From positions 124,001 through 188,000 of the forward strand of contig BGZK01000748.1 in the NCBI GenBank assembly GCA_005406025.1: a DNA stretch of 64,000 nucleotides, in the 5' to 3' direction. A program made the translations under genes and the position numbers. The notes beneath the pieces are model-generated. The model saw only the letters and a list, made by a program, of their open reading frames with translations, had not been told where the DNA came from and did not search any database. Every line of letters begins with the position of its first letter. Within the stretch, counting starts at the first letter, position 1. Origin of the DNA: Eumeta japonica (taxonomy: Eukaryota > Arthropoda > Insecta > Lepidoptera > Psychidae). Of this stretch, positions 1-64,000 are shown piece by piece.

Positions 1-1
1 G

Positions 2-49
2 CTCCACAAGTATATCGACGATCACAAAGCCGACCTGCTGTATTTATGA
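2..49 (+). CDS. 3' end of an unidentified plus-strand gene (partial)
   Basis: Reading from base 2, the window opens in frame with 15 codons and a TGA, giving LHKYIDDHKADLLYL and then a stop. The codons (CTC CAC AAG TAT ATC GAC ... CTG CTG) are GC-rich at third positions, unlike the AT-rich sequence that follows at once, which is typical of a terminal exon running into a 3' UTR. An AATAAA lies about 220 bases downstream (271-276). I do not recognise the protein from so short a tail. If real, this gene is transcribed toward the Rho-family gene and is either nested in it or overlaps its 3' end. A chance open frame of 15 codons is the main alternative. Confidence 0.4.
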   Translation, partial: LHKYIDDHKADLLYL

Positions 50-270
50 CGCGTCTCTTAAATGATTTTCTCATCTATAGGTGCTTTATAAAAAAAATAT
101 TTCCTTAACCAATTTCCTTATTCAGGACATGGGACGGTTCACTCTCTAGGGACGGCATATCTACCTACCTGTTATCTAATTCTGTTTATTTTGTTTATTA
201 TTTTTATATTTTTTTCAATGAATTTGAATACTAATATCTTATACCTATAAACAAGTTTGAATGAACATGA

Positions 271-276
271 AATAAA
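271..276 (+). promoter_or_regulatory. Candidate polyadenylation signal AATAAA
   Basis: An exact AATAAA follows the candidate stop codon at 47-49 and is followed within about 20 bases by a GT-rich stretch (gatgtgctt). The motif is common by chance in AT-rich DNA, so the call depends on the plus-strand gene end being real. Confidence 0.25.
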
Positions 277-360
277 AATGAAAGATGTGCTTAGTAAATC
301 TTAAACATGTAGGAAGACAATTAATATTACTTTTCGTTTGGAAGTTAGGAATGGAGCAAG

Positions 361-547
361 AGCACTCATAGAATTATTTCATAACCGTATTTCGTAATAT
401 AAAGTTTCAGAATTTCTGGCACCAATATCTTACCAGTATTGGTATCGAGAACAGACAAAAAACGAAATTTTTGATGGATGAAATACCTACATACATTATT
501 AATTTTGTACAAAACAGGTACGCGAGTCCGACTCTTATTGCTTTTTA
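361..547 (+). repeat. Interspersed repeat, LINE/SINE 3'-tail type (copy 1)
   Basis: This segment aligns with 47340-47495. Both contain 'tattggtatcga', then 'gacaaaa', then 'ttgatggat', then 'attaatt' plus 'gtac', and end in a remnant of the 'gagtccgactcgcacttg'-type tail common in lepidopteran repeats. The two copies have diverged with several indels. The minus-strand open frame across this copy is incidental. Confidence 0.6.
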
Positions 548-1263
548 AGAACAAAAAAAGCTGATTTCGACATGGATAGGAACGTAAAAAATTTTTTTTC
601 ACATCAGCTCAGATATTAATGTAAAAGTCCATTACGGACGACCATCTTAAAATACAAACATGTTAACTCACTGTAAAAAATGATAGTAAATCGATAATGT
701 TAAAAAAAATACAAAACCTGAGATTTACATTGATCAATCGAAATACCCGTAATCTGCTTTGTAAATGCCACCGAATATAGTAATGATACATGAAATTTTG
801 AAACATTCAATTACTCATACAACATTTCTGGAAATTTAATATCTCACATTTTACTCTTACAAGCTATTGATGTGTATTACACTTTACTTCGATATGAAGA
901 TTGAAATCAAACACATGAAAGTTGTTTACGGGTCGATATACATACGACCTTTTGTGATTAACTGGATCTAATCCCCGATTGGGTGTAAAGAGAAGAAAAT
1001 TCACGGAAATTGGCACATAAAAAATCTTTCAACGACGTGTTGCGTAAGACTGTGACGTAAAAGCGGCTCCGGTGTCGGGTCAATGGTGCGGCCGAGGATC
1101 CCGCGACGAGTGTGCCAGATCTCAGCGCACCACGGCCGTGGCACACTCTCACGATCTTTCGTATTTGAAATCGAGGGACCCGTGTCTTGTGCCGTCTGTC
1201 CACTGGCCCATCACTGGTATAAAGCAAATGACATAAATTGATTAAGTGAAAAACCATCGGTCG

Positions 1264-1332
1264 ATTTGCTCGTAGTCAGGAATCGAATTTCCTACTGGCT
1301 CATGGCGACATTCTCGACCACTCGGCCGTCGT
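1264..1332 (-). repeat. Degenerate tRNA-like sequence (tRNA fossil or SINE head)
   Basis: On the minus strand a box A-like CGGCCGAGTGG (1318-1328) is followed about 28 bases later by a box B-like AATTCGATTCC (1279-1289). The order and match suggest a tRNA-Ser/Leu-type ancestor. The acceptor stem does not pair well and no clear anticodon arm forms, so this is not a working tRNA. It could be the head of a tRNA-derived SINE whose body runs on toward 1000. Confidence 0.35.
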
Positions 1333-1434
1333 TTCCCTGCGTCACATATTTTGATAGGACTGCAAGTATTTATTTCTATGATTCCATCTATTCGTCGAGT
1401 CGATGTAAGGATTTCGCATACAGAATATACACAC

Positions 1435-1569
1435 CTGTTCGCTGGTGACAGGATGGGAGTTCAGTTTGTGCAGCACGGCCACCGTGTCCCGGTCTTGGCG
1501 CAGGTCGGCCTTGCAGCCGCACAGCAAGACGGGCGCCGCTCCTCCGTGGGTGCGGACCTCGCGGTACCA
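1435..1569 (-). CDS. Rnd-like Rho-family GTPase, exon with the G4 loop and insert helix
   Basis: This 135-nt, phase-0 exon encodes 45 residues from WYREVRTH to HPVTSEQ. It is bounded by a good acceptor (TTTGTTCCACAG) and a donor (CAG|GTGTGT). WYREV matches the conserved Rho 'W.PEV' helix. VLLCGCKADLR is the G4 nucleotide-specificity segment, where typical Rho proteins have NKxD or TKxD; a cysteine in the first position is a feature of vertebrate Rnd proteins. The 22 residues from RQDRDTV to VTSEQ match the length and pattern of the Rho insert region. The following exon, which should carry the ECSA-type G5 motif and the C-terminal tail, is not visible and probably lies left of the window. The Rho-family call is secure. 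The subfamily is inferred from a few residues. Confidence 0.9.
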
Positions 1570-4500
1570 CTGTGGAACAAATGCATACATATTCTCAACC
1601 TGTGTACACACTGTTTTTAAGACAATATGTTTATGTTATTTAATTATTATGCGTGTAAATAATACGTTATGTATAGAGTATACAATAATTTGATATCTCG
1701 GATCGTATCGCTCAAGAGACCACAGTCCCTGTCGCTAGTGCTGAAATATGAACCATTTCTACTTTTAGAATGAGTCAAAAAGGCGAACGTCGACAAAATG
1801 GCAATTCAGCAGAAGAATGCGTTTAGAATCGCTTCCGCTCTACTGAGAAACGAAAAGGAAACGAATATAAAAAGTGAGATGTTATGGGAGCCCTTAAGTA
1901 AGGGCTCGTTGAGTTTTAACATTTTCGAACTGAACTGGCCACGATCCTCCGGTCCAGTAGACTAGAAGATCTCACCGAACGGGCACGACCACGCCCTCTC
2001 ACGGGAGAGACTGAAACCGCTCACCGATCGAATTGTCCTTTGTAGAACGTCGTAGTACAAGTCGTAAAATAGAGCCGACCATTTCGTTAGCCTTAATCAG
2101 ACGGATTAAAGCAAACAAGTCAGTTCGCCCGGCATATAGAGTTTAAATTGTAAGAGAGATACGCTATCGGACGACACAACCGGACAATGGGAATTAAATT
2201 CGAACACAGATAGATGGTTCAAAATAAAGATTCATTCTCTTGTAATTGAAGCCTTTTTTGTGTAACGAATATGTAACTATTTTATGTATAACATCGAAAA
2301 CTGCATAAGCAAGATTTGTAATGATTTCGTTAAATAATATCTGATATTTTATTGCGTTTCTGAATCAACTAAATAAGCTTAATTCGTCACCACGGTTAAC
2401 CCTTGAAGTGCCTCCCGTTCAAAGTTATAGTGCAATTACTTTGGAGTACTTATGGGTACTAAGCGTCATAAGTACTTATATAAGTATATTTTTTTAGTGA
2501 CGATTATCCCCATTCTAGGTATGTACTGCGCAGAATAAGAATTATCGTCACAAGCAAGTTTCGTATTTGTTATAATTTTATAGAAAGAAATAGAAGTTGT
2601 TGTCAAGAGATTAATAACTGTTGTTACTTAAAGCAAAATTTAAAATACCAATTGTTTGGAAACACGAAAAAGAAAAGAAAAAGAATTATACAATAAATTA
2701 AAGTTACTTATGATAGCTAAATATTTGTTAGGATTATGTTTTTTTTACAAAATAACTTTTTATTAGTATTGTTACGTTGTATCGCAATCGGTTTACGAGG
2801 ATTGAATTAAAAACAATAAACACTAAAATAAATAAAAAGTGTATATCCTACTTTATTCTGACACGAAAAAGCACTACAAAACGACTTCAACATTTTAAAC
2901 TTTATCGCAGTTCACTTCCTAACGTATTCTATAAAAGAAAACTGACTCGAACGTTCGACTTCCGGCATATAATATTATTCGTGAGGAATTGATTCTAAAA
3001 AAGTGCTTAAAAAATTATAATATTAATTGTTATTCATAATTAATAAGTCATCAGTAATTAATAACAAGGACATAAGCATTTCATCACCGTACACAAGACA
3101 ATAAATAGCAATTTCGACAATAATCCTACGAATATAAATCGATAGTTTTATAAAAACACATTGTAATTTCCCGTGTACACAATGAAGTCATATTCTGTAA
3201 TTTATTGGCCGTAGGTTTATTCTGATATTTCTGTAGTTTGCAACAGCATCTTAATATCCCGGTGTGTTGTGCGTTGAGTACATTTCAAAGATATCTCAGA
3301 TAGCGAGTAGAAAATTTTAAAACGAATATTAATAAATAAAACTTGTTGAAAATAACGCGGGACAATTAATCTATGATTACACAAATCGGAAGTTTTAAAA
3401 ATAAAATACCTAATGGAACAAGTTTTATAAACAATAAGCTGTCGAATAAATCTCGAATATAAGTATTGACCCCCGTAATTATAAAATGGTGGAATTTTGA
3501 AATAGTTGAAATAAGTTATGCGAAAGCTCTCTAATTTCCTTCTGCGACTTAAGGGACCGTTACATCAAAAGGGTAGATGGTTACAAGTTAAATCCCAATT
3601 AAATTCCGGATTTAAGGCCTTACAGACCGGGGTCGTGTTACCGACCCTTAACATATTTAAGCCGACCTCCAATAATCTGTACAAATCGTGCGCATTTCTT
3701 TATCATTTACAGCCATATGTGTTTAAATCGATTGCAATGAATAGAAATAATAAGGGTAACTTGAAACCGTTAAAAGACGTACTTATTTAGAATTAATGAA
3801 ATTTCGAGTTTTTCATTGCAATAGTTTCATTACAAAAAATACAGTTTCGAATAACCTTTTTTAAGAAAACAACAGAAAACACGTTAGTGTTCTTATGGAA
3901 GGTTATTCAATATTAAACATTTATTACTTAAATCTTATCCGATGGTAAGTAATATAATATAAATTTTGTAACATACCAATATAATATCAATATTGAAAAT
4001 GCCTAAATTACTTTTAGGAACACAACTTGTATAGGAGAATAGAAAACGATAGATTACTCATACATATACGTCTACAGTATTGTTATGGTTTCAAAGTACG
4101 TTATAGTCATAAACAGGCGGCAATTAATGTTTATGAAAAAAGCTACACATATCTTTGACGATAAAAACTAGCAAAGAAATAACGAAAGAAAAGCCTAAGT
4201 CGGCAAATAGCATAAATAAGAAAGCGTACACGGCACGAGAAAAACAAATGAATATGACATAAATATAGAATTCGCTCATGTATATTTTCCACAGGGGAAG
4301 GTAGAGACCACAGCTATCTTACTGTCGTAAGTGTCGCTATATTCAAATACCCATTTTGGTTCATTTGACAAGAATAATCTTTAATACGCGATAATGCTAC
4401 ATGCAAACGACACGTCCACGAGAACGAAGCCTTGTAAAAGACTGAGTGTTCAGAACAGTGTTGGTAACCCAAAGAAACTAAAAAACAGCAGCACATAAAT

Positions 4501-5139
4501 AAAAAAAAAAAACAGAAGAAAACAGTAGATAAAGTAAAAAAAGGCAGGTTTTATACTTTCCTCATATAATAAAAACAATTACCTACTAGGCAAATGTTTT
4601 AATTATATAAGAAAAGTATGAAATCTAGTTACTAGAACTAACAATTAGTTACTAGGACTGATATACATTGTTACATTATAATACTGATTACAACATAATA
4701 AAAAACGAAAATCAAAATAAAAATATTTTCCACTATCATCCTCAACTGCCTCATTTTCAGTATTTTCAGACTCATTTTCTTTTTTACAATTATACATATC
4801 TTTGTTAAATTTCTTCATATACCTTTCTGCGGTTTCAAATGAGTAGCATAATCCGTTATTTCGTATTCAGTGTGTAGTACTCCTTTAATAGCTTTCTACG
4901 TTGTGCCTTACATTTCACAACTATAAATACATTGAAGTGCTTATCAAAAAATATTCGCATAGTATAATAGGTGGCGCTGAACGCTAATTGAAAAACAGTA
5001 AAAATTAGGAATGAAACAAAAAACAGGGCCATCATAGTGAAAACAGCAAATCTACTGTTAAACCAGTAGGGTTGGTAACACTGGTTCAGAAGTTGTGATA
5101 TTAAACGGAAGAAATGTAGCGGACGAACGTGCGACTTAC
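1570..5139 (-). other. Intron of the Rnd-like gene (about 3.6 kb)
   Basis: This phase-0 intron lies between the switch II exon and the G4 exon. It is AT-rich, with no recognisable coding sequence, RNA gene or complete mobile element. A plus-strand open frame at 3518-3790 (90 codons) has intron-like base composition, matches nothing I know and is left out. Confidence 0.7.
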
Positions 5140-5249
5140 CTTAGCGGCCGCGTTATGGAGAGACTCGGGGTCGGCCACGTTGAAGCACAGCATGAACACC
5201 CTCGCGTCCTGGTACGCCAGCGGCCTGACCGTGTCATAGGCGGTGGTGC
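5140..5249 (-). CDS. Rnd-like Rho-family GTPase, exon with switch II
   Basis: This 110-nt exon begins with GC, completing the glycine codon split by the upstream intron (phase 1). It then reads 36 codons, TTAYDTVRPLAYQDARVFML then CFNVADPESLHNAAAK, before the donor AAG|GTAAGT. The acceptor is TCGCTCCGCAG. TAYDTVRPLAY aligns with the Rho switch II 'EDYDRLRPLSY', and VFMLCFNVADPESL with 'VILMCFSIDSPDSL'. At the position of the catalytic glutamine (Gln63 of RhoA) this protein has threonine, so intrinsic GTP hydrolysis is predicted to be lost, as in Rnd proteins, which have serine there. The junction to the next exon (AAK|WYRE) is phase 0. Confidence 0.9.
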
Positions 5250-6419
5250 CTGCGGAGCGAAGGGACAGGAAATCAGTTCTAGTGTTCGTTGTCCAAGTTG
5301 TAGCGTGACGAAATCAAATCTACGGTAAAGTAATCCGTTTTATACACGTGCTTGAGGTGTATTGTGTGTTGCGATATTCGGGTATGTAACCACACCAATT
5401 TAATAGATTTTTTAAAATTTCTTTTTTATATGTAATAATATATAGAAGAAATATAAAAGAGTTAAGCGAATGCCTCATTTGTTAGTAAAGTAAAATTAAT
5501 TTTTCTTTATTATTAAATTTGATTTAAATCAAAATGAAAAGTAAATTAAATCAAACTCTATTAGATAGAACTATTAAATCCTACGTAATATAATACAAAA
5601 CTAAAACTATCGTATATAGTGGGACTTCCAACAGCTGAAATTATATTGAAGTGTTACCTATTTGCAGTAAAAATATATTTGCAAAATTTGAATCACCTTT
5701 TTAAATTAACACACAGTGGTAATATTTAAACATGTACTTAATATACCAGATAAGATACTTCAAGTTGGACAATTTATTCCTTCGTATAATAAATATAAAT
5801 AACAGGCGAAGACCAGTAATAAAAACAAGAATTCATCTTACGTTAAATTTTTGAAATCTTTTTTAATACATAAAATATATCTAATGAAATAGAAATTCTA
5901 TTTAGGAATTGTCCGATACAGCAATAATTCAGAATAAATGTTATGAGTTATTAAATTCCAAATAATATTTTAATTATATTTCCTTGTAATAACGATTCCT
6001 TGAAAAAAATTATTCAACGATGTCAATTCTTTATTATCCTTCAAAATGAGTTATCCTCTATTTTTTATCTGGAAATTGATGCTGAGAACAATTAAAACTC
6101 GATTAGCAAAAAAATATCCTTGGCCTTCTAACGAAGAACTTTTAGATAGCCAAAAGGAATGTTAATATAACAGGTGATAATAAAAAAACACAACAACCAT
6201 ATCCCAGAGCTCAAATGAGGAAAAACTGGTATAAAAAAATGTTCATTCAAAATAATATTATGAATTAATCGATATGATTTTATCATATTACAAAGTAATA
6301 TGTACGTGTTACAATATTAAATACTATGAAAAAATATTATGCGTACATTATTTTTTTATTATTGGTCATGTGTTTATTAGTGAAAACTAATATAAAAACC
6401 TAATAAAGAAATAAAACAT

Positions 6420-6427
6420 AAAAAAAA
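6420..6427 (-). terminator. RNA polymerase III terminator of tRNA-Phe
   Basis: On the minus strand a T run begins five bases after the tRNA 3' end (GTTC then TTTTTTT). This is the usual pol III stop for an insect tRNA gene. Confidence 0.8.
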
Positions 6428-6431
6428 GAAC

Positions 6432-6504
6432 TGCCGAAACCCGGGATTGAACCGGGGACCTTTAGATCTTCAGTCTAACGCTCTCCCAACTGAGCTATTT
6501 CGGC
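6432..6504 (-). tRNA. tRNA-Phe (anticodon GAA)
   Basis: Read on the minus strand, the 73 bases fold into a complete cloverleaf. The acceptor GCCGAAA pairs with TTTCGGC, with discriminator A. The D arm is GCTC/GAGC, the anticodon stem TTAGA/TCTAA encloses the loop CTGAAGA with GAA at 6471-6469, the variable loop is AGGTC, and the T arm CCCGG/CCGGG encloses TTCAATC. There is no intron. Internal boxes A (TAGCTCAGTTGG) and B (GGTTCAATCCC) are intact. A run of at least seven T residues follows the 3' end on the minus strand, as expected for RNA polymerase III termination. It lies inside the large intron of the Rnd-like gene, on the same strand. Confidence 0.97.
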
Positions 6505-7199
6505 CGATGTGTTTCTTCGCGAAATTATCGTTTTTATTCTACGTCATAGCTTTGCGTACATATTTGATAAACTATGGTCTTATCAGTATGACCGATGATT
6601 GCCGAAATATCAATGTGCTGTTAAGATGAGAAAAAAATAAAAAACAGTCTTAAAAAAAAAGGCCGAGAGCATGTCGAACCATGCTCAATGTAGGATTCCT
6701 GTGCCATCACTACAAAGAAATGCACTGTATAATGAAAAAAAAAAAAACTATAGTTATACTTTTTTCCATGATTCCCCCACATAATTAATATAAGCTCTTT
6801 AGTCACTTATAACTAGAGAAACAAGTAGGTATGTGGATTATTAGTCTTAAAATAGTGTAAATTAAAAAGCACCAGCAAAAGAGTGTATCTACACGGCACT
6901 TACGTTCTTTTGTTAAGAAGCGCAGTTTTTCTGCAAAAGCAGTGTATCCAATCACGTTAAAATATTTTTTATTTAAAGTATTTATTAAGTTTATCTTTGT
7001 GTTTTTTTTTTATATTTTGTGGACTTCGGTTTCGAAAATAAAGGTGGGGGACACAATCTATGCTACTTTCGGAGCAATTATTTCTGAAAATATTTACTTA
7101 ATCAAAAAAAAATACTTAGAAATCTTAAAGGGTCTTTAAAATAATTGTCGAAGTATGTGCCCCAAGTTGATGTTTGCTGAATACATTTTTTTCAGCTTT

Positions 7200-7417
7200 T
7201 ATTATTATATTTTAATGAGTGCCCCCTTAGAAATATTTGTTTTTGTTATTTAACTACTAAACTGATTAAGAGGTTATAGGAGACACTTATTCTCTAAATT
7301 TCATCAATACATATCTTGTAGTTTTTGAGTAAAATACGTCTGACAAACGGACGAACAGACGGACATGACGAAATTATAAGGATTCCGTTTTTGCCATTTT
7401 GGCTCAGAACCCTAACA
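7200..7417 (+). repeat. LINE-type 3' tail repeat
   Basis: The end of this stretch, 'cggacagacatgacg'-like sequence followed by 'attccgtttttgccatttt' and 'aaccctaa', is a phrase I recognise as the 3' end of a very common lepidopteran interspersed repeat, probably derived from a non-LTR retrotransposon. No coding part remains. A related tail ends at 55709. The start is set loosely. Confidence 0.6.
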
Positions 7418-9381
7418 ATGAACTCCACTGGTGATGTATTGCGGAACTAAGTACAATAGAACTTTCTTAACAGTTTGCTTTATTGGATGCGTTGAGAAGA
7501 ATGGATAAGTGTTACTGGTGCAATTTAGACTCTCAAGCTAGTGTTCAAAGTAGAAGAAACAATACATACTTAATGTTGTATAAAAGTCTGACTTTAAAGT
7601 TATGTAAGTTATCCACATGAATTGAAATGTGACGTAACAAACAGTAGGCAATAGGACATCAGACAACAATATTTAGTGAAACTCCATTATGTATATGCTG
7701 CAATTTAAATCCGTTTCGATTTCCAGCCGCATATTTATCACAGAACAGTAAACAATTTCAGCTCCATTTCAGCTTCAATAAATTGTTACACATAGTCCAT
7801 TCGATTTTACGAAAGCGCATAATTTACGAATGTCGCCGAAATTTCGTAGGTTAAATAATTAGCGTAAAACTAGAATAAATATTGAATATTACCTAGTCTC
7901 AAGATATTGGTACTCTATTAAAATACTGCTCATTCAAAAAATTCTTCATGGAGAAACTTTCCTTTGTACTGAATCGCTCCATGTTAAAATGGCATCATCG
8001 GCATTTGACAGATTGAGTAATTAATGTCATTTTGTTGTAAAATGTATCTCGTTTAAAATTTTCCACATTATAAGGTCATTATTTCTTCGAGCAACTACGC
8101 GACAAAGATTTATGTGTACTATTTATTAAGACGAACATATATATACCTATATATTTATGTAAACTCATTCCATACATTTATAAAAATATATATGCTGTTT
8201 TATAACAACATTTTCATCTACCTACCGCAAAAAATGAATATTATAACGAAAAGATGAAGTTATCAATGGAAATTCTAAACAACACATGATTTCTTAATTT
8301 TACGTTTAATATAAATAACAGAAGTTTGATTTTTTTGATCTCTTAATAAAGAAATTGTTAAATAAATGCATTTATGTATTATTTGTGAACTTAAAATATT
8401 TACATATATCCAATATAATGTCGAACAAAATATTAAGATTTTTAGAAGACTTGATAGTAATTCCCATTCACGAACCAAAATTAAAATACAAATGATGCAT
8501 TACATAATTTTTTTTAAAGCATTTTTTTTGTACATTCACCAAAAGTATATTTGCGTTAAACCCCCTCGCCAAGAAGTACCTTCCAATTTTTTTTAAGCTA
8601 TTGGGAGGTTTGGACCACATTGCGAGTCTTTCAAGTTGACCTAATGCGAGTTTAAGGCTGATCGTATTAGTTCAGGATCAATTAAACACCTCACGCAAGT
8701 TTAATGAAGATAATATTAAATTATCTATTAATAATAGATCGAGTTTATTATAAACATATATATGCATATATCAGACTCAAGGCTATTTACAGAGGATTGG
8801 CTCGAATAAATTTGATTCTCAAATATTTAACTCGTATACGCGCAAAATGTTATTCAACATTCTCAACGATTTCGTAAGTGCTGCCTCGGCAGGAGAAACA
8901 TGGGAATTCTAAGAACTCGAGTTTCGCGCAGGAAAAACAAAGAGCCTGACTGCAAAACACAGCAGTAAATAAAAACCATGCGCGGGAACCCGAAAAGACA
9001 TTGCCATAAATCACGAGCAAACACTGAAGTATTCGGAAAGTATCCGGGTGTAAGTCTGATCCGCGACGCGCCGCCGGAGGGTCTTAACTTAGCAAATGGT
9101 GGAAATTTAGTATTCGAAAACAAATAGCCCCCGTTCGGAGTTGCACTCCACGCTGATAGAATAAAGATGCACATTGTAAAGGAGATTCTGCACGAACTTA
9201 TTCCATGCAGCTATCGAAATGATAGTTAAATCCACATTACGACATAGTTGAATTCCTTTTTACGAATTACAAACGATGGGTTGCTTTAAAGACAATTTTC
9301 TAGATACCAAATTAATAATAACCGATCGCACTATAAATTTCTGGAACTGACCACTTACGTAAACAATATTTAATAATAAAG

Positions 9382-10133
9382 TGTGTCAGCTCCAACGCAC
9401 GACTGGAGTTTACTCCTTTAAAATGATATCGTACATATAGATTAGTATTAACGGTAAATGAAAGCATCTATTATATTATTCAAAGCATAATACACAATTC
9501 ATTTATCTATGTTAATAGTAAAACAATTAATTCGTCATTTAAGAAAATATTGAAAATAATTATGTTATACAATAAAATTTTTAGTAAGATTGATTTTCTC
9601 TATCATTGACGTTATCTTGCGTATTGTTTATCACAGGAACAATAGCGGTATCATTAAACACTGAAACAATTGGTTTATGGTAACTAAAATATGATACATG
9701 CATGTCGGAAGATACATGTGTGATAAATCGTGAAATCGCATCAATAGTTGTACCATATCTAGTTGTCCCTAGTGTTTTGTCAGAAATTAAATCTAAGTTC
9801 AGTTCATCTTTCAGAAATTGTACTAAACGGAAACCATCTTCTTTATTAAAATCAATATTAAAATCTCCACCAAGTACAAGTGGAAGTTCATGGTGACGTT
9901 TCTTCAATAGTTTTGAACCCCCTTCTGTATACACTAACAATGATTCGTGGAGAAAATCTATTATATTTGTCACATTCTGATTGATTGAAATGTAAACAGT
10001 AACCATGACGATTTATTTATTTCAGTAACCATGACGATAGCGTAACGTCATTTATCTAACACTTGATTTTACTCCCATAAAATTCCATACCCCGGGCCTA
10101 AATATGAAATCGATTCTTAAGGAGTAAACTCCA
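9382..10133 (-). mobile_element. Helentron-like rolling-circle element relic, nested in mariner
   Basis: Both boundaries follow from comparing the two mariner copies. Each end carries the small palindrome GGAGTTTACTCC (left 9405-9416 and right, inverted, 10120-10131). Read on the minus strand, the 5' end is T-rich followed by this palindrome and AAGAATCGATTTC. The 3' end has the palindrome followed by an imperfect GTGTG/CGCAC hairpin. The 5' start resembles the start of the insert at 41357-41936. These hairpin-bearing ends, T-rich flanks and the endonuclease ORF inside fit Helentrons (Helitron2). No Rep or helicase sequence remains, so this is an internally deleted copy. Confidence 0.6.
9581..10006 (-). 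pseudogene. EEP-type endonuclease domain fragment of a Helentron-like element
   Basis: An open frame of 141 codons starts at ATG 10006, near the 5' end of the nested element on the minus strand. It reads as the C-terminal endonuclease/exonuclease/phosphatase domain found in some rolling-circle transposons and in non-LTR retrotransposons. Family motifs are visible in order: LGGDFNIDF (the GDFN metal-binding motif), GTTIDAI (the [ST]xID motif) and YFSYHKPIV, where SDHxP has become SYHKP with the histidine kept. The N-terminal third of the domain and all Rep/helicase parts are missing, so the fragment is probably inactive, although it has no stop or frameshift. It could also be read as a stand-alone captured domain. 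Confidence 0.75.
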
Positions 10134-11919
10134 AAAAGTAATTACTATATTTGAAAATGGAACTCTTTGGCTGTTAGGGTACAGATTTTTTGTGTCAATT
10201 GTTTTTTTATATTGTAGCATCATTTTAAAATTGGTGCCTATATCATTATGGATTTAAATCGTGAAAATTTTCGTAGTAGTAAATTTTGAGTGTAATTTGA
10301 CAGCACGGTAGAGCTTTGCTCGGCTTCGAACTGTTTTTGGAGATAAAACACCATGTAAGTCGACTATTTATAACTGATTTTCAGAATTCAAGTGCAGTAG
10401 TGTCAATTTCAGTGACGAATATCGTGATGGTCGCCCGTCCACCACTGTGAACGACAAAACATCGATATTATACGCCGTATGATCGAAACAGACAGGCATG
10501 AGACCCACCATGGAATTCGTGCATCCTTAGGCATAGGCATAAGTTAAATAAAATCATTCCTACACACAAACATTTGGGTATAAAAAAACTGTGCTCTCGG
10601 TGGATCCTCCACACAATTTGACAGAGACTCAAAAAACGGACCGCATCACTTGGTGCAATGCCACGCTTACTAGAATCAAGGAAGGGGCGTCAAATTTGGC
10701 GTGGGGCGTATTAATAGTGACAAAACGACGATTTATTGCTATGATCCCAAGATAAAGCAATAATCGACCGTATGGGTCTATCGAGATGAGGCGAAACCAA
10801 TCAAAGTGGCGCGCGAGTGAAGTGTCTCTAAGCGGATGATTGCTTCTTTTTTTAATAAAACTGGACACGTGGCCACTGTTGGTTCGATAATCGTTGTAAT
10901 GTAAATAGTGATTGCTTCACGACCATTTATTTGCCGAAAGTTGTTGAAAAACTCCGTAAAAATAACCGTAAACGTCGTATCATCTTGTACCACGACAACA
11001 CCAGTTCTAACACGACCAAACAGACAAATATATTTAAAGAAGGAAAACGTAGAACTTATGAGCGATCCTGCATGCGGTCCCGATGTGGCACCTTGAAAAT
11101 TTTTTTGTTCACAAAAATTAAGAACTAATTATGCAGTCAACGATTTTCATCACCAGAAGCGGTTGTCGAATAGTATGTAAGACATGTTTTCGAGGTCACC
11201 AGGGAGGAGTGGCATAAATGTTTTTAAAATTGGTTAATTCGTATGCAGAAGCGCATTTATGCTATCGGAGAATATTTTGACAAACAATAAAATCATTTTT
11301 GACCATTCATTGTAATTTTTTACGTATATGTTCACGACCGTGTCATAACTACTGCGGGTAGCGAGCATATTCGCGTTCGATGGCATGTTAATTGCCACAA
11401 ACAAATCTGGATATGATTTGAAAAAAAATTCATCGTACGAAAGCCTCTCTACGCGAACTCAAGTCGCACTTCTCCGGTTTTTTTCATTACGTGAACGAAA
11501 AGTCCATCTACACACCTAAAACTATAAAGCTGGTCGTGACTGTATATTGAATATACAGCCAAAAGTTAGCAGGAAGTAGCACGAAGAAGATGTACGAAAT
11601 GATACAATACAAAGTGATCTTTTTTACTATTCAATTCTACGTCGTAAAATTCACTAACGGAACTGTCAGGATAGATGTACTCATAAATGATGTATCAATC
11701 TGAATAAAATTATAGTATGAATTATATTTAAAAAAAATTACATTCGAAAAAATCGTACAAGCTGAAAAAAATCTTATCTTCGTTGTTTTTATACAACTAT
11801 TTAATCTTTTCTAATAATAAAGTTTGACATGTACAATAATTAATTCAGGTTAAATGTCTTAGTTACGGCAGTAATGTATGTTATGATTTCCATTGCTGTG
11901 ACAAATGTTATATTTAAAT

Positions 11920-11988
11920 ACATACATACATACACACACGCACGCACACACACAAAGGCACACGCACACACACACACACACACACACT
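11920..11988. repeat. CA-rich microsatellite
   Basis: Imperfect (CA)n with CG and CATA interruptions. It begins as a short CATA run and continues as CACACA tracts. The minus-strand open frame over it (valine/cysteine-rich) is an artefact of the repeat. Confidence 0.9.
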
Positions 11989-12439
11989 TATGTATATACT
12001 TAATGTATTATATATATAAATACGCGCATGATATGTATATGTAAGTATGTAGTAGCTGGTCAGACAAAAACTCTTTGATTTTTCTTGTGGGTCACGTACC
12101 CATGTAGTTATTGCCCGCAACTCCACCGGAATAGACAAAATTAATTCTGTCATTTTTTGTATCGATCGATGTCAATCAAATCCCGTCCCTACTCGTTTTC
12201 GAGCCCAATCCCGTACTCAATTTCGCTTTCTGTCCTGTTTTCAATTCCGTATGCTCTACCAGCCATAGTACCGATTTGGACGAAAAAGGGAACAAATGCT
12301 AATACAGAAATTAAATATTAGGTATATTAGTCGCGGATAGTGTAGTTTTCTATAAATTAAAGAATTATTAAAATCATCTTGGGAATATAAATTCATGATT
12401 AACGCCGGGGATAAACTTAGGCAGCCTAATTTACTCGAG

Positions 12440-12620
12440 AATTGATTAGCTATCTATTAGTGAAAGAATATAATCGGTTTAATACAAATACGGATGAAAC
12501 AGGGGATAAACATTATTTTTTTTTAGAAACCTTCCCGGGTGTGCGTACAACAAAGTTTCATCGTAATCGGACTAATGGCTCGCATAGAAGACATACATTC
12601 ATTTTTATATATTTTAAGTT
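12440..12620 (+). repeat. Decayed LINE-type 3' region
   Basis: The phrase running from 'aaaccttcccgggtg' to 'aagtttcatcgtaatcgg' is a stock phrase of lepidopteran non-LTR retrotransposon 3' ends, with no coding sequence left. A similar phrase, 'ggtccagccgttctcga', follows near 13015-13040 and may belong to a second fragment. Confidence 0.4.
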
Positions 12621-14663
12621 CTACATCTTTTGTATCGATTGATATCAATCTTAATTTCGATATCATTTGACTCCGAACAAAAAAGAATTACGTATATCCA
12701 TCGTTTAAATCGGAGGTTATATTGAGTTGAGTTCATACAAAAAACCCTTAGAAAAAGTAGAGTCTTCAAATCTTCGAATTTTCAAATTTATCGGATGTTT
12801 TTTTAAATTTTTCTTTTAAAAACTTTTCACGGATTACAAAGAATATTTGAAATAAAAATTAGCGGTACCAATGTAGTCATACGCGAATTTTACGCTTAAC
12901 AGTACATTAGCGATTCATTTTTATTTATATTATTTCCGGGCAATTTTTCGAATTTTTCTCTTCATAAGAACCTTCCTCAGAATTCTAAAACTATTTGATA
13001 CAAAAAAATGGTCGGAATGGTCCAGCCGTTCTCGAATTTCGCGATTAGCAAAATATTTAGTGATTAATTTTTATTTAATGATATAAACTCACGCCTAACT
13101 TCAAAATATTTTTACTATTATTAAGTTTGAAATGAAAACGATCAAAGACTAAGATGCTGGTAAGAAGAGGTCCGAATAATAAGACGGACAATAAACACTG
13201 CTAATCAAAACAAAGAAACAAACGGGTTTGATAAAGCCTGCAAATTGAATATCTGGGCAGTTGCTTGATAGCATAGTTGAGATGAAGAAGGACAATAAAG
13301 GAAAGATATAAATAATACTTAATGCTGAAGGTCTGATTTTGACTACAATACACTGTAAAATAGCCAAATTAATGTATCAAATGGTGATATCTCTCACCAC
13401 GCAACGCGACCTTCATTAAATAACTAGTTAAATAAAGCAAGACTGAAACAGAACGAAAGAGAAATTTGGAAAGATATGTTGCAAGCTACAAAAACATAAA
13501 TACTGAAAATGTAATAAAATCCTTGAAAGAAATTCTATTAACTAGATCTATACGGTTAAAAGAATACACTATTATAGTCATTTTTAAAGAAGGATCGACA
13601 CCATTTATTTAACTCCTTTTTCAAGTTTACTGCAAAACAAATATAGGTTGATGCCCCGTTTATGGATGGCAGGTTGATGCTTGATGGTTTATGCGTGGGA
13701 GGACTCATTTACAAAAAAAAACATGATCTAATACAAGATAGATTACAAGGAGTAGATTATATTTGTACAGAACATCAATTACGTCATATTTTAGAAACTT
13801 TCAACGAAAACGCTGTATAAAGAGAAGATGCCGAAGAAAAAAATAATTTAGGAAAGATCTGTTATCTGGTCTGACTTCAGTTGTTCGCTGAAAGTTGCAC
13901 GAATACCGAGTGGTGATGCGCTGTCACCACTTCTAATCTAGACTACACTCATCGCATACATTCACGCTCGATTCGGTGTATCGAGACTTGTTCCTTTCAG
14001 TCGGTGCGACTAGTTGGTGATAATGATGATGATTTTTGACTATTTATAATTCACTCTTTTATTAGAAAGATTATAATTACATTCATACGAATCGAGCTTT
14101 CGTAGATCAACTAGCTAAATTCAGCTCAGAGCCGTGAGCCGCCATTTCTCGCTCGCAGCAATTAAACTTCAACGGCAAAACCGACGTGGGTGGTGCTTTT
14201 GACGTAACTGTAATTATTCTAATAGATTCCCGCATCGTATCATATGAAATTCATTTATTAACTACGAAATAATAATTGCTTTGAAGTAGGTTTAGGGGAA
14301 ATTTTATTCATGCTTGTTCCAATTTGTATGTCAAATCAAGAATTAAATGTAATGGGTTATTGATGTAAATATTACATTTATGGTATAGTGTAGGTGTGTG
14401 TTTGTGTATTTCAGCCGATAGTGTCTCGTATGTGAAGGTAGTGGGAATTTTTCTTTTCGCCGGAGGAAAGATTATAGACATAAATAACTCGGTCACCCAG
14501 ATGCGCCCATTACGCCGGTCACGCACGATTTTGTTGACGTGTGTTGGAAGCAGAATTTCGCAACGTTTAGAGCATAATATAATTTTAGATCCATTGTTAA
14601 TGTTTAGCTAGGTTTTGCTACAAGCACAATCCTAGGTTCTGAATAGGCACTAAACTGCGATGT

Positions 14664-14777
14664 ATGAAAGGAGCCATCGAGGCTATAACAACAATCGTTT
14701 TCATTGTGGTCGCGTCCTGCGGCCATTGTGAAGGCGTTATTACGGTCGAATGTATGTCCGGTGTTAAGAAAATATAG
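14664..14777 (+). CDS. Candidate small secreted peptide ORF (37 codons)
   Basis: From ATG at 14664 the frame reads MKGAIEAITTIVFIVVASCG, then HCEGVITVECMSGVKKI, then TAG. A short charged start, a hydrophobic core (ITTIVFIVVA) and a small-residue region before HCEG look like a signal peptide, leaving a mature part of about 17 residues with two cysteines. I recognise no family. Start context is ordinary, and no promoter or poly(A) signal clearly belongs to it. A short ORF like this can arise by chance. Confidence 0.2.
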   Translation: MKGAIEAITTIVFIVVASCGHCEGVITVECMSGVKKI

Positions 14778-17700
14778 GAATCAAATTGTAATCGCAGTGG
14801 TTTTTTGATGTACGGTCTTGTGTAACACGTCTAAATGAACATCGGTGTTCACTAAGAAACTGGAATTTTCGTTATAAATTGGTGATTTGAAAACAGCTTC
14901 TGAACGAGACGTCGTAGTGTTATTCTGATGGTTCCATAATTCGTTTCGATTAAAATCATTTTTTTGCATTAATAACTCGATTTAGTCGATGGATCATAAG
15001 AAAAAAATAAATTTAAAAACATTTGTCAATGTCGTTCATTCCATCATTAAATTGATGTTATTTGTGTCACATTGAAGATCAATTTTTAAAATACAAAAAT
15101 TTGTGGGTATTTTTTTTTGGTTGGAAAAACGTGAAAAGAGGCATTATGAAAACCGATTTTCCCTTAAAAAGATTCGATAACCAGTGAATCTTTTTTATCT
15201 AATATTTTATTATGGGATCTTCCTAAGGAGCGGGTAAGATACGAAGTTTTGTTCAGAGAAATGATTTGTGCAATGTGGTATCTCAGTTATAATCAGTGGC
15301 ACGTGTCTGTGGTGGTTTTAGGAACCTTTTTTCACCCTTGCAAGAATAGATGACTGATGATTTGATACGCAGACGCCGATTAGAAAGTGCACAGCATTCT
15401 ATTTCTGAGGAGCCTTAGCTCGTAACATTTTGCCAAAGCTCATCTGATTGCACTGCGTACTGCCGATGTTCCATCACATCAGATGAAAGTCCAAACAAAA
15501 TATAGGTTGGAAGTGAACCCAATTCAATGTTCGAAATCAGGTACCTTAATTTTTTTGTACAACGGTGATCATCTTTATCAGCTTTCCATATAAAGAAGCT
15601 ATGTCAAATTTATCTGAAATTCTAATCATTAAATTTGATTATTGATCAATCCGTTGTCAAGTTTAGATAGATAGATAGTTTTTATTCATATATCTTTTCA
15701 AGGCACTTGTTGAGTGGCGCCATTAGATTATAATTGTCAATTTAAGTATTTTAGGCCTAAGGTGAAACTCAATATGTCAGAGTTCATATGAAAATAATCA
15801 CACACCCTGAACCTCATGTCTCTTGAATGCAATTAAATATTGTGTAGGTATTGTATTTGTACGCCTTTGTTTTCATTTTGTGTTTTCTAATTCGCTTTTA
15901 AAAAGTACAACGTTACACTTATTTTAATACAAGTTTTTGTCCACTTGTGCAGATGTTTTTACATATTTCATTTTCTCTCTATAGCTGACACAAGTCTAAA
16001 ACTCGACTATAATTCGTATTAATAGAACGTCTGCTATGTATTTAAGCAAACACCATTAAAGGCGTGGGAAGGAGTAGCTATTTGCAACATTGTGCAATAC
16101 ATTACTAGAATAACCGTTCACACCATTAAGTCCAAACTAGCATTATAAGGCATTCCAGAGATTATTTACACTTGCGCAAAGTCATGGCTTACTATTTGTA
16201 TATATAATAGAAATGTAAAAAACTCGTTTCTGTGCATTAAAAATATTTATCGAAACCTGAAAGGAGTAATATAAGGGAGTGTAACGGAGTACAAGACTGT
16301 TTTTGAAAACTGTCTGTTTCCTTGTCTGTTTGAATACACTTATCTCCGAAACCACACGGTGAATTTTCATGGTATTTTGCCAGGTACTTGAGCACAAGGG
16401 TGGATCCAGCTATCTAACCGGTGGAGGGTTCCACATACGAGGTTCAAACAGGACTACTCCAATCCGAGTACAATCATAAGACGAAGACTCATCCCTGGGC
16501 GTGAATGGAGTCATGACCACTGTGACATCCTCTGCATGGCTTAGGCTAACATGTAGATTTTATTTTATCAAAATCGGCTCAGGGAGAATTAGTTGAATAT
16601 CAAAAAGCGCACACAAATTTTTTGATGTTTATCTTCATGACACGGCGGATTAGTACACACATAAAACAATAGATGGTGTTATTAAATTTTTTCATAAGCT
16701 TACTTCACGTCAGCGGCATAAGTATTTTTACAATAGCGACAGTATTGTCAGAATTTTTTGAAGTTATGACATTACGTATTCATATTTCGATTCAAATGTC
16801 GTTATATTGTAATAATTATGCTAAAGCCCCGAACACATATTTGATATTCATTAAAGTCTGACATTTTTTAATCATATTTACTTTTTTTTTTCATTGCAAT
16901 TACAGATCTTCTATTGTCGTTGATATTCCAATAAAAAAACACAAAAAATATTATCAGACTGAAACTAAAACCTTAGAAATGCCAGATAAAAAACTTAATT
17001 TAAACATATGTCCTCGGACGTGTTACCCATCCGCTTTTTTGAACTTAAATTAAAATTTAACAATGACCGTTTCCTTCTGTAATTAAGAAACACCTTTTAT
17101 GTGCATCAATCTCGGTTTCAATAATGATTCCTCTGTTGGGTTCGATTTTGATTTCTTCTCGTTTCACGACTCGTTCAACATCGGCGTTGGAAAGGGAATC
17201 CAAATCGAGAACTACCCTAGACAATGCTGTTAGTGATAACCAATTACTGCTTCTGTCGAGATTGTTCCTTTTATGTCAAAGTATCTATCTATCATTTATC
17301 CCATTTAGAGGCATGATCTATCTCTATTATAATCCGTCCGATCGTTTGAGTGCGATTGAAGGATAAAAATACAAATAAATTAACATTTATAATATAAAAT
17401 TAGACATTTCCCGACCGCTTTTGCTGTGTGTTATTAACCTGACATTAAAATTTATCTAATAGTTTTTATCTCCGATTCCGGTTCTGCGCTTCATTCCATC
17501 CCGGTCCCGATGTCGGTCTTGATCCTCCCTCGGAGATTCGTCACAATATTTCTGTTACATATTCCTTTTTTTCGTTTCTCTGTATACAAAGTGCTCTATT
17601 CGTGTCGCTGGAGATAATCTACTTTTGTACTTCATTAGACTATGTATAAAAAATTAGACATTAAAACTTGCAATTGTACTCGTATTGCCGGTGAAGTCGG

Positions 17701-19879
17701 GGCACACCTACGGTTTCTTGTCAGCGGCCCGCGACAAATTGCGACCGTTGCTATTTCTACAAACGCCAACGCTTTAGTGTTACAAACGTTCGTCTACAAT
17801 ATTAAAACTTCGAATCTCTAGACCACGTGATATATCGTTACCTAACGTCAATCTCCTACACTTACATTATCTCCTATGAGCGAAGTTACATATCTAGGCC
17901 TGCGGATCGAGTGGCCTTGACCTTTAACCTTCTGCGTTGGTCCAATGAGAGTTTCAGGATGTCAGCCAAGGATGTCATTGAAATGATTAGCTTGACACAA
18001 TTAAAAAAAAATCCTCAATTCGCCCGAGCTCGGGTGTCGATCCTGTTACGGCCGGCTGCGAAAGCGACACCATTCTCACATTAAACGAAACATATCATTG
18101 ATTTTAAGTTATTTATGTGGCGATCGTGACCCAACTTTATAGTCAAATTCGATTTGGAATCGGACCACCGCCGGCCGCATGCATGACGCGGTGGGCTCGC
18201 TACGACAATAATTCATGTACGCTCAGCCGAATATATATTATTTCTGTGCGATATCGATGGCAACGTTGCGGTTACACAAAATGAAATGGTTTAGACGAGT
18301 GACGATTAAATTTCTTCAATGATCCCTTCCGTAAATATAGGTTATGAATAAAAGGTAAATAAGATTGTAAAGAATAATGGATAAGTTTATACTTACGTCA
18401 GCAATATAACACTGACGAATTTCTTTGTTTTTAAGAAATGAAAATTTAAGACAACGCCTAATGAGTACAATTGCGACTTCACAAAGAGGGAACGTTGCGA
18501 GACCCATATATTTTATTAGCAATCATATTTTGAATGAGATCTGTGGAATTTTAAGTTACGTACAGTACGCGCCAAACATAAATGTAAACATAAACATAAT
18601 TGAAGTTAGCGACGAAGTTTCATACGGGCAGACAATAAGGCGAACGACACTTTCCTCCTACTCCAGAAACACTATGGCCGTGCACGTAGACGCGCGACGT
18701 TCAAAGACATCTTTACATTGAACATTGAAAGCACCAGAGACAATTTTCTTACTTCTTTCATTTCCGATAATTAAATAGACTAAAAAAATTTTAGACAAAG
18801 CTAAATAAGTACGAGTCGATCTCGAAATCGATTTTGAGTTGTGCAGCTTTATATTAGTTGTTAAATGTACAAATAAAGATGGCATGACTTTCGCTATATA
18901 GCCACGGTAGGTAAATACTTACACGCTTTATAATAACTATAAATGTACATTTATTTCCCAGAGGCGTACAAGCAAAAACCACAGAACTGTCTAGAATCAC
19001 ACCACATACATACATTTATACATTCATCTCTATTGTTTTACTGAAATCGACGATTGTTTCTTAAAAGTTTGATTTTTAGTTCTTCAAATTTTGTCCTAAC
19101 TTTACACACCACCGGTCTGTTCTGCTTATTTTGCTTTTGTTCTGATTTTCTAGGGCGTTCCTTACAGACTATTCTATCGCACACGTTCGCTATATAGATG
19201 TCTTCCGGTTCACTCATCATCTCGAGAAGGTCAAACCACCTAAATATACCCTTTAGTCACCACACCTTCTTTCAAGCCCAATTAATTTTTTAGAAGAGAT
19301 TCAATATATACACAACATCAAGGTATGACGAAATAGACTTTGTATGCTGAAAATTTTATATTTTTCGCACATTGTTTAGTTGCAAAAAAAGCTTTTAATA
19401 CATGCACATTATGATTTTTTTATAATATGAATTTAATTACCGATACCATCCGTAGCGATGTTTGTATTTTTTTTTTTAGAAATAGTGGAAAAGATACATC
19501 GCCCGATCGATAATATGATATTCCGAAATTTATCAAAAAATAACCTTATAAAAAATTTAATCTAAAGTCTCAGCATCACATTGGAATATTTCGTTACATA
19601 TTTCTATTAAGTATGGTGCAATCGTTAGGTATATATTTGTCCATTTGACCCTTATTAGGGTCCTTTTGGTATGCAGATTCCTATTGTCGTATCAATACTG
19701 TATTCTGTTTTAAAAACGCACTTTTTGACATAGAAAAAATCAAGTTATCAAATTAAATTGAGTTTTCTAATTTAATCCTTCTTATCGTTGAAGCAATGCA
19801 TTGAGTTCGGTCAGTCGGGATTCCCTTTTATGTTCTCATGGAGACGGCTGCAGATCGCATAAGGTAATAAGAAACTTAC

Positions 19880-19936
19880 CTCAAAATATCGAAGCTCTCA
19901 GTATTCGCGGCGGGCTCTGGCAGTTCCCGGCGCGGA
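19880..19936 (-). other. Candidate untranslated or cassette exon
   Basis: On the minus strand a plausible acceptor (TTATCGTTCACACGCAG) and a strong donor (GAG|GTAAGT) bound 57 GC-rich bases. One frame is fully open (PRRELPEPAANTESFDIL). Its phase does not fit between the two Rnd-like exons that flank it, so it is not a coding cassette of that transcript as I read it. An NRF1-like motif GCGCATGCG lies about 60 bases upstream (19995-20003), so the segment could instead be part of a 5' untranslated exon from an internal promoter. Confidence 0.25.
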
Positions 19937-20905
19937 CTGCGTGTGAACGATAAAATGTTCAGCTTTTATTAACCTTAACGGCGCTTTATAGCCGGCGCAT
20001 GCGTGTACTGCTAAACCGGGCTTAGGGATCCGTAGACGCTGCGAAATCGGGGTCAGATTTTTAATATGCGCGGTGAAGTGTAGCTGTAGTAAAGGTCCGT
20101 ATCGAATGGATGTTCACGACAGTGACGGCGACGGAGCGGCCGCTGTGCGGTACGTCGCTTTCAAACTAAAACAACGTCAGATCGGATCCCTTCAAGGAAA
20201 CTGTCGCTCACAATCAAATGGGAAAATTCACCAATAAGTTTGTAACTTAAGTTAAACTAAGCCGCAACTTCGTAGCTCGCTGCACGCTAACCCGTTGTTT
20301 CCGGACGTCATAATCTAATTGGCGACAACGGTGGTTAGAAAAAGAAATAAAGACATTTCAAATAACGGAAAGTGTGTTATATTTTCAATCGCAGGTTGTA
20401 TCGATGCTTAAAATACGCGATAGAGCCAGTCGATTTCAGATGTGATGTACCGAGAGGTAGAGATAGTGCGCCGCACGCGACGACCGCACGAAACAATGTG
20501 TATGCAAAAATGTACGACCGTGTGTCTGACATAATAACGCTGTATCAATTAAAATAAACCCGTTCCCAATTGAAACTCCAAACGAAAGCCTTTGGGTCTA
20601 CGTAAATGATAATTTATTAATATGCGGGAAATATTTTAGATTGTTCCTTTTTAAAACCATATTTTTTTTAATCGTGAAAAAGTCCGAAGACACTAGGATG
20701 TGTTTTTCGAATTCAAATAGTTAACTGTACCCATAAGTCAATTCTATATAAGTATTTATATAAAATTGATTTTTTGAGGTATCTGCCGTTGCCTTTAAAA
20801 GTTTTCAACGCAATATGAGCTTTCGCGTAGGGCCTAGGTAAAGTACTTCTTCAAGTGAAATAAAAGGATCGTAGAAATTATTCTGAAGTGGGGCTACCAA
20901 AAACC

Positions 20906-20995
20906 ACAATAATATTTGCAATCTACTATGAAGGGGTAGATGTTATATAAACAATAATATTTGCAGTCTATTTTAAAGGAGTAATAAATATTATA
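20906..20995. repeat. Imperfect tandem duplication, two 45-bp units
   Basis: The unit beginning ACAATAATATTTGCA at 20906 is repeated at 20951, with matching 'gtcta', 'aagg' and 'gta' blocks. Unit two has several substitutions. No function is apparent. Confidence 0.7.
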
Positions 20996-22556
20996 CAAAA
21001 TTAATTTAGTTATACCTTAAATAAAAGGGCCAATAGATAACAGAATAAATACCGCATCGAACGAATGTATCAACACTTAAAGCGGGTTATACCGAGAACT
21101 GTAATTATTTTACTTCATAGATATTTTGTTCTACTTTTTCTTTTTTACATTAAAAAAATGTGGCGCCATTAAATTCTTCAAATTATGCACTTACGAAAAA
21201 TTTGGTGTAATCCGAATGGCATTAGCAACCCACTGTAATTCTTTTACAAAGTATACAATTCCTTTCTTTCTCTGTTACATTTGTTTACATTTAATTATAA
21301 ACTAATAAATATTCACGTGAAACGTTTAAGCCGCAGAAGTTGTCTAAGGATTAAATCTATATAAGTACGTACCTTCTTTTATATGAATATATACGTATTG
21401 AATTTTAAACAAAGACAAACAAGTTATATTTATAAACAATATTTACCAATACAATCCCACGTATCGAAGATAACGCCCGCAATTCGACAACAACGAATTT
21501 GCAGTTTAAATTGAAATAACCGACCGTACACGGTTAATGTGGCCATATGCAACCGACACACGTGCGAATTATTGACAAACGAACGACGTTACACGGCTCG
21601 ATAACGACATACATGACACCTCACATTATCCTAAAGCAGCACTTGTTTTACGTATCGCATATAAGTAATGTAGATAGATATAGATAGGTGATAGGTGGAT
21701 AGAAAGCAAGAGGAGGCAGGCATTAGTTCTTTTTGCAAGGGTTAAGCAAAGGGCGGTAGAATTTATAAGGATCTTTAAGCTTTTTCGTGCTCGTGTACAT
21801 TAAACTTTGCTCAGATCTATAGACCCCCATTGGCCATGTGAATTGTCGTTCGTTCAACCCGCTCGATAGCGCTAAATCGCTCTAAATTAACCCTGGCGCT
21901 GCCTAGCCTCGAGTTGTATTAAGTTGTCCATCGTCCTCGTTCACGTAATTCTCACGTTAATTGTTCTTATAAAACAGTAAAAGTTTACAAGTCGCAACTG
22001 AAACGTAGGCACGGTATGATCATGAAGTGGCGTTTGCGCCTGCGTGGTGTGCGCCGTGATTTTGTGGCAACCTCAGTAGGCCTTAAAAATAAACAGTGTT
22101 AACATTAAAGCGGAAATCAAATTATATCAAGGAGCAAATAAAGTTTGTTTGTTTTAATCCGCTAAATAATTAGTATTTCTACATACGTTCAGCACATCCT
22201 CGGGGAATATTAAAAAAAATACCTAATCATATTACTGAATTCGATCAAAACAATGAACAAATTATTTTTCTTTTTGGACAAGAATTAAAATTTTAAGTAA
22301 TACAACGGTTTCGTAAAAAAGGTTTTCCTGAGAATGTGCTGATTTAGCACGAAACTTATGTAGAAATAAAATGAGATGTAGATGTTAATGCTCTCGAATC
22401 AATATTCAGTTCTTTGGACGAAAATAAATTTCTGCGAATTAATACCTAACACAATAGTCGCTAGCTTTTTTTTTAATTCCTAATAATTTTTTGTATCAGG
22501 CTAAATTTTTTCAATCTTTGTTTTTGTTTAACTTGTAAAATCAAAAATGTGACTAG

Positions 22557-22631
22557 TCTTTCATGAAGGCTTTTCTATAATCTTTCATGAAGGCTTTCCA
22601 TGAGTCTAGAAACTGTTCATGAAAGATTATA
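22557..22631. repeat. Direct and inverted repeat cluster forming a 16-bp perfect hairpin
   Basis: TCTTTCATGAAGGCTTT occurs twice in direct orientation (22557-22573 and 22581-22597), and an inverted copy of its core follows. Arms 22576-22591 and 22616-22631 (TATAATCTTTCATGAA and its exact complement) form a 16-bp stem with a 24-base loop. It may be a decayed MITE or a structured RNA. I recognise no family. Confidence 0.75.
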
Positions 22632-23739
22632 CAATTAGTTATACATTGTATTTACTAAAAGCACAAAGACGTACTATACAATGATTTGATTAGTAGACGC
22701 TAACCACAAGTCTGGAAGGTCTCACATATTACACTATGCAATATAATCACTAACACGGTCATCTTAATAATTTGGGTGAAACGCAATCAAATATACATTA
22801 CCTATCTTATAAATTTAAACTATAATTTTTTAAGAACTTATAATGATTTCAAGATACATTGAAAAAAGACCCCACTCAATGAAGTTGGAAGAGATATATT
22901 ATTTTTAATTATGTAATTTTTACGTCACAGATTAATATTGAGTTTTGTTTGAATATCTCTTACGCTACAGAGAACAAAATCGATCCCTACAAAAATATTG
23001 ATAAATAGATATTAAACCTTTAAACTCATTACCGTTTCTTTTCTCCTTCGTAGTTGAATAATATAGTGATGGCCGGAGATCAAGAACATAGTCTTCTATA
23101 AGAAATATTCAAATCCTAACCGTGTACAAATCGACGAATGAGCTTCTGTGATCTGAGTAGAAAACAGAGCTTCCATATTGAACCATTAAGGAGCATTCAA
23201 AAAGAGCACAAATACATTTGGATTGAGTGGAGCAATCGAGGAGATCGAGGAGTCCGCGAGAAGAACGTGGATCAGGCAGTGGTGTTTATTAAGCGAACAG
23301 GTAGACGCCGGGCGACGACGAGCTTCATGCCGCCGGATCTGAAGATTTTGTTATTCGCGTGGATAAAAGTTTTACGAAACTTTCGCTGTTAGCCGCCAAT
23401 TTCCTTGAGAATCGACAGAAATTACACAATGGAGCTGTAAGTGCACATCCCTAAGAATTGACACGTATGCTGCCTTAGCCAGAGGTAAGCTATAAATATT
23501 CGCCGATAAAATCGTAGCAGGTGAATATGTCTAGTCTGTCACGATAAATTTCCTTTACTAGATATTCAAACTTAATATTAATGTCATATTACAATCAAAT
23601 AAAAAAAAGGACACAAAATGCGACTTCCTCTTGACGTAAAAATAAAATAAGCGGTCGATCGCGAGCTTCGATAATTCATAGAGAAAAAAACATTTGTACT
23701 GCGTTCGGATAACTTAATTCCAGCAAGAGCTTTTCCGCT

Positions 23740-23900
23740 GCGGAAACCGGCCTATTATTATTTGGACTTTTCACCCTTTCGCCTCGGTAATCGCTTTAAA
23801 GCGATTTCAACTCATTAAGGTTATATTTTTCAGCAAAACGAGTTTTGTTTTTAACGATGACTCGGCGCGCGCCCGGCCGGCTGAAAGAATTCAATTTAAT
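23740..23900. other. GC-rich island with an 18-bp palindrome, candidate regulatory DNA
   Basis: This stretch is GC-richer than its surroundings and mixes short AT tracts with CpG-rich blocks. It contains the perfect palindrome AATCGCTTTAAAGCGATT (23789-23806). No coding frame or repeat family is recognised. Intronic islands of this texture are often conserved noncoding elements, but conservation cannot be judged from one sequence. Confidence 0.3.
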
Positions 23901-24741
23901 GAAGCCGAAAGTTTATATTGGATTGCGTTCATGTTAAAATTCTGTTTATTGCACTGTTTGGTTTTTTTTATGACTAATAAATACTGTCGATTAAATGTTT
24001 TCCAAAAATTTATCGTAAATGGCGAACTTTATTACGCATAGTAACCTACGTATTAAAATCGACACACTCGAGTCTTTAATATATGCGTTGAATCAATTCT
24101 GACGTTGGCCTTCTCGCTTTAAATTCATGATTATGTAAATTTTTCAACCGCACTTATGGTCTGAATCCGACTTGTACAAGCGACGATCCGCGTCTAACAC
24201 AAAGCGTTTACGCACACTCATTGAAAATTGAAAGGAAGAACCCATTTGGAAATAGAAAAGGGAGAAGAAACAACGAGAAGTTTCTTCTTCTATAAGAGGA
24301 GTCTACTAGGTCGAAGTCCTCGCGCTGGTCGAAAACCGATTAGCAAGTCTAAATCGTTCTGGTTAATATTCTTTGGATTTCCTTCTCGTCCTTTATCTTT
24401 TCACGCGCAGTTGTAATTAATACTACTCAGGCATTTCTACTTTAGTCCTCACCATGTGAAGAATATATTTTTTTAAAGTATATGGTATGTAACTTTTAAT
24501 TCGCAAAGAATTTTTCTACATTAAATTACCGCAATTCAATATAGAAAAAACGCTTTCAGATCTTGATTGGCACTGGGCTGGGGTGGAAAGTTCCAGATCC
24601 AACTCCTCAATCTAAAATAAAGAATGTAGAAGGATTGGTTTCAATAGTGACGCGATTGAAACTCTGACACAACAACAAACAAGAACAACAAATCAAACAA
24701 CAACTTTCCAAGTTTCCCTCTACTTCAAAAACAGCACTCAC

Positions 24742-24829
24742 CGGAGGTGTCCCAGACTGAGTAGTTGACGGTGTGGTCGGCCACGGCGCACGTGTGTCCA
24801 TATTTTTCAAAACCGGTCGGGGCGTATGT
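24742..24829 (-). CDS. Rnd-like Rho-family GTPase, exon with the effector loop (switch I)
   Basis: This 88-nt exon encodes 29 residues plus the first base of a glycine codon, from TYAPTGFEKYGHTC to NYSVWDTS|G. The acceptor is TTTTGTTGCAG and the donor is CCG|GTGAGT. TYAPTGFEKY aligns with the Rho effector loop 'YVPTVFENY'; the magnesium- and GTP-sensing threonine is kept, while the two valines have become alanine and glycine, which could change effector choice. WDTSG replaces the usual DTAG and matches vertebrate Rnd. The split glycine codon joins exactly to the exon at 5249-5140. The preceding exon should carry the P-loop (GxxxxGK[ST]); I found no such motif on the minus strand between here and 64000. 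Confidence 0.9.
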
Positions 24830-25619
24830 CTGCAACAAAAATACACCAATTCAAATTTACCACTAATGCATTTCACTATGGACTAACGAAGGTATTTTTT
24901 TTTTAATTAAATTAATGGCATGTTATTTTATATATCGAGTTATAAGCGAATCGGTTTTTTTTATTATTTTAAGTCGAATTCGGAACTCTTACGCAGATCT
25001 TAGAATTGTCATCTTCTTCTTAAAATGATGCTGTATTTAAACGAAAAAGTGATTAAAGTGTATTAAACCTCAAATTTTTAATAGATATTTTAATACTCGG
25101 CGTTACCGCTAAATAACGAAAGAGTACACCTGAAAATGACTTTGTGACGAAAGGCTTTCGAGTTATAGACAGACTTACTTATAAGGAAAGATCCATCACA
25201 TATGCTAATACCCGTTGCGCTGGTGCTAATATGTTGAATCAGTACTATCAATGGCGAGCGTCAAATACTTGCGCGTGCATTCACTCCCGGTCCCCATTTA
25301 CATACGTGATGCTCAAACGAATATGTGAATAAAAGGATTTTTATTGATGTTTCCGTCACTTAGGATTTGGTGACTGTTAATTTTTTAAGCTGCCAAAGCA
25401 AATAGCGAGAATGTACGTACCTCGGCTATTTATGTCTATGCTTTGAGTGTAAATATTTCTGTCGTGCACGGAGTGATATGAATGGAGACGATATCCTTTT
25501 TTTATATATAAATACACGTGGAGTTGTGAATGGAAATAGTTTACACGAAATAATCATAGATTTATAGGGAAATGAAATGAGTTCAAAGGAGCGATCCTTC
25601 GTTGCATAAATTACACAGG

Positions 25620-26100
25620 TCTACAATAGTTTTGGTGCCGCCACGGCTAAAGCAGGTTTTATATATATATATATACTCTTGAAATCCTAGAGTCAAGCAG
25701 TATGTTGCCGGCATCAGAATCAAATATCAGAGGAGAGTGGGCCATTAGAATTCTCAATCACTGGACGAAATTCAACAGCGGAAGCTGCTACTTTACGTCT
25801 GAATTCTGCGAGAGTATTGTATTTGGTATCTGAATGGTCGAGCTAGTGCATTGTCATTTGTGAAGTTGACCACAACACAGCTTTACGGCATAGTAAATTC
25901 GTTATCTCCGATGACGGATTGTGAAGCACTAATAACATTCGTTTCTGTGTCTAATAGATCTGGCGAATCTTGGAAGTAGGATCTGAGAAGTCTGGATAGA
26001 TTACGATTAATATCAATAATTTGACAAAAATAATAGAATCAACATTGTAGTAATTTTTCGTTTCCCATTTACCTATCCACTGTCTTAAATTCATACTACA
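25620..26100. other. Unassigned stretch, possibly a decayed mobile element
   Basis: Sequence of more balanced composition than its flanks, with broken open frames on both strands and a short (TA)n run at about 25663-25675. The texture suggests old coding sequence of a transposon, but I cannot match it to a family. Confidence 0.25.
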
Positions 26101-27162
26101 CTATTTGTAAACTGTTTGGGATCTATGGCTCGAGAAGTTCCTTAATCTTAGAGTAAGTAAGTACCAATTTTTTTGCACATTCAGATTTAGGTTTTCAGAG
26201 TTTTTCCACCACATATGTTGCAAAATACGCTAAGATTATGTGTGGACCTTCTCTCCGATGAAGAAACAGTACAAATTTTAATTTGAAAAGTTAATAATTA
26301 ACGAAATGAGGAACGTAAACCAGTAAAAATAGTCAATTGTACGAAAAATCTGTTGAGTGAGGGTAGTTCTGAAACTACGAAGTTTTGACGTTTAACGACT
26401 TTTTGTATTCGAAGACAGTAATATTATAACTGAAATATGCCGGCACAATAAAAATCATTTTTGAGTTATACGGCAAATAAGCTTTCTGTTTTAGGTATTG
26501 AAGTAATATGTACCACGTATATACTATTTCAATGATTTTTGACGTATTTTAAAAACTGCCATAAATGATTTTAGACCAGTTTTAGGAAAGAAAAAAATAC
26601 GAAAACATGGAGCACAAATAAGAAAGATATCCATATAGGCACTGCTTCTAAAATTATGATCACTGTTATTGTAGAGCGTGGCATGAATATTAACCGTCAC
26701 TGGATGTGGATTTGTCGCGACCCTTCGTTTTCAAAAATTGTAACTCATACGACGATATGGTACCGTCGTATGAACAATGGTCAATAATTAAAAGTAACCT
26801 CGTAATTACACATTACCGGGTTGTTTTGTTCATCAATGGTTTTGTATTTGTTTTGAAATATGCAAGATGAAATTGGAAAACGGCTAACTTTAAGTTTATT
26901 GCTCGTCCTTCTTGAGGAAAAACTGCCTTCCGAACGAGCGGTAAAGTGTAAATTTGACATATCCTCAAGTGTTATTTTATAACTTCCGAAATAAAGATAT
27001 TTTTATTTTGAATTAAGTACTACGAATACGGCGTAGCTTTACCGTGAGAGTGACGTGCTTCTACTGATGTGCCGGCTTAGGAAGGTATATTTCATGAAAG
27101 CAAAAAAGGGACGCTGGCTTTTGTCTATATTGTTTTTTAAATTATATATATATATTTGTTTA

Positions 27163-27740
27163 GGGCGGCTATACACCTGTTCGGCCCGGCATAATTCGGG
27201 CACAAACCGAATATGTGCGGGAATGGCTTGCCGGAAACAATCCGAATCATCGGCGTTTTGCTGCCCGGCTATGTGAAAGGACATACAAATGCGGCTTGTG
27301 CTATTCGGCTTCTATATTTCGGCTCATGAGAATGAAAGCACCATCTAGTAATATCCAAATTGTGTGTCAACGAAGACGTACTGTTCTGAGCAGCTTTCTT
27401 AATAATTTCTGTTAATGACGCTAAATAAAGAAAGCTCCAAAGATATTGACTACATTTGGAGATCCATACATTTCGATAAATTGAATCGCTTTATCTTCTG
27501 ATCACTTCATAGTGACGTTCATTTCTTAGGCAATCCAGTGACTTCGTTCTGTTTAACGAAACGCAACCGGAACCATGCCAATCGGCCTTATTCGGGTTGC
27601 GTTCGGCACATCCGAATGAATGCGATCGGTACAGAGCGTTCGTCCCATGTCGCGCCTGTTTGAACAAGTCTAGTAGATAATGCCGCCCGACTGTGCCGAA
27701 AGAAAAAACAATGCCGACCCGAACGGATGTATGACCGCCC
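27163..27740. mobile_element. PIF/Harbinger-like MITE (578 bp) with TTA target duplications
   Basis: The ends are inverted repeats of about 30 bp: GGGCGGCTATACACCTGTTCGG on the left and, complemented, GGGCGGTCATACATCCGTTCGG on the right, each followed by a CGGCAT block. TTA flanks both ends (27160-27162 and 27741-27743), the usual three-base duplication of PIF/Harbinger transposons. Short 'ccgaat' and 'tgccg' motifs recur in the interior. The open frames inside are short and encode no transposase, so this is a nonautonomous element. Confidence 0.75.
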
Positions 27741-29084
27741 TTATATTCAAGTTTCTTGTGTAGGTATTTGCATTCCGAAAGCCTGCGCTTTATTCTGAAA
27801 TGAAAGAAGAAATTGTGAAATATCCATGGAGGCGGTCTTTTAATAAATCAGAACACAAAGTACTTTGTGCGATGCATAAAATAAATACGCTTTCTAAACG
27901 ACGGACCTTCTGACCGAGGAGTTCTCCGGGTTTATGTACAATATATTCATAGAATATACGATACAGGTATGCTCTAGAGATACAAAAACCAACGCAACAT
28001 CTAGGCGTGTATAATACTCAAACGTCAGGAAACCCGCTGACTACAAATTGAAGAAGCTTTATAAACTAGTTTTAGGTATTATCATGAGAAAAAGAAAAGC
28101 GATTAGGTGTAATTTTATTTCCAATATTTAGAAATGGTTTTTATTTCTAGAGTCCTAAAATAACATATTTTACTGTAAACGTAAGAACGTGTACTTTGTT
28201 GGGGTCGTTTGCTGACGGCAGGTGCACGCTGCATTCCGCAGTCGCTGGCCTCACGCTTTATGACTGCAGCCCGCGCGCCGAGCGCTGTGAAATTCGCAAG
28301 CGAGTCCGTTGCAATTGCTGAACTTGTCGCATCAGCTGCATAGAAGAAATGTGCAGGAGGAAACAACCCTGCTCTTTCATCCTGTTATTTATACGATCTG
28401 AATATTCAGGTGCATTTGTATCTGCGTATGCGTTTATGTAATTAAATTTATTTTGTAATTTAGACACGGAGGAATGAGTAGTACAACTTTTATGATTTTT
28501 TTCAGTTTTCAAGTATAATTGTGAAATAAATATTTAATTTCTTTGGGGCGACGCGCACTGTTGTGAATTCGTGGCACCTAATACTATAAGAGATTAGTGT
28601 GGGCTCGATAATCGTTTTCTGTATGAAAATTGGACTTTATTTTATTTGATTTTAGCGAGTCCCCTCTATGTCGTAGACAGAAAAATAAGCAATACGAAAA
28701 TATTTTGAGCCGTCAGTTGTACGCATTTAACATAACGGATATAACGTAATTTAAACGAGTCTACACTTTATAATAAAATCTAAAATATAATGATTTATCC
28801 ATTAATAAATGCCTTAACAAACATACACATTTAGTGTTTGTCATTAAGTAATTGTTTATTAGGCTATTTATTAATGGAGGAATTATTACATGCATTAAAT
28901 ATATCTATATATACTTACATAAATACTAAAATATCCATATCGTTATTCAGAACAAGTAAATTGCATAATCGATACCGAAATAAATGACAAACAAACGAAC
29001 ATACGCTTCAGTATTATAGGTAAGACATGATAAGTCTCGAGTACAAAATAGTTATCTGCAGTTGCTGTAGGAAATAAAAAAAAA

Positions 29085-29215
29085 CACGAACTCGCCCGAC
29101 GGACGAGATAGTACCCGAGGGCTCCGACCGCCCACGCGGCGCTAGTGAGGCGCGGCCGGCGGACGACCGCGCCGCTCCACGGGCGCGCTCGGCGCAGGTA
29201 CTTTTTAATTTCGGT
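29085..29215. other. CpG-rich island, candidate promoter or untranslated exon
   Basis: About 130 bases of strongly CpG-rich sequence in an AT-rich setting ('gcgcggccggcggacgacc'). On the plus strand it ends at a possible donor (CGCAG|GTACTT). Both strands are open over most of it but read as arginine/glycine/alanine-rich peptides typical of random GC-rich DNA. It may be a transcription start region. No direct evidence of transcription is visible. Confidence 0.3.
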
Positions 29216-29289
29216 CGCACGAAGGCGACGGCATATGGGCTACAGTAAAAGGCGAATGTATACGCAGACGTGCCTGTCATGTTTAGGGA

Positions 29290-29397
29290 ACATACCCATA
29301 CTACGTGACCCTTTCATGGGTGGAGGGGGTCTTCCAAATATCATGTTTGGTCACAGGACCGAGGGGGGCTTAAGGCTACGTCACGTAGTCAAAGAAT
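29290..29397. repeat. Interspersed repeat with short inverted ends (ACTACGTGAC)
   Basis: The ACTACGTGAC at the left is matched by an inverted copy at the right (GTCACGTAGT). The interior has the run of G residues and the 'tcacagg' phrase I associate with a common lepidopteran repeat carrying 'tacgtcacgtag' ends. It makes up part of a 120-codon plus-strand open frame at 29145-29507, which I regard as spurious. Confidence 0.45.
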
Positions 29398-31431
29398 TCT
29401 CGCGCTTTTTCGAGATATATTCAAAATATGGCGCGCAGCGTTCAGCGCTCTTTAAATTCACAGGTGGCAACACTAACGCAAATATGCTGGAACGCCAGCT
29501 GACATAAAACTAATAGTTTTTGTACTCATTCAGAAGTGGTGTGCTTATATGGTATTTCTATTTGTAGTAAAACGAAGTACCTATTACAACATGTTTCTAC
29601 ATAAGTTTTTTCTCCTTGATTATATTAACTTTCTGTTAGCAAAAAAATGATTTAAAATCATATCTATAATTAGGTGAAAATTGTAAAATACGGGTCCCGT
29701 AGTATAGGTATGTTCCCGTAATAATTACTCACAGAATCCATTATCGTTTATAACATGTCAAATATTATTACATATTCTATTGCTGAACAAGGTTATAAAA
29801 AATATAAAAATAGTCAATTTTAATTAGACTAGGTATAAATGTTTAATCATTTTATCAATTTCGAATCGGTATCAAACAAACAGTAATACATCCCAATACT
29901 TAAGTACATAAGTAAAAGCCTACATAGAAGGAAAGCTTGATGGGTAGCCCTTGAAGTTGGTTGACTCGATTTACCTTTGATGTTTGTTTGGTATCGATCA
30001 CATCTGATTCATTAAATAAATTGCCTAATTAAAATTGCAGAAAATGATTTTATCTTTATCTATTCCTTTTTTTAAAGTCGGTGTAAATTTTTTACTACTT
30101 TTTTATTTCCTTTGCAGTTGTTTTCTTGTTTTAACGATTACCACCCGCTGATTGTTCACGTGTTTTACTATTTTCGTCAGTGATTTAGTCACTAGCACAA
30201 CGATCTCATATAACAAAATGTTACAGGAAATTTTAGAACAGGCGTTGTCAAATTCTATAAATAATTTTGCAAATACATTCTTATTATTTACAACTATCTA
30301 TAAATTTAATTTATTACCGAGACATTAATTTTTAATGTTTCATAAAACACTGAATCATTATATATCTAGAAAAGAATAACGGATTAATGGACATTGTTGT
30401 GTTTATCAATCCACCCCTAAAACACACCCATTCAGGAATCTGTTTTATGCGTGTTCACACGAGTTCACCCCCGTTTGAACGGATGCAGAGATTTTTTTCG
30501 CTAACAGCATTTTTTGTGGCCGTCCGCGACGAGATGTGCGATAGCATTGGAAGTTATGCACCGTGAAACAGAAATTAATCCATTTTTTGTGAGTATAAAA
30601 AAAATGGAAATAGAACATAATAAAGTATTGAACAGTACTTGTATGGATTTATATGGACCTTGTACTGTATGTCTAACGGGATGAAAACAAATAAAAAATA
30701 TTTTATTTTTTAATATTCACATAGTGATTTATTAATCTATGAATTTATTTATTATATAATATTAGATGCGCCGAAGCTTCAGTGGTCAGAGCCTCCACAC
30801 CCGAGTTAGAAGGTAGCTAGTAACCCCAATAATGGGTGAATTGACAAATGAACTATTCAACTCAATTCAAATTGAACCGCTCGTTCCGTATCTTCATGGC
30901 GATGGTCGTGAAGAGCCCAGAAGTGTGCAGCATTTTAGCCTAAACGCTTTATTCTGAAATAAAATTGTGAGACATATATCCCCGAGTTTGTCAATAAATT
31001 GCGCCGATATTATATGCCAAACTCTTTCATATTGAACGATATTGTAGGACTCATAATGCGAAAGTATTTGAGAGCGCTTTTCGATCGAATATTTTCCTCA
31101 CCTCTCGTCAGCGAGTATTTCTATCGCGGTAGTCAAGTCAGTACACGGAAATGGTGAAATTTGTATTGTACAGATAATTTAATGAAGATGAATTCTGTTC
31201 ACTTCAAAAAATGATTTAATTTAATAGAAACGAAAAAAAAAACATCTAAATAGTTGACAAAACCGATCCCGTCGAATAAAAAATCCATTAATTTAGCCTT
31301 TTTTATAGCTTTAGAACTATAGAAAGAAGTTTCCTATTGAAAATGGCTCACTAATTGGATGTCGTTAAATTAAAATTAATTAAAAAATAAATTTAATAAT
31401 AGGCTAAAAGAAGACTCTTACAGATTAGTTA

Positions 31432-32044
31432 AGTATGTCCAGCGCTGGATTTACGGGCAGTCGGGGCTAGTGCCCAGGGTGGCAGATTTTCTAAGGCCGC
31501 AAATTTTGGAAAATGAAAAAAATTTTTAGTGGTATCAAAATTACTCAATATAATTAAATAATTATAGTTTTTTGTTCAATGCATAGTCCCAGAAATTCAA
31601 TTCATGCATTATTTCTTAAATCGAAATTTAAAATTAATAATCAAAGTAATTTAATCAATATATTTTCAAGATGATTCAAAACAATATTTAATTTTTTATT
31701 TTCTAAAAAAAATTATTTATATTCTTTACGAAAAATTAAAAAGATTTTTTAATAATTCGTGCATTTTGCAAAGAAAAGACTACATCAATCAATCAATGAA
31801 TTTTTAAAAAATTGAATAATTTATCGTTTACATCTTTCAATTATATTTTAATTCTTTGAACAAAAAATTTTTTTTAAAGTTATGAAAGTACATAATACAT
31901 AATAAATTTTCTGAAATATTTTAGTTATTTTATTTTTTAAAAAACAAGATCTCGAAATTATAACTTTAAAATTTCAGTATTGGGGCGGCATTTTCTACAA
32001 TGCCCAGGGGCGGCACTAAGTTTAAATCCGGCGCTGAGTATGTC
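31432..32044. mobile_element. hAT-like MITE (31440-32036) with perfect 8-bp target duplications
   Basis: AGTATGTC occurs at both borders (31432-31439 and 32037-32044), an exact 8-bp duplication as made by hAT transposases. The ends are inverted: CAGCGCTGGATTTA on the left and, complemented, CAGCGCCGGATTTA on the right, with inner blocks around 'tgcccagggtggca' and 'tgcccaggggcggca'. The interior is extremely AT-rich and has no coding potential. The intact duplication suggests a comparatively recent insertion in relation to the other relics here. Confidence 0.9.
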
Positions 32045-32231
32045 TCTTCGTTACCATTCGTTTTGATGAGATTGAGTAGTTATCCATGAAAATGATATGT
32101 TCTAGATGGCAACTTTTCTTCAATATTTTTCTTGTTTCAAAAAAGCGTGACGTATAAACAACGATGCAAAGCGATAGAATAAGATATTATAGCGTACGCG
32201 CGCTTTGTAGATGTACGCGTAAGACACTAAG

Positions 32232-32480
32232 AGCGGTGTGCTTCAAACTCTCATTTGAATTAATTAATTATTAACTGTTAAAGTTAAAAACTAAACGCGT
32301 CAATATAAACTGTTTTAACTTCACAATTGGCACTTGACTAAGTGAATCTTAAAGATGGTACATTAAATTAATGTCACAAATGCCAATATTTCTAAAATTA
32401 CTGATATTTTGAGATGTTCAATTTTTAACTTTAACACTTAGTATTGAACTATTGCAAACGAGAGTTTGAAGCGTACCGCT
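32232..32480. mobile_element. Small MITE with 26-bp terminal inverted repeats
   Basis: The arms 32232-32257 and 32455-32480 match at 23 of 26 positions when one is complemented (AGCGGTGTGCTTCAAACTCTC versus AGCGGTACGCTTCAAACTCTC, then the last five bases). The 249-bp element has no coding capacity. TA dinucleotides lie near both ends, but a clean target duplication is not visible, so the superfamily is left open. Confidence 0.7.
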
Positions 32481-32639
32481 GTATAGACGAATAGCTGAGC
32501 TAATTCATATTTATCATTGCGTGTGATTATATTTATGTTCTTTTACGTTTGTTTCTTACGATCGTTTGGTTATATCCGTGAAAAGTCATCCGAGAATAGT
32601 TCTATCACGTGCACTTTTTTGATTTATGCATCTACGCTA

Positions 32640-32770
32640 TCGTACACGGGTGCCGCCGCTTGGTTTGCGAACGACCGTGCCTTTTCCATCGCGGTCGTTA
32701 CGTGTGATCAAACCGCTCCCGCCTCTCGGTATAAATACACGCCCTAGTGTCTTTCGTATTTCGAGCGGCG
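32640..32770 (+). promoter_or_regulatory. Candidate TATA-type core promoter
   Basis: The strongest TATA-like box in the window, TATAAATA (32730-32737), is framed by GC-rich sequence on both sides ('ctcccgcctctcgg' before, 'cacgcc' after), the typical setting of an insect TATA promoter. The start would fall near 32760-32775. Just downstream is 'aaataaaacactccggg'. No gene downstream on this strand is recognised, so it might drive a noncoding transcript or be a remnant of a mobile element. Confidence 0.25.
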
Positions 32771-33589
32771 TTCAACACGCATTATTTTTCTAAATAAAAC
32801 ACTCCGGGTTGTAATTAATTGTTCGTTCTCGATCTGAATCAAAAAAATACTAAATATATTTTACTTGACAGATGCTTATAAAAACTTACATTTTATTAAC
32901 AACGCGCTTAAAGAGATGTGACATCGATTAAAGCATTTAAATTATTTTTCGTAATATACCAATTTCGCATAATACGTTAAGCCCGGCGCTTGCTCATCCG
33001 ACCGGGAGCATCTATTAATTTTCAAAAATACTATCGACAAGTAATCAAAATCACAAGAAGATATTTCGGAACTTCAAAATATCAATAGCCCACAACGAGC
33101 TAAGTCCCGAGCTAGCGATTCGATAACTTTGCCAACGAATTCGGAGAATGTAGTCGAGGATTCGTGTCGGCATCGGAGGTACAGCTTCCAACGCGAATGC
33201 TGCGCTGTAAAAAAGGACGCAGGCGTGTCCTAAAAGCCGTGCAGATGGCATCCCGCTCAACGAGAATTCGGGCTGCATTTTCGCGTCATCTTTTGTGCTG
33301 TAAATTGAGAGTTCAGAATAAAATTGGACTATATCGCACGGTTTGAATTTTAAACAAACGAGCTTACTGTTACGAAAATTTTTAATTTCACGAAAATACA
33401 ACTTTAACTGACGTCTTTTAGAGAGATCTACCGTGTAAGAAAAACTGAATGCCTGTAGTCACTCTCGTCTATCGTATAGGTTTTCTTTTCTATGATTATG
33501 TAATGTAGGAATTTGATAAATAGGCATTGATCTTGAATCTCGATGACTTATCAAATAAATATTCTTTTGACGTGACAACGTCTTAAATT

Positions 33590-33740
33590 AGGTTGCGGCT
33601 GGGAGTCACTTATGAAAAAGTGTAACGCTCGGTAACGTAACGATGAGTCACCGAACGAGAGAGGCCCGCCGAATGCCTTGCGTCTCTCTCCCACTCAACT
33701 ATGATCGGTCTGCCGCGCGCGCAGCACTAGAGAATTAGTG
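33590..33740. other. GC-rich island, unassigned, possibly repeat-derived
   Basis: The block has a 'cggtaacgtaacg' section, a stretch of alternating 'gagagag'/'ctctctc' sequence and 'gccgcgcgcgcag'. The two purine/pyrimidine blocks are partly complementary. There is no coding frame. The phrase looks familiar from lepidopteran repeats, but I cannot name the family. Confidence 0.3.
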
Positions 33741-34934
33741 CATAGCTTGCAAATGTATTGTTATTGTATGTATATTTGTATATAAATACGTATGTATGTG
33801 TAAAGGTAAAATAAAATTTTGTTAATATGAAATTCAGTGCGAGATTCTTTGTATAAATTAATGTTTTAAATATAATTCTTTGTATAAATAAATGTTTTAA
33901 ATTGTTACTATTATTTCATCCTTCTTCCTACTATACGAATGAATATTCACATTAAAATGATTTTACCATTCAAAGTCGTTGTCACGTAAAACTTTCGCCC
34001 GTATACCGACTTTACAGGCAACCAAATTTTTTTAAAATATACTTAGGATTCTATATCCAAAGGCTACCAAGAAAGTACTAAGAAATCCTATTAATAAGGC
34101 TACGTCGTATGTTTCACCATCAAAGGGTTGAATCTTCCGAAACATAATAGATACCCAGTCAAAATTTTCATTTAATATAAGGCATTCTGGCAGAGTTCTT
34201 AATAATAATAGAAATCGTTAAGGGGGGTCTCCATACGAAAAATCTGTTAAAAATATTTTTTGTCTTTCTTCTATACCATAAACAAGAATAAAAATAAGTG
34301 TCAAACTTGACTAAAATGATGGTATAGCGAATGAAAGCTAAAGCTGATATAATAAATATAAAGCTAATGATAGCCAAATGAATGAAAGTTGTAAAGTAAA
34401 ACAACAAATCATAAAACCAGCCAAGTGCGCATTGGATTTATGCCAAACATCCTCAATTGAATAAACGAAATGTCTATTTTTTTTTTGGAAATATACCTAA
34501 CCACACCAACATTTGTGGCAATACGGAGCTCTGGGTGTGCAGATCCGAATTGCACTGGCCTTTATTTTATTATCGATGATTTTGTTTGATTCTCATAAGA
34601 ACTACCAATGCACCGTTAGAGGTATATGATTACCCAATAACATTTTGTTTCATGATATGTATAAAACTTCGAATATTGACTTCCGCTTGTTTTATTAGCA
34701 CCGATCTTCTAGATTTTCGAAAACTTTTATATAAACTACATTACCGGAACGCTGCATAAGATAACATTCGTAAAGAACTTTTAATCTAATTAATTATTAA
34801 ATTAATTATATTTTATCTAATCAATAACAATAAAGTAATTACGCCTTATCAAATCAAATAATTTCTAGAAGCATAAAATGCAAATCAGCTTTTTACGCCA
34901 TGCTATTCAAATTAACACCTAAAAAGATAGCAAG

Positions 34935-35130
34935 AATTTATTTTGCACTAGCTGTCGACCGCAGCTCCTCCCGCAGGAAAATACAATATATCCCTTCATC
35001 TTTTATACTGACTAAAGACGCTATGTCAACCACGATTCGGAGCGATAAACATCCATATAGATAAACAAATAAAATATTTAAAAAAGGGTTTAATCGGTAT
35101 ACTGGTAATGTATAAATAACCCTATTCATT
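34935..35130 (-). repeat. LINE-type 3' tail, minus orientation
   Basis: On the minus strand the end reads 'cctgcgggaggagctgcgg' followed by 'cagctagtgc', a decayed form of the 'cgcgggcgaagccgcgggc...aaagctagt' tail common in lepidopteran retroelements. It compares with the plus-orientation tails ending at 45043 and near 52870. Confidence 0.5.
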
Positions 35131-36419
35131 TAAAAAATGTCCTTATTTTGTAATCACAGACAGACACTTAATTTTATTCATAGATATACATACACATATA
35201 TGTTTATACATATAATTCTAAGTTATAAAAACATGGTGTTATCCGTCATCGCACCTTGCGGCCGGTTTCAATATACCCTATTTTTTTTTCACTCGTTAAC
35301 GCGTCACGGCGTCACTTTCAACGAAGAATCGAGCACACCATCTGGAGGGAATAGACAACGGGAATAGACAATGAGAATACGCATAGAACACGAATTCTTT
35401 ATATAGGCCCAACATTATTGGGAGGCCCGCGTTAGACCGTCGCGGGGTATCGCCGACACAGATGTCCAATTTAGCACTCCGCCTCCCGCTACTGCGCTGG
35501 GAGACGTCATTTTTGTACAGTGTTGTGGTTATTTTTATGCGCGTACATAGTGCGTGGAGTCTGCGTTCTCTGCCCACCCTTCTCGGAAATGGGTGTGAAG
35601 TTAAATATACATAAATTTTGAAATTTTTTCATGGTGTATAAATTTCTGGTTATATAATATTTCATTTTATATTATATGCATCGGCTGGGGAGGAATTAGA
35701 AAGTTATCACCAGATTCAATAGGTATGTTTTCATCAACTTGTAAAAATTTCAAGTTGTGGATATACACGAAAAGCATCGAAAGAAGTTAAAAATCAGTAT
35801 TTGTCCATATAAAAATCTTGAAATTCGCAATATGGAACAGGAAAACATCATAAATACAATTTTATTCTATACCATCACTAAAAGCACTTTACTGGCATAG
35901 GATTTCGAAGTTCGGGAAGTAACAACCAAGAACAGGAAAAGACAGCGAGTTCTCACACAGTTTACGGGAATTTAGCGAACCTACAGAATTTACATATGCG
36001 GGTCTAAGCTCCGAGTAGTCGGCATAATAGAACTAACTTAAGCAGAACATGTAACACGTACACACAGTCGTGTTGGAATTTAGTTAACGAACTCGACCTA
36101 CTACGTCATAATTATTAATACTACTATAATTATACATGAATTGAAGGAGACCGACGAGAGAAATCTATAGAGCGGAATGTGCGTGACGAGAGATTCGATA
36201 AGGAGCAGTCTGAAAAACCTTATACAGACTAACCGAATACGGGACGCATTACAGAAGGATCGATTTGGACGAAACAGAGTGTCTTACAAGATAGGTCAAT
36301 ATTTGCTGAAGATCTCATACAAACAAACGAACGTCCGCGGTCTTTGCCTACTCCTTCGTAAAATAAGTGTGAAACTTTCTTATGCTAAACAGTATTACAA
36401 TGGTCGAGATCCGAGATAA

Positions 36420-36740
36420 ACCGGCGGACGCCCGGCTCTGCGGCCCGCTGCGAACGGAGCCGGCAGAGACGCTTAGCGAAATTCACAATCGTAATTAATG
36501 GCCGGCATCAGAAACGCGGCGATAAAACAAAAGGCGGGACTGGTACGCGCGTTATCTATGCAAACAGCCGTGTTCTTGTATAAATAAATGGAATCTGAAG
36601 GTATTTGCGGGCCCGCGAATAAATCTTTATTAAATGCCCCGGAATCAGTTATTGCAATTAATTTACATAAAACGGGTGGGCGCAACTTCTCCCTGTTGTT
36701 TTCCAGTTCGCACGCCGCGATTCTGTTACGACTACGGCGG
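36420..36740. other. Island of mixed GC-rich and homeobox-like AT motifs, candidate regulatory DNA
   Basis: CpG-rich blocks alternate with 'taattaatgg' and 'gcaattaattta' motifs that resemble homeodomain binding sites. No repeat family and no convincing reading frame are seen. This texture fits an enhancer-like conserved noncoding region, but only comparison with other species could show that. Confidence 0.25.
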
Positions 36741-37639
36741 CTGTTTTACGGTTATCGAGTAACTTTTTTTTTTTTTACATGATTTTATTAGATTGCCCTG
36801 CTTGTAGACTATATGCGTGAATGTAAAGGAATTTCCTAATTTGATTTTCGTTCGCTTACAGGCATCTAAATAATCGAAAATTTAAAATACATATTAAGAG
36901 CCGATAATAGCGCAATCTTGCGAGTCAATAATTAAAGAAATAAAAGTACTTTTAAATTAATAATTGTAATAATAAAATTTATAGACGAGTTGCTTTAGTT
37001 TTTTTTTGAAACATCGAGTTATTGTTTGTTTATTAGGGTCCGCAGTGTAATCATCCTAGGCCCATTGCTTTATTAACCTTTAAGTGTTCAACACAAAAAC
37101 CCCAAATTTATATTGATTGTATTTGTACAATGCCAGTTGGAAAATTATTTTTTTTTACCCTCGAATCCAGCCAATATCATACATGTGAAAGTTCATTAAA
37201 ATATGTGAACGTTTGTGACTCGATCTCAAATTAACGGATGAACGAAAATGAATAAAATTTGACAGAATACATGTTCCGGATTAACAGATAGGCCGCTTTT
37301 TTATTCCGCTAAAGCCGGACCGAGACCGCTCGATATATGAGATAAGGGAGTTCATTCAACATCACAGCGGCCAAAAACTTGTAGGTAATAACTATATTTC
37401 TTATGCAGTCTATGGACGGAGTTACTCCACATTGCCGTGGCTGTCTAAATAATTGCCACAGTTCTTTGGATGATAGAGAATTTTGGCTATTCTGTCATCA
37501 CTAATTTACTACGTTAAGTTGCTTTATTGATCTACTCGCGACTCGTATACGTCGATACACGATCATAGAATTGTACATAATTTGTTCCGTAAATTTAACA
37601 CAACCATTTCACGAAATATCAAACTAAGTAAACTCTGTC

Positions 37640-38100
37640 GTACCGCTAAGCGTTTGTCGGGTAATGAAACGGATATCCGGTAAGTTTCCGGTATCGGGCC
37701 CAATATGGATTAAATTTACTATCCGGCTGAATCAGGCGGATTGAGTACATATTCGGCCGGATATCGAGTATTGGAAAAAAATTGCAACAATTCATGAAAC
37801 CAATGGAAATGCACAAATAATTGGAATCGATCAATTCCTCTCTATTTATTTTAATGACTGGCCAATAAACAATCTAAGTGATTGAATGCGGGAATGATGG
37901 AAAACGAAATAGGTAAACGAGCGTCTTCCGCCAGTCACTCACGAATATTCACGATGACGCCCGAATCGACCGGAACTTCTTAACTCTTCAAGTCGTATAT
38001 TCGGCTGCCGGATATCCGGCTTCCAACTTGGAACCTCGTCGGATATTCGGTATCCGGCCAAACAACTATCCCTTTCATCACTACCGGGCCGTAAGCATTT
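37640..38100. mobile_element. Decayed hAT-type element rich in ATCCGG motifs
   Basis: GGATATCCGGTA-type motifs cluster at both ends in opposite orientation (37668-37770 and 37960-38062), and the outermost parts ('ggtaatgaaacggata' and, complemented, 'ggtagtgatgaaagggata') are inverted relatives. This pattern matches hAT-related nonautonomous elements with subterminal repeats. The middle is unrelated AT-rich sequence. I cannot fix a target duplication. Confidence 0.5.
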
Positions 38101-39228
38101 TGTACTCTTAGTTGAAAAGTTCATTTCAACTTTTAGTGTGCACTATTACTTACCTGTTATAAGTACATTACAATATCATAAAAGTTCACTGCAGAGGTTG
38201 TGAATATTGAAGATAAACTCCTGTAACTTGTTAAAAATCATTTATATGAGTCCCTTTCTGCTCATCGACGTGGTAAGTGTGGTGATTCATGAATTTATGT
38301 AAATTATAATAAAAAAATAATATAAAACTACACGTCGTAACAAGCTCTTACATTTTTAATAGGAAGATGGACTAATATGTTACTCTATTGTTAAATACAA
38401 TTATGCTGTATACTGCGATAGGAAAGGAGGTGCGCGTGCGCCAATCGACAAGAAAAATGGATTGTACGGGAGAGTACAAGTTTTAAGTCAAAAAATTAAA
38501 AGTTTTACAAGTATGTCCTACTTTCTATTAGAATATATGTCGACATTTTTGTTTCGTTTAAATAAAAGTAAACGAAACTTGTTTTGCGCAATCCAACGCA
38601 GCTATCTTAAAAATTTCCAAGAGACATCGACAACTACCGCCATCTACCGTCAAGTGGGAAGGTCCAAAGTTTCAGTAGACCCTTCGTACATTTTGCAACA
38701 GCTAAAGGTTAATTTGTAGAAATGTCTGGAGGACCTACATATTTTTTTCCGCATGGTTCAAACTGAAGGTATCTATTGACCGACCATATTGACATCAGGA
38801 GTGCTATTTCGGAAAGAGAAGGAAAGATGCAAGGCAGGAAGAGAGCGAGACAACAAACCGAAGAAATTCAGGGAAGAAGACCTTAAGTTGCGTACATTGA
38901 TATAATCATCGTTGCATCGTGCACCGTCCACTGCACATCGCTAAGGTTTCTGAGAAACGATAAATTCCACGCGTTCAAAATCCTAACCCGACCGTGACAC
39001 ACGCATCGTCGCAATCCAAAAGGGTTTCTCAACACTCGCAGATAAGAAACCCTAAAACCGTCTACACAACTTTCGAAGGAAAGATTTCCAACAACCCTTT
39101 CCATGCTCGTGACGCGTGGCGCCACCTCGCGCCGTCCGCGACTCGTGCGAAAGTCACCCCGATGCGTGCGCCCATGTTAAAGTTTAATCCGGCTGCGAAA
39201 GCTCTTACGTGTAATTACATTTACTTAC

Positions 39229-39327
39229 CGGCTCCGCCCTTTGACTGCGCCGTGGCGGTTTTGAGTGCCGATGTACGACACTTGTAACTTTGTATTGGAA
39301 CGAATTCTTAGCGATATTGTGATTCAT
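39229..39327 (-). CDS. Candidate first coding exon (33 codons) with a strong donor
   Basis: On the minus strand ATG at 39327 opens 33 codons, MNHNIAKNSFQYKVTSVVHR then HSKPPRRSQRAEP, ending exactly in phase 0 at CCG|GTAAGT. The end is basic and proline/arginine-rich. A phase-0 end is compatible with the Rnd-like effector-loop exon, which also starts in phase 0, and vertebrate Rnd1/Rnd3 have a basic N-terminal extension. However, joining the two directly would omit the P-loop, and I see no P-loop exon between them. The frame may equally be chance. Confidence 0.2.
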
Positions 39328-40789
39328 TTAGAAATATGATTGCTTATAACTAGAATATTGTTTATACATGACATTAGCTATATTTCAAATTATGCTACAA
39401 TGCGAATAGAACTTCAGAGAAAAAGAGTTTTGACATTCTATGATAATAAATTATTTTACACTGTTTTACTTATTTTTATTTAGTTTACACGGTTTTGCAG
39501 TGATACAAAATTGCACAAAAAACGAGCATAAAGCATATTGTTATGAGATATTACACGTCGTTCTTCTTCTACACAAACAGATAGGAGGCCGCTATTTGGA
39601 CTAATAACGGTAATTCCATCATTTTTCAAGGATAAATTTGAAAATAGCTTTTTTATGTTGAACTTATTCAATGACAGAATAAAATGAAAAGGTTACTATG
39701 ATATTTACTTATTTCCTCTAATAAGCGACAAAACAGTGGTTTGTGATGAATTGCAAAAAAATAAGGATTATAACACGATGCATGACGAAAACCAGAATCG
39801 AGCACAAAAAAAGGTGTTCTAAAAATAGAGGGGGGTGATAATTAATATTTATGCACATTTATGCTTCACAAAACCTCTAATGTTAATAGAATGTGAACTG
39901 TTCCGTTCAGTTGTGATCGAAAAGACGATATAAACCCTTGTTAGCGCCAAAGTTGCGTCAACTGTTGCACGACGCCGTTGTAGTCGAAGACAAAAAATTA
40001 AACTATACCTTTTTCTAGCACATCACAAAGTTTCACATTTTTTTTTTAATTTTACTCAAGAAATTCCTTCCTTTTGTTACTGGCTATGAATGCAAAGGTC
40101 CTAGTTTTGTTATTGTAACCTATTGGGCACTTATTTTAAGGAGATTAGAATCATATGATGGACACACACTGCATAGCATTAATTACAATGTTTTTAGTAA
40201 ATTAATATTCTTTACTAAAATAATGACAAAATTTATTGAAACAAAATTACGTGCGGATTGTTAATCTATAGCATTATACAAAGAAATATATATAATAATA
40301 ATTTTACGATATATATTAATTATCATTTATTTATTTATTTTTTAATTATCCAATTTACGGAAGAGATGCATTTCAGATAAGTTAATATTCGTTATTAAGT
40401 TCTTTACAAGTTCACGTTTTTGATTTCATTCGTCTGACCAATACCTCAAACGCTATACGGATGCCCTATCTACATAAACCGATCGCGAATTCTTAATCTT
40501 CATCGAAAGTTCACGGTGGAACCTTTTAGGTTTGCAAGGCAACAGAATGTGTGTTGACGGCGTAATCGATAGTTAAAACTCTCCTATCGCCGAACTATTT
40601 GTTAGGCGAACGGTACACTTCCGAAGTATTTCAACTCTGAAATTACTTCGCACTAAATCCGTCTCCGCTTTTTTCCCCCGCCTTTCCTTAGACGAACTTC
40701 TCGAGTTCGCACCGAAAAGATTCTTACACGAAAGAAAAAAAAAATTCAGCTTTCCCCTCAAACCTTTTCCGATTTAATTTATCTAAGTT

Positions 40790-41050
40790 GCCGCATTTTT
40801 CCGTCGAGCGCCTCTCCCTTTGTGCGCGCAGCCTTCGCGAGATCGCCGACGGCGCCCACCGTGGAAGCGATCCGATCCCGTAATAAGTCTATTTCGTGCT
40901 GACTCCGATATTGAGTCGTAAATCCTTTCGGAGGTGACCGCTTTAATAAACCGACGGTGTCGATTCGTCGTCTAAGAAGCTTTTCGATCGCTGTCGCTCA
41001 ATGGGAGCCACTCGGTGTCGTTAGTCTGTTTATTTCCCCGATATCGAGTT
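40790..41050. other. GC-rich noncoding island
   Basis: A CpG-rich stretch ('gagatcgccgacggcgccc') with no sustained coding signal on either strand and no recognised repeat. It could be a promoter, an untranslated exon or a conserved noncoding element of the surrounding gene. Confidence 0.25.
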
Positions 41051-41356
41051 TTCACGATGAACGAAATGCATTTAGCTAACAAAAAGGAAAAATTAGTAAG
41101 AGGGTTGACCCTAAAGGCCGTCTCTGTAAATTCCCGTTAACTTTAAATAATCAAACATAAAATTTCGGTGTAATTAAAAAAAAAACAATTGTTTTCAAAA
41201 TTTTTCATTAACGATATCTCACGAATTGATCAACCGATTTTGACCGGACCAGCGGCGATCGACGTGGTTTTTTTTTTTATGTCAAAAGCTAATCCATTTT
41301 TAGAATCGATCGGTAAAGCCGTTTAAAAATTATTCGAATATAACAGTTTTTCAAAA

Positions 41357-41936
41357 TTTTTGAAGTGGAACTTCTATAGAATCGTTGTGATTTCAAACCG
41401 GATGCAACGAAAAAAACGACAGGTAAGAGACACAAATACAAAAATGTGTAGGACAGAACGAGAGAGCAAATATCGGTGTGTATGTATATTGCACACTGTT
41501 TAATACTTGCTTGTATATGAGCATTTAACGTGTGTTAGTTTAAGTGAAAAGTACGTGAGCTAATACAATTGTGCATTGTATGCGGCTGCGTATTACAGCT
41601 TTTTAGTAAGAAGTGAGCGTGGTGCGTTATTATTTAACAGTGTTTGTGAATATTTTTATATCTTGTTGTGCTAAATAATAAATTTTATAAGATGCCGAAA
41701 ACTAATGCCGAAATGTGTCGTCAATATCGACGCAAAAAAAAATGAAAATAAAATTAAATTAAATAACATATGTTAAATAAAATATAAAATATCTTTTAAA
41801 ATTAATCAAAATACTTTCATTTTTAAACAATTAAACTTTGTAATTATCTTACCCTTGTTATATATATTCATCTTATACTTTTGTCGATTTACTGAAGTTT
41901 CACTTCTATCGTGTGTGAATCAATCGCACACACGCC
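41357..41936 (+). mobile_element. Second Helentron-like relic, carrying an N-terminal peptide start
   Basis: This insert interrupts copy A inside a T-rich run. At the 5' end is the near-palindrome GAAGTGGAACTTC followed by TATAGAATCGTTGTGATTTC; at the 3' end are GAAGTTTCACTTC and then a perfect 7-bp hairpin (GTGTGTG, 41911-41917; CACACAC, 41927-41933). The layout matches the insert at 9382-10133, whose 5' end also continues with AAGAATCG and GATTTC. Near the middle an ATG (41692) opens MPKTNAEMCRQYRRKKK and then a stop. This resembles the 'TNAExxRxYRxRKK' starts of proteins encoded by Helitron-type elements. Rep, helicase and endonuclease parts are gone. Confidence 0.6.
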
Positions 41937-42080
41937 TTTTTTTATTTTTGAGATTTCTCAAAATCTACCGAACCGAATCAGTTCAAATTTGTAGGAAATT
42001 TAAGTTCCGTGAAATACTGGACACCACTTGTTTGGTTCCAAACGGTCAAGCCGTTCAAAAGTTATGAGAGGTTTACATAC

Positions 42081-42131
42081 ATCCACATACACACACAGAC
42101 ACACACCCACACACATGCGCGTGCGCACATA
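42081..42131. repeat. CA-rich microsatellite inside repeat copy A
   Basis: An imperfect CACA/CAGACA tract in the position where copy B carries its own CA run (58585-58625), so it is part of the repeat family. Confidence 0.85.
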
Positions 42132-44589
42132 TACATAGTCAGTACATATACATACATATATACTGACACCATCGAAAAACTATTAGGGTAGCCTCCTCTG
42201 ACCACAAAATGTCGAGATCTGATGAAAACTCGATTTCCGAACTTTCCGAACTCGACTTCCCGACTTTAAAAATTTTCTATTTTCTTAGCGGGAATTAAAA
42301 ATAAAATTAAAATGTATTTACCTAATAAAAAATAAAAATAATTTAAAAAATTGACCTATAAAATCTTATAAAACTTTATTGAAAGTTAAATGAATTTACC
42401 ACCGTCATACAAGAGAAGAAGTGGCATGAAACTTAGACCTTTTTTTTAATGTTTTTCTAGAATGTGTTGTATGTGCGTTAAAATATTATCCTCGTATAAA
42501 TATTAACACAATCTTAGGGTTTCTCATAAGCTCGGATTTGATGCACGCTTTGAATTGATTAGATAAGTCATATAGTTTTATTATTTATTTCGGAATTTTA
42601 TTATCAAAATGCACACGTAAAGTAACGTACGTAGCGTGTTCGTTTTTGAAGGAATCATTAATCCTTTCTTAAATCTGAATCTACAGTGTTTAATCTTTAT
42701 CGTCCATCTCCAAAAAATTGTAAGTGTATTGTAAAGAAACTAAAATAGTTATGCCGTCTAATCAGATAACATTATATGGCGTTTTGTTATAGAAGTAAAT
42801 AAGGCATTACGTGGTTGAAACATACAAATACTATTATACGCCTACACAAACTCGTGATGTTGCAAACAATTAGTAGCGGGCAACAGTTGAGAATGCATGC
42901 AGACAATGAGAATGCAGACAATTGCCATAAATTTACGGTAACTATTCGTTGCATGCGATGGTTCTGTAACTTCAAATCAGGCGTGAACTCAAGTCTTATA
43001 AATACGCCGAATAATTAAAGAGAGATAATTTAATTCAAACAATCAAGCGGACTTGTACCAAAAATTCAAAACTCAATTTCACAGTATAGACATTGACGAC
43101 AGAACTCGGAATAAATTACGTTAAACGGAAACATTTCGTTTCAAATCTGACGTTTGTGAGTTTCGCATTTATCAAATGTCGGTGTGTGTCAAAACGGTGT
43201 TCCTTTTGTGTAAAGTTTAGTTAAATTGTAATTAAAAATATAGATTTTTTGTATAATGATGACGCTACACAAATAACATTCGTATATCTTTTAGAGAATC
43301 CTTCTATTTTTTTTTAATTTGTCATCAGGACATACCTAACGAAAGATCTAATTCTGAAGGAATGGTTCCTGTCAATCCAAGATTATTAAAAATACAAGGA
43401 AATTTAATATAATTTCTAATTTACACTATACAAAAGTGGGCGTCCATAATATTCAATATTTGTACAATTACGTAAAACATATTTACTTTACCATATACAC
43501 ACGAGTTATTGAAAATGAACCTGAATTATATTTATTTAGTATGTAAATAAAAAGCACTGCGTCACTTGTCTTCGTAATATATTCATAATAATATATAATA
43601 CTCCTATTTTTAACATAACATTTCTACTTTTATTTATATAGAATTCATAAGGACCAAAGCAGCGGTTCAACGGAAAGCAGAATGTCACCGTCGCCCATAA
43701 ACACTTGCACACTCAGGGAGTCACTGACGCTTTGTCCGACTTTTTAAATAAGAAGCCTGGTTCATAAAATACAACATAAACAATTTATTATGAAAAATAA
43801 ATCAAGCGCTCTATGTCATCAATGTCGCCTGATTACGCACGGAGTTTGGCAACAATGCGACTCTCATTCTTTGACATCGAATCACAACGAAAATGCAACA
43901 TTCACATACTGAGCGAACCCTAACTAGATAACCAAATACTACTCCCTGACACTAAATAATAAGCTCATAGTTCACGTTGCGTTGCCAAATTTTTCATAAA
44001 CAGATACATTTGAGCTTCTACGTCGCCTTGAGTTTCCATTGAAGGGGAGCCGAAAGGAAGTTAGCGACGGGAAAGTAACGGCTATGGCGTATAAAATGGA
44101 AGAAATTATACAGGTCAATTCATTAATAATCAACAAAAGTTATTTATTTTTCTGGTCATGTTTATTGTTAATTTTATTGGCCTTACTGTAAATAGAAGAT
44201 GATACGGGAAAAATTGGGGCGATGCTGTTTATTTACACACTGTATAAGATATACAATAGAAAGAAAGAATCCGTACATCGAAGATATTTGAGAAAAACTG
44301 CTCTGTGAGGTATAAGAAACGTTGACAGAATACATTTTAAGGGTTTTTAGAACTTTTGTCTGTCAGTCTTTTTACGCATTTGTGAGCGAATACCCGTAAA
44401 AACTAGTGGACAAAATTGATATCATAATAATTTATACCATGGATTAACTTAGGTAGTTTTTATCCCGTTTGGCTCCAACGTTTGTTACATTTTGTATATT
44501 TCGAATAGAACCGTAATTTGGATCGAGACCAGAAACGGAAAAATGAAAGTAGGATCAATGCAGGGGAGGTGCGATCGCTGCGTAGTGCG

Positions 44590-45043
44590 GAGTGTCTCGG
44601 AAAGATAGATACAGAAACAGTGACTTTAGAGAGCGATGTGGTTTAAAGGAAAACCGAATGTGTGTGATGGAAAGCTCGGCAAGGGTCGCCCCGGAAAGTC
44701 CTATGCTGACAATATTGGGGGCATATTAAAAAAGGGGCCAAACTTTAAGCACACAACACCGAGGAGCATTCATGAAAAGATTGTTGGATGTCGTACAATG
44801 TGGAAATCTGTAGTCTCAGCCTAACCTTTTGGTAAATAGGCGTGAGTTTATATTATTACTATTTAAACGGACTTTGTGTCCTATTCTAGTCTCGACCTAA
44901 ATTCCGGGGGGTTAGATTTGGAATCGGAAGTCGGAACAAGATCGACATAATGATCGACAGCGCATGATCGGTCGATGTAATTAATAGATGAAAGAATTCA
45001 TTCCATGTCTACGCGAGAGAAGCTGCGGGCGAAAGCTAGTTTA
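44590..45043 (+). mobile_element. 3' end of an RTE-type non-LTR retrotransposon
   Basis: The plus frame ending at TAA 44822-44824 reads KGRPGKSYADNIGGILKKG and, 23 residues further on, CRTMWKSVVSA. The 'GRPxKSYxDxIGxxLKKG' and 'W.xVVSA' phrases are the C-terminal tail of craft-type reverse transcriptases of the RTE class. A 3' UTR follows, ending in 'cgcgagagaagctgcgggc' and 'gaaagctagt', a decayed form of the usual tail. The reverse transcriptase domain itself is absent, as expected for a 5'-truncated insertion. Confidence 0.6.
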
Positions 45044-45739
45044 TAACTTTTTTTTGTTTTATAATAACAATAAGTAAATTATGTGTTTAAATGATCACTC
45101 ATTTGCAACAACGTACGCTAGCTAGCAACTCAGCACTTTTCACCACTGTATAGAATTGTGATTAACTTTTCGACATTTCGATACTTCTCAGAATAATCAT
45201 TTGACAACCCAATTGCTACGTGTTGTAAGATTTTCTCAGAAGCATCCGAGAGCTTTGTAAAATCACGACAAGCTCAGACGGCAGCAATAGAGGCCGGTGA
45301 GAGGCCAGACGCAGCTATAATGGGCCGAGCCGGAAGTTCATTCCCGAAGTTCGAAAAACGAAAATCCTGAATCGCTGTAACGACTCGCGATTAATCTTAA
45401 ATATTGACTAATATTTAAATAATACCTGCTATAATTATTATACGAACTCGAATACGCAGAAATAAGAGGCGAATTTTTTGTAAAAAGAAATTAATCTTCT
45501 CACAAACAGTTTCGCTCCGACACGAGTGAACAGAGCTACCTTATACGAGTAATTTAATGAGTTGCTCGTCTAATTACTACGGCTTCCGAATTAGGGCTGT
45601 GGTTTTTTAACTTGCGCATGAGTATGAGACATTCAACTTTTGTGAAAGCTGGAAAACAAGCAATTACCGTCTGCAATGAGTAACACAGTTTTAAAGTTTA
45701 ATAAGCCAAAGGATCAGAATAAAATTCAATCTATTATTG

Positions 45740-46160
45740 TTACATATTACACCATTAGCTCGTGCGCGTGCACGAAAATTACCACGACTATTAAACGAAA
45801 CGGACAAAAGCGAGTTTCGCACAAATACAATTTAATTTCCTAATAACTGGCAACCCACGTCTCAAAACCGTACGAGTCTAATATACGCCTTCGGTCGTTC
45901 AATTAATAGACACGGACATTCGCACAAAGCGAGATGGGCGCGATCGATCAGAGCGTAAAACTCCCGGGAGTGGCATTAATTAATCAATCGACGGGAGTTT
46001 CTACGAAAATATACCCGCATCCCGCCTTTAAACTTTACCTCGTCCTGCGACATTTACATCGTTCACGGAAATCGGCCGTTCGCGATTGTCGAGGCGCGGA
46101 GTCTACAAAATTTCGCGAATCTCTTACTGCGCCAATCGAAAATGAGTTAACATACATGTC
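45740..46160. other. Island with a CTCCCG...CGGGAG hairpin around TAATTAAT, candidate regulatory DNA
   Basis: Balanced-composition sequence with a 9-bp perfect inverted repeat (AAACTCCCG at 45958-45966 and its complement at 45992-46000) flanking 'cattaattaatcaatcg', which contains homeodomain-like sites. A plus-strand frame of 81 codons (45934-46179) from ATG in GAGATGG context covers it. The predicted protein matches nothing I know, so I treat the region as noncoding. Confidence 0.25.
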
Positions 46161-46241
46161 GATGGCGTGTCTGACTTAATATTATAGTGTCGTTTTAGTT
46201 CGAAATTTGAAATTCGCAGGTTAGATTCTTTTGTGCCTTGG

Positions 46242-46349
46242 ATGAGTACTAAAACGGAAAATTCGAAATCGCAGTCCACACTTAAAGCTGGAGTAGCAAC
46301 CCTGGACGCGTCGGACGGGTCCTCTTACGCTATCGACAGTTATATTTAG
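46242..46349 (+). CDS. Candidate small ORF of 35 codons, serine/threonine-rich
   Basis: ATG at 46242 (context CTTGGATGA) opens MSTKTENSKSQSTLKAGVAT, then LDASDGSSYAIDSYI, then TAG. Codon use is balanced and GC-richer than the flanks, and a possible acceptor (GAAATTCGCAG) sits about 22 bases upstream of the ATG. The product is polar with a repeated 'SxxS' character and no signal peptide or membrane segment. I recognise no family. It could be a short protein, a leader ORF or chance. Confidence 0.25.
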   Translation: MSTKTENSKSQSTLKAGVATLDASDGSSYAIDSYI

Positions 46350-47339
46350 TATTAGAACTGCGACTACTGATACTGTCTAGCGTCACGGCGACCGTGACCG
46401 AGACCAGGAAGGGGATCACAGCAAGAGTCTCATGACAATTTTACAGCAATTTATCACAAGTCGTATGAAAACAAGTGTACACGTTCAATGATAAATTTGT
46501 TTAAAACAGCAAACGATTAAAACTGTTGTTGCACAACACTAGTAACCGGTCGCAACCCTACCTATAAATCCGAAGTCTTTTCCGTCTCTATACAGCCCGG
46601 CTACGGTTTAAAAGCATTTAATTGCCCGAGGAAAGTTTCTATTGGAATCCAGAGTTAAGTGCTGCTAAACCTGCCCATTGCCGTCGGAAAGGTTTGAAGA
46701 AAATTGCAGATCGCCTGAATCGTTCGAGCTGGCTCGGCTTTTACGCTTCTACAGCTGGAATACGGTGAGCTTTATAGTGATTTCTGACCGTCAGAAATTT
46801 AATGCCAAAGCGTTTCTTATTAACATTCCTTTTTATATTAAAAAGAACTTTTTCTTTTTTTTAGGGTTCATTACATTTAAAGGAAAAAAAAAGACCATTA
46901 TATGATCACTCCGCTATCCGTCTGTATATGAAGACCCTTTTCTCAGAGACGTGTTAAGATATTAAGTTAAAACTAATACCAAAAATTTCTATGTGCGGCC
47001 CATGAAGTTGTAAAAAAAATCAAGGTTCTAAGTCGCTGCAATCAAAAAATATAGCTATATACGACTTATATTTTGAAACTTACAAGTAAATTGAAACCTA
47101 TAGGGTTTCATTTACATAATTGCAAGTAAAAAAAAATGAAAATCGTTAATTAATCGTAGCAATATCTTATAAAAAAAATTGCGTATTACAAACTTACACT
47201 TGCAACTAGAGTATGGACCGAGATTTAGATCAATACATGGGATAACATTTTTTAACTTCACGCTATAAACATTAAAAAATTTAAAAAATTGTTATATTTG
47301 AAACAAATCATGTTTTTTTTAAAAAAAAAAACCGCATAA

Positions 47340-47495
47340 GTCTCGGAATCCCTTGGGGTCAATATACCGCCAATATTGGTATCGAAAAGAGACAAAAGTT
47401 ATCAGGTCTCTTGATGGATAATATTTCTACACACATAATTAATTTGTACGGAATTCTCAAAGTGCAAGTTCTATTTGCACTTGTCCGGTTTTTTG
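47340..47495 (+). repeat. Interspersed repeat, LINE/SINE 3'-tail type (copy 2)
   Basis: Partner of 361-547, in the same orientation. It ends in 'gtgcaagttctatttgcac' followed by 'ttgtccggttttttg', a clear but mutated form of the 'gactcgcacttggccggtttttt' tail. Confidence 0.65.
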
Positions 47496-48228
47496 TAGTC
47501 GAATCACATTTAGTTAACATTTCAATTGAAACGGAGAATTAATTGGATTCGAATTTCATTTTTAAGGAACAATGGAAAATAATCGTGCGTACTTTGTGTG
47601 ACAAAAACATTGATTCCAAATCATTATTAGTTCAAGGAGGCGGCAAAGATGTTTTAGGGATTCGATTCCCAGTCGGTAGTTGGTTTGTTTATGAAGAAAA
47701 GACGTAAAATAGTTAAAACATGATTGCGACAAAAACTGTTACTAAGAAGTTTAACCAAAAATTCAAAGTAGTATGATTTTTTTATTACAAAAATATTATA
47801 ACTTCTAATGTTAAATATTTTCTATTATATTCAGTTGACAGTAGAGAGTGTCTTTTGTTATCTCAAAAACTATAGTTCTATTCGCCCGTAACAATACTAC
47901 ACGAAGACTAGTCCAATTTGGCGTGTTCTTATTATATATGATATCGTCCATATTTAGAAGCCTTCCTTAACTCCTACAAAAATATCTATTGAGATATATT
48001 TTCAGTTTTAAAATTATCGTGCCCGTAGTACCCATTTTAATTAAATTGGAGTCGGATGTGAGTCAGATCCTTTTGTCCAAATCCAAAATAGTACAATATA
48101 CAAACACATATCCCAACTAAGACACTAGTCAAATTTGCAGTTTTTTTTTAAAGCTCTAAGGCATACATGTTGGTAAGGAGGGAATCAGAACTGGCCACTA
48201 TAAAAACAGGCTGTAATGGCCAACATTA

Positions 48229-48474
48229 ATGTCTATGACCGCAGCCGAAATCTAATACATTTTGATAATAGTCGGAATAGTGTGTATTTTATTAGTTTCG
48301 GTTACATTATGGCTTGGCGTAGCATTTTATGTTACCGCTGACAGCACTATAGTAAGAGTTGTATTTCTTTTGGCGGTTGTTTTAATTGCGTTCCGATGTG
48401 CATATCAGCTTTGTCTTTTAAATTTCGGTACAGCCTGTATTCAGGGGAAAATAAAAAGGAACTTTATATTTTAG
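48229..48474 (+). pseudogene. Hydrophobic two-segment membrane protein frame broken by an in-frame TAA
   Basis: From ATG at 48229 the frame reads MSMTAAEI, then TAA, then 71 more sense codons in the same frame starting at YILIIVGIVCILLVSV. The open part shows two strong hydrophobic segments (about IIVGIVCILLVSVTLWLGVAF and VRVVFLLAVVLIAF), a linker VTADSTI and a basic C-terminal tail (GKIKRNFIF). The codons look protein-coding. TGGCCACTATA direct repeats flank it (48193-48203 and 48561-48571); the first belongs to a TATAAAAA box about 30 bases upstream of the ATG. It may be a decayed gene or transposon-borne gene. Stop readthrough is conceivable. I recognise no family. Confidence 0.4.
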
Positions 48475-50639
48475 ATTGTATGAATTCAATGAATAATAAT
48501 ATAAAATGATACTGCAGCAACGGCGTATTATGTATAAGTGTTAGAAAGATGAATTACAATGTGGCCACTATATATTTAAGTGACAGCCTGTTAAGGTTAG
48601 ATTATAGAAAATGTAGGAAAATATAATATGATTTACATGGATTTCGTTTTAATTTAAGAGGGTTTAAATTAAAAAGAAAGGATGTGAAATTGGAAGGATT
48701 AAATTAAATTTGATTTACACAATTATAAAAGTTGTATGCATTTTAATCGAAAAACATTGCAGAAATATTGATGTAATCTCTGCACCAATATTGTATGAAT
48801 GTATTGATATTGTTATTTATAATTAAAAAGAATTTTTGTTTTTATAGCATTTTTATAAATATTTTTAACAGCATTTAATATTATATTCCTGTAAATTGCC
48901 ATGTCTCTCGTATGCCAGTCAAACTTGGATATTTAATTACTATACAAAAATCCAAAGATAAATGTGTCAAAGGTCTATGGAACGGAATATCCTACATTTA
49001 AAAAGAAAAGATAGAAAAAAAAACAACAAATACGAAAATTAACTACAGCAATTGATCCATAAGTATAAAATCAAGACAATAAAAGCTGAACCGGGGCAGT
49101 GGGCCGGCCACGGCGTGATGATCATGAGCGACGGTCAAAAATAATTACTACTTAGACAGGACTAAATAATAAAAAAAAAAAACATAAGCAGACGAAATAA
49201 ACAGGACAGCAGGCAAAGATTGGATTACCGAGACAAAAGATAAAGTATTATGACATGGAGAGAAATGGAGGAGACCTTTACTCGCAGGGAGGTCCTTAAT
49301 AACATTTTATGATTTTCGGGATTAATATATTTATATTTTTGTAGTGAATTGTATATAAATTAAATATCTATAATATAAATTAATACTGTAACAGTGACAT
49401 TTATTTTCAATGAAACAATATCACTTAAATAACAAATAAGTATTTATAAGTTTTGAATTATAGCAGTAGAAAGTACAGCATTGAATGTATCAAGGAAAAT
49501 AAAAAGGTTACAATAATAACATTATATGGTTCGGATCCAAAGTTAGTACATTTTTCACTGCGTCTGTAACTACTGGTTATAGAATGGCTCGTTTTGGGCT
49601 TTTCCTGGACCACTCTAGTAATTTATTACAGTTCCATTTTAGCTCAGCCCCGTTTTCAACCCTCGTCCATTACAGTTGAAACATTAACTGTTATTTTAGA
49701 ATGATCATTGCTCTCGGTTCCTCTGCGGTCTTGTCGTTATTATACAACGACCTTATGATTCTTTATAGTATTGAACTATTTTACAGAATATCGAGAGTTG
49801 TGATTCACTTAAGTCAACGAAATTGAACAAAGTCACAATTTTCGCTTAACAGTTTTTTTTTCTAAAAAGAAACTTATCTGATTAGTTATTCGTGTGCGTA
49901 GGGATTAAAACATTATTTAACTACCGATGTATTTAAATAATGCTCTATTCTCATATTTATGCAAAAGTATACGGTGTCAGCCAAGGAAACACTACAATGT
50001 ATCTAGCAATATCACACCGACTCCAAAAATAACAATAATTGTAACTATATTATATTATCGCAATAATTTGATCGACTTTTAAGTTGTTTAATATTTTTCA
50101 TTTAATTTTACTTAGGAGTACTCTAAAAAATATTTTGATCATTTTTTGTTATTTATAGGTATGTGTTGAGTTAAATTTGAACTGGATAGGTACCTACCTA
50201 CCTTCTTGTGGTGAACACATAGATCTTACCTAAATATTGATGAGTAGAAAAAGTAAGTTGATTATTAAGTTGTAGAAGAATACGCAATTATTTTTTTTAC
50301 TTTTAGTAAATTAAATAGTTTTTTTAAGGCGTTTTTTTTTTTGTTAAAACTTTTGTTTATATTTTGATTTTTAGTGAATCTGAAGTACACTAACTAATTT
50401 GTCTGAATATGGGTAGACCTACTAAACGTGCTTGCTACTCGTAGATCGCACCATTACTGTAAGGCGTTAAGGACTTCCATTTATCATCATATTCGACTAC
50501 GACAATTACTTGAATATAACGACGTTACGATAGATGACTCAAATATCCAGATAGCCTATAAAAGATTCGGCCAAGTATTGTTAATTTGCTCCAAAGAATT
50601 TAAGAGTTCCGTTACTTTGTCATGGAACCCATAATCAAA

Positions 50640-50965
50640 ACCTAACCAAACTTTCATCAAACTACCCTCGAAGTACTTCCTTTCCAATAAAAAAAGAATC
50701 ATCGAAATCGGTTAGCGTGAAACTGAGTTATTACTCTATTTGTTGCGCACATACTTAATGCAAATTTAAGAAATATATGATTTTCTCATGGATTTCATTG
50801 TCAGAAATGAACAAAATTAAAATGGGACCACACGGGAAGCACTAGCTTTCGAATAAAAAAATAATTATCAAAATCGGTTCACCCAGTTGAAAGTTCTGAG
50901 GTAACAAACATAAAAAAAGTACAGTCGAATTGAGAACCTCCTCCTTTTTAATTTTAAAGTCGGTT
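50640..50965 (+). repeat. LINE-type 3' region ending in the 'aagtcggttaaaaa' tail
   Basis: Two successive phrases of the 'atcatcgaaatcggtt' type are followed by 'gagaacctcctcctttttaa' and 'aaagtcggtt', a very common lepidopteran repeat end. The inverted partner is at 63004-63210. No coding sequence remains. Confidence 0.7.
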
Positions 50966-50978
50966 AAAAAAAATATTG

Positions 50979-51037
50979 CTTCTATTTCAACTTGACTCGT
51001 TATTCGTATATGAATAACGAGTCAAGTTGAATAGAAG
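50979..51037. repeat. Near-perfect 59-nt hairpin, miRNA-precursor-like
   Basis: The arms TTCAACTTGACTCGTTATTC (50986-51005) and its exact complement (51012-51031) enclose a six-base loop GTATAT. Extending outward, CTTCTAT pairs with ATAGAAG across a single bulged T, so the stem has about 26 pairs. It lies just after the LINE tail. It could be a microRNA-like or siRNA-producing hairpin or a very young palindromic insertion. The strand of transcription is unknown. Confidence 0.7.
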
Positions 51038-51079
51038 GTTGTAACAATGTATGTTTCTCTTTTAAATCAATTTTACAAA

Positions 51080-51950
51080 ATAGTTTCATCGCAGCGACGC
51101 TCACTAACGCAAGCTTCGAAATCCTACGCAGCGACCGGATTGAAACATTCCAGGGGAAACGGCCGAGCACCCAATCGCAGACGCGAGAACGGCCAAAAGA
51201 ACTGCTAAAAGGATATAACTGGTATTATTAAGTTTTATAGCTATTACTTAGAACAACCGTCAAGCTGAAAATATGAGCCCGGCGCGTGACCCGACTGCCG
51301 ACGGCGGGCGTTCGCATTGCGCCGGCGTCAAAATTTAATATTTTCTTCTCTTGTCTTATTTTCATTACGTCATCATCGGCCGAAAGGTGTTTATTCGCGC
51401 TTCCCGAACGATGGGCAAACTGAAATTATTCGGCGCTCTTGAAGATAATTGTTCCCCATCTCCTTGTGAGTATACGACTCCGGCGTTGTTCGCTTGTTGT
51501 CCGAGAGATTTCAGGCTCTACTACAGACACGAAAAATTGTTGAGGATTTTTCACCAGCTTGTAGGCTAGGTCTGGACGTTCGGATTATTACGTCAAGTTT
51601 CTGATTGAGGGGATTGGATCCTTTAAGGCCTCTATCTTGCCTCAGTGCGGGTCGGGGCCGTTAACGAGTGTCGTCGGCGATGTGATAACATTGTCCGGGA
51701 CCGACGCGCTCTCCGAGGCACGAAGAGTGTGTCGTACAGTACAACACACGAAACTCTGCCGCTCTGTATTGCCTGCGAATGATGCACTGCGCAGATACGT
51801 ACAGCGCTCCCCTGCCCTTCATCCTTCCGCTCTTCCGCGTTCCCATTTTACACAACTGCGACGCTTTCGAATTACACAGCGGCAAAGTTCTGTGCGTTGT
51901 ACTGTAAATGACTTCAAGTTAAAAACTCTTTTGTAAATTTGTCTGTGGTC
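51080..51950. other. GC-richer stretch without a recognised gene
   Basis: About 870 bases of more balanced composition. Open frames of 60-100 codons on both strands overlap each other (for example plus 51637-51936 and minus 51661-51885), and none resembles a known protein. It could be an unspliced regulatory region or an untranslated exon of a long noncoding transcript. Confidence 0.25.
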
Positions 51951-52599
51951 AGAGCCAAATCTCGTACCATCTTCAAATTCTAAGGCCACGCTCTACCGCT
52001 CCCTATGTTCTTATAGATTCGACTGCATTTATAGCTCTTTCGTTTGCGTCTAGGCACATTATTAAAATTATTGATTTTTACGATTGTCATATACAGAAAA
52101 AAATTCTGCATAATTTACTTTTGGTGTGACCATCCATAAATTCTAACAATTTTTGACGTTACCTACAGTACTAAATGGAAAGTTTAAATGTACAAATGCT
52201 GCCAATTGCTCGCAGCTTCACCTGCACGGACGTATAATAAATTCGTCCATCATTTATATAGATCTTACATTAATCTTTAACACGATCTCAATACGTTCGC
52301 TATCTCAGTATTGTTCTCGATGCCGGTTCGACTTTTTCTTCTGCGTCCGAGTCCGTCCTGTGTAAAAATACAGGATATGAATTACATCAATAGCGAACTC
52401 ATACGGAAGGTCAAGGTATTAATATAAGGAATATTTTCCTAGACATAAGAGTATTCGTATCGAATACAATTCCAGTTAGTCGTCCGCCCGGTACGTATTC
52501 ATATAAATGAAACATATATACGAAAATAATTTACAGCAACACCTTCGTTTCCCGATGTTGTAAACTATATCTATCTCGACTTTCACTCCATTTCAAAAT

Positions 52600-52880
52600 A
52601 CGCGAAGCGTATTATGCGAGCGAAACCGCAGGCAAAAATTATCCCGAAAATAATGTATCTTATATGATAATCCTCAAACTAAACAAAAACTATCTAAAGT
52701 ATGGCCATGAAACACGTCAAAAGTCTGCCTCCGACTATACGACGGCACGAGCATAGCTCTATAAAGTATCCTACCTATATCTCAATGAAATTAACTATAT
52801 ATCTATGCAGAATTTAATTCCAATCCGATGTACGGCCAGTATCTATACTAAACCACGGACAAAAGCTAGTCTAGTATCCC
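52600..52880 (+). repeat. Two decayed LINE-type tails
   Basis: 'cgcgaagcgtattatgcgag' plus 'aaaccgcaggcaaaa' at about 52600-52640 and 'ccacggacaaaagctagt' at 52854-52871 are both worn versions of the 'gaagccgcgggcaaaagctagt' tail. Only 3' ends are present. Confidence 0.4.
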
Positions 52881-53213
52881 AGGCGTTTCCCCGTAACAAA
52901 AACTACGTCCGTGCCGAATTTCATTCGCTTTGAATGCCTCGGACGTCCGATCTATATCGCAGTAAACAATAAATTAAACGATGAAAGGCGTGACCTATCG
53001 GCTGCGGAAGGCAACATCGCCCTAATAAGAAATTTAGCCTCGGTCGCTTGTGCATGTAATGTAGTGACCCCTATCAAGAGAAGGTAACACGTAAGGTAGA
53101 ACATAAAAATTAAAAAGTGGCCAAGTTGGTGTCGGTCTGCACGCAGTGTTGTGTTCCGTAGTTGCGGTCACAATATGCGAAATTAGAAAGTCTTTTCTTT
53201 GATACTACGTGGA

Positions 53214-54483
53214 GGGCACTATAAGTTTCTGAAACTGGCCGCTTACATAAAAAAAAAATTAAAAATCAAATACTAGATTTGCAAATGAAACTTTTTGGCT
53301 GTAGAATACAGTTTGTTTCATCTAACCGTCAATTGTTTGTACATTGCCTCGTAACATTTTAAAAATTGTGTATTCTCATCACCATCGATTTGTCATGAAA
53401 ATTTTCTTAATATGATTTTCTACGTTTTTAAGTGTAATTTGACAACTCAGCAGGGCCTTGTTCGGCTAAAAACTGCATTTGGCAATGAAGCACCATGTAA
53501 GATGATTATTTGTCACTGAATTTCAGAATTCAAGCGCAGTAGTGTCAGTTTCAGTGACGAAATTCGTGATAGTCGTCCGTCCACGCTGTGAACAACAAAA
53601 ACATCGATGCTGTGCGCCTTATGATTGAAATAGACAAGTATGTAACCTATGAAATTGGGGCATCCTTAGGCATAAGCATAAGTCAAATACAATCAATCCC
53701 ACACAAAAGTTTGGGTACGAAAAAGCTACGATCGCAGTAAGTCCCACACAATTTGACTAAGGCTCAAAAAACGGACTGCGTCACGGTGGAATGCCATGCC
53801 GACCAGATTCAAGGAAGGGGCGTCAAATTTGGTGTGATATACTAATAGGTGACGAAACGTGGATTTATTGCTACGGCCTCAAAACAAAGCAACAATCGAC
53901 CGTATGTCTATCGAGATGAGCCGAAACCAACCAAAACGGCGCGCAAGCGAATTGCCTCTAAGCGAATGATTGCTTTTTTTTTAATAAAACTGGACACGTG
54001 GCTACTGTTGCTTTGGAGAATTGTCGGACCGTGAACAGTGATCGGCACACGAGCATTTGCCAATTTGCTTGCTGGAAGTTATTGACGAACCCGTAAACGT
54101 CGTATCATCTAGCACCAGCGCCATGACAATGCCAGTTTCCACATAGACAAAAAGACAAATAAATTTTTGAAGAAGTAAAAGTTAAAACTTATGAGCAATC
54201 CTGCATACAGTCCCGACCTGGCTCGATGTGATTTTTTTTTTGTTCGCACAAATTAAGAACCAATTACGCGATCAACGATTTTCATCACCAGAAGAGGCTG
54301 TGGAAGAGTATAAAAAACGCGTTTCCGAGGTCACCAGGGAGGAGTGGCATAAATGTTTGAAAAGTGGTTTACTCATATGAAAAGTGCCTTTATGCTAACG
54401 GTAAATATTTTGAGAAACAATAAATTCATTACCATTCATACTAATATTTTCTCATTTATTCCGAAAATTTTCAATGCACCCTA
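53214..54483 (+). mobile_element. Mariner transposon relic (copy 2), full length
   Basis: About 1.27 kb, the normal length of a mariner, with recognisable inverted ends ('gggcactataagtttctg' on the left; complemented right end 'gggtgcattgaaaattttc'). The decayed transposase spans about 53384 (start codon mutated to ATC) to TAA 54422-54424. GDETWIYCY (first catalytic aspartate) is intact, and SPDLA marks the region of the third. Frameshifts and stops break the frame repeatedly, so no functional transposase is made. It aligns throughout with the relic at 9327-11325, so both come from one family. Confidence 0.88.
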
Positions 54484-55559
54484 AGTTTTTTCAAGGCAAT
54501 AAGGTCTACAAACGGGTCCACATAGAACAGATGTTATGGATGTTATGATACTAAATTTACATTAATTTAGATGGTTTATTAACTTACTACTTTTTGCACA
54601 ACCAACAACGTCATCTAATTACCAAATTTTGTTTTTGATTGTTCTAGTACATTTTACAAATTAACGATTACTTGTTAACTTGCAAAGCCTATTTAGATGT
54701 GACAGTTTACTCCTATGATTTTTTTACATATGCAAGAATATGTTAACTGGCGAGGAGAGCAGGACAACGATATTTGACTTTAACAAAAATTAGCACATTT
54801 AATCTTAATATTTCGCAAAGGGATCCCTAAATCAGAAAATGGTTTACGCAGACCTTCAATATTTTTAAATGAGCTATCCAACGATATCCTACGTCATGGG
54901 ATAGACGAGTAAATAAAATTTATCCTCATTTTACGCGTAGGAAAGATACCCTATAAAAAATTAAACGTGTGGCACTCGGGGACTGCCACGGTAAAGCTAT
55001 TGCATAGCATTTTTTATCAAGTTGTGCAATTATAATAATTTATTTATTTATGCAGTATTTTTCTTTCTTTGATATTAATTTAAGTTTTTCATCACTTTCT
55101 TCATTAATAAATGCACTTTGTTTATTCATATTAAAAACACTTTATACACAAGTTTTACGCGTATAACTATTCACCAGCAACTGCTATTCACTGTTGTAGA
55201 TAAATACACCTATGTATACTCGTACGTATATACCTACATGTATACTTACGGGGCACATGCAGTGAGTGTGGCATTATAAAGATATGATAGATACGTATAC
55301 ACCTATATACTTTCTCACAAACAGCTGCTTACGTATTTGCAGTCGATTTCGGAGCAGCTCGCCACGATCCGTGCGAGCTTCGTACAGTCGTACCATATAC
55401 ATACACGTTAAGCGAACGCTCGGCCGAGCTACATGGTAGGCGGAGTGGAGGGTGTTAAGTTTTATTTTCGTTACGGAATTTCTTGATTCGGTCGCCACGC
55501 TCAAAGCCCGCAATAAAAGCTATGCAATAGCTTAAAAAGTATCTACATTTCGTTCTACT

Positions 55560-55709
55560 ATTTTGTCGGCGTCATTAATATGTAAACCCATAAGAAATTT
55601 AAGTTTTGAAATACTAAAATTCTCTGAGCTACGCCGCGGACAGATAGATAGAAATACGGACGCACATGGCGAAACTTAGACTTCCTCGTTGACTACGAAC
55701 CCTAAAAAA
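55560..55709 (+). repeat. LINE-type 3' tail repeat
   Basis: A 'cagatagatagaaatacgg' run, 'gcacatggcgaaact', 'ttcctcgttgactacg' and 'aaccctaaaaa' make up a typical end of the same broad repeat class as 7200-7417. Confidence 0.6.
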
Positions 55710-58169
55710 AGCATCTAAGGATTATAACGCACGTTCACTTTTTTCGAGGGACCGGCTACAACACTCCGTAAACGTTAAACGTTTAACACCTAACTAAACT
55801 CTACGTTAATATGTCAGATTAGGTTAGGTTAACAACATATCCTATAATAAAAAACACACAAAAACCGAAACTATGATATTGTTACTACTTGATACCAAAA
55901 ATATTGCAGAAATAACAGAGAATCACTACTTTTTTAATATCGTAGAAACAAACAAGAAATGTTAACGCAGGATGAAGTCGGTCGGCGTGTGTTTACACGG
56001 ACATCCTAAAATAACTTTAAACTCGGATGTTGTTTGTTGAACGTGGATGTGGTATGCGACACGGCTTTTTTTTCTCCAATGCTTATTTTTTAGCAGCTTT
56101 CAGTTCACAGCTTAGCTTCACATAGACCCGTACACATCTTTCCCCGTGTTCCCTTCATCGCTGCTAATCCCACTTCCAATTTTGATTTCGCACTCGACTG
56201 TATCAATAATCTTGATCCCGATATTTTCTACAACTTTGACTTTATCTAATGGTTAAAAAAATTGTAATTTTTGTACGGCAATTTATGGTAATACGGCAAA
56301 CAATTATACGCTTCATTTATAAAATGATTGTGTTAGAAACCTCTTGAAGCTTTACAAGTAAAATTCACCTATAAATTGATTTTTTTTTAAATCTCTGTAA
56401 TACAGTAATCAATTTCTAAAACTATCCAAGGCAAACTAATCAAATGAATAAACACAAGTGTTTTCAATTTTTTGGTTGAAATTATAAAGAATAAATCTTT
56501 GAAATCACAAGCAGACATTTAAGTTTAATTTTGACGTCCAGACTTGTAGAATAAAAGCAATCTTTCATTAAAAAGCATCGAGCCCGTTTCTGAACGATCT
56601 AAAAGTTTCATTAGTACGGCTACTCAAAGGACTTTTAATTAAGACCGCCGGCACATTTTTAACATCTTGTGTCTCCATGAAGAAAATGAATGAATGAAAT
56701 CTAATCAATGGACATTGCTCGTTATTTTTAGGTAAAATAAACGGATTGTAACGGGAACATTCCCCTCAACGAGACACGCAATCAGTATAATTACGGCGCT
56801 CACTTCAATAACAAGAAGCAGTGAATAAGGTTTTGCATGGACGATCGCCGAGGAATACCCAGTAAAATGTCGTTTCTATCCATGACTACTTCATATAATA
56901 CTGCTTTTGACGGACCAATTATCTAACGAGCAGTGGACACGTAAAAAGCTTATTGTCTGTTAGGATTGCTATTAAATTTGTGAATTGATATAACACGCTT
57001 ATGTTTAAACGCAATAGTCCATTACATGTTTGAATCCAAAGTTAGAGGGACACATGTCGTTATTAATAATTGTTATAATATTATGAGTACACTTTCTATT
57101 TTTATAATTATATTAATATCATTACATTAGAATCGTAATGGACGTCAAAGAGAAAAGGCGAAATCATTCTTGTACGTCTCCAAGGATATAAACGACAGTC
57201 GCTTAGTAAAATTATATTATAACACTTGTTTATTTTCTATTAACGTAAAACACTATTTTACGTTATTAGAAGAGAAATAACTTTATTAAATAAATAACTT
57301 TACAATACATTTTCATGATAGAAAAGAACTTTCGACGATTGTAGCGATTATTATATTTTATTTTAGATTGTTATCGTTATATTGTATTTTGGAGAATAAT
57401 AAATTATCATTCTTAAATAAAATTTCTTACTATAGGCCACTGGAGAACAGGTACAGGTCGTAGAAAAGAACGGGTTTTATATTAAGAGATTTTTTTTTTA
57501 ATTTGAGAATTTACATAGTTTACTTTAAAGAACTGCAGAATTGACCCTCTATTAATTGAACAAATCATACAAAGTTTGGAACGAGTTATCATTTAAATTA
57601 ACATTACATTGATGTAGTCACCCATGAAAAAACTCTGTTCCACAACTCCTACGATCGCTTTGTATTCTACATTGGTAATAGTTTTGGAACAATATTTTCT
57701 GTTGTTTTCGAGAGAATAGAGTTAGTATTAAAATCATATTTGCATATACGTCAATGTAGCGAGGGCTTATCATTTAAGTGTTCTCGATCAATACAATTGA
57801 ATGAAAAATCAGAACATTAATTAATATTTTTTTAATTACTTGCTAATACGCAGGCGCAGTTGGGGAAAATTCATAAAATAAGCATTTTGAATCTCTAAAA
57901 AAGGGTTTTATATAAAAAATAATGCATTTGGAATATTTTATGTTAATGAGAGATACTTCATAAAAAGATATCGAACTGGGACCACTCTTTTTCAAGATTA
58001 AGTATCTCTTACATCCAAAGTAAATTTCTTAATTTATAGACAGTATGGCGTAGATAATATTATTATCACATTGCCTATTCTACACAAATAAAGTTATACA
58101 TTCAATTTGGGTGTAACGGTAGTATCTGAAGGAATAGTTTAAATATCTACATAATAAAAAAAATTGGTT

Positions 58170-58778
58170 AACCTTGTAGGCCAACCCTGATACTTCCCGC
58201 TATTTTCGAGTTCAAAACACTCGAAAATATACGGGAATTGACGCGATTTTTTGAGTAAAAAAATGTTTTTTTTCGATTTCTTTCGACAACGATTTCTCAC
58301 AAACGAATCAACCGATTTTGACCCGGTTTGCGGCAATCGACGTGTTTTTAATAGGTGAAGAGCTGATTAGATTTGGAATTGATCGGTCAAGCCATTTTAC
58401 AGTTATTTAAAAAAAACACTTTAATAAAAAAAATTTTTCTTAGTTTTTTGAAAATTTCTCAAAATCTACCAGTCCAAATCGACCCAAACTTTCAGGAAAT
58501 CTAAGTTTGGTGAAACTCTTTGGAACGCCGTTTAGTGGGCTCCATTCGGTCAAGCCGTTTAAAAGTTATAAGAGGGTTACGTACATCCACACATACACAC
58601 ACACACACACATACACATCCACACAGGCATACGGACATTATCTCAGGATGATCAGGGAAGCTTCCTAGACTCTCAGAACGTCGAGATCTGATGAGAACTC
58701 GATTTCGCAAAATGGGGTGAAACCAATAACTTCCCAAAAATTTTAGAAAATTTTCAATTTTCTTAGCGGGAAGTTAAA
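58170..58778 (+). repeat. Lepidopteran interspersed repeat copy B (uninterrupted)
   Basis: The better-preserved partner of 41170-42300. It starts near 'gtaggccaaccctgatac' with a short inverted repeat ('attttcgagtt...aacactcgaaaat') and ends in 'tttcttagcgggaagttaaaa'. Its continuity defines the borders of the foreign insert in copy A. It includes its own CA microsatellite (58585-58625). The minus-strand open frames across it are incidental. Confidence 0.75.
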
Positions 58779-59016
58779 AATACCCTAGTGTTTTTTTTGC
58801 TATTAACTTTCTATGTCAACAGGTAAGGAAAAAAAAGTAAACTTAAAGCAGTATTTAGATATCCTGATACGCACAAATCGTAATAGCGCTGCTTAATTGC
58901 AATCATTTTGTTGATGATTAAAAGAAAAAGGATTAGTATCACTTCTATCTCTCGCGTGCGCCAGTCGCAACTGACACGTTCAGGATGGTTTGAGAATCCT
59001 TTGTTCGGCCGGCGGC

Positions 59017-59202
59017 GCGCATGCGTCATCGTTGGCCGTGCTTCTGGTCCTACTTATTTTGTGCCTTGGGCTTCAACCCGCTGACCGAGCGCCGGTCGGG
59101 CGCTGCTGATGAGTGTCATGGCTGCTGCCGATGCGGTGACAATGTTCGGCAACGACAATTGAACTCGCTCTTCGATGTACAAAGCAAACGGTTTAATTTA
59201 AA
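59017..59202 (+). other. CpG-rich candidate promoter and first exon
   Basis: An NRF1-like GCGCATGCG (59017-59025) begins a GC-rich stretch that ends at a possible donor (AAA|GTAAGT, GT at 59203-59204). Two frames are interesting. One opens MRHRWPCFWSYLFCALGF and runs 61 codons to a TAA overlapping the donor, with a cysteine-rich CHGCCRCG. The other has no ATG but reads SSLAVLLVLLILCLGLQ, a signal-peptide-like run. Both cannot be real, and neither matches a protein I know. A noncoding first exon of a plus-strand gene lying beyond the window is the simplest idea. Confidence 0.25.
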
Positions 59203-62200
59203 GTAAGTCAAAAACTCATTAGATACTTTTCCCGTGATCGGAATTTGAATCGAGTGCTTTTCGGATTTAAATGTAAATGTTCCTGACAAGTTAATCGCTA
59301 CCGTTCTAGGACCTTACTTACTTATTTGTATCTCATTGACTTATTGTAATTCACCTTCACTGACACACAATTCAGCTGACACACAATTTTTCCAGTTTTT
59401 TTTTTACAGCTCCACTCAGCTAGTTATAAACAACTCGTTGTATGTACAAAGATGATTCCCGAATTTAAAAAAAAAAAAACCAAACTTATCTCCATTATTT
59501 CTAAATATTGATACATCTCATTTGAAATATCGGCATAAAAAGCGAAAATATAAAATACAGGCGGCTTTAAAGTCAAGATATCCGATCGAGTGCACCATAT
59601 TTGTGAATTTGTGTATTGAAACAAGGCCACGAAAAAAAGTAGTTCTAATAAGGATAAATCTCGTCGTCACCTCCATACGGACGGCGCTAGTTCTGGTTTC
59701 GCAGGTCGGCGGCGCGTCGGGGTTCGACGTTTGTATGGTAATAATACGGGTGAATTAGTGTTATGTACGTCGCCCCGCACATCCGTTTACTTTATATCCT
59801 CAATATTTTTTTTTATGAGAAAAACACCGCGCCCGCGTTTAAAAAACATCTGTGATACTGAGTATTGTAATCTAGAACTGGTGTGCGAGATTTTTTAAAA
59901 GGAAAAAAATGTTTTTACAGTAAAACTAGATGCGAATTTTAACCGTGTAAGCCAGACGAATGGTGCGAAATTCAACTGTGGGTTTAATGCTTTGTATTAT
60001 GATGATACTTTATGTTATATAAAAAATATATACACATTAATAAGTGCCTCAGATACGATACATTTTTCTGAGAGGTTAAATACACAATAGAGAACGACAC
60101 CTATTTTCATTAATTATTTGCTACAACTAACACAATTTGAGGGCGATATATTTAAAGTATTAGCAGAAAACTCATAACTGTCACTCATTTTCAAATATGG
60201 AATTCATATTTTCTAAACTACAATTTATAAGAAAGAAGACAATATTCAAAACTTGAATTAAAAATATTACAGAAGCGTGTGCGCAACATTGCAGAGGCAA
60301 CATGTTACTAAAACGACAACACATTCAACAAGAGCTATACGATGAAATATAATATACAGACTCACAGTGTCGGTTTCGGTTTGATAACATAACAATTTAT
60401 GTTATGGGGAATTCTCCATAACTTTTTCAAACAAATGGTACAGTTGTTTGACATTTTAAGGCTTTTGAGAGGATCGTTAACACTAACATTTTTTTTTTAT
60501 ATTTTAGAACGCTTCCTTTTTAAGGCAACGTGTTCCAATAACACATTTTCAAAGACACTTTTCATCCACTTCTAACTGTCATATCGATTTTAACCCTTAG
60601 GAATGCATACAATTTTGATGATGATTAATAAATAATATTTGTGTCAAATAACACCATCGAGCTGACCTCGTGATGGAGCTGGAAGGAAGTCAGTAATAGA
60701 ATTCTACCATATATACGAAGTCAGATCATCTACGAAGATGACAGGTCATCACAATATAACAAAACTATAGGTTTCACAATTTTTGTAAAAATATTATTGG
60801 ATTATAACCATCACGTAATTTTTGAGAACGATCATTAAAAAGTTTTACACGTTTCTTGGATTAAAACTTTTGTCACAAATCTCGATAAATAGAAGTACTT
60901 AATGTCATAAATAAAAGACCCGCATGTCAAAAGTTTTAATTACAATAATTTTATTCACAGTACGTGTAACCCGTATTATTTGGGTGAGAGACTTATAAAA
61001 AAACCATCAAGTATGGGTTTGTCCAGTCGGTTTTAATCGGCACTATTCATTATACAGGGTGACAAAAACATAATAACAGAACTGAACGTTGGGTAACAGG
61101 AACTTTTCAATGGCTTCTAGTGAGTAGAGATGGAGGCCTTTTTTAACTCGTTCCAATAACTAAACTATTTAAAGACACGCTTGTCATAATTTTAGAATTT
61201 ACTTGTCTGTCCGTGTGACACAGCTTTCAGATAGAAAACTTAATATTTTTTTTTAAACGTAGCACTATATTATTTTTACTGTTACACAAATCCCTTCCAT
61301 TTTTCTGGAGATCAGCTTTTCTGGCTGGCGAATATGAACTCAGCCTTTAGAAATTTCGTGTTGTTGTGGCTTGATTAAAATTTAATTTATGCAGAACCGA
61401 ACGAGTTAAGTACTTAAAATTCGTGAAATTTAATAGTCATGTGAATTAATAAGTTCAATTTACACATGAACCAATTCTACTAGTAGTAATTTACACTTAA
61501 GTAAGACGTTTAAGAATGGTATTTAACAAAATAAAGTCATATAAGAAGTAAGATTACCAGGTGTTTGATTGTTGATTACAGTTTTACGATGAATGCCCCT
61601 CTGAAAGGCATTTTGATTGTATTAATTTTTTAGTTCAACTTTCTTAACAACCATTTATACAGCATAAAACCTGTTATGAAAAAGTTTGAAAAGCACGCGA
61701 TATAAAACATCAGTGTCCTAATTTCTTCCATTTGATTCTGCGTTTCAATTTATATCTCGTAGAGTTATTGTCTATAACATAATTACGAATCCTTAATTTC
61801 TATTAAAAATGCAGTTTAGAACTGATCAATTTTCAGACTTACACAGTACGTGTTGACCGGCGCAATCGATCAGGGACCGAATGGAGTCTTATTGCGAGAA
61901 ACGATTTGATTTATAAAATCTAATATAGATATTATGAGGGTCTAACAAGTAAAAGATCATCGAACAAAGAAAATATTGACAATAAGTGAATAAAAAATTA
62001 ACATAGCAATTTTATAATGAAAACAAAAATACTTTGCTGAACATTGTTCAAAACAATATACAATTATTGTATCCAGAAGCATTTTAGAATAATAGTCTCA
62101 TAGTACGATGACATTATTGTTGACTTTATGGCGTTTTCAATGTACGTTAAAGATGCAACAAGTTTTGTTGCACACTTGTATCGAGTAGTTAATAAGTTAA

Positions 62201-62672
62201 GCAAAATTCACAATGTATTGCTTGTAATTAGTAAGTTGCAGGATACGACTTTACACGCGCATCGTCCGCTCTAGTACAATACTCTATTTAAATTTTTTTG
62301 TTAATAATATGTAATATTGTCAATTTACTTATTTTGTGATGAGGCTGTCGAGTGTTTTGAGTTATTATTAACCTCACCGATCTCTATTTACAAACTGATT
62401 GTTGCTTTTATTTTCTACATTCTAAGTAGGAATTATAATTTAGAAAAAAAAAAATAATTAAATAATTATCGAATTTATACTTAAACAGCGTGGCTCGAAA
62501 CTTTATTAGTTTGAAAAACTACTTACGTTATTTTTTCAATAATATAATCGTTACTTTATTATTACCCCCAATAGTACAATCGTTGCAATATTTCCTACGA
62601 GAACATAAAATAAATTTTAGTATCTTGTATATCGATCACATCCTGAACTGAATTTGCTATCAAATATCTAGG

Positions 62673-62716
62673 TTTTCAATAAACCTGATAAGTCATGTTA
62701 ACAGGTTTATTGGAAA
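62673..62716. repeat. Hairpin with 15-bp arms
   Basis: TTTTCAATAAACCTG (62673-62687) and CAGGTTTATTGGAAA (62702-62716) are complementary except at one position, around a 14-base loop. No family is recognised. Confidence 0.7.
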
Positions 62717-63003
62717 TTATTCATAAGTAAACAATTATTGTGCTCCAAACACGATTTATACGTATTCGCTTCATGCGTCAAATCAACGACTGCTACACGC
62801 GCCAGTGGCGCCTGACAGCAATGGATACTCGTTTTGGAGTGGCTCAACTACTGAATAATGATGTCGCATGTTTCACACAAGGCGACTATTATCACGCATG
62901 ATATTCGATAACATAATTTTATTACAAGCCTTCAATTATGACGTCATTTTCATAATGATAATGTACCGAGCGACTTAAAACTCGTTATAGAGTATTATTA
63001 TTT

Positions 63004-63210
63004 TTTAACCGACTCCAAATAAGGAGGAGTATTATGTATTTTTCTATGTATTTTTTATGTATGTTCAGCGATAATTTCATGTATGAGGACCGATTTCAAT
63101 TTTTTTTTTGTTTGAATGGGTATACTTCCGAAGTAGTTCCAGTCACCCAGGTAGGATCTGATAATGGGATCCCAGGAAAATCGAGGGAAACCCTCAAATA
63201 TTATACGTAT
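63004..63210 (-). repeat. LINE-type repeat, inverted partner of 50640-50965
   Basis: It begins 'ttttttaaccgactccaaat' with 'aaggagga', the complement of the tail at 50640-50965, and continues through 'aggaccgatttcaattttt' and 'gtatacttccgaa' phrases common to this repeat. The plus-strand open frame over it is incidental; its GIPGKS sequence is not a P-loop. Confidence 0.65.
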
Positions 63211-63638
63211 AGTGTGTTTGAGCTCTTTCTTTTAGTTGTTCAAGTTTTAGTTTATGTCAGTTATTTTATCATGGCGCTGATATGATGGAAGCCACTGAAC
63301 TCATGAACGGTTAGGAGATAGGGGGATAATACTGCGACTTGTCGCCAGAAACTACTCTTCAATGGGTATTAGTAAAGCCTAGTATATATCGAACTAAAAT
63401 TAATTACTTATTAATTTATATGCATATTTTCATTTACCGATATAATTCCAACGTGACAAGTCATAGCACAACTCTTGTCGATAACAATAGAAACAGTGTG
63501 AATCAATTTAATGTGGATGTGAATAAAAATGTATGAATAGATTATAAAGAATAAGCATAATTTATGCAGTTTGTACAAGAATAATTTGCTAGTTGTGCTC
63601 CAACTAAGAATGTAAATACCCTAAAATGATTATAATCA

Positions 63639-63695
63639 TTCGATCCCGAATTTGTCCACTGGTAAATGCAAGTGGACAATAAATTCGAGATCGAA
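63639..63695. repeat. Long hairpin with a three-base bulge
   Basis: TTCGATCCCGAATTTGTCCACT (63639-63660) pairs with 63671-63695 (AGTGGACAATAAATTCGAGATC then GAA) around a ten-base loop, with one mismatch and an ATT bulge. It may be a small palindromic element or a structured RNA. Confidence 0.65.
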
Positions 63696-64000
63696 ACTGC
63701 TTTTTTCCACTTGCTCCGTACAAAAATAAACGAGATGCGTGGCCAGTTTTATTGACCAGGGTCTAGTCTACATATAAAGTAACCACATGGATACTAATTT
63801 ACTATACATAATATAATATAATTAATTTATTTTTATGCTGGTATTTAATTATTATATATATAATAAACACATTGAGCGACAATAAGTACAGAATAACTTT
63901 CAAGGAACTACAGTAAATGTAATGTAACGCCCAGTAAACGACACGAAAATACCGCCTCGGGGCCCTCGGCACTCCCCAAACTGGAATAAGTGTAGTGATG

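Follow-up and report, generated by a model that had tools for sequence, protein, structure and literature searches.

Whether a Rho-family gene of the moth Eumeta japonica with Rnd-like residues belongs to the Rnd subfamily by descent, or came to resemble it independently, is the question raised by this locus. Both readings had been offered in the initial annotation, namely an unrecognised arthropod Rnd-like lineage or a convergent loss of GTP hydrolysis. In the literature, Rnd proteins have been portrayed as an innovation of vertebrates that is linked to the development of the brain (PMC4319381). One review confines Rnd to vertebrates, and two others list no Rnd for Drosophila, their arthropod representative; flies and worms have been described in a review as being without it. 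Rnd is listed in molluscs in a 2015 paper (PMC4669188), and in molluscs and cnidarians in a 2020 paper (PMC7600811). Among the titles and abstracts listed by a search covering few subscription journals, no published description of an arthropod Rnd was found.

The window, i.e., the whole stretch of DNA analyzed, comprises 64,000 nt and corresponds to positions 124,001-188,000 of the forward strand of contig BGZK01000748.1 (assembly GCA_005406025.1). The following features were identified in transcript order:

24742..24829, minus strand: exon of 88 nt, from switch I (YAPTGFEKY) to DTS-G, ending in phase 1; AG/GT borders, in frame, matched in tblastn by nine of nine relatives
5250..24741, minus strand: intron of 19,492 nt
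5140..5249, minus strand: exon of 110 nt, G-TTAYDTVRPLAY...NAAAK, with Thr at the position of the catalytic Gln; AG/GT borders, in frame, matched in tblastn by nine of nine relatives
1570..5139, minus strand: intron of 3,570 nt
1435..1569, minus strand: exon of 135 nt, WYREV...CGCKADLRQD...PVTSEQ, with the G4 motif and the Rho insert region; AG/GT borders, in frame, matched in tblastn by nine of nine relatives

The acceptors of the three exons are TTGCAG, TCCGCAG and TTCCACAG, and the donors are GTGAGT, GTAAGT and GTGTGT. After splicing, the exons yield 333 nt in one stop-free frame encoding 111 Rho-family residues, and the initial annotation was accurate to the base. Exon GC content amounts to 64% (GC3 83%) vs. 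35% for the window. Matches of the fragment to the Pfam family Ras (E 5.5e-20), to Rho-family chains in the PDB (E 2.3e-26) and to the Ostrinia orthologue (E 2.1e-67, 85% identity) indicate that it is no chance match. The fragment carries a Ras-type G domain whose switch regions are of the Rho type, which places it in the Rho family.

Within the 64-kb window, no P-loop exon was found using a P-loop pattern and tblastn with nine relatives, and tblastn with the same number of relatives found no C-terminal CAAX exon; three other long open frames in the window matched no Pfam family. A broken gene copy, of which these exons are the sole survivors, would account for the P-loop and C-terminal exons not being found, but is hardly credible: frame, motifs and all six splice borders are intact, the exon set opens with an acceptor and closes with a donor, pointing to further exons, and the window extends only 1.4 kb downstream of the last exon. 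Moreover, complete orthologues are present in other moths, some of them on contigs of 1.2-2.1 kb (P0003, P0008, P0011), which is consistent with spliced transcripts.

Homologue searches revealed relatives in Lepidoptera, other insects, chelicerates and myriapods; among the matches listed, further relatives were found in molluscs and hemichordates, together with vertebrate Rnd2/3. The pool comprised 171 distinct proteins from three lists, two of which represent the best 120 of 310 and the best 120 of 236 matches. For the tree and the residue counts, 43 of the 171 proteins, all species-named, were used, and the other 128 (unnamed, partial, near copies, or named but unpicked) were excluded. Drosophila CG13375, considered as a possible fly Rnd member, was dropped. 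The resulting tree contained 52 rows, namely 46 Rnd rows and only six non-Rnd proteins; insect Rho1, RhoL, Mtl, RhoU and Cdc42, which belong to the Rho family, lay outside the comparison set.

In this tree, the 46 Rnd rows formed a single group with a support of 100/99, which persisted after removal of 27 hallmark columns, and mollusc Rnd rows represented the sister group of the arthropod set. Three separate origins, picked after the tree had been calculated, were evaluated by AU tests. On 176 columns, p values of 0.001 (grouping with RhoA and rho1), 0.005 (RhoD) and 0.0004 (Rac1, Cdc42 and RhoU) were obtained, and on the 149 columns without hallmark positions the corresponding values were 0.007, 0.036 and 0.007. 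Judged against the six non-Rnd proteins of the set, the Rnd rows share common descent apart from Rho, Rac, Cdc42, RhoU and RhoD. Since the Rnd rows group together and the AU tests disfavour separate origins, the window gene is very probably the moth orthologue of animal Rnd, a subfamily of the Rho GTPases, and the three exons encode its middle part.

The same trees and tests disfavour the convergent loss of GTP hydrolysis considered at the outset, in which a Rho, RhoD/F-like or Rac gene of arthropods or protostomes would have given rise to a branch incapable of hydrolysis that secondarily resembles Rnd. Such an origin appears very improbable, even though Rac1 was the top PDB match of the fragment alone (95.2 bits; Rnd1 87.2), RhoD likewise carries Cys in G4 and ERY in switch I, and the AU test rejected the RhoD grouping by a narrow margin (p 0.036) once the hallmark columns were removed. 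Against it stand the united Rnd group with hallmark columns in or out, the AU results on both column sets and an AKSCxxM-like tail, located outside the tree columns, that is common to many moth, mollusc and vertebrate rows. For the two full-length relatives tried (Diatraea and Limulus), the top PDB chains were RhoE/Rnd3. Membership in RhoDF, proposed from GCKTD and FERY, was rejected by the AU test on 176 columns (p 0.005) and marginally on 149 columns (p 0.036). RhoD resembles the window gene in its G4 motif (GCKTD) and switch I (YTPTVFERY), but it retains Gly12, Ala59 and Gln61 and is located on a long branch outside the Rnd group. Its tail is not known to be of the CxxM type, and RhoF ranks beside it among the closest systems. 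Fold comparison was likewise dropped as a subfamily test: Foldseek ranked Rnd1 first and RhoD second, and VIA-align ranked RhoE first, tied with RhoB and RhoA, so that the method did not discriminate.

The three departures from ordinary Rho proteins reported previously, DTSG, Thr at Rac position 61 and Cys at position 115 (CGCKAD), are all present in the window sequence. Accordingly, catalytic Ala59 and Gln61 are gone (DTSGT; Rac numbering), and Thr35 and Asp118 are retained. Position 59 is Ser in 45 of the 46 Rnd rows and Thr in one, vs. Ala in 6/6 non-Rnd rows; Gln61 occurs in none of the 46 Rnd rows and in all six others. Cys115 was found in 46/46 Rnd rows and also in two of the six other Rhos, RhoD and rho1 chain 8etd, and this cysteine alone is therefore no Rnd mark. 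Vertebrate Rnd1, Rnd2 (RhoN) and Rnd3 (RhoE) share with the window gene Ser59, the absence of Gln61, Cys115 and the same clade, and with its relatives a non-Gly residue at position 12 and the CxxM tail. Position 12 is non-Gly in the 26 other arthropod rows, and all arthropod rows except the window fragment and the Ostrinia model (25 of 27) possess CxxM. For vertebrates, PMC6696182 associates substitutions at the positions of RHOA Gly14, Ala61 and Gln63 with loss of hydrolysis, and a CAAX methionine with farnesylation.

Based on these residues, the moth protein is predicted to be probably GTP-locked. It would bind GTP without hydrolysing it, may be farnesylated via the CxxM tail known from its relatives, and would be controlled by synthesis, location and decay instead of a GTP/GDP cycle. 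A Rnd by descent that is not GTP-locked, having regained slow hydrolysis or become a pseudo-GTPase hardly binding nucleotide, is unlikely. Position 61 is variable in the 46 Rnd rows (T, S, A, G, D, C, L) and several fly rows carry the P-loop GPAKCGKT, so the nucleotide pocket drifts; furthermore, the Eumeta P-loop is absent from the finds in the window. Lys16 and Thr/Ser17 are, however, conserved in all 26 arthropod rows with a P-loop, and Thr35 and Asp118 in 27/27, which is consistent with retained GTP and Mg binding, and no Rnd row possesses Gln61.

By analogy with vertebrate Rnds, the moth Rnd is likely a Rho1 antagonist and would reduce Rho1/Rho-kinase contractility via p190RhoGAP and/or plexins. 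Its partner choice may have changed, since switch I is altered. In 32 of the 35 protostome rows, Rac position 36 is occupied by Gly in place of Val, and this switch-I change is the new element of the present analysis. Most arthropod rows read PTGFE[KR]Y vs. PTVFENY in all nine vertebrate Rnd rows. Position 61 is Thr in the window gene vs. Ser in 8/9 vertebrate rows, and Tyr63 occurs in 8/9 vertebrate vs. 0/27 arthropod rows. In vertebrate Rnd3, the switch-I threonine is required for binding of p190RhoGAP and PlexinB2. Protostome Rnds may represent an old, separate functional version, GTP-locked like the vertebrate ones, whose effector loop was rewritten (Gly36; Lys/Arg/Thr for Asn39) immediately following this threonine and which hence would have other partners. 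This reading is tentative and includes loss of the gene from the usual insect models, for which reason Rnd would have been thought absent from arthropods. Mollusc Rnds, among them CgRnd, PyRnd and CfRnd named in PMC4669188, share the Gly36 switch I and the SCxxM tail with the arthropod set (both in 8/8 rows), but differ in Asp61 (7/8 rows, unlike the window gene), Thr39 (8/8) and Cys12 (7/8).

The lineage is thus Rnd-like, as proposed, but not strictly unrecognised: many arthropod members already bear RhoN-like or RhoE-like names in sequence databases, and papers on molluscs and cnidarians exist. The conserved switch-I change is open to a clear test. As vertebrate, hemichordate, mollusc and arthropod rows fall into one group, Rnd traces back to the last common ancestor of Bilateria, in agreement with the cnidarian claim of PMC7600811. 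Moths, locusts, cockroaches and horseshoe crabs thereby become systems for the pre-vertebrate role of a non-switching Rho.

Among all 171 proteins, exceptions to DTSG were DTAG in P0140, P0165 and P0171, DTCG in P0141 and P0144, and DTTG in P0153, P0168 and P0092, the last being within the counted rows. Switch I reads PTDF in several spider rows and PTSF in lacewing, flea, ostracod and some unnamed rows. Ser precedes the tail Cys in 11 of the 15 insect rows with CxxM.

Within the window, the Rho-type locus comprises three exons, listed here together with one further open frame lying between them:

24829-24742, minus strand, exon with AG acceptor and GT donor
5249-5140, minus strand, exon with AG acceptor and GT donor
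1569-1435, minus strand, exon with AG acceptor and GT donor
9584-10012, minus strand, 143-aa open frame containing the stretch LVLGGDFNIDF

Joined in compatible phases across introns of 19.5 and 3.6 kb, the exons form 333 nt encoding 111 residues with zero stops, and feature 64% GC (GC3 83%) in a window of 35% GC. Exon borders and translation reproduced exactly the residues and outer coordinates of the initial annotation; the locus is a real, well-read gene fragment. It corresponds to approximately residues 31 to 141 of Rac1 (Rac numbering is used below), and position 12 and the CAAX box are therefore unreadable in Eumeta japonica. The 64-kb window extends 39 kb upstream of the first exon and 1.4 kb past the last one, yet the search of it yielded no exon for the P-loop and none for the C-terminus. 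The LVLGGDFNIDF stretch presumably resembles the endonuclease part of a transposable element; the frame containing it had no match in Pfam.

Searching 5.8 billion proteins with the fragment yielded 54 proteins at the threshold of E 1e-20, out of 70 candidates. The top match originated from Ostrinia nubilalis (85% identity, E 2.1e-67), and the remaining named moths and butterflies mostly showed 69-81% identity. Further matches represented other insects (caddisfly, locusts, cockroach, planthoppers, lacewing, flea and the flies Bradysia, Hermetia and Condylostylus) as well as centipede, horseshoe crab and scorpion. Profiles built from a fly set and a mixed arthropod set reached molluscs, hemichordates and vertebrate Rnd2 and Rnd3 among the matches listed (best 120 of 310 and best 120 of 236). 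Among the named arthropod matches in these lists, none was noticed from Drosophila, mosquitoes, beetles or Hymenoptera, which hints at possible gene losses in the usual model insects, though Hermetia and Condylostylus carry the gene. Many relatives are named RhoN-like or RhoE-like in the database, others Rho1 or rhoA. For the full-length Diatraea and Limulus proteins, the best solved structure was RhoE/Rnd3 (160.5 and 189.8 bits), and the best RhoA structure scored 142.7 and 160.5 bits, respectively; rho1 chain 8etd ranked third for Diatraea (157.3 bits). The fragment alone ranked Rac1 over Rnd1, a score that does not decide the subfamily, as the G domain is represented by its central part alone.

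An alignment of 52 rows was compiled. It contained 46 Rnd sequences, 27 of them from arthropods (the window fragment and 26 more), 8 from molluscs, 2 from hemichordates and 9 from vertebrates, along with 6 other Rhos. Of the Rnd rows, 45 carry Ser and one carries Thr at position 59, where all six other Rhos have Ala. Gln61, present in all six, occurs in none of the 46; arthropods feature T (11), S (7), A (7) or G (2), molluscs D (7) or S (1), both hemichordates C, and vertebrates S (8/9) or L (1/9). Likewise, Gly12 is found in 6/6 other Rhos and 0/45 Rnd rows covering that site. K16 and T/S17 (45/45 each), T35 and D118 (46/46 each) are conserved, which fits GTP and magnesium binding as judged from the residues. 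C115 occurs in all 46 Rnd rows, and also in RhoD and rho1. The G4 cysteine is accordingly a weak Rnd mark; as residues, the three departures initially reported (DTSG, threonine at the catalytic glutamine position and GCKxD) are correct.

In a tree on 176 columns, the 46 Rnd rows, including the window fragment, fell on one side of a branch supported at 100/99. Arthropods (98/94), molluscs (100/99), hemichordates (100/99) and vertebrates (99/97) each remained in one piece, with arthropods and molluscs joined (100/98). Convergent loss of hydrolysis had been offered as an alternative to Rnd ancestry. After removal of 27 hallmark columns (P-loop residues 12-13, switch I, G3 and G4; 149 left), the Rnd branch again obtained 100/99. 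Forcing the protostome rows elsewhere gave AU p values of 0.001 with RhoA and rho1, 0.005 with RhoD and 0.0004 with Rac1, Cdc42 and RhoU (0.007, 0.036 and 0.007 on 149 columns), for groupings chosen once the tree had been seen, with RhoD as a long branch and a thin non-Rnd set of six proteins without insect Rho1, RhoL, Mtl and RhoU. On the data at hand, convergence is thus disfavoured and the initial Rnd reading was right: by its sequence, the window gene is a member of the Rnd subfamily by descent.

In addition to the marks listed initially, the window fragment differs in switch I, which reads PTGFEKY. Vertebrates feature PTVFENY (9/9) and hemichordates PTIFDN (2/2). Gly36 occurs in 24 of 27 arthropods (Ser in lacewing, flea and ostracod) and 8/8 molluscs; position 39 is Lys/Arg in 27/27 arthropods and Thr in 8/8 molluscs. 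Position 36 adjoins the switch-I threonine, which we take to be T55 of Rnd3. As described in PMC4319381, Rnd3 T55V abolishes p190RhoGAP and PlexinB2 binding; the switch I change may alter the choice of partners. Tick relatives P0069, P0079, P0094 and P0112 (FDRY) and spider relatives P0076, P0089, P0091 and P0104 (PTDFER; other spider rows PTGFERY) are, judging by sequence, additional lineage copies whose effector loops have changed.

A CxxM tail was observed in 25/27 arthropods, 8/8 molluscs, 2/2 hemichordates and 7/9 vertebrates. The four rows lacking it are the window fragment, the Ostrinia model and two PDB chains that are truncated. The other five Lepidoptera end in RAKSCCVM or RARSCCVM, resembling mollusc (e.g., AAKSCVVM) and vertebrate tails (e.g., RAKSCSIM). 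Of the 15 insect rows that end in this way, 11 have Ser before the tail Cys, and the flea and three flies have Asn. This Ser is reminiscent of the 14-3-3 site that is phosphorylated in vertebrate Rnds, presumably at the comparable Rnd3 residue. According to PMC6696182 and PMC4319381, 14-3-3 binds vertebrate Rnds near the CAAX box; these proteins do not hydrolyze GTP because of changes at the RHOA Gly14, Ala61 and Gln63 positions, are farnesylated because the CAAX ends in methionine, and are regulated via expression, phosphorylation and partners. The moth fragment carries two of the three hydrolysis-loss changes and its relatives all three. By analogy, the moth protein is expected to be membrane-bound and GTP-loaded, and to lower Rho1 and Rho-kinase output via p190RhoGAP or plexins. 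The Diatraea orthologue is predicted to adopt an ordinary Rho fold (mean pLDDT 84.5), in which comparison with Rho structures did not separate Rnd from RhoA or RhoB.

The moth gene adds a member to an already known subfamily. PMC4319381 (2015) presents Rnd proteins as confined to vertebrates. In the portions available, PMC4669188 (2015) extended Rnd to bivalves and gave Drosophila none, and PMC7600811 (2020) extended it to cnidarians and likewise included a mollusc, representing Arthropoda by D. melanogaster only, with an empty Rnd cell. The moth Rnd falls in an animal group omitted from the Rnd accounts in these papers. No paper on arthropod Rnd was found in a literature search of partial coverage, with some results mostly noise.

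The Ostrinia nubilalis protein (P0001) contains three tandem copies of an 18-residue stretch, ETVAMLSKLRSHPVTSEE, and ends without CAAX; it is probably a faulty gene model. The window carries a single copy of the equivalent stretch. Among 13 PTGFE rows examined for a missing P-loop, two carry one (GKS) and 11 do not (P0006, P0010, P0020, P0021, P0023, P0043, P0050, P0077, P0109, P0131, P0140). In these 11 gene models, the sequence stops or ceases to be related near the edge of the first exon seen in the window, reflecting either a distant first exon that annotation overlooked or the use of a different first exon, which would yield a protein without G1. Furthermore, complete frames of relatives P0003, P0008 and P0011 reside on contigs of 1,234, 1,706 and 2,052 bases, best explained as spliced RNA since introns as long as those of the window would not fit.
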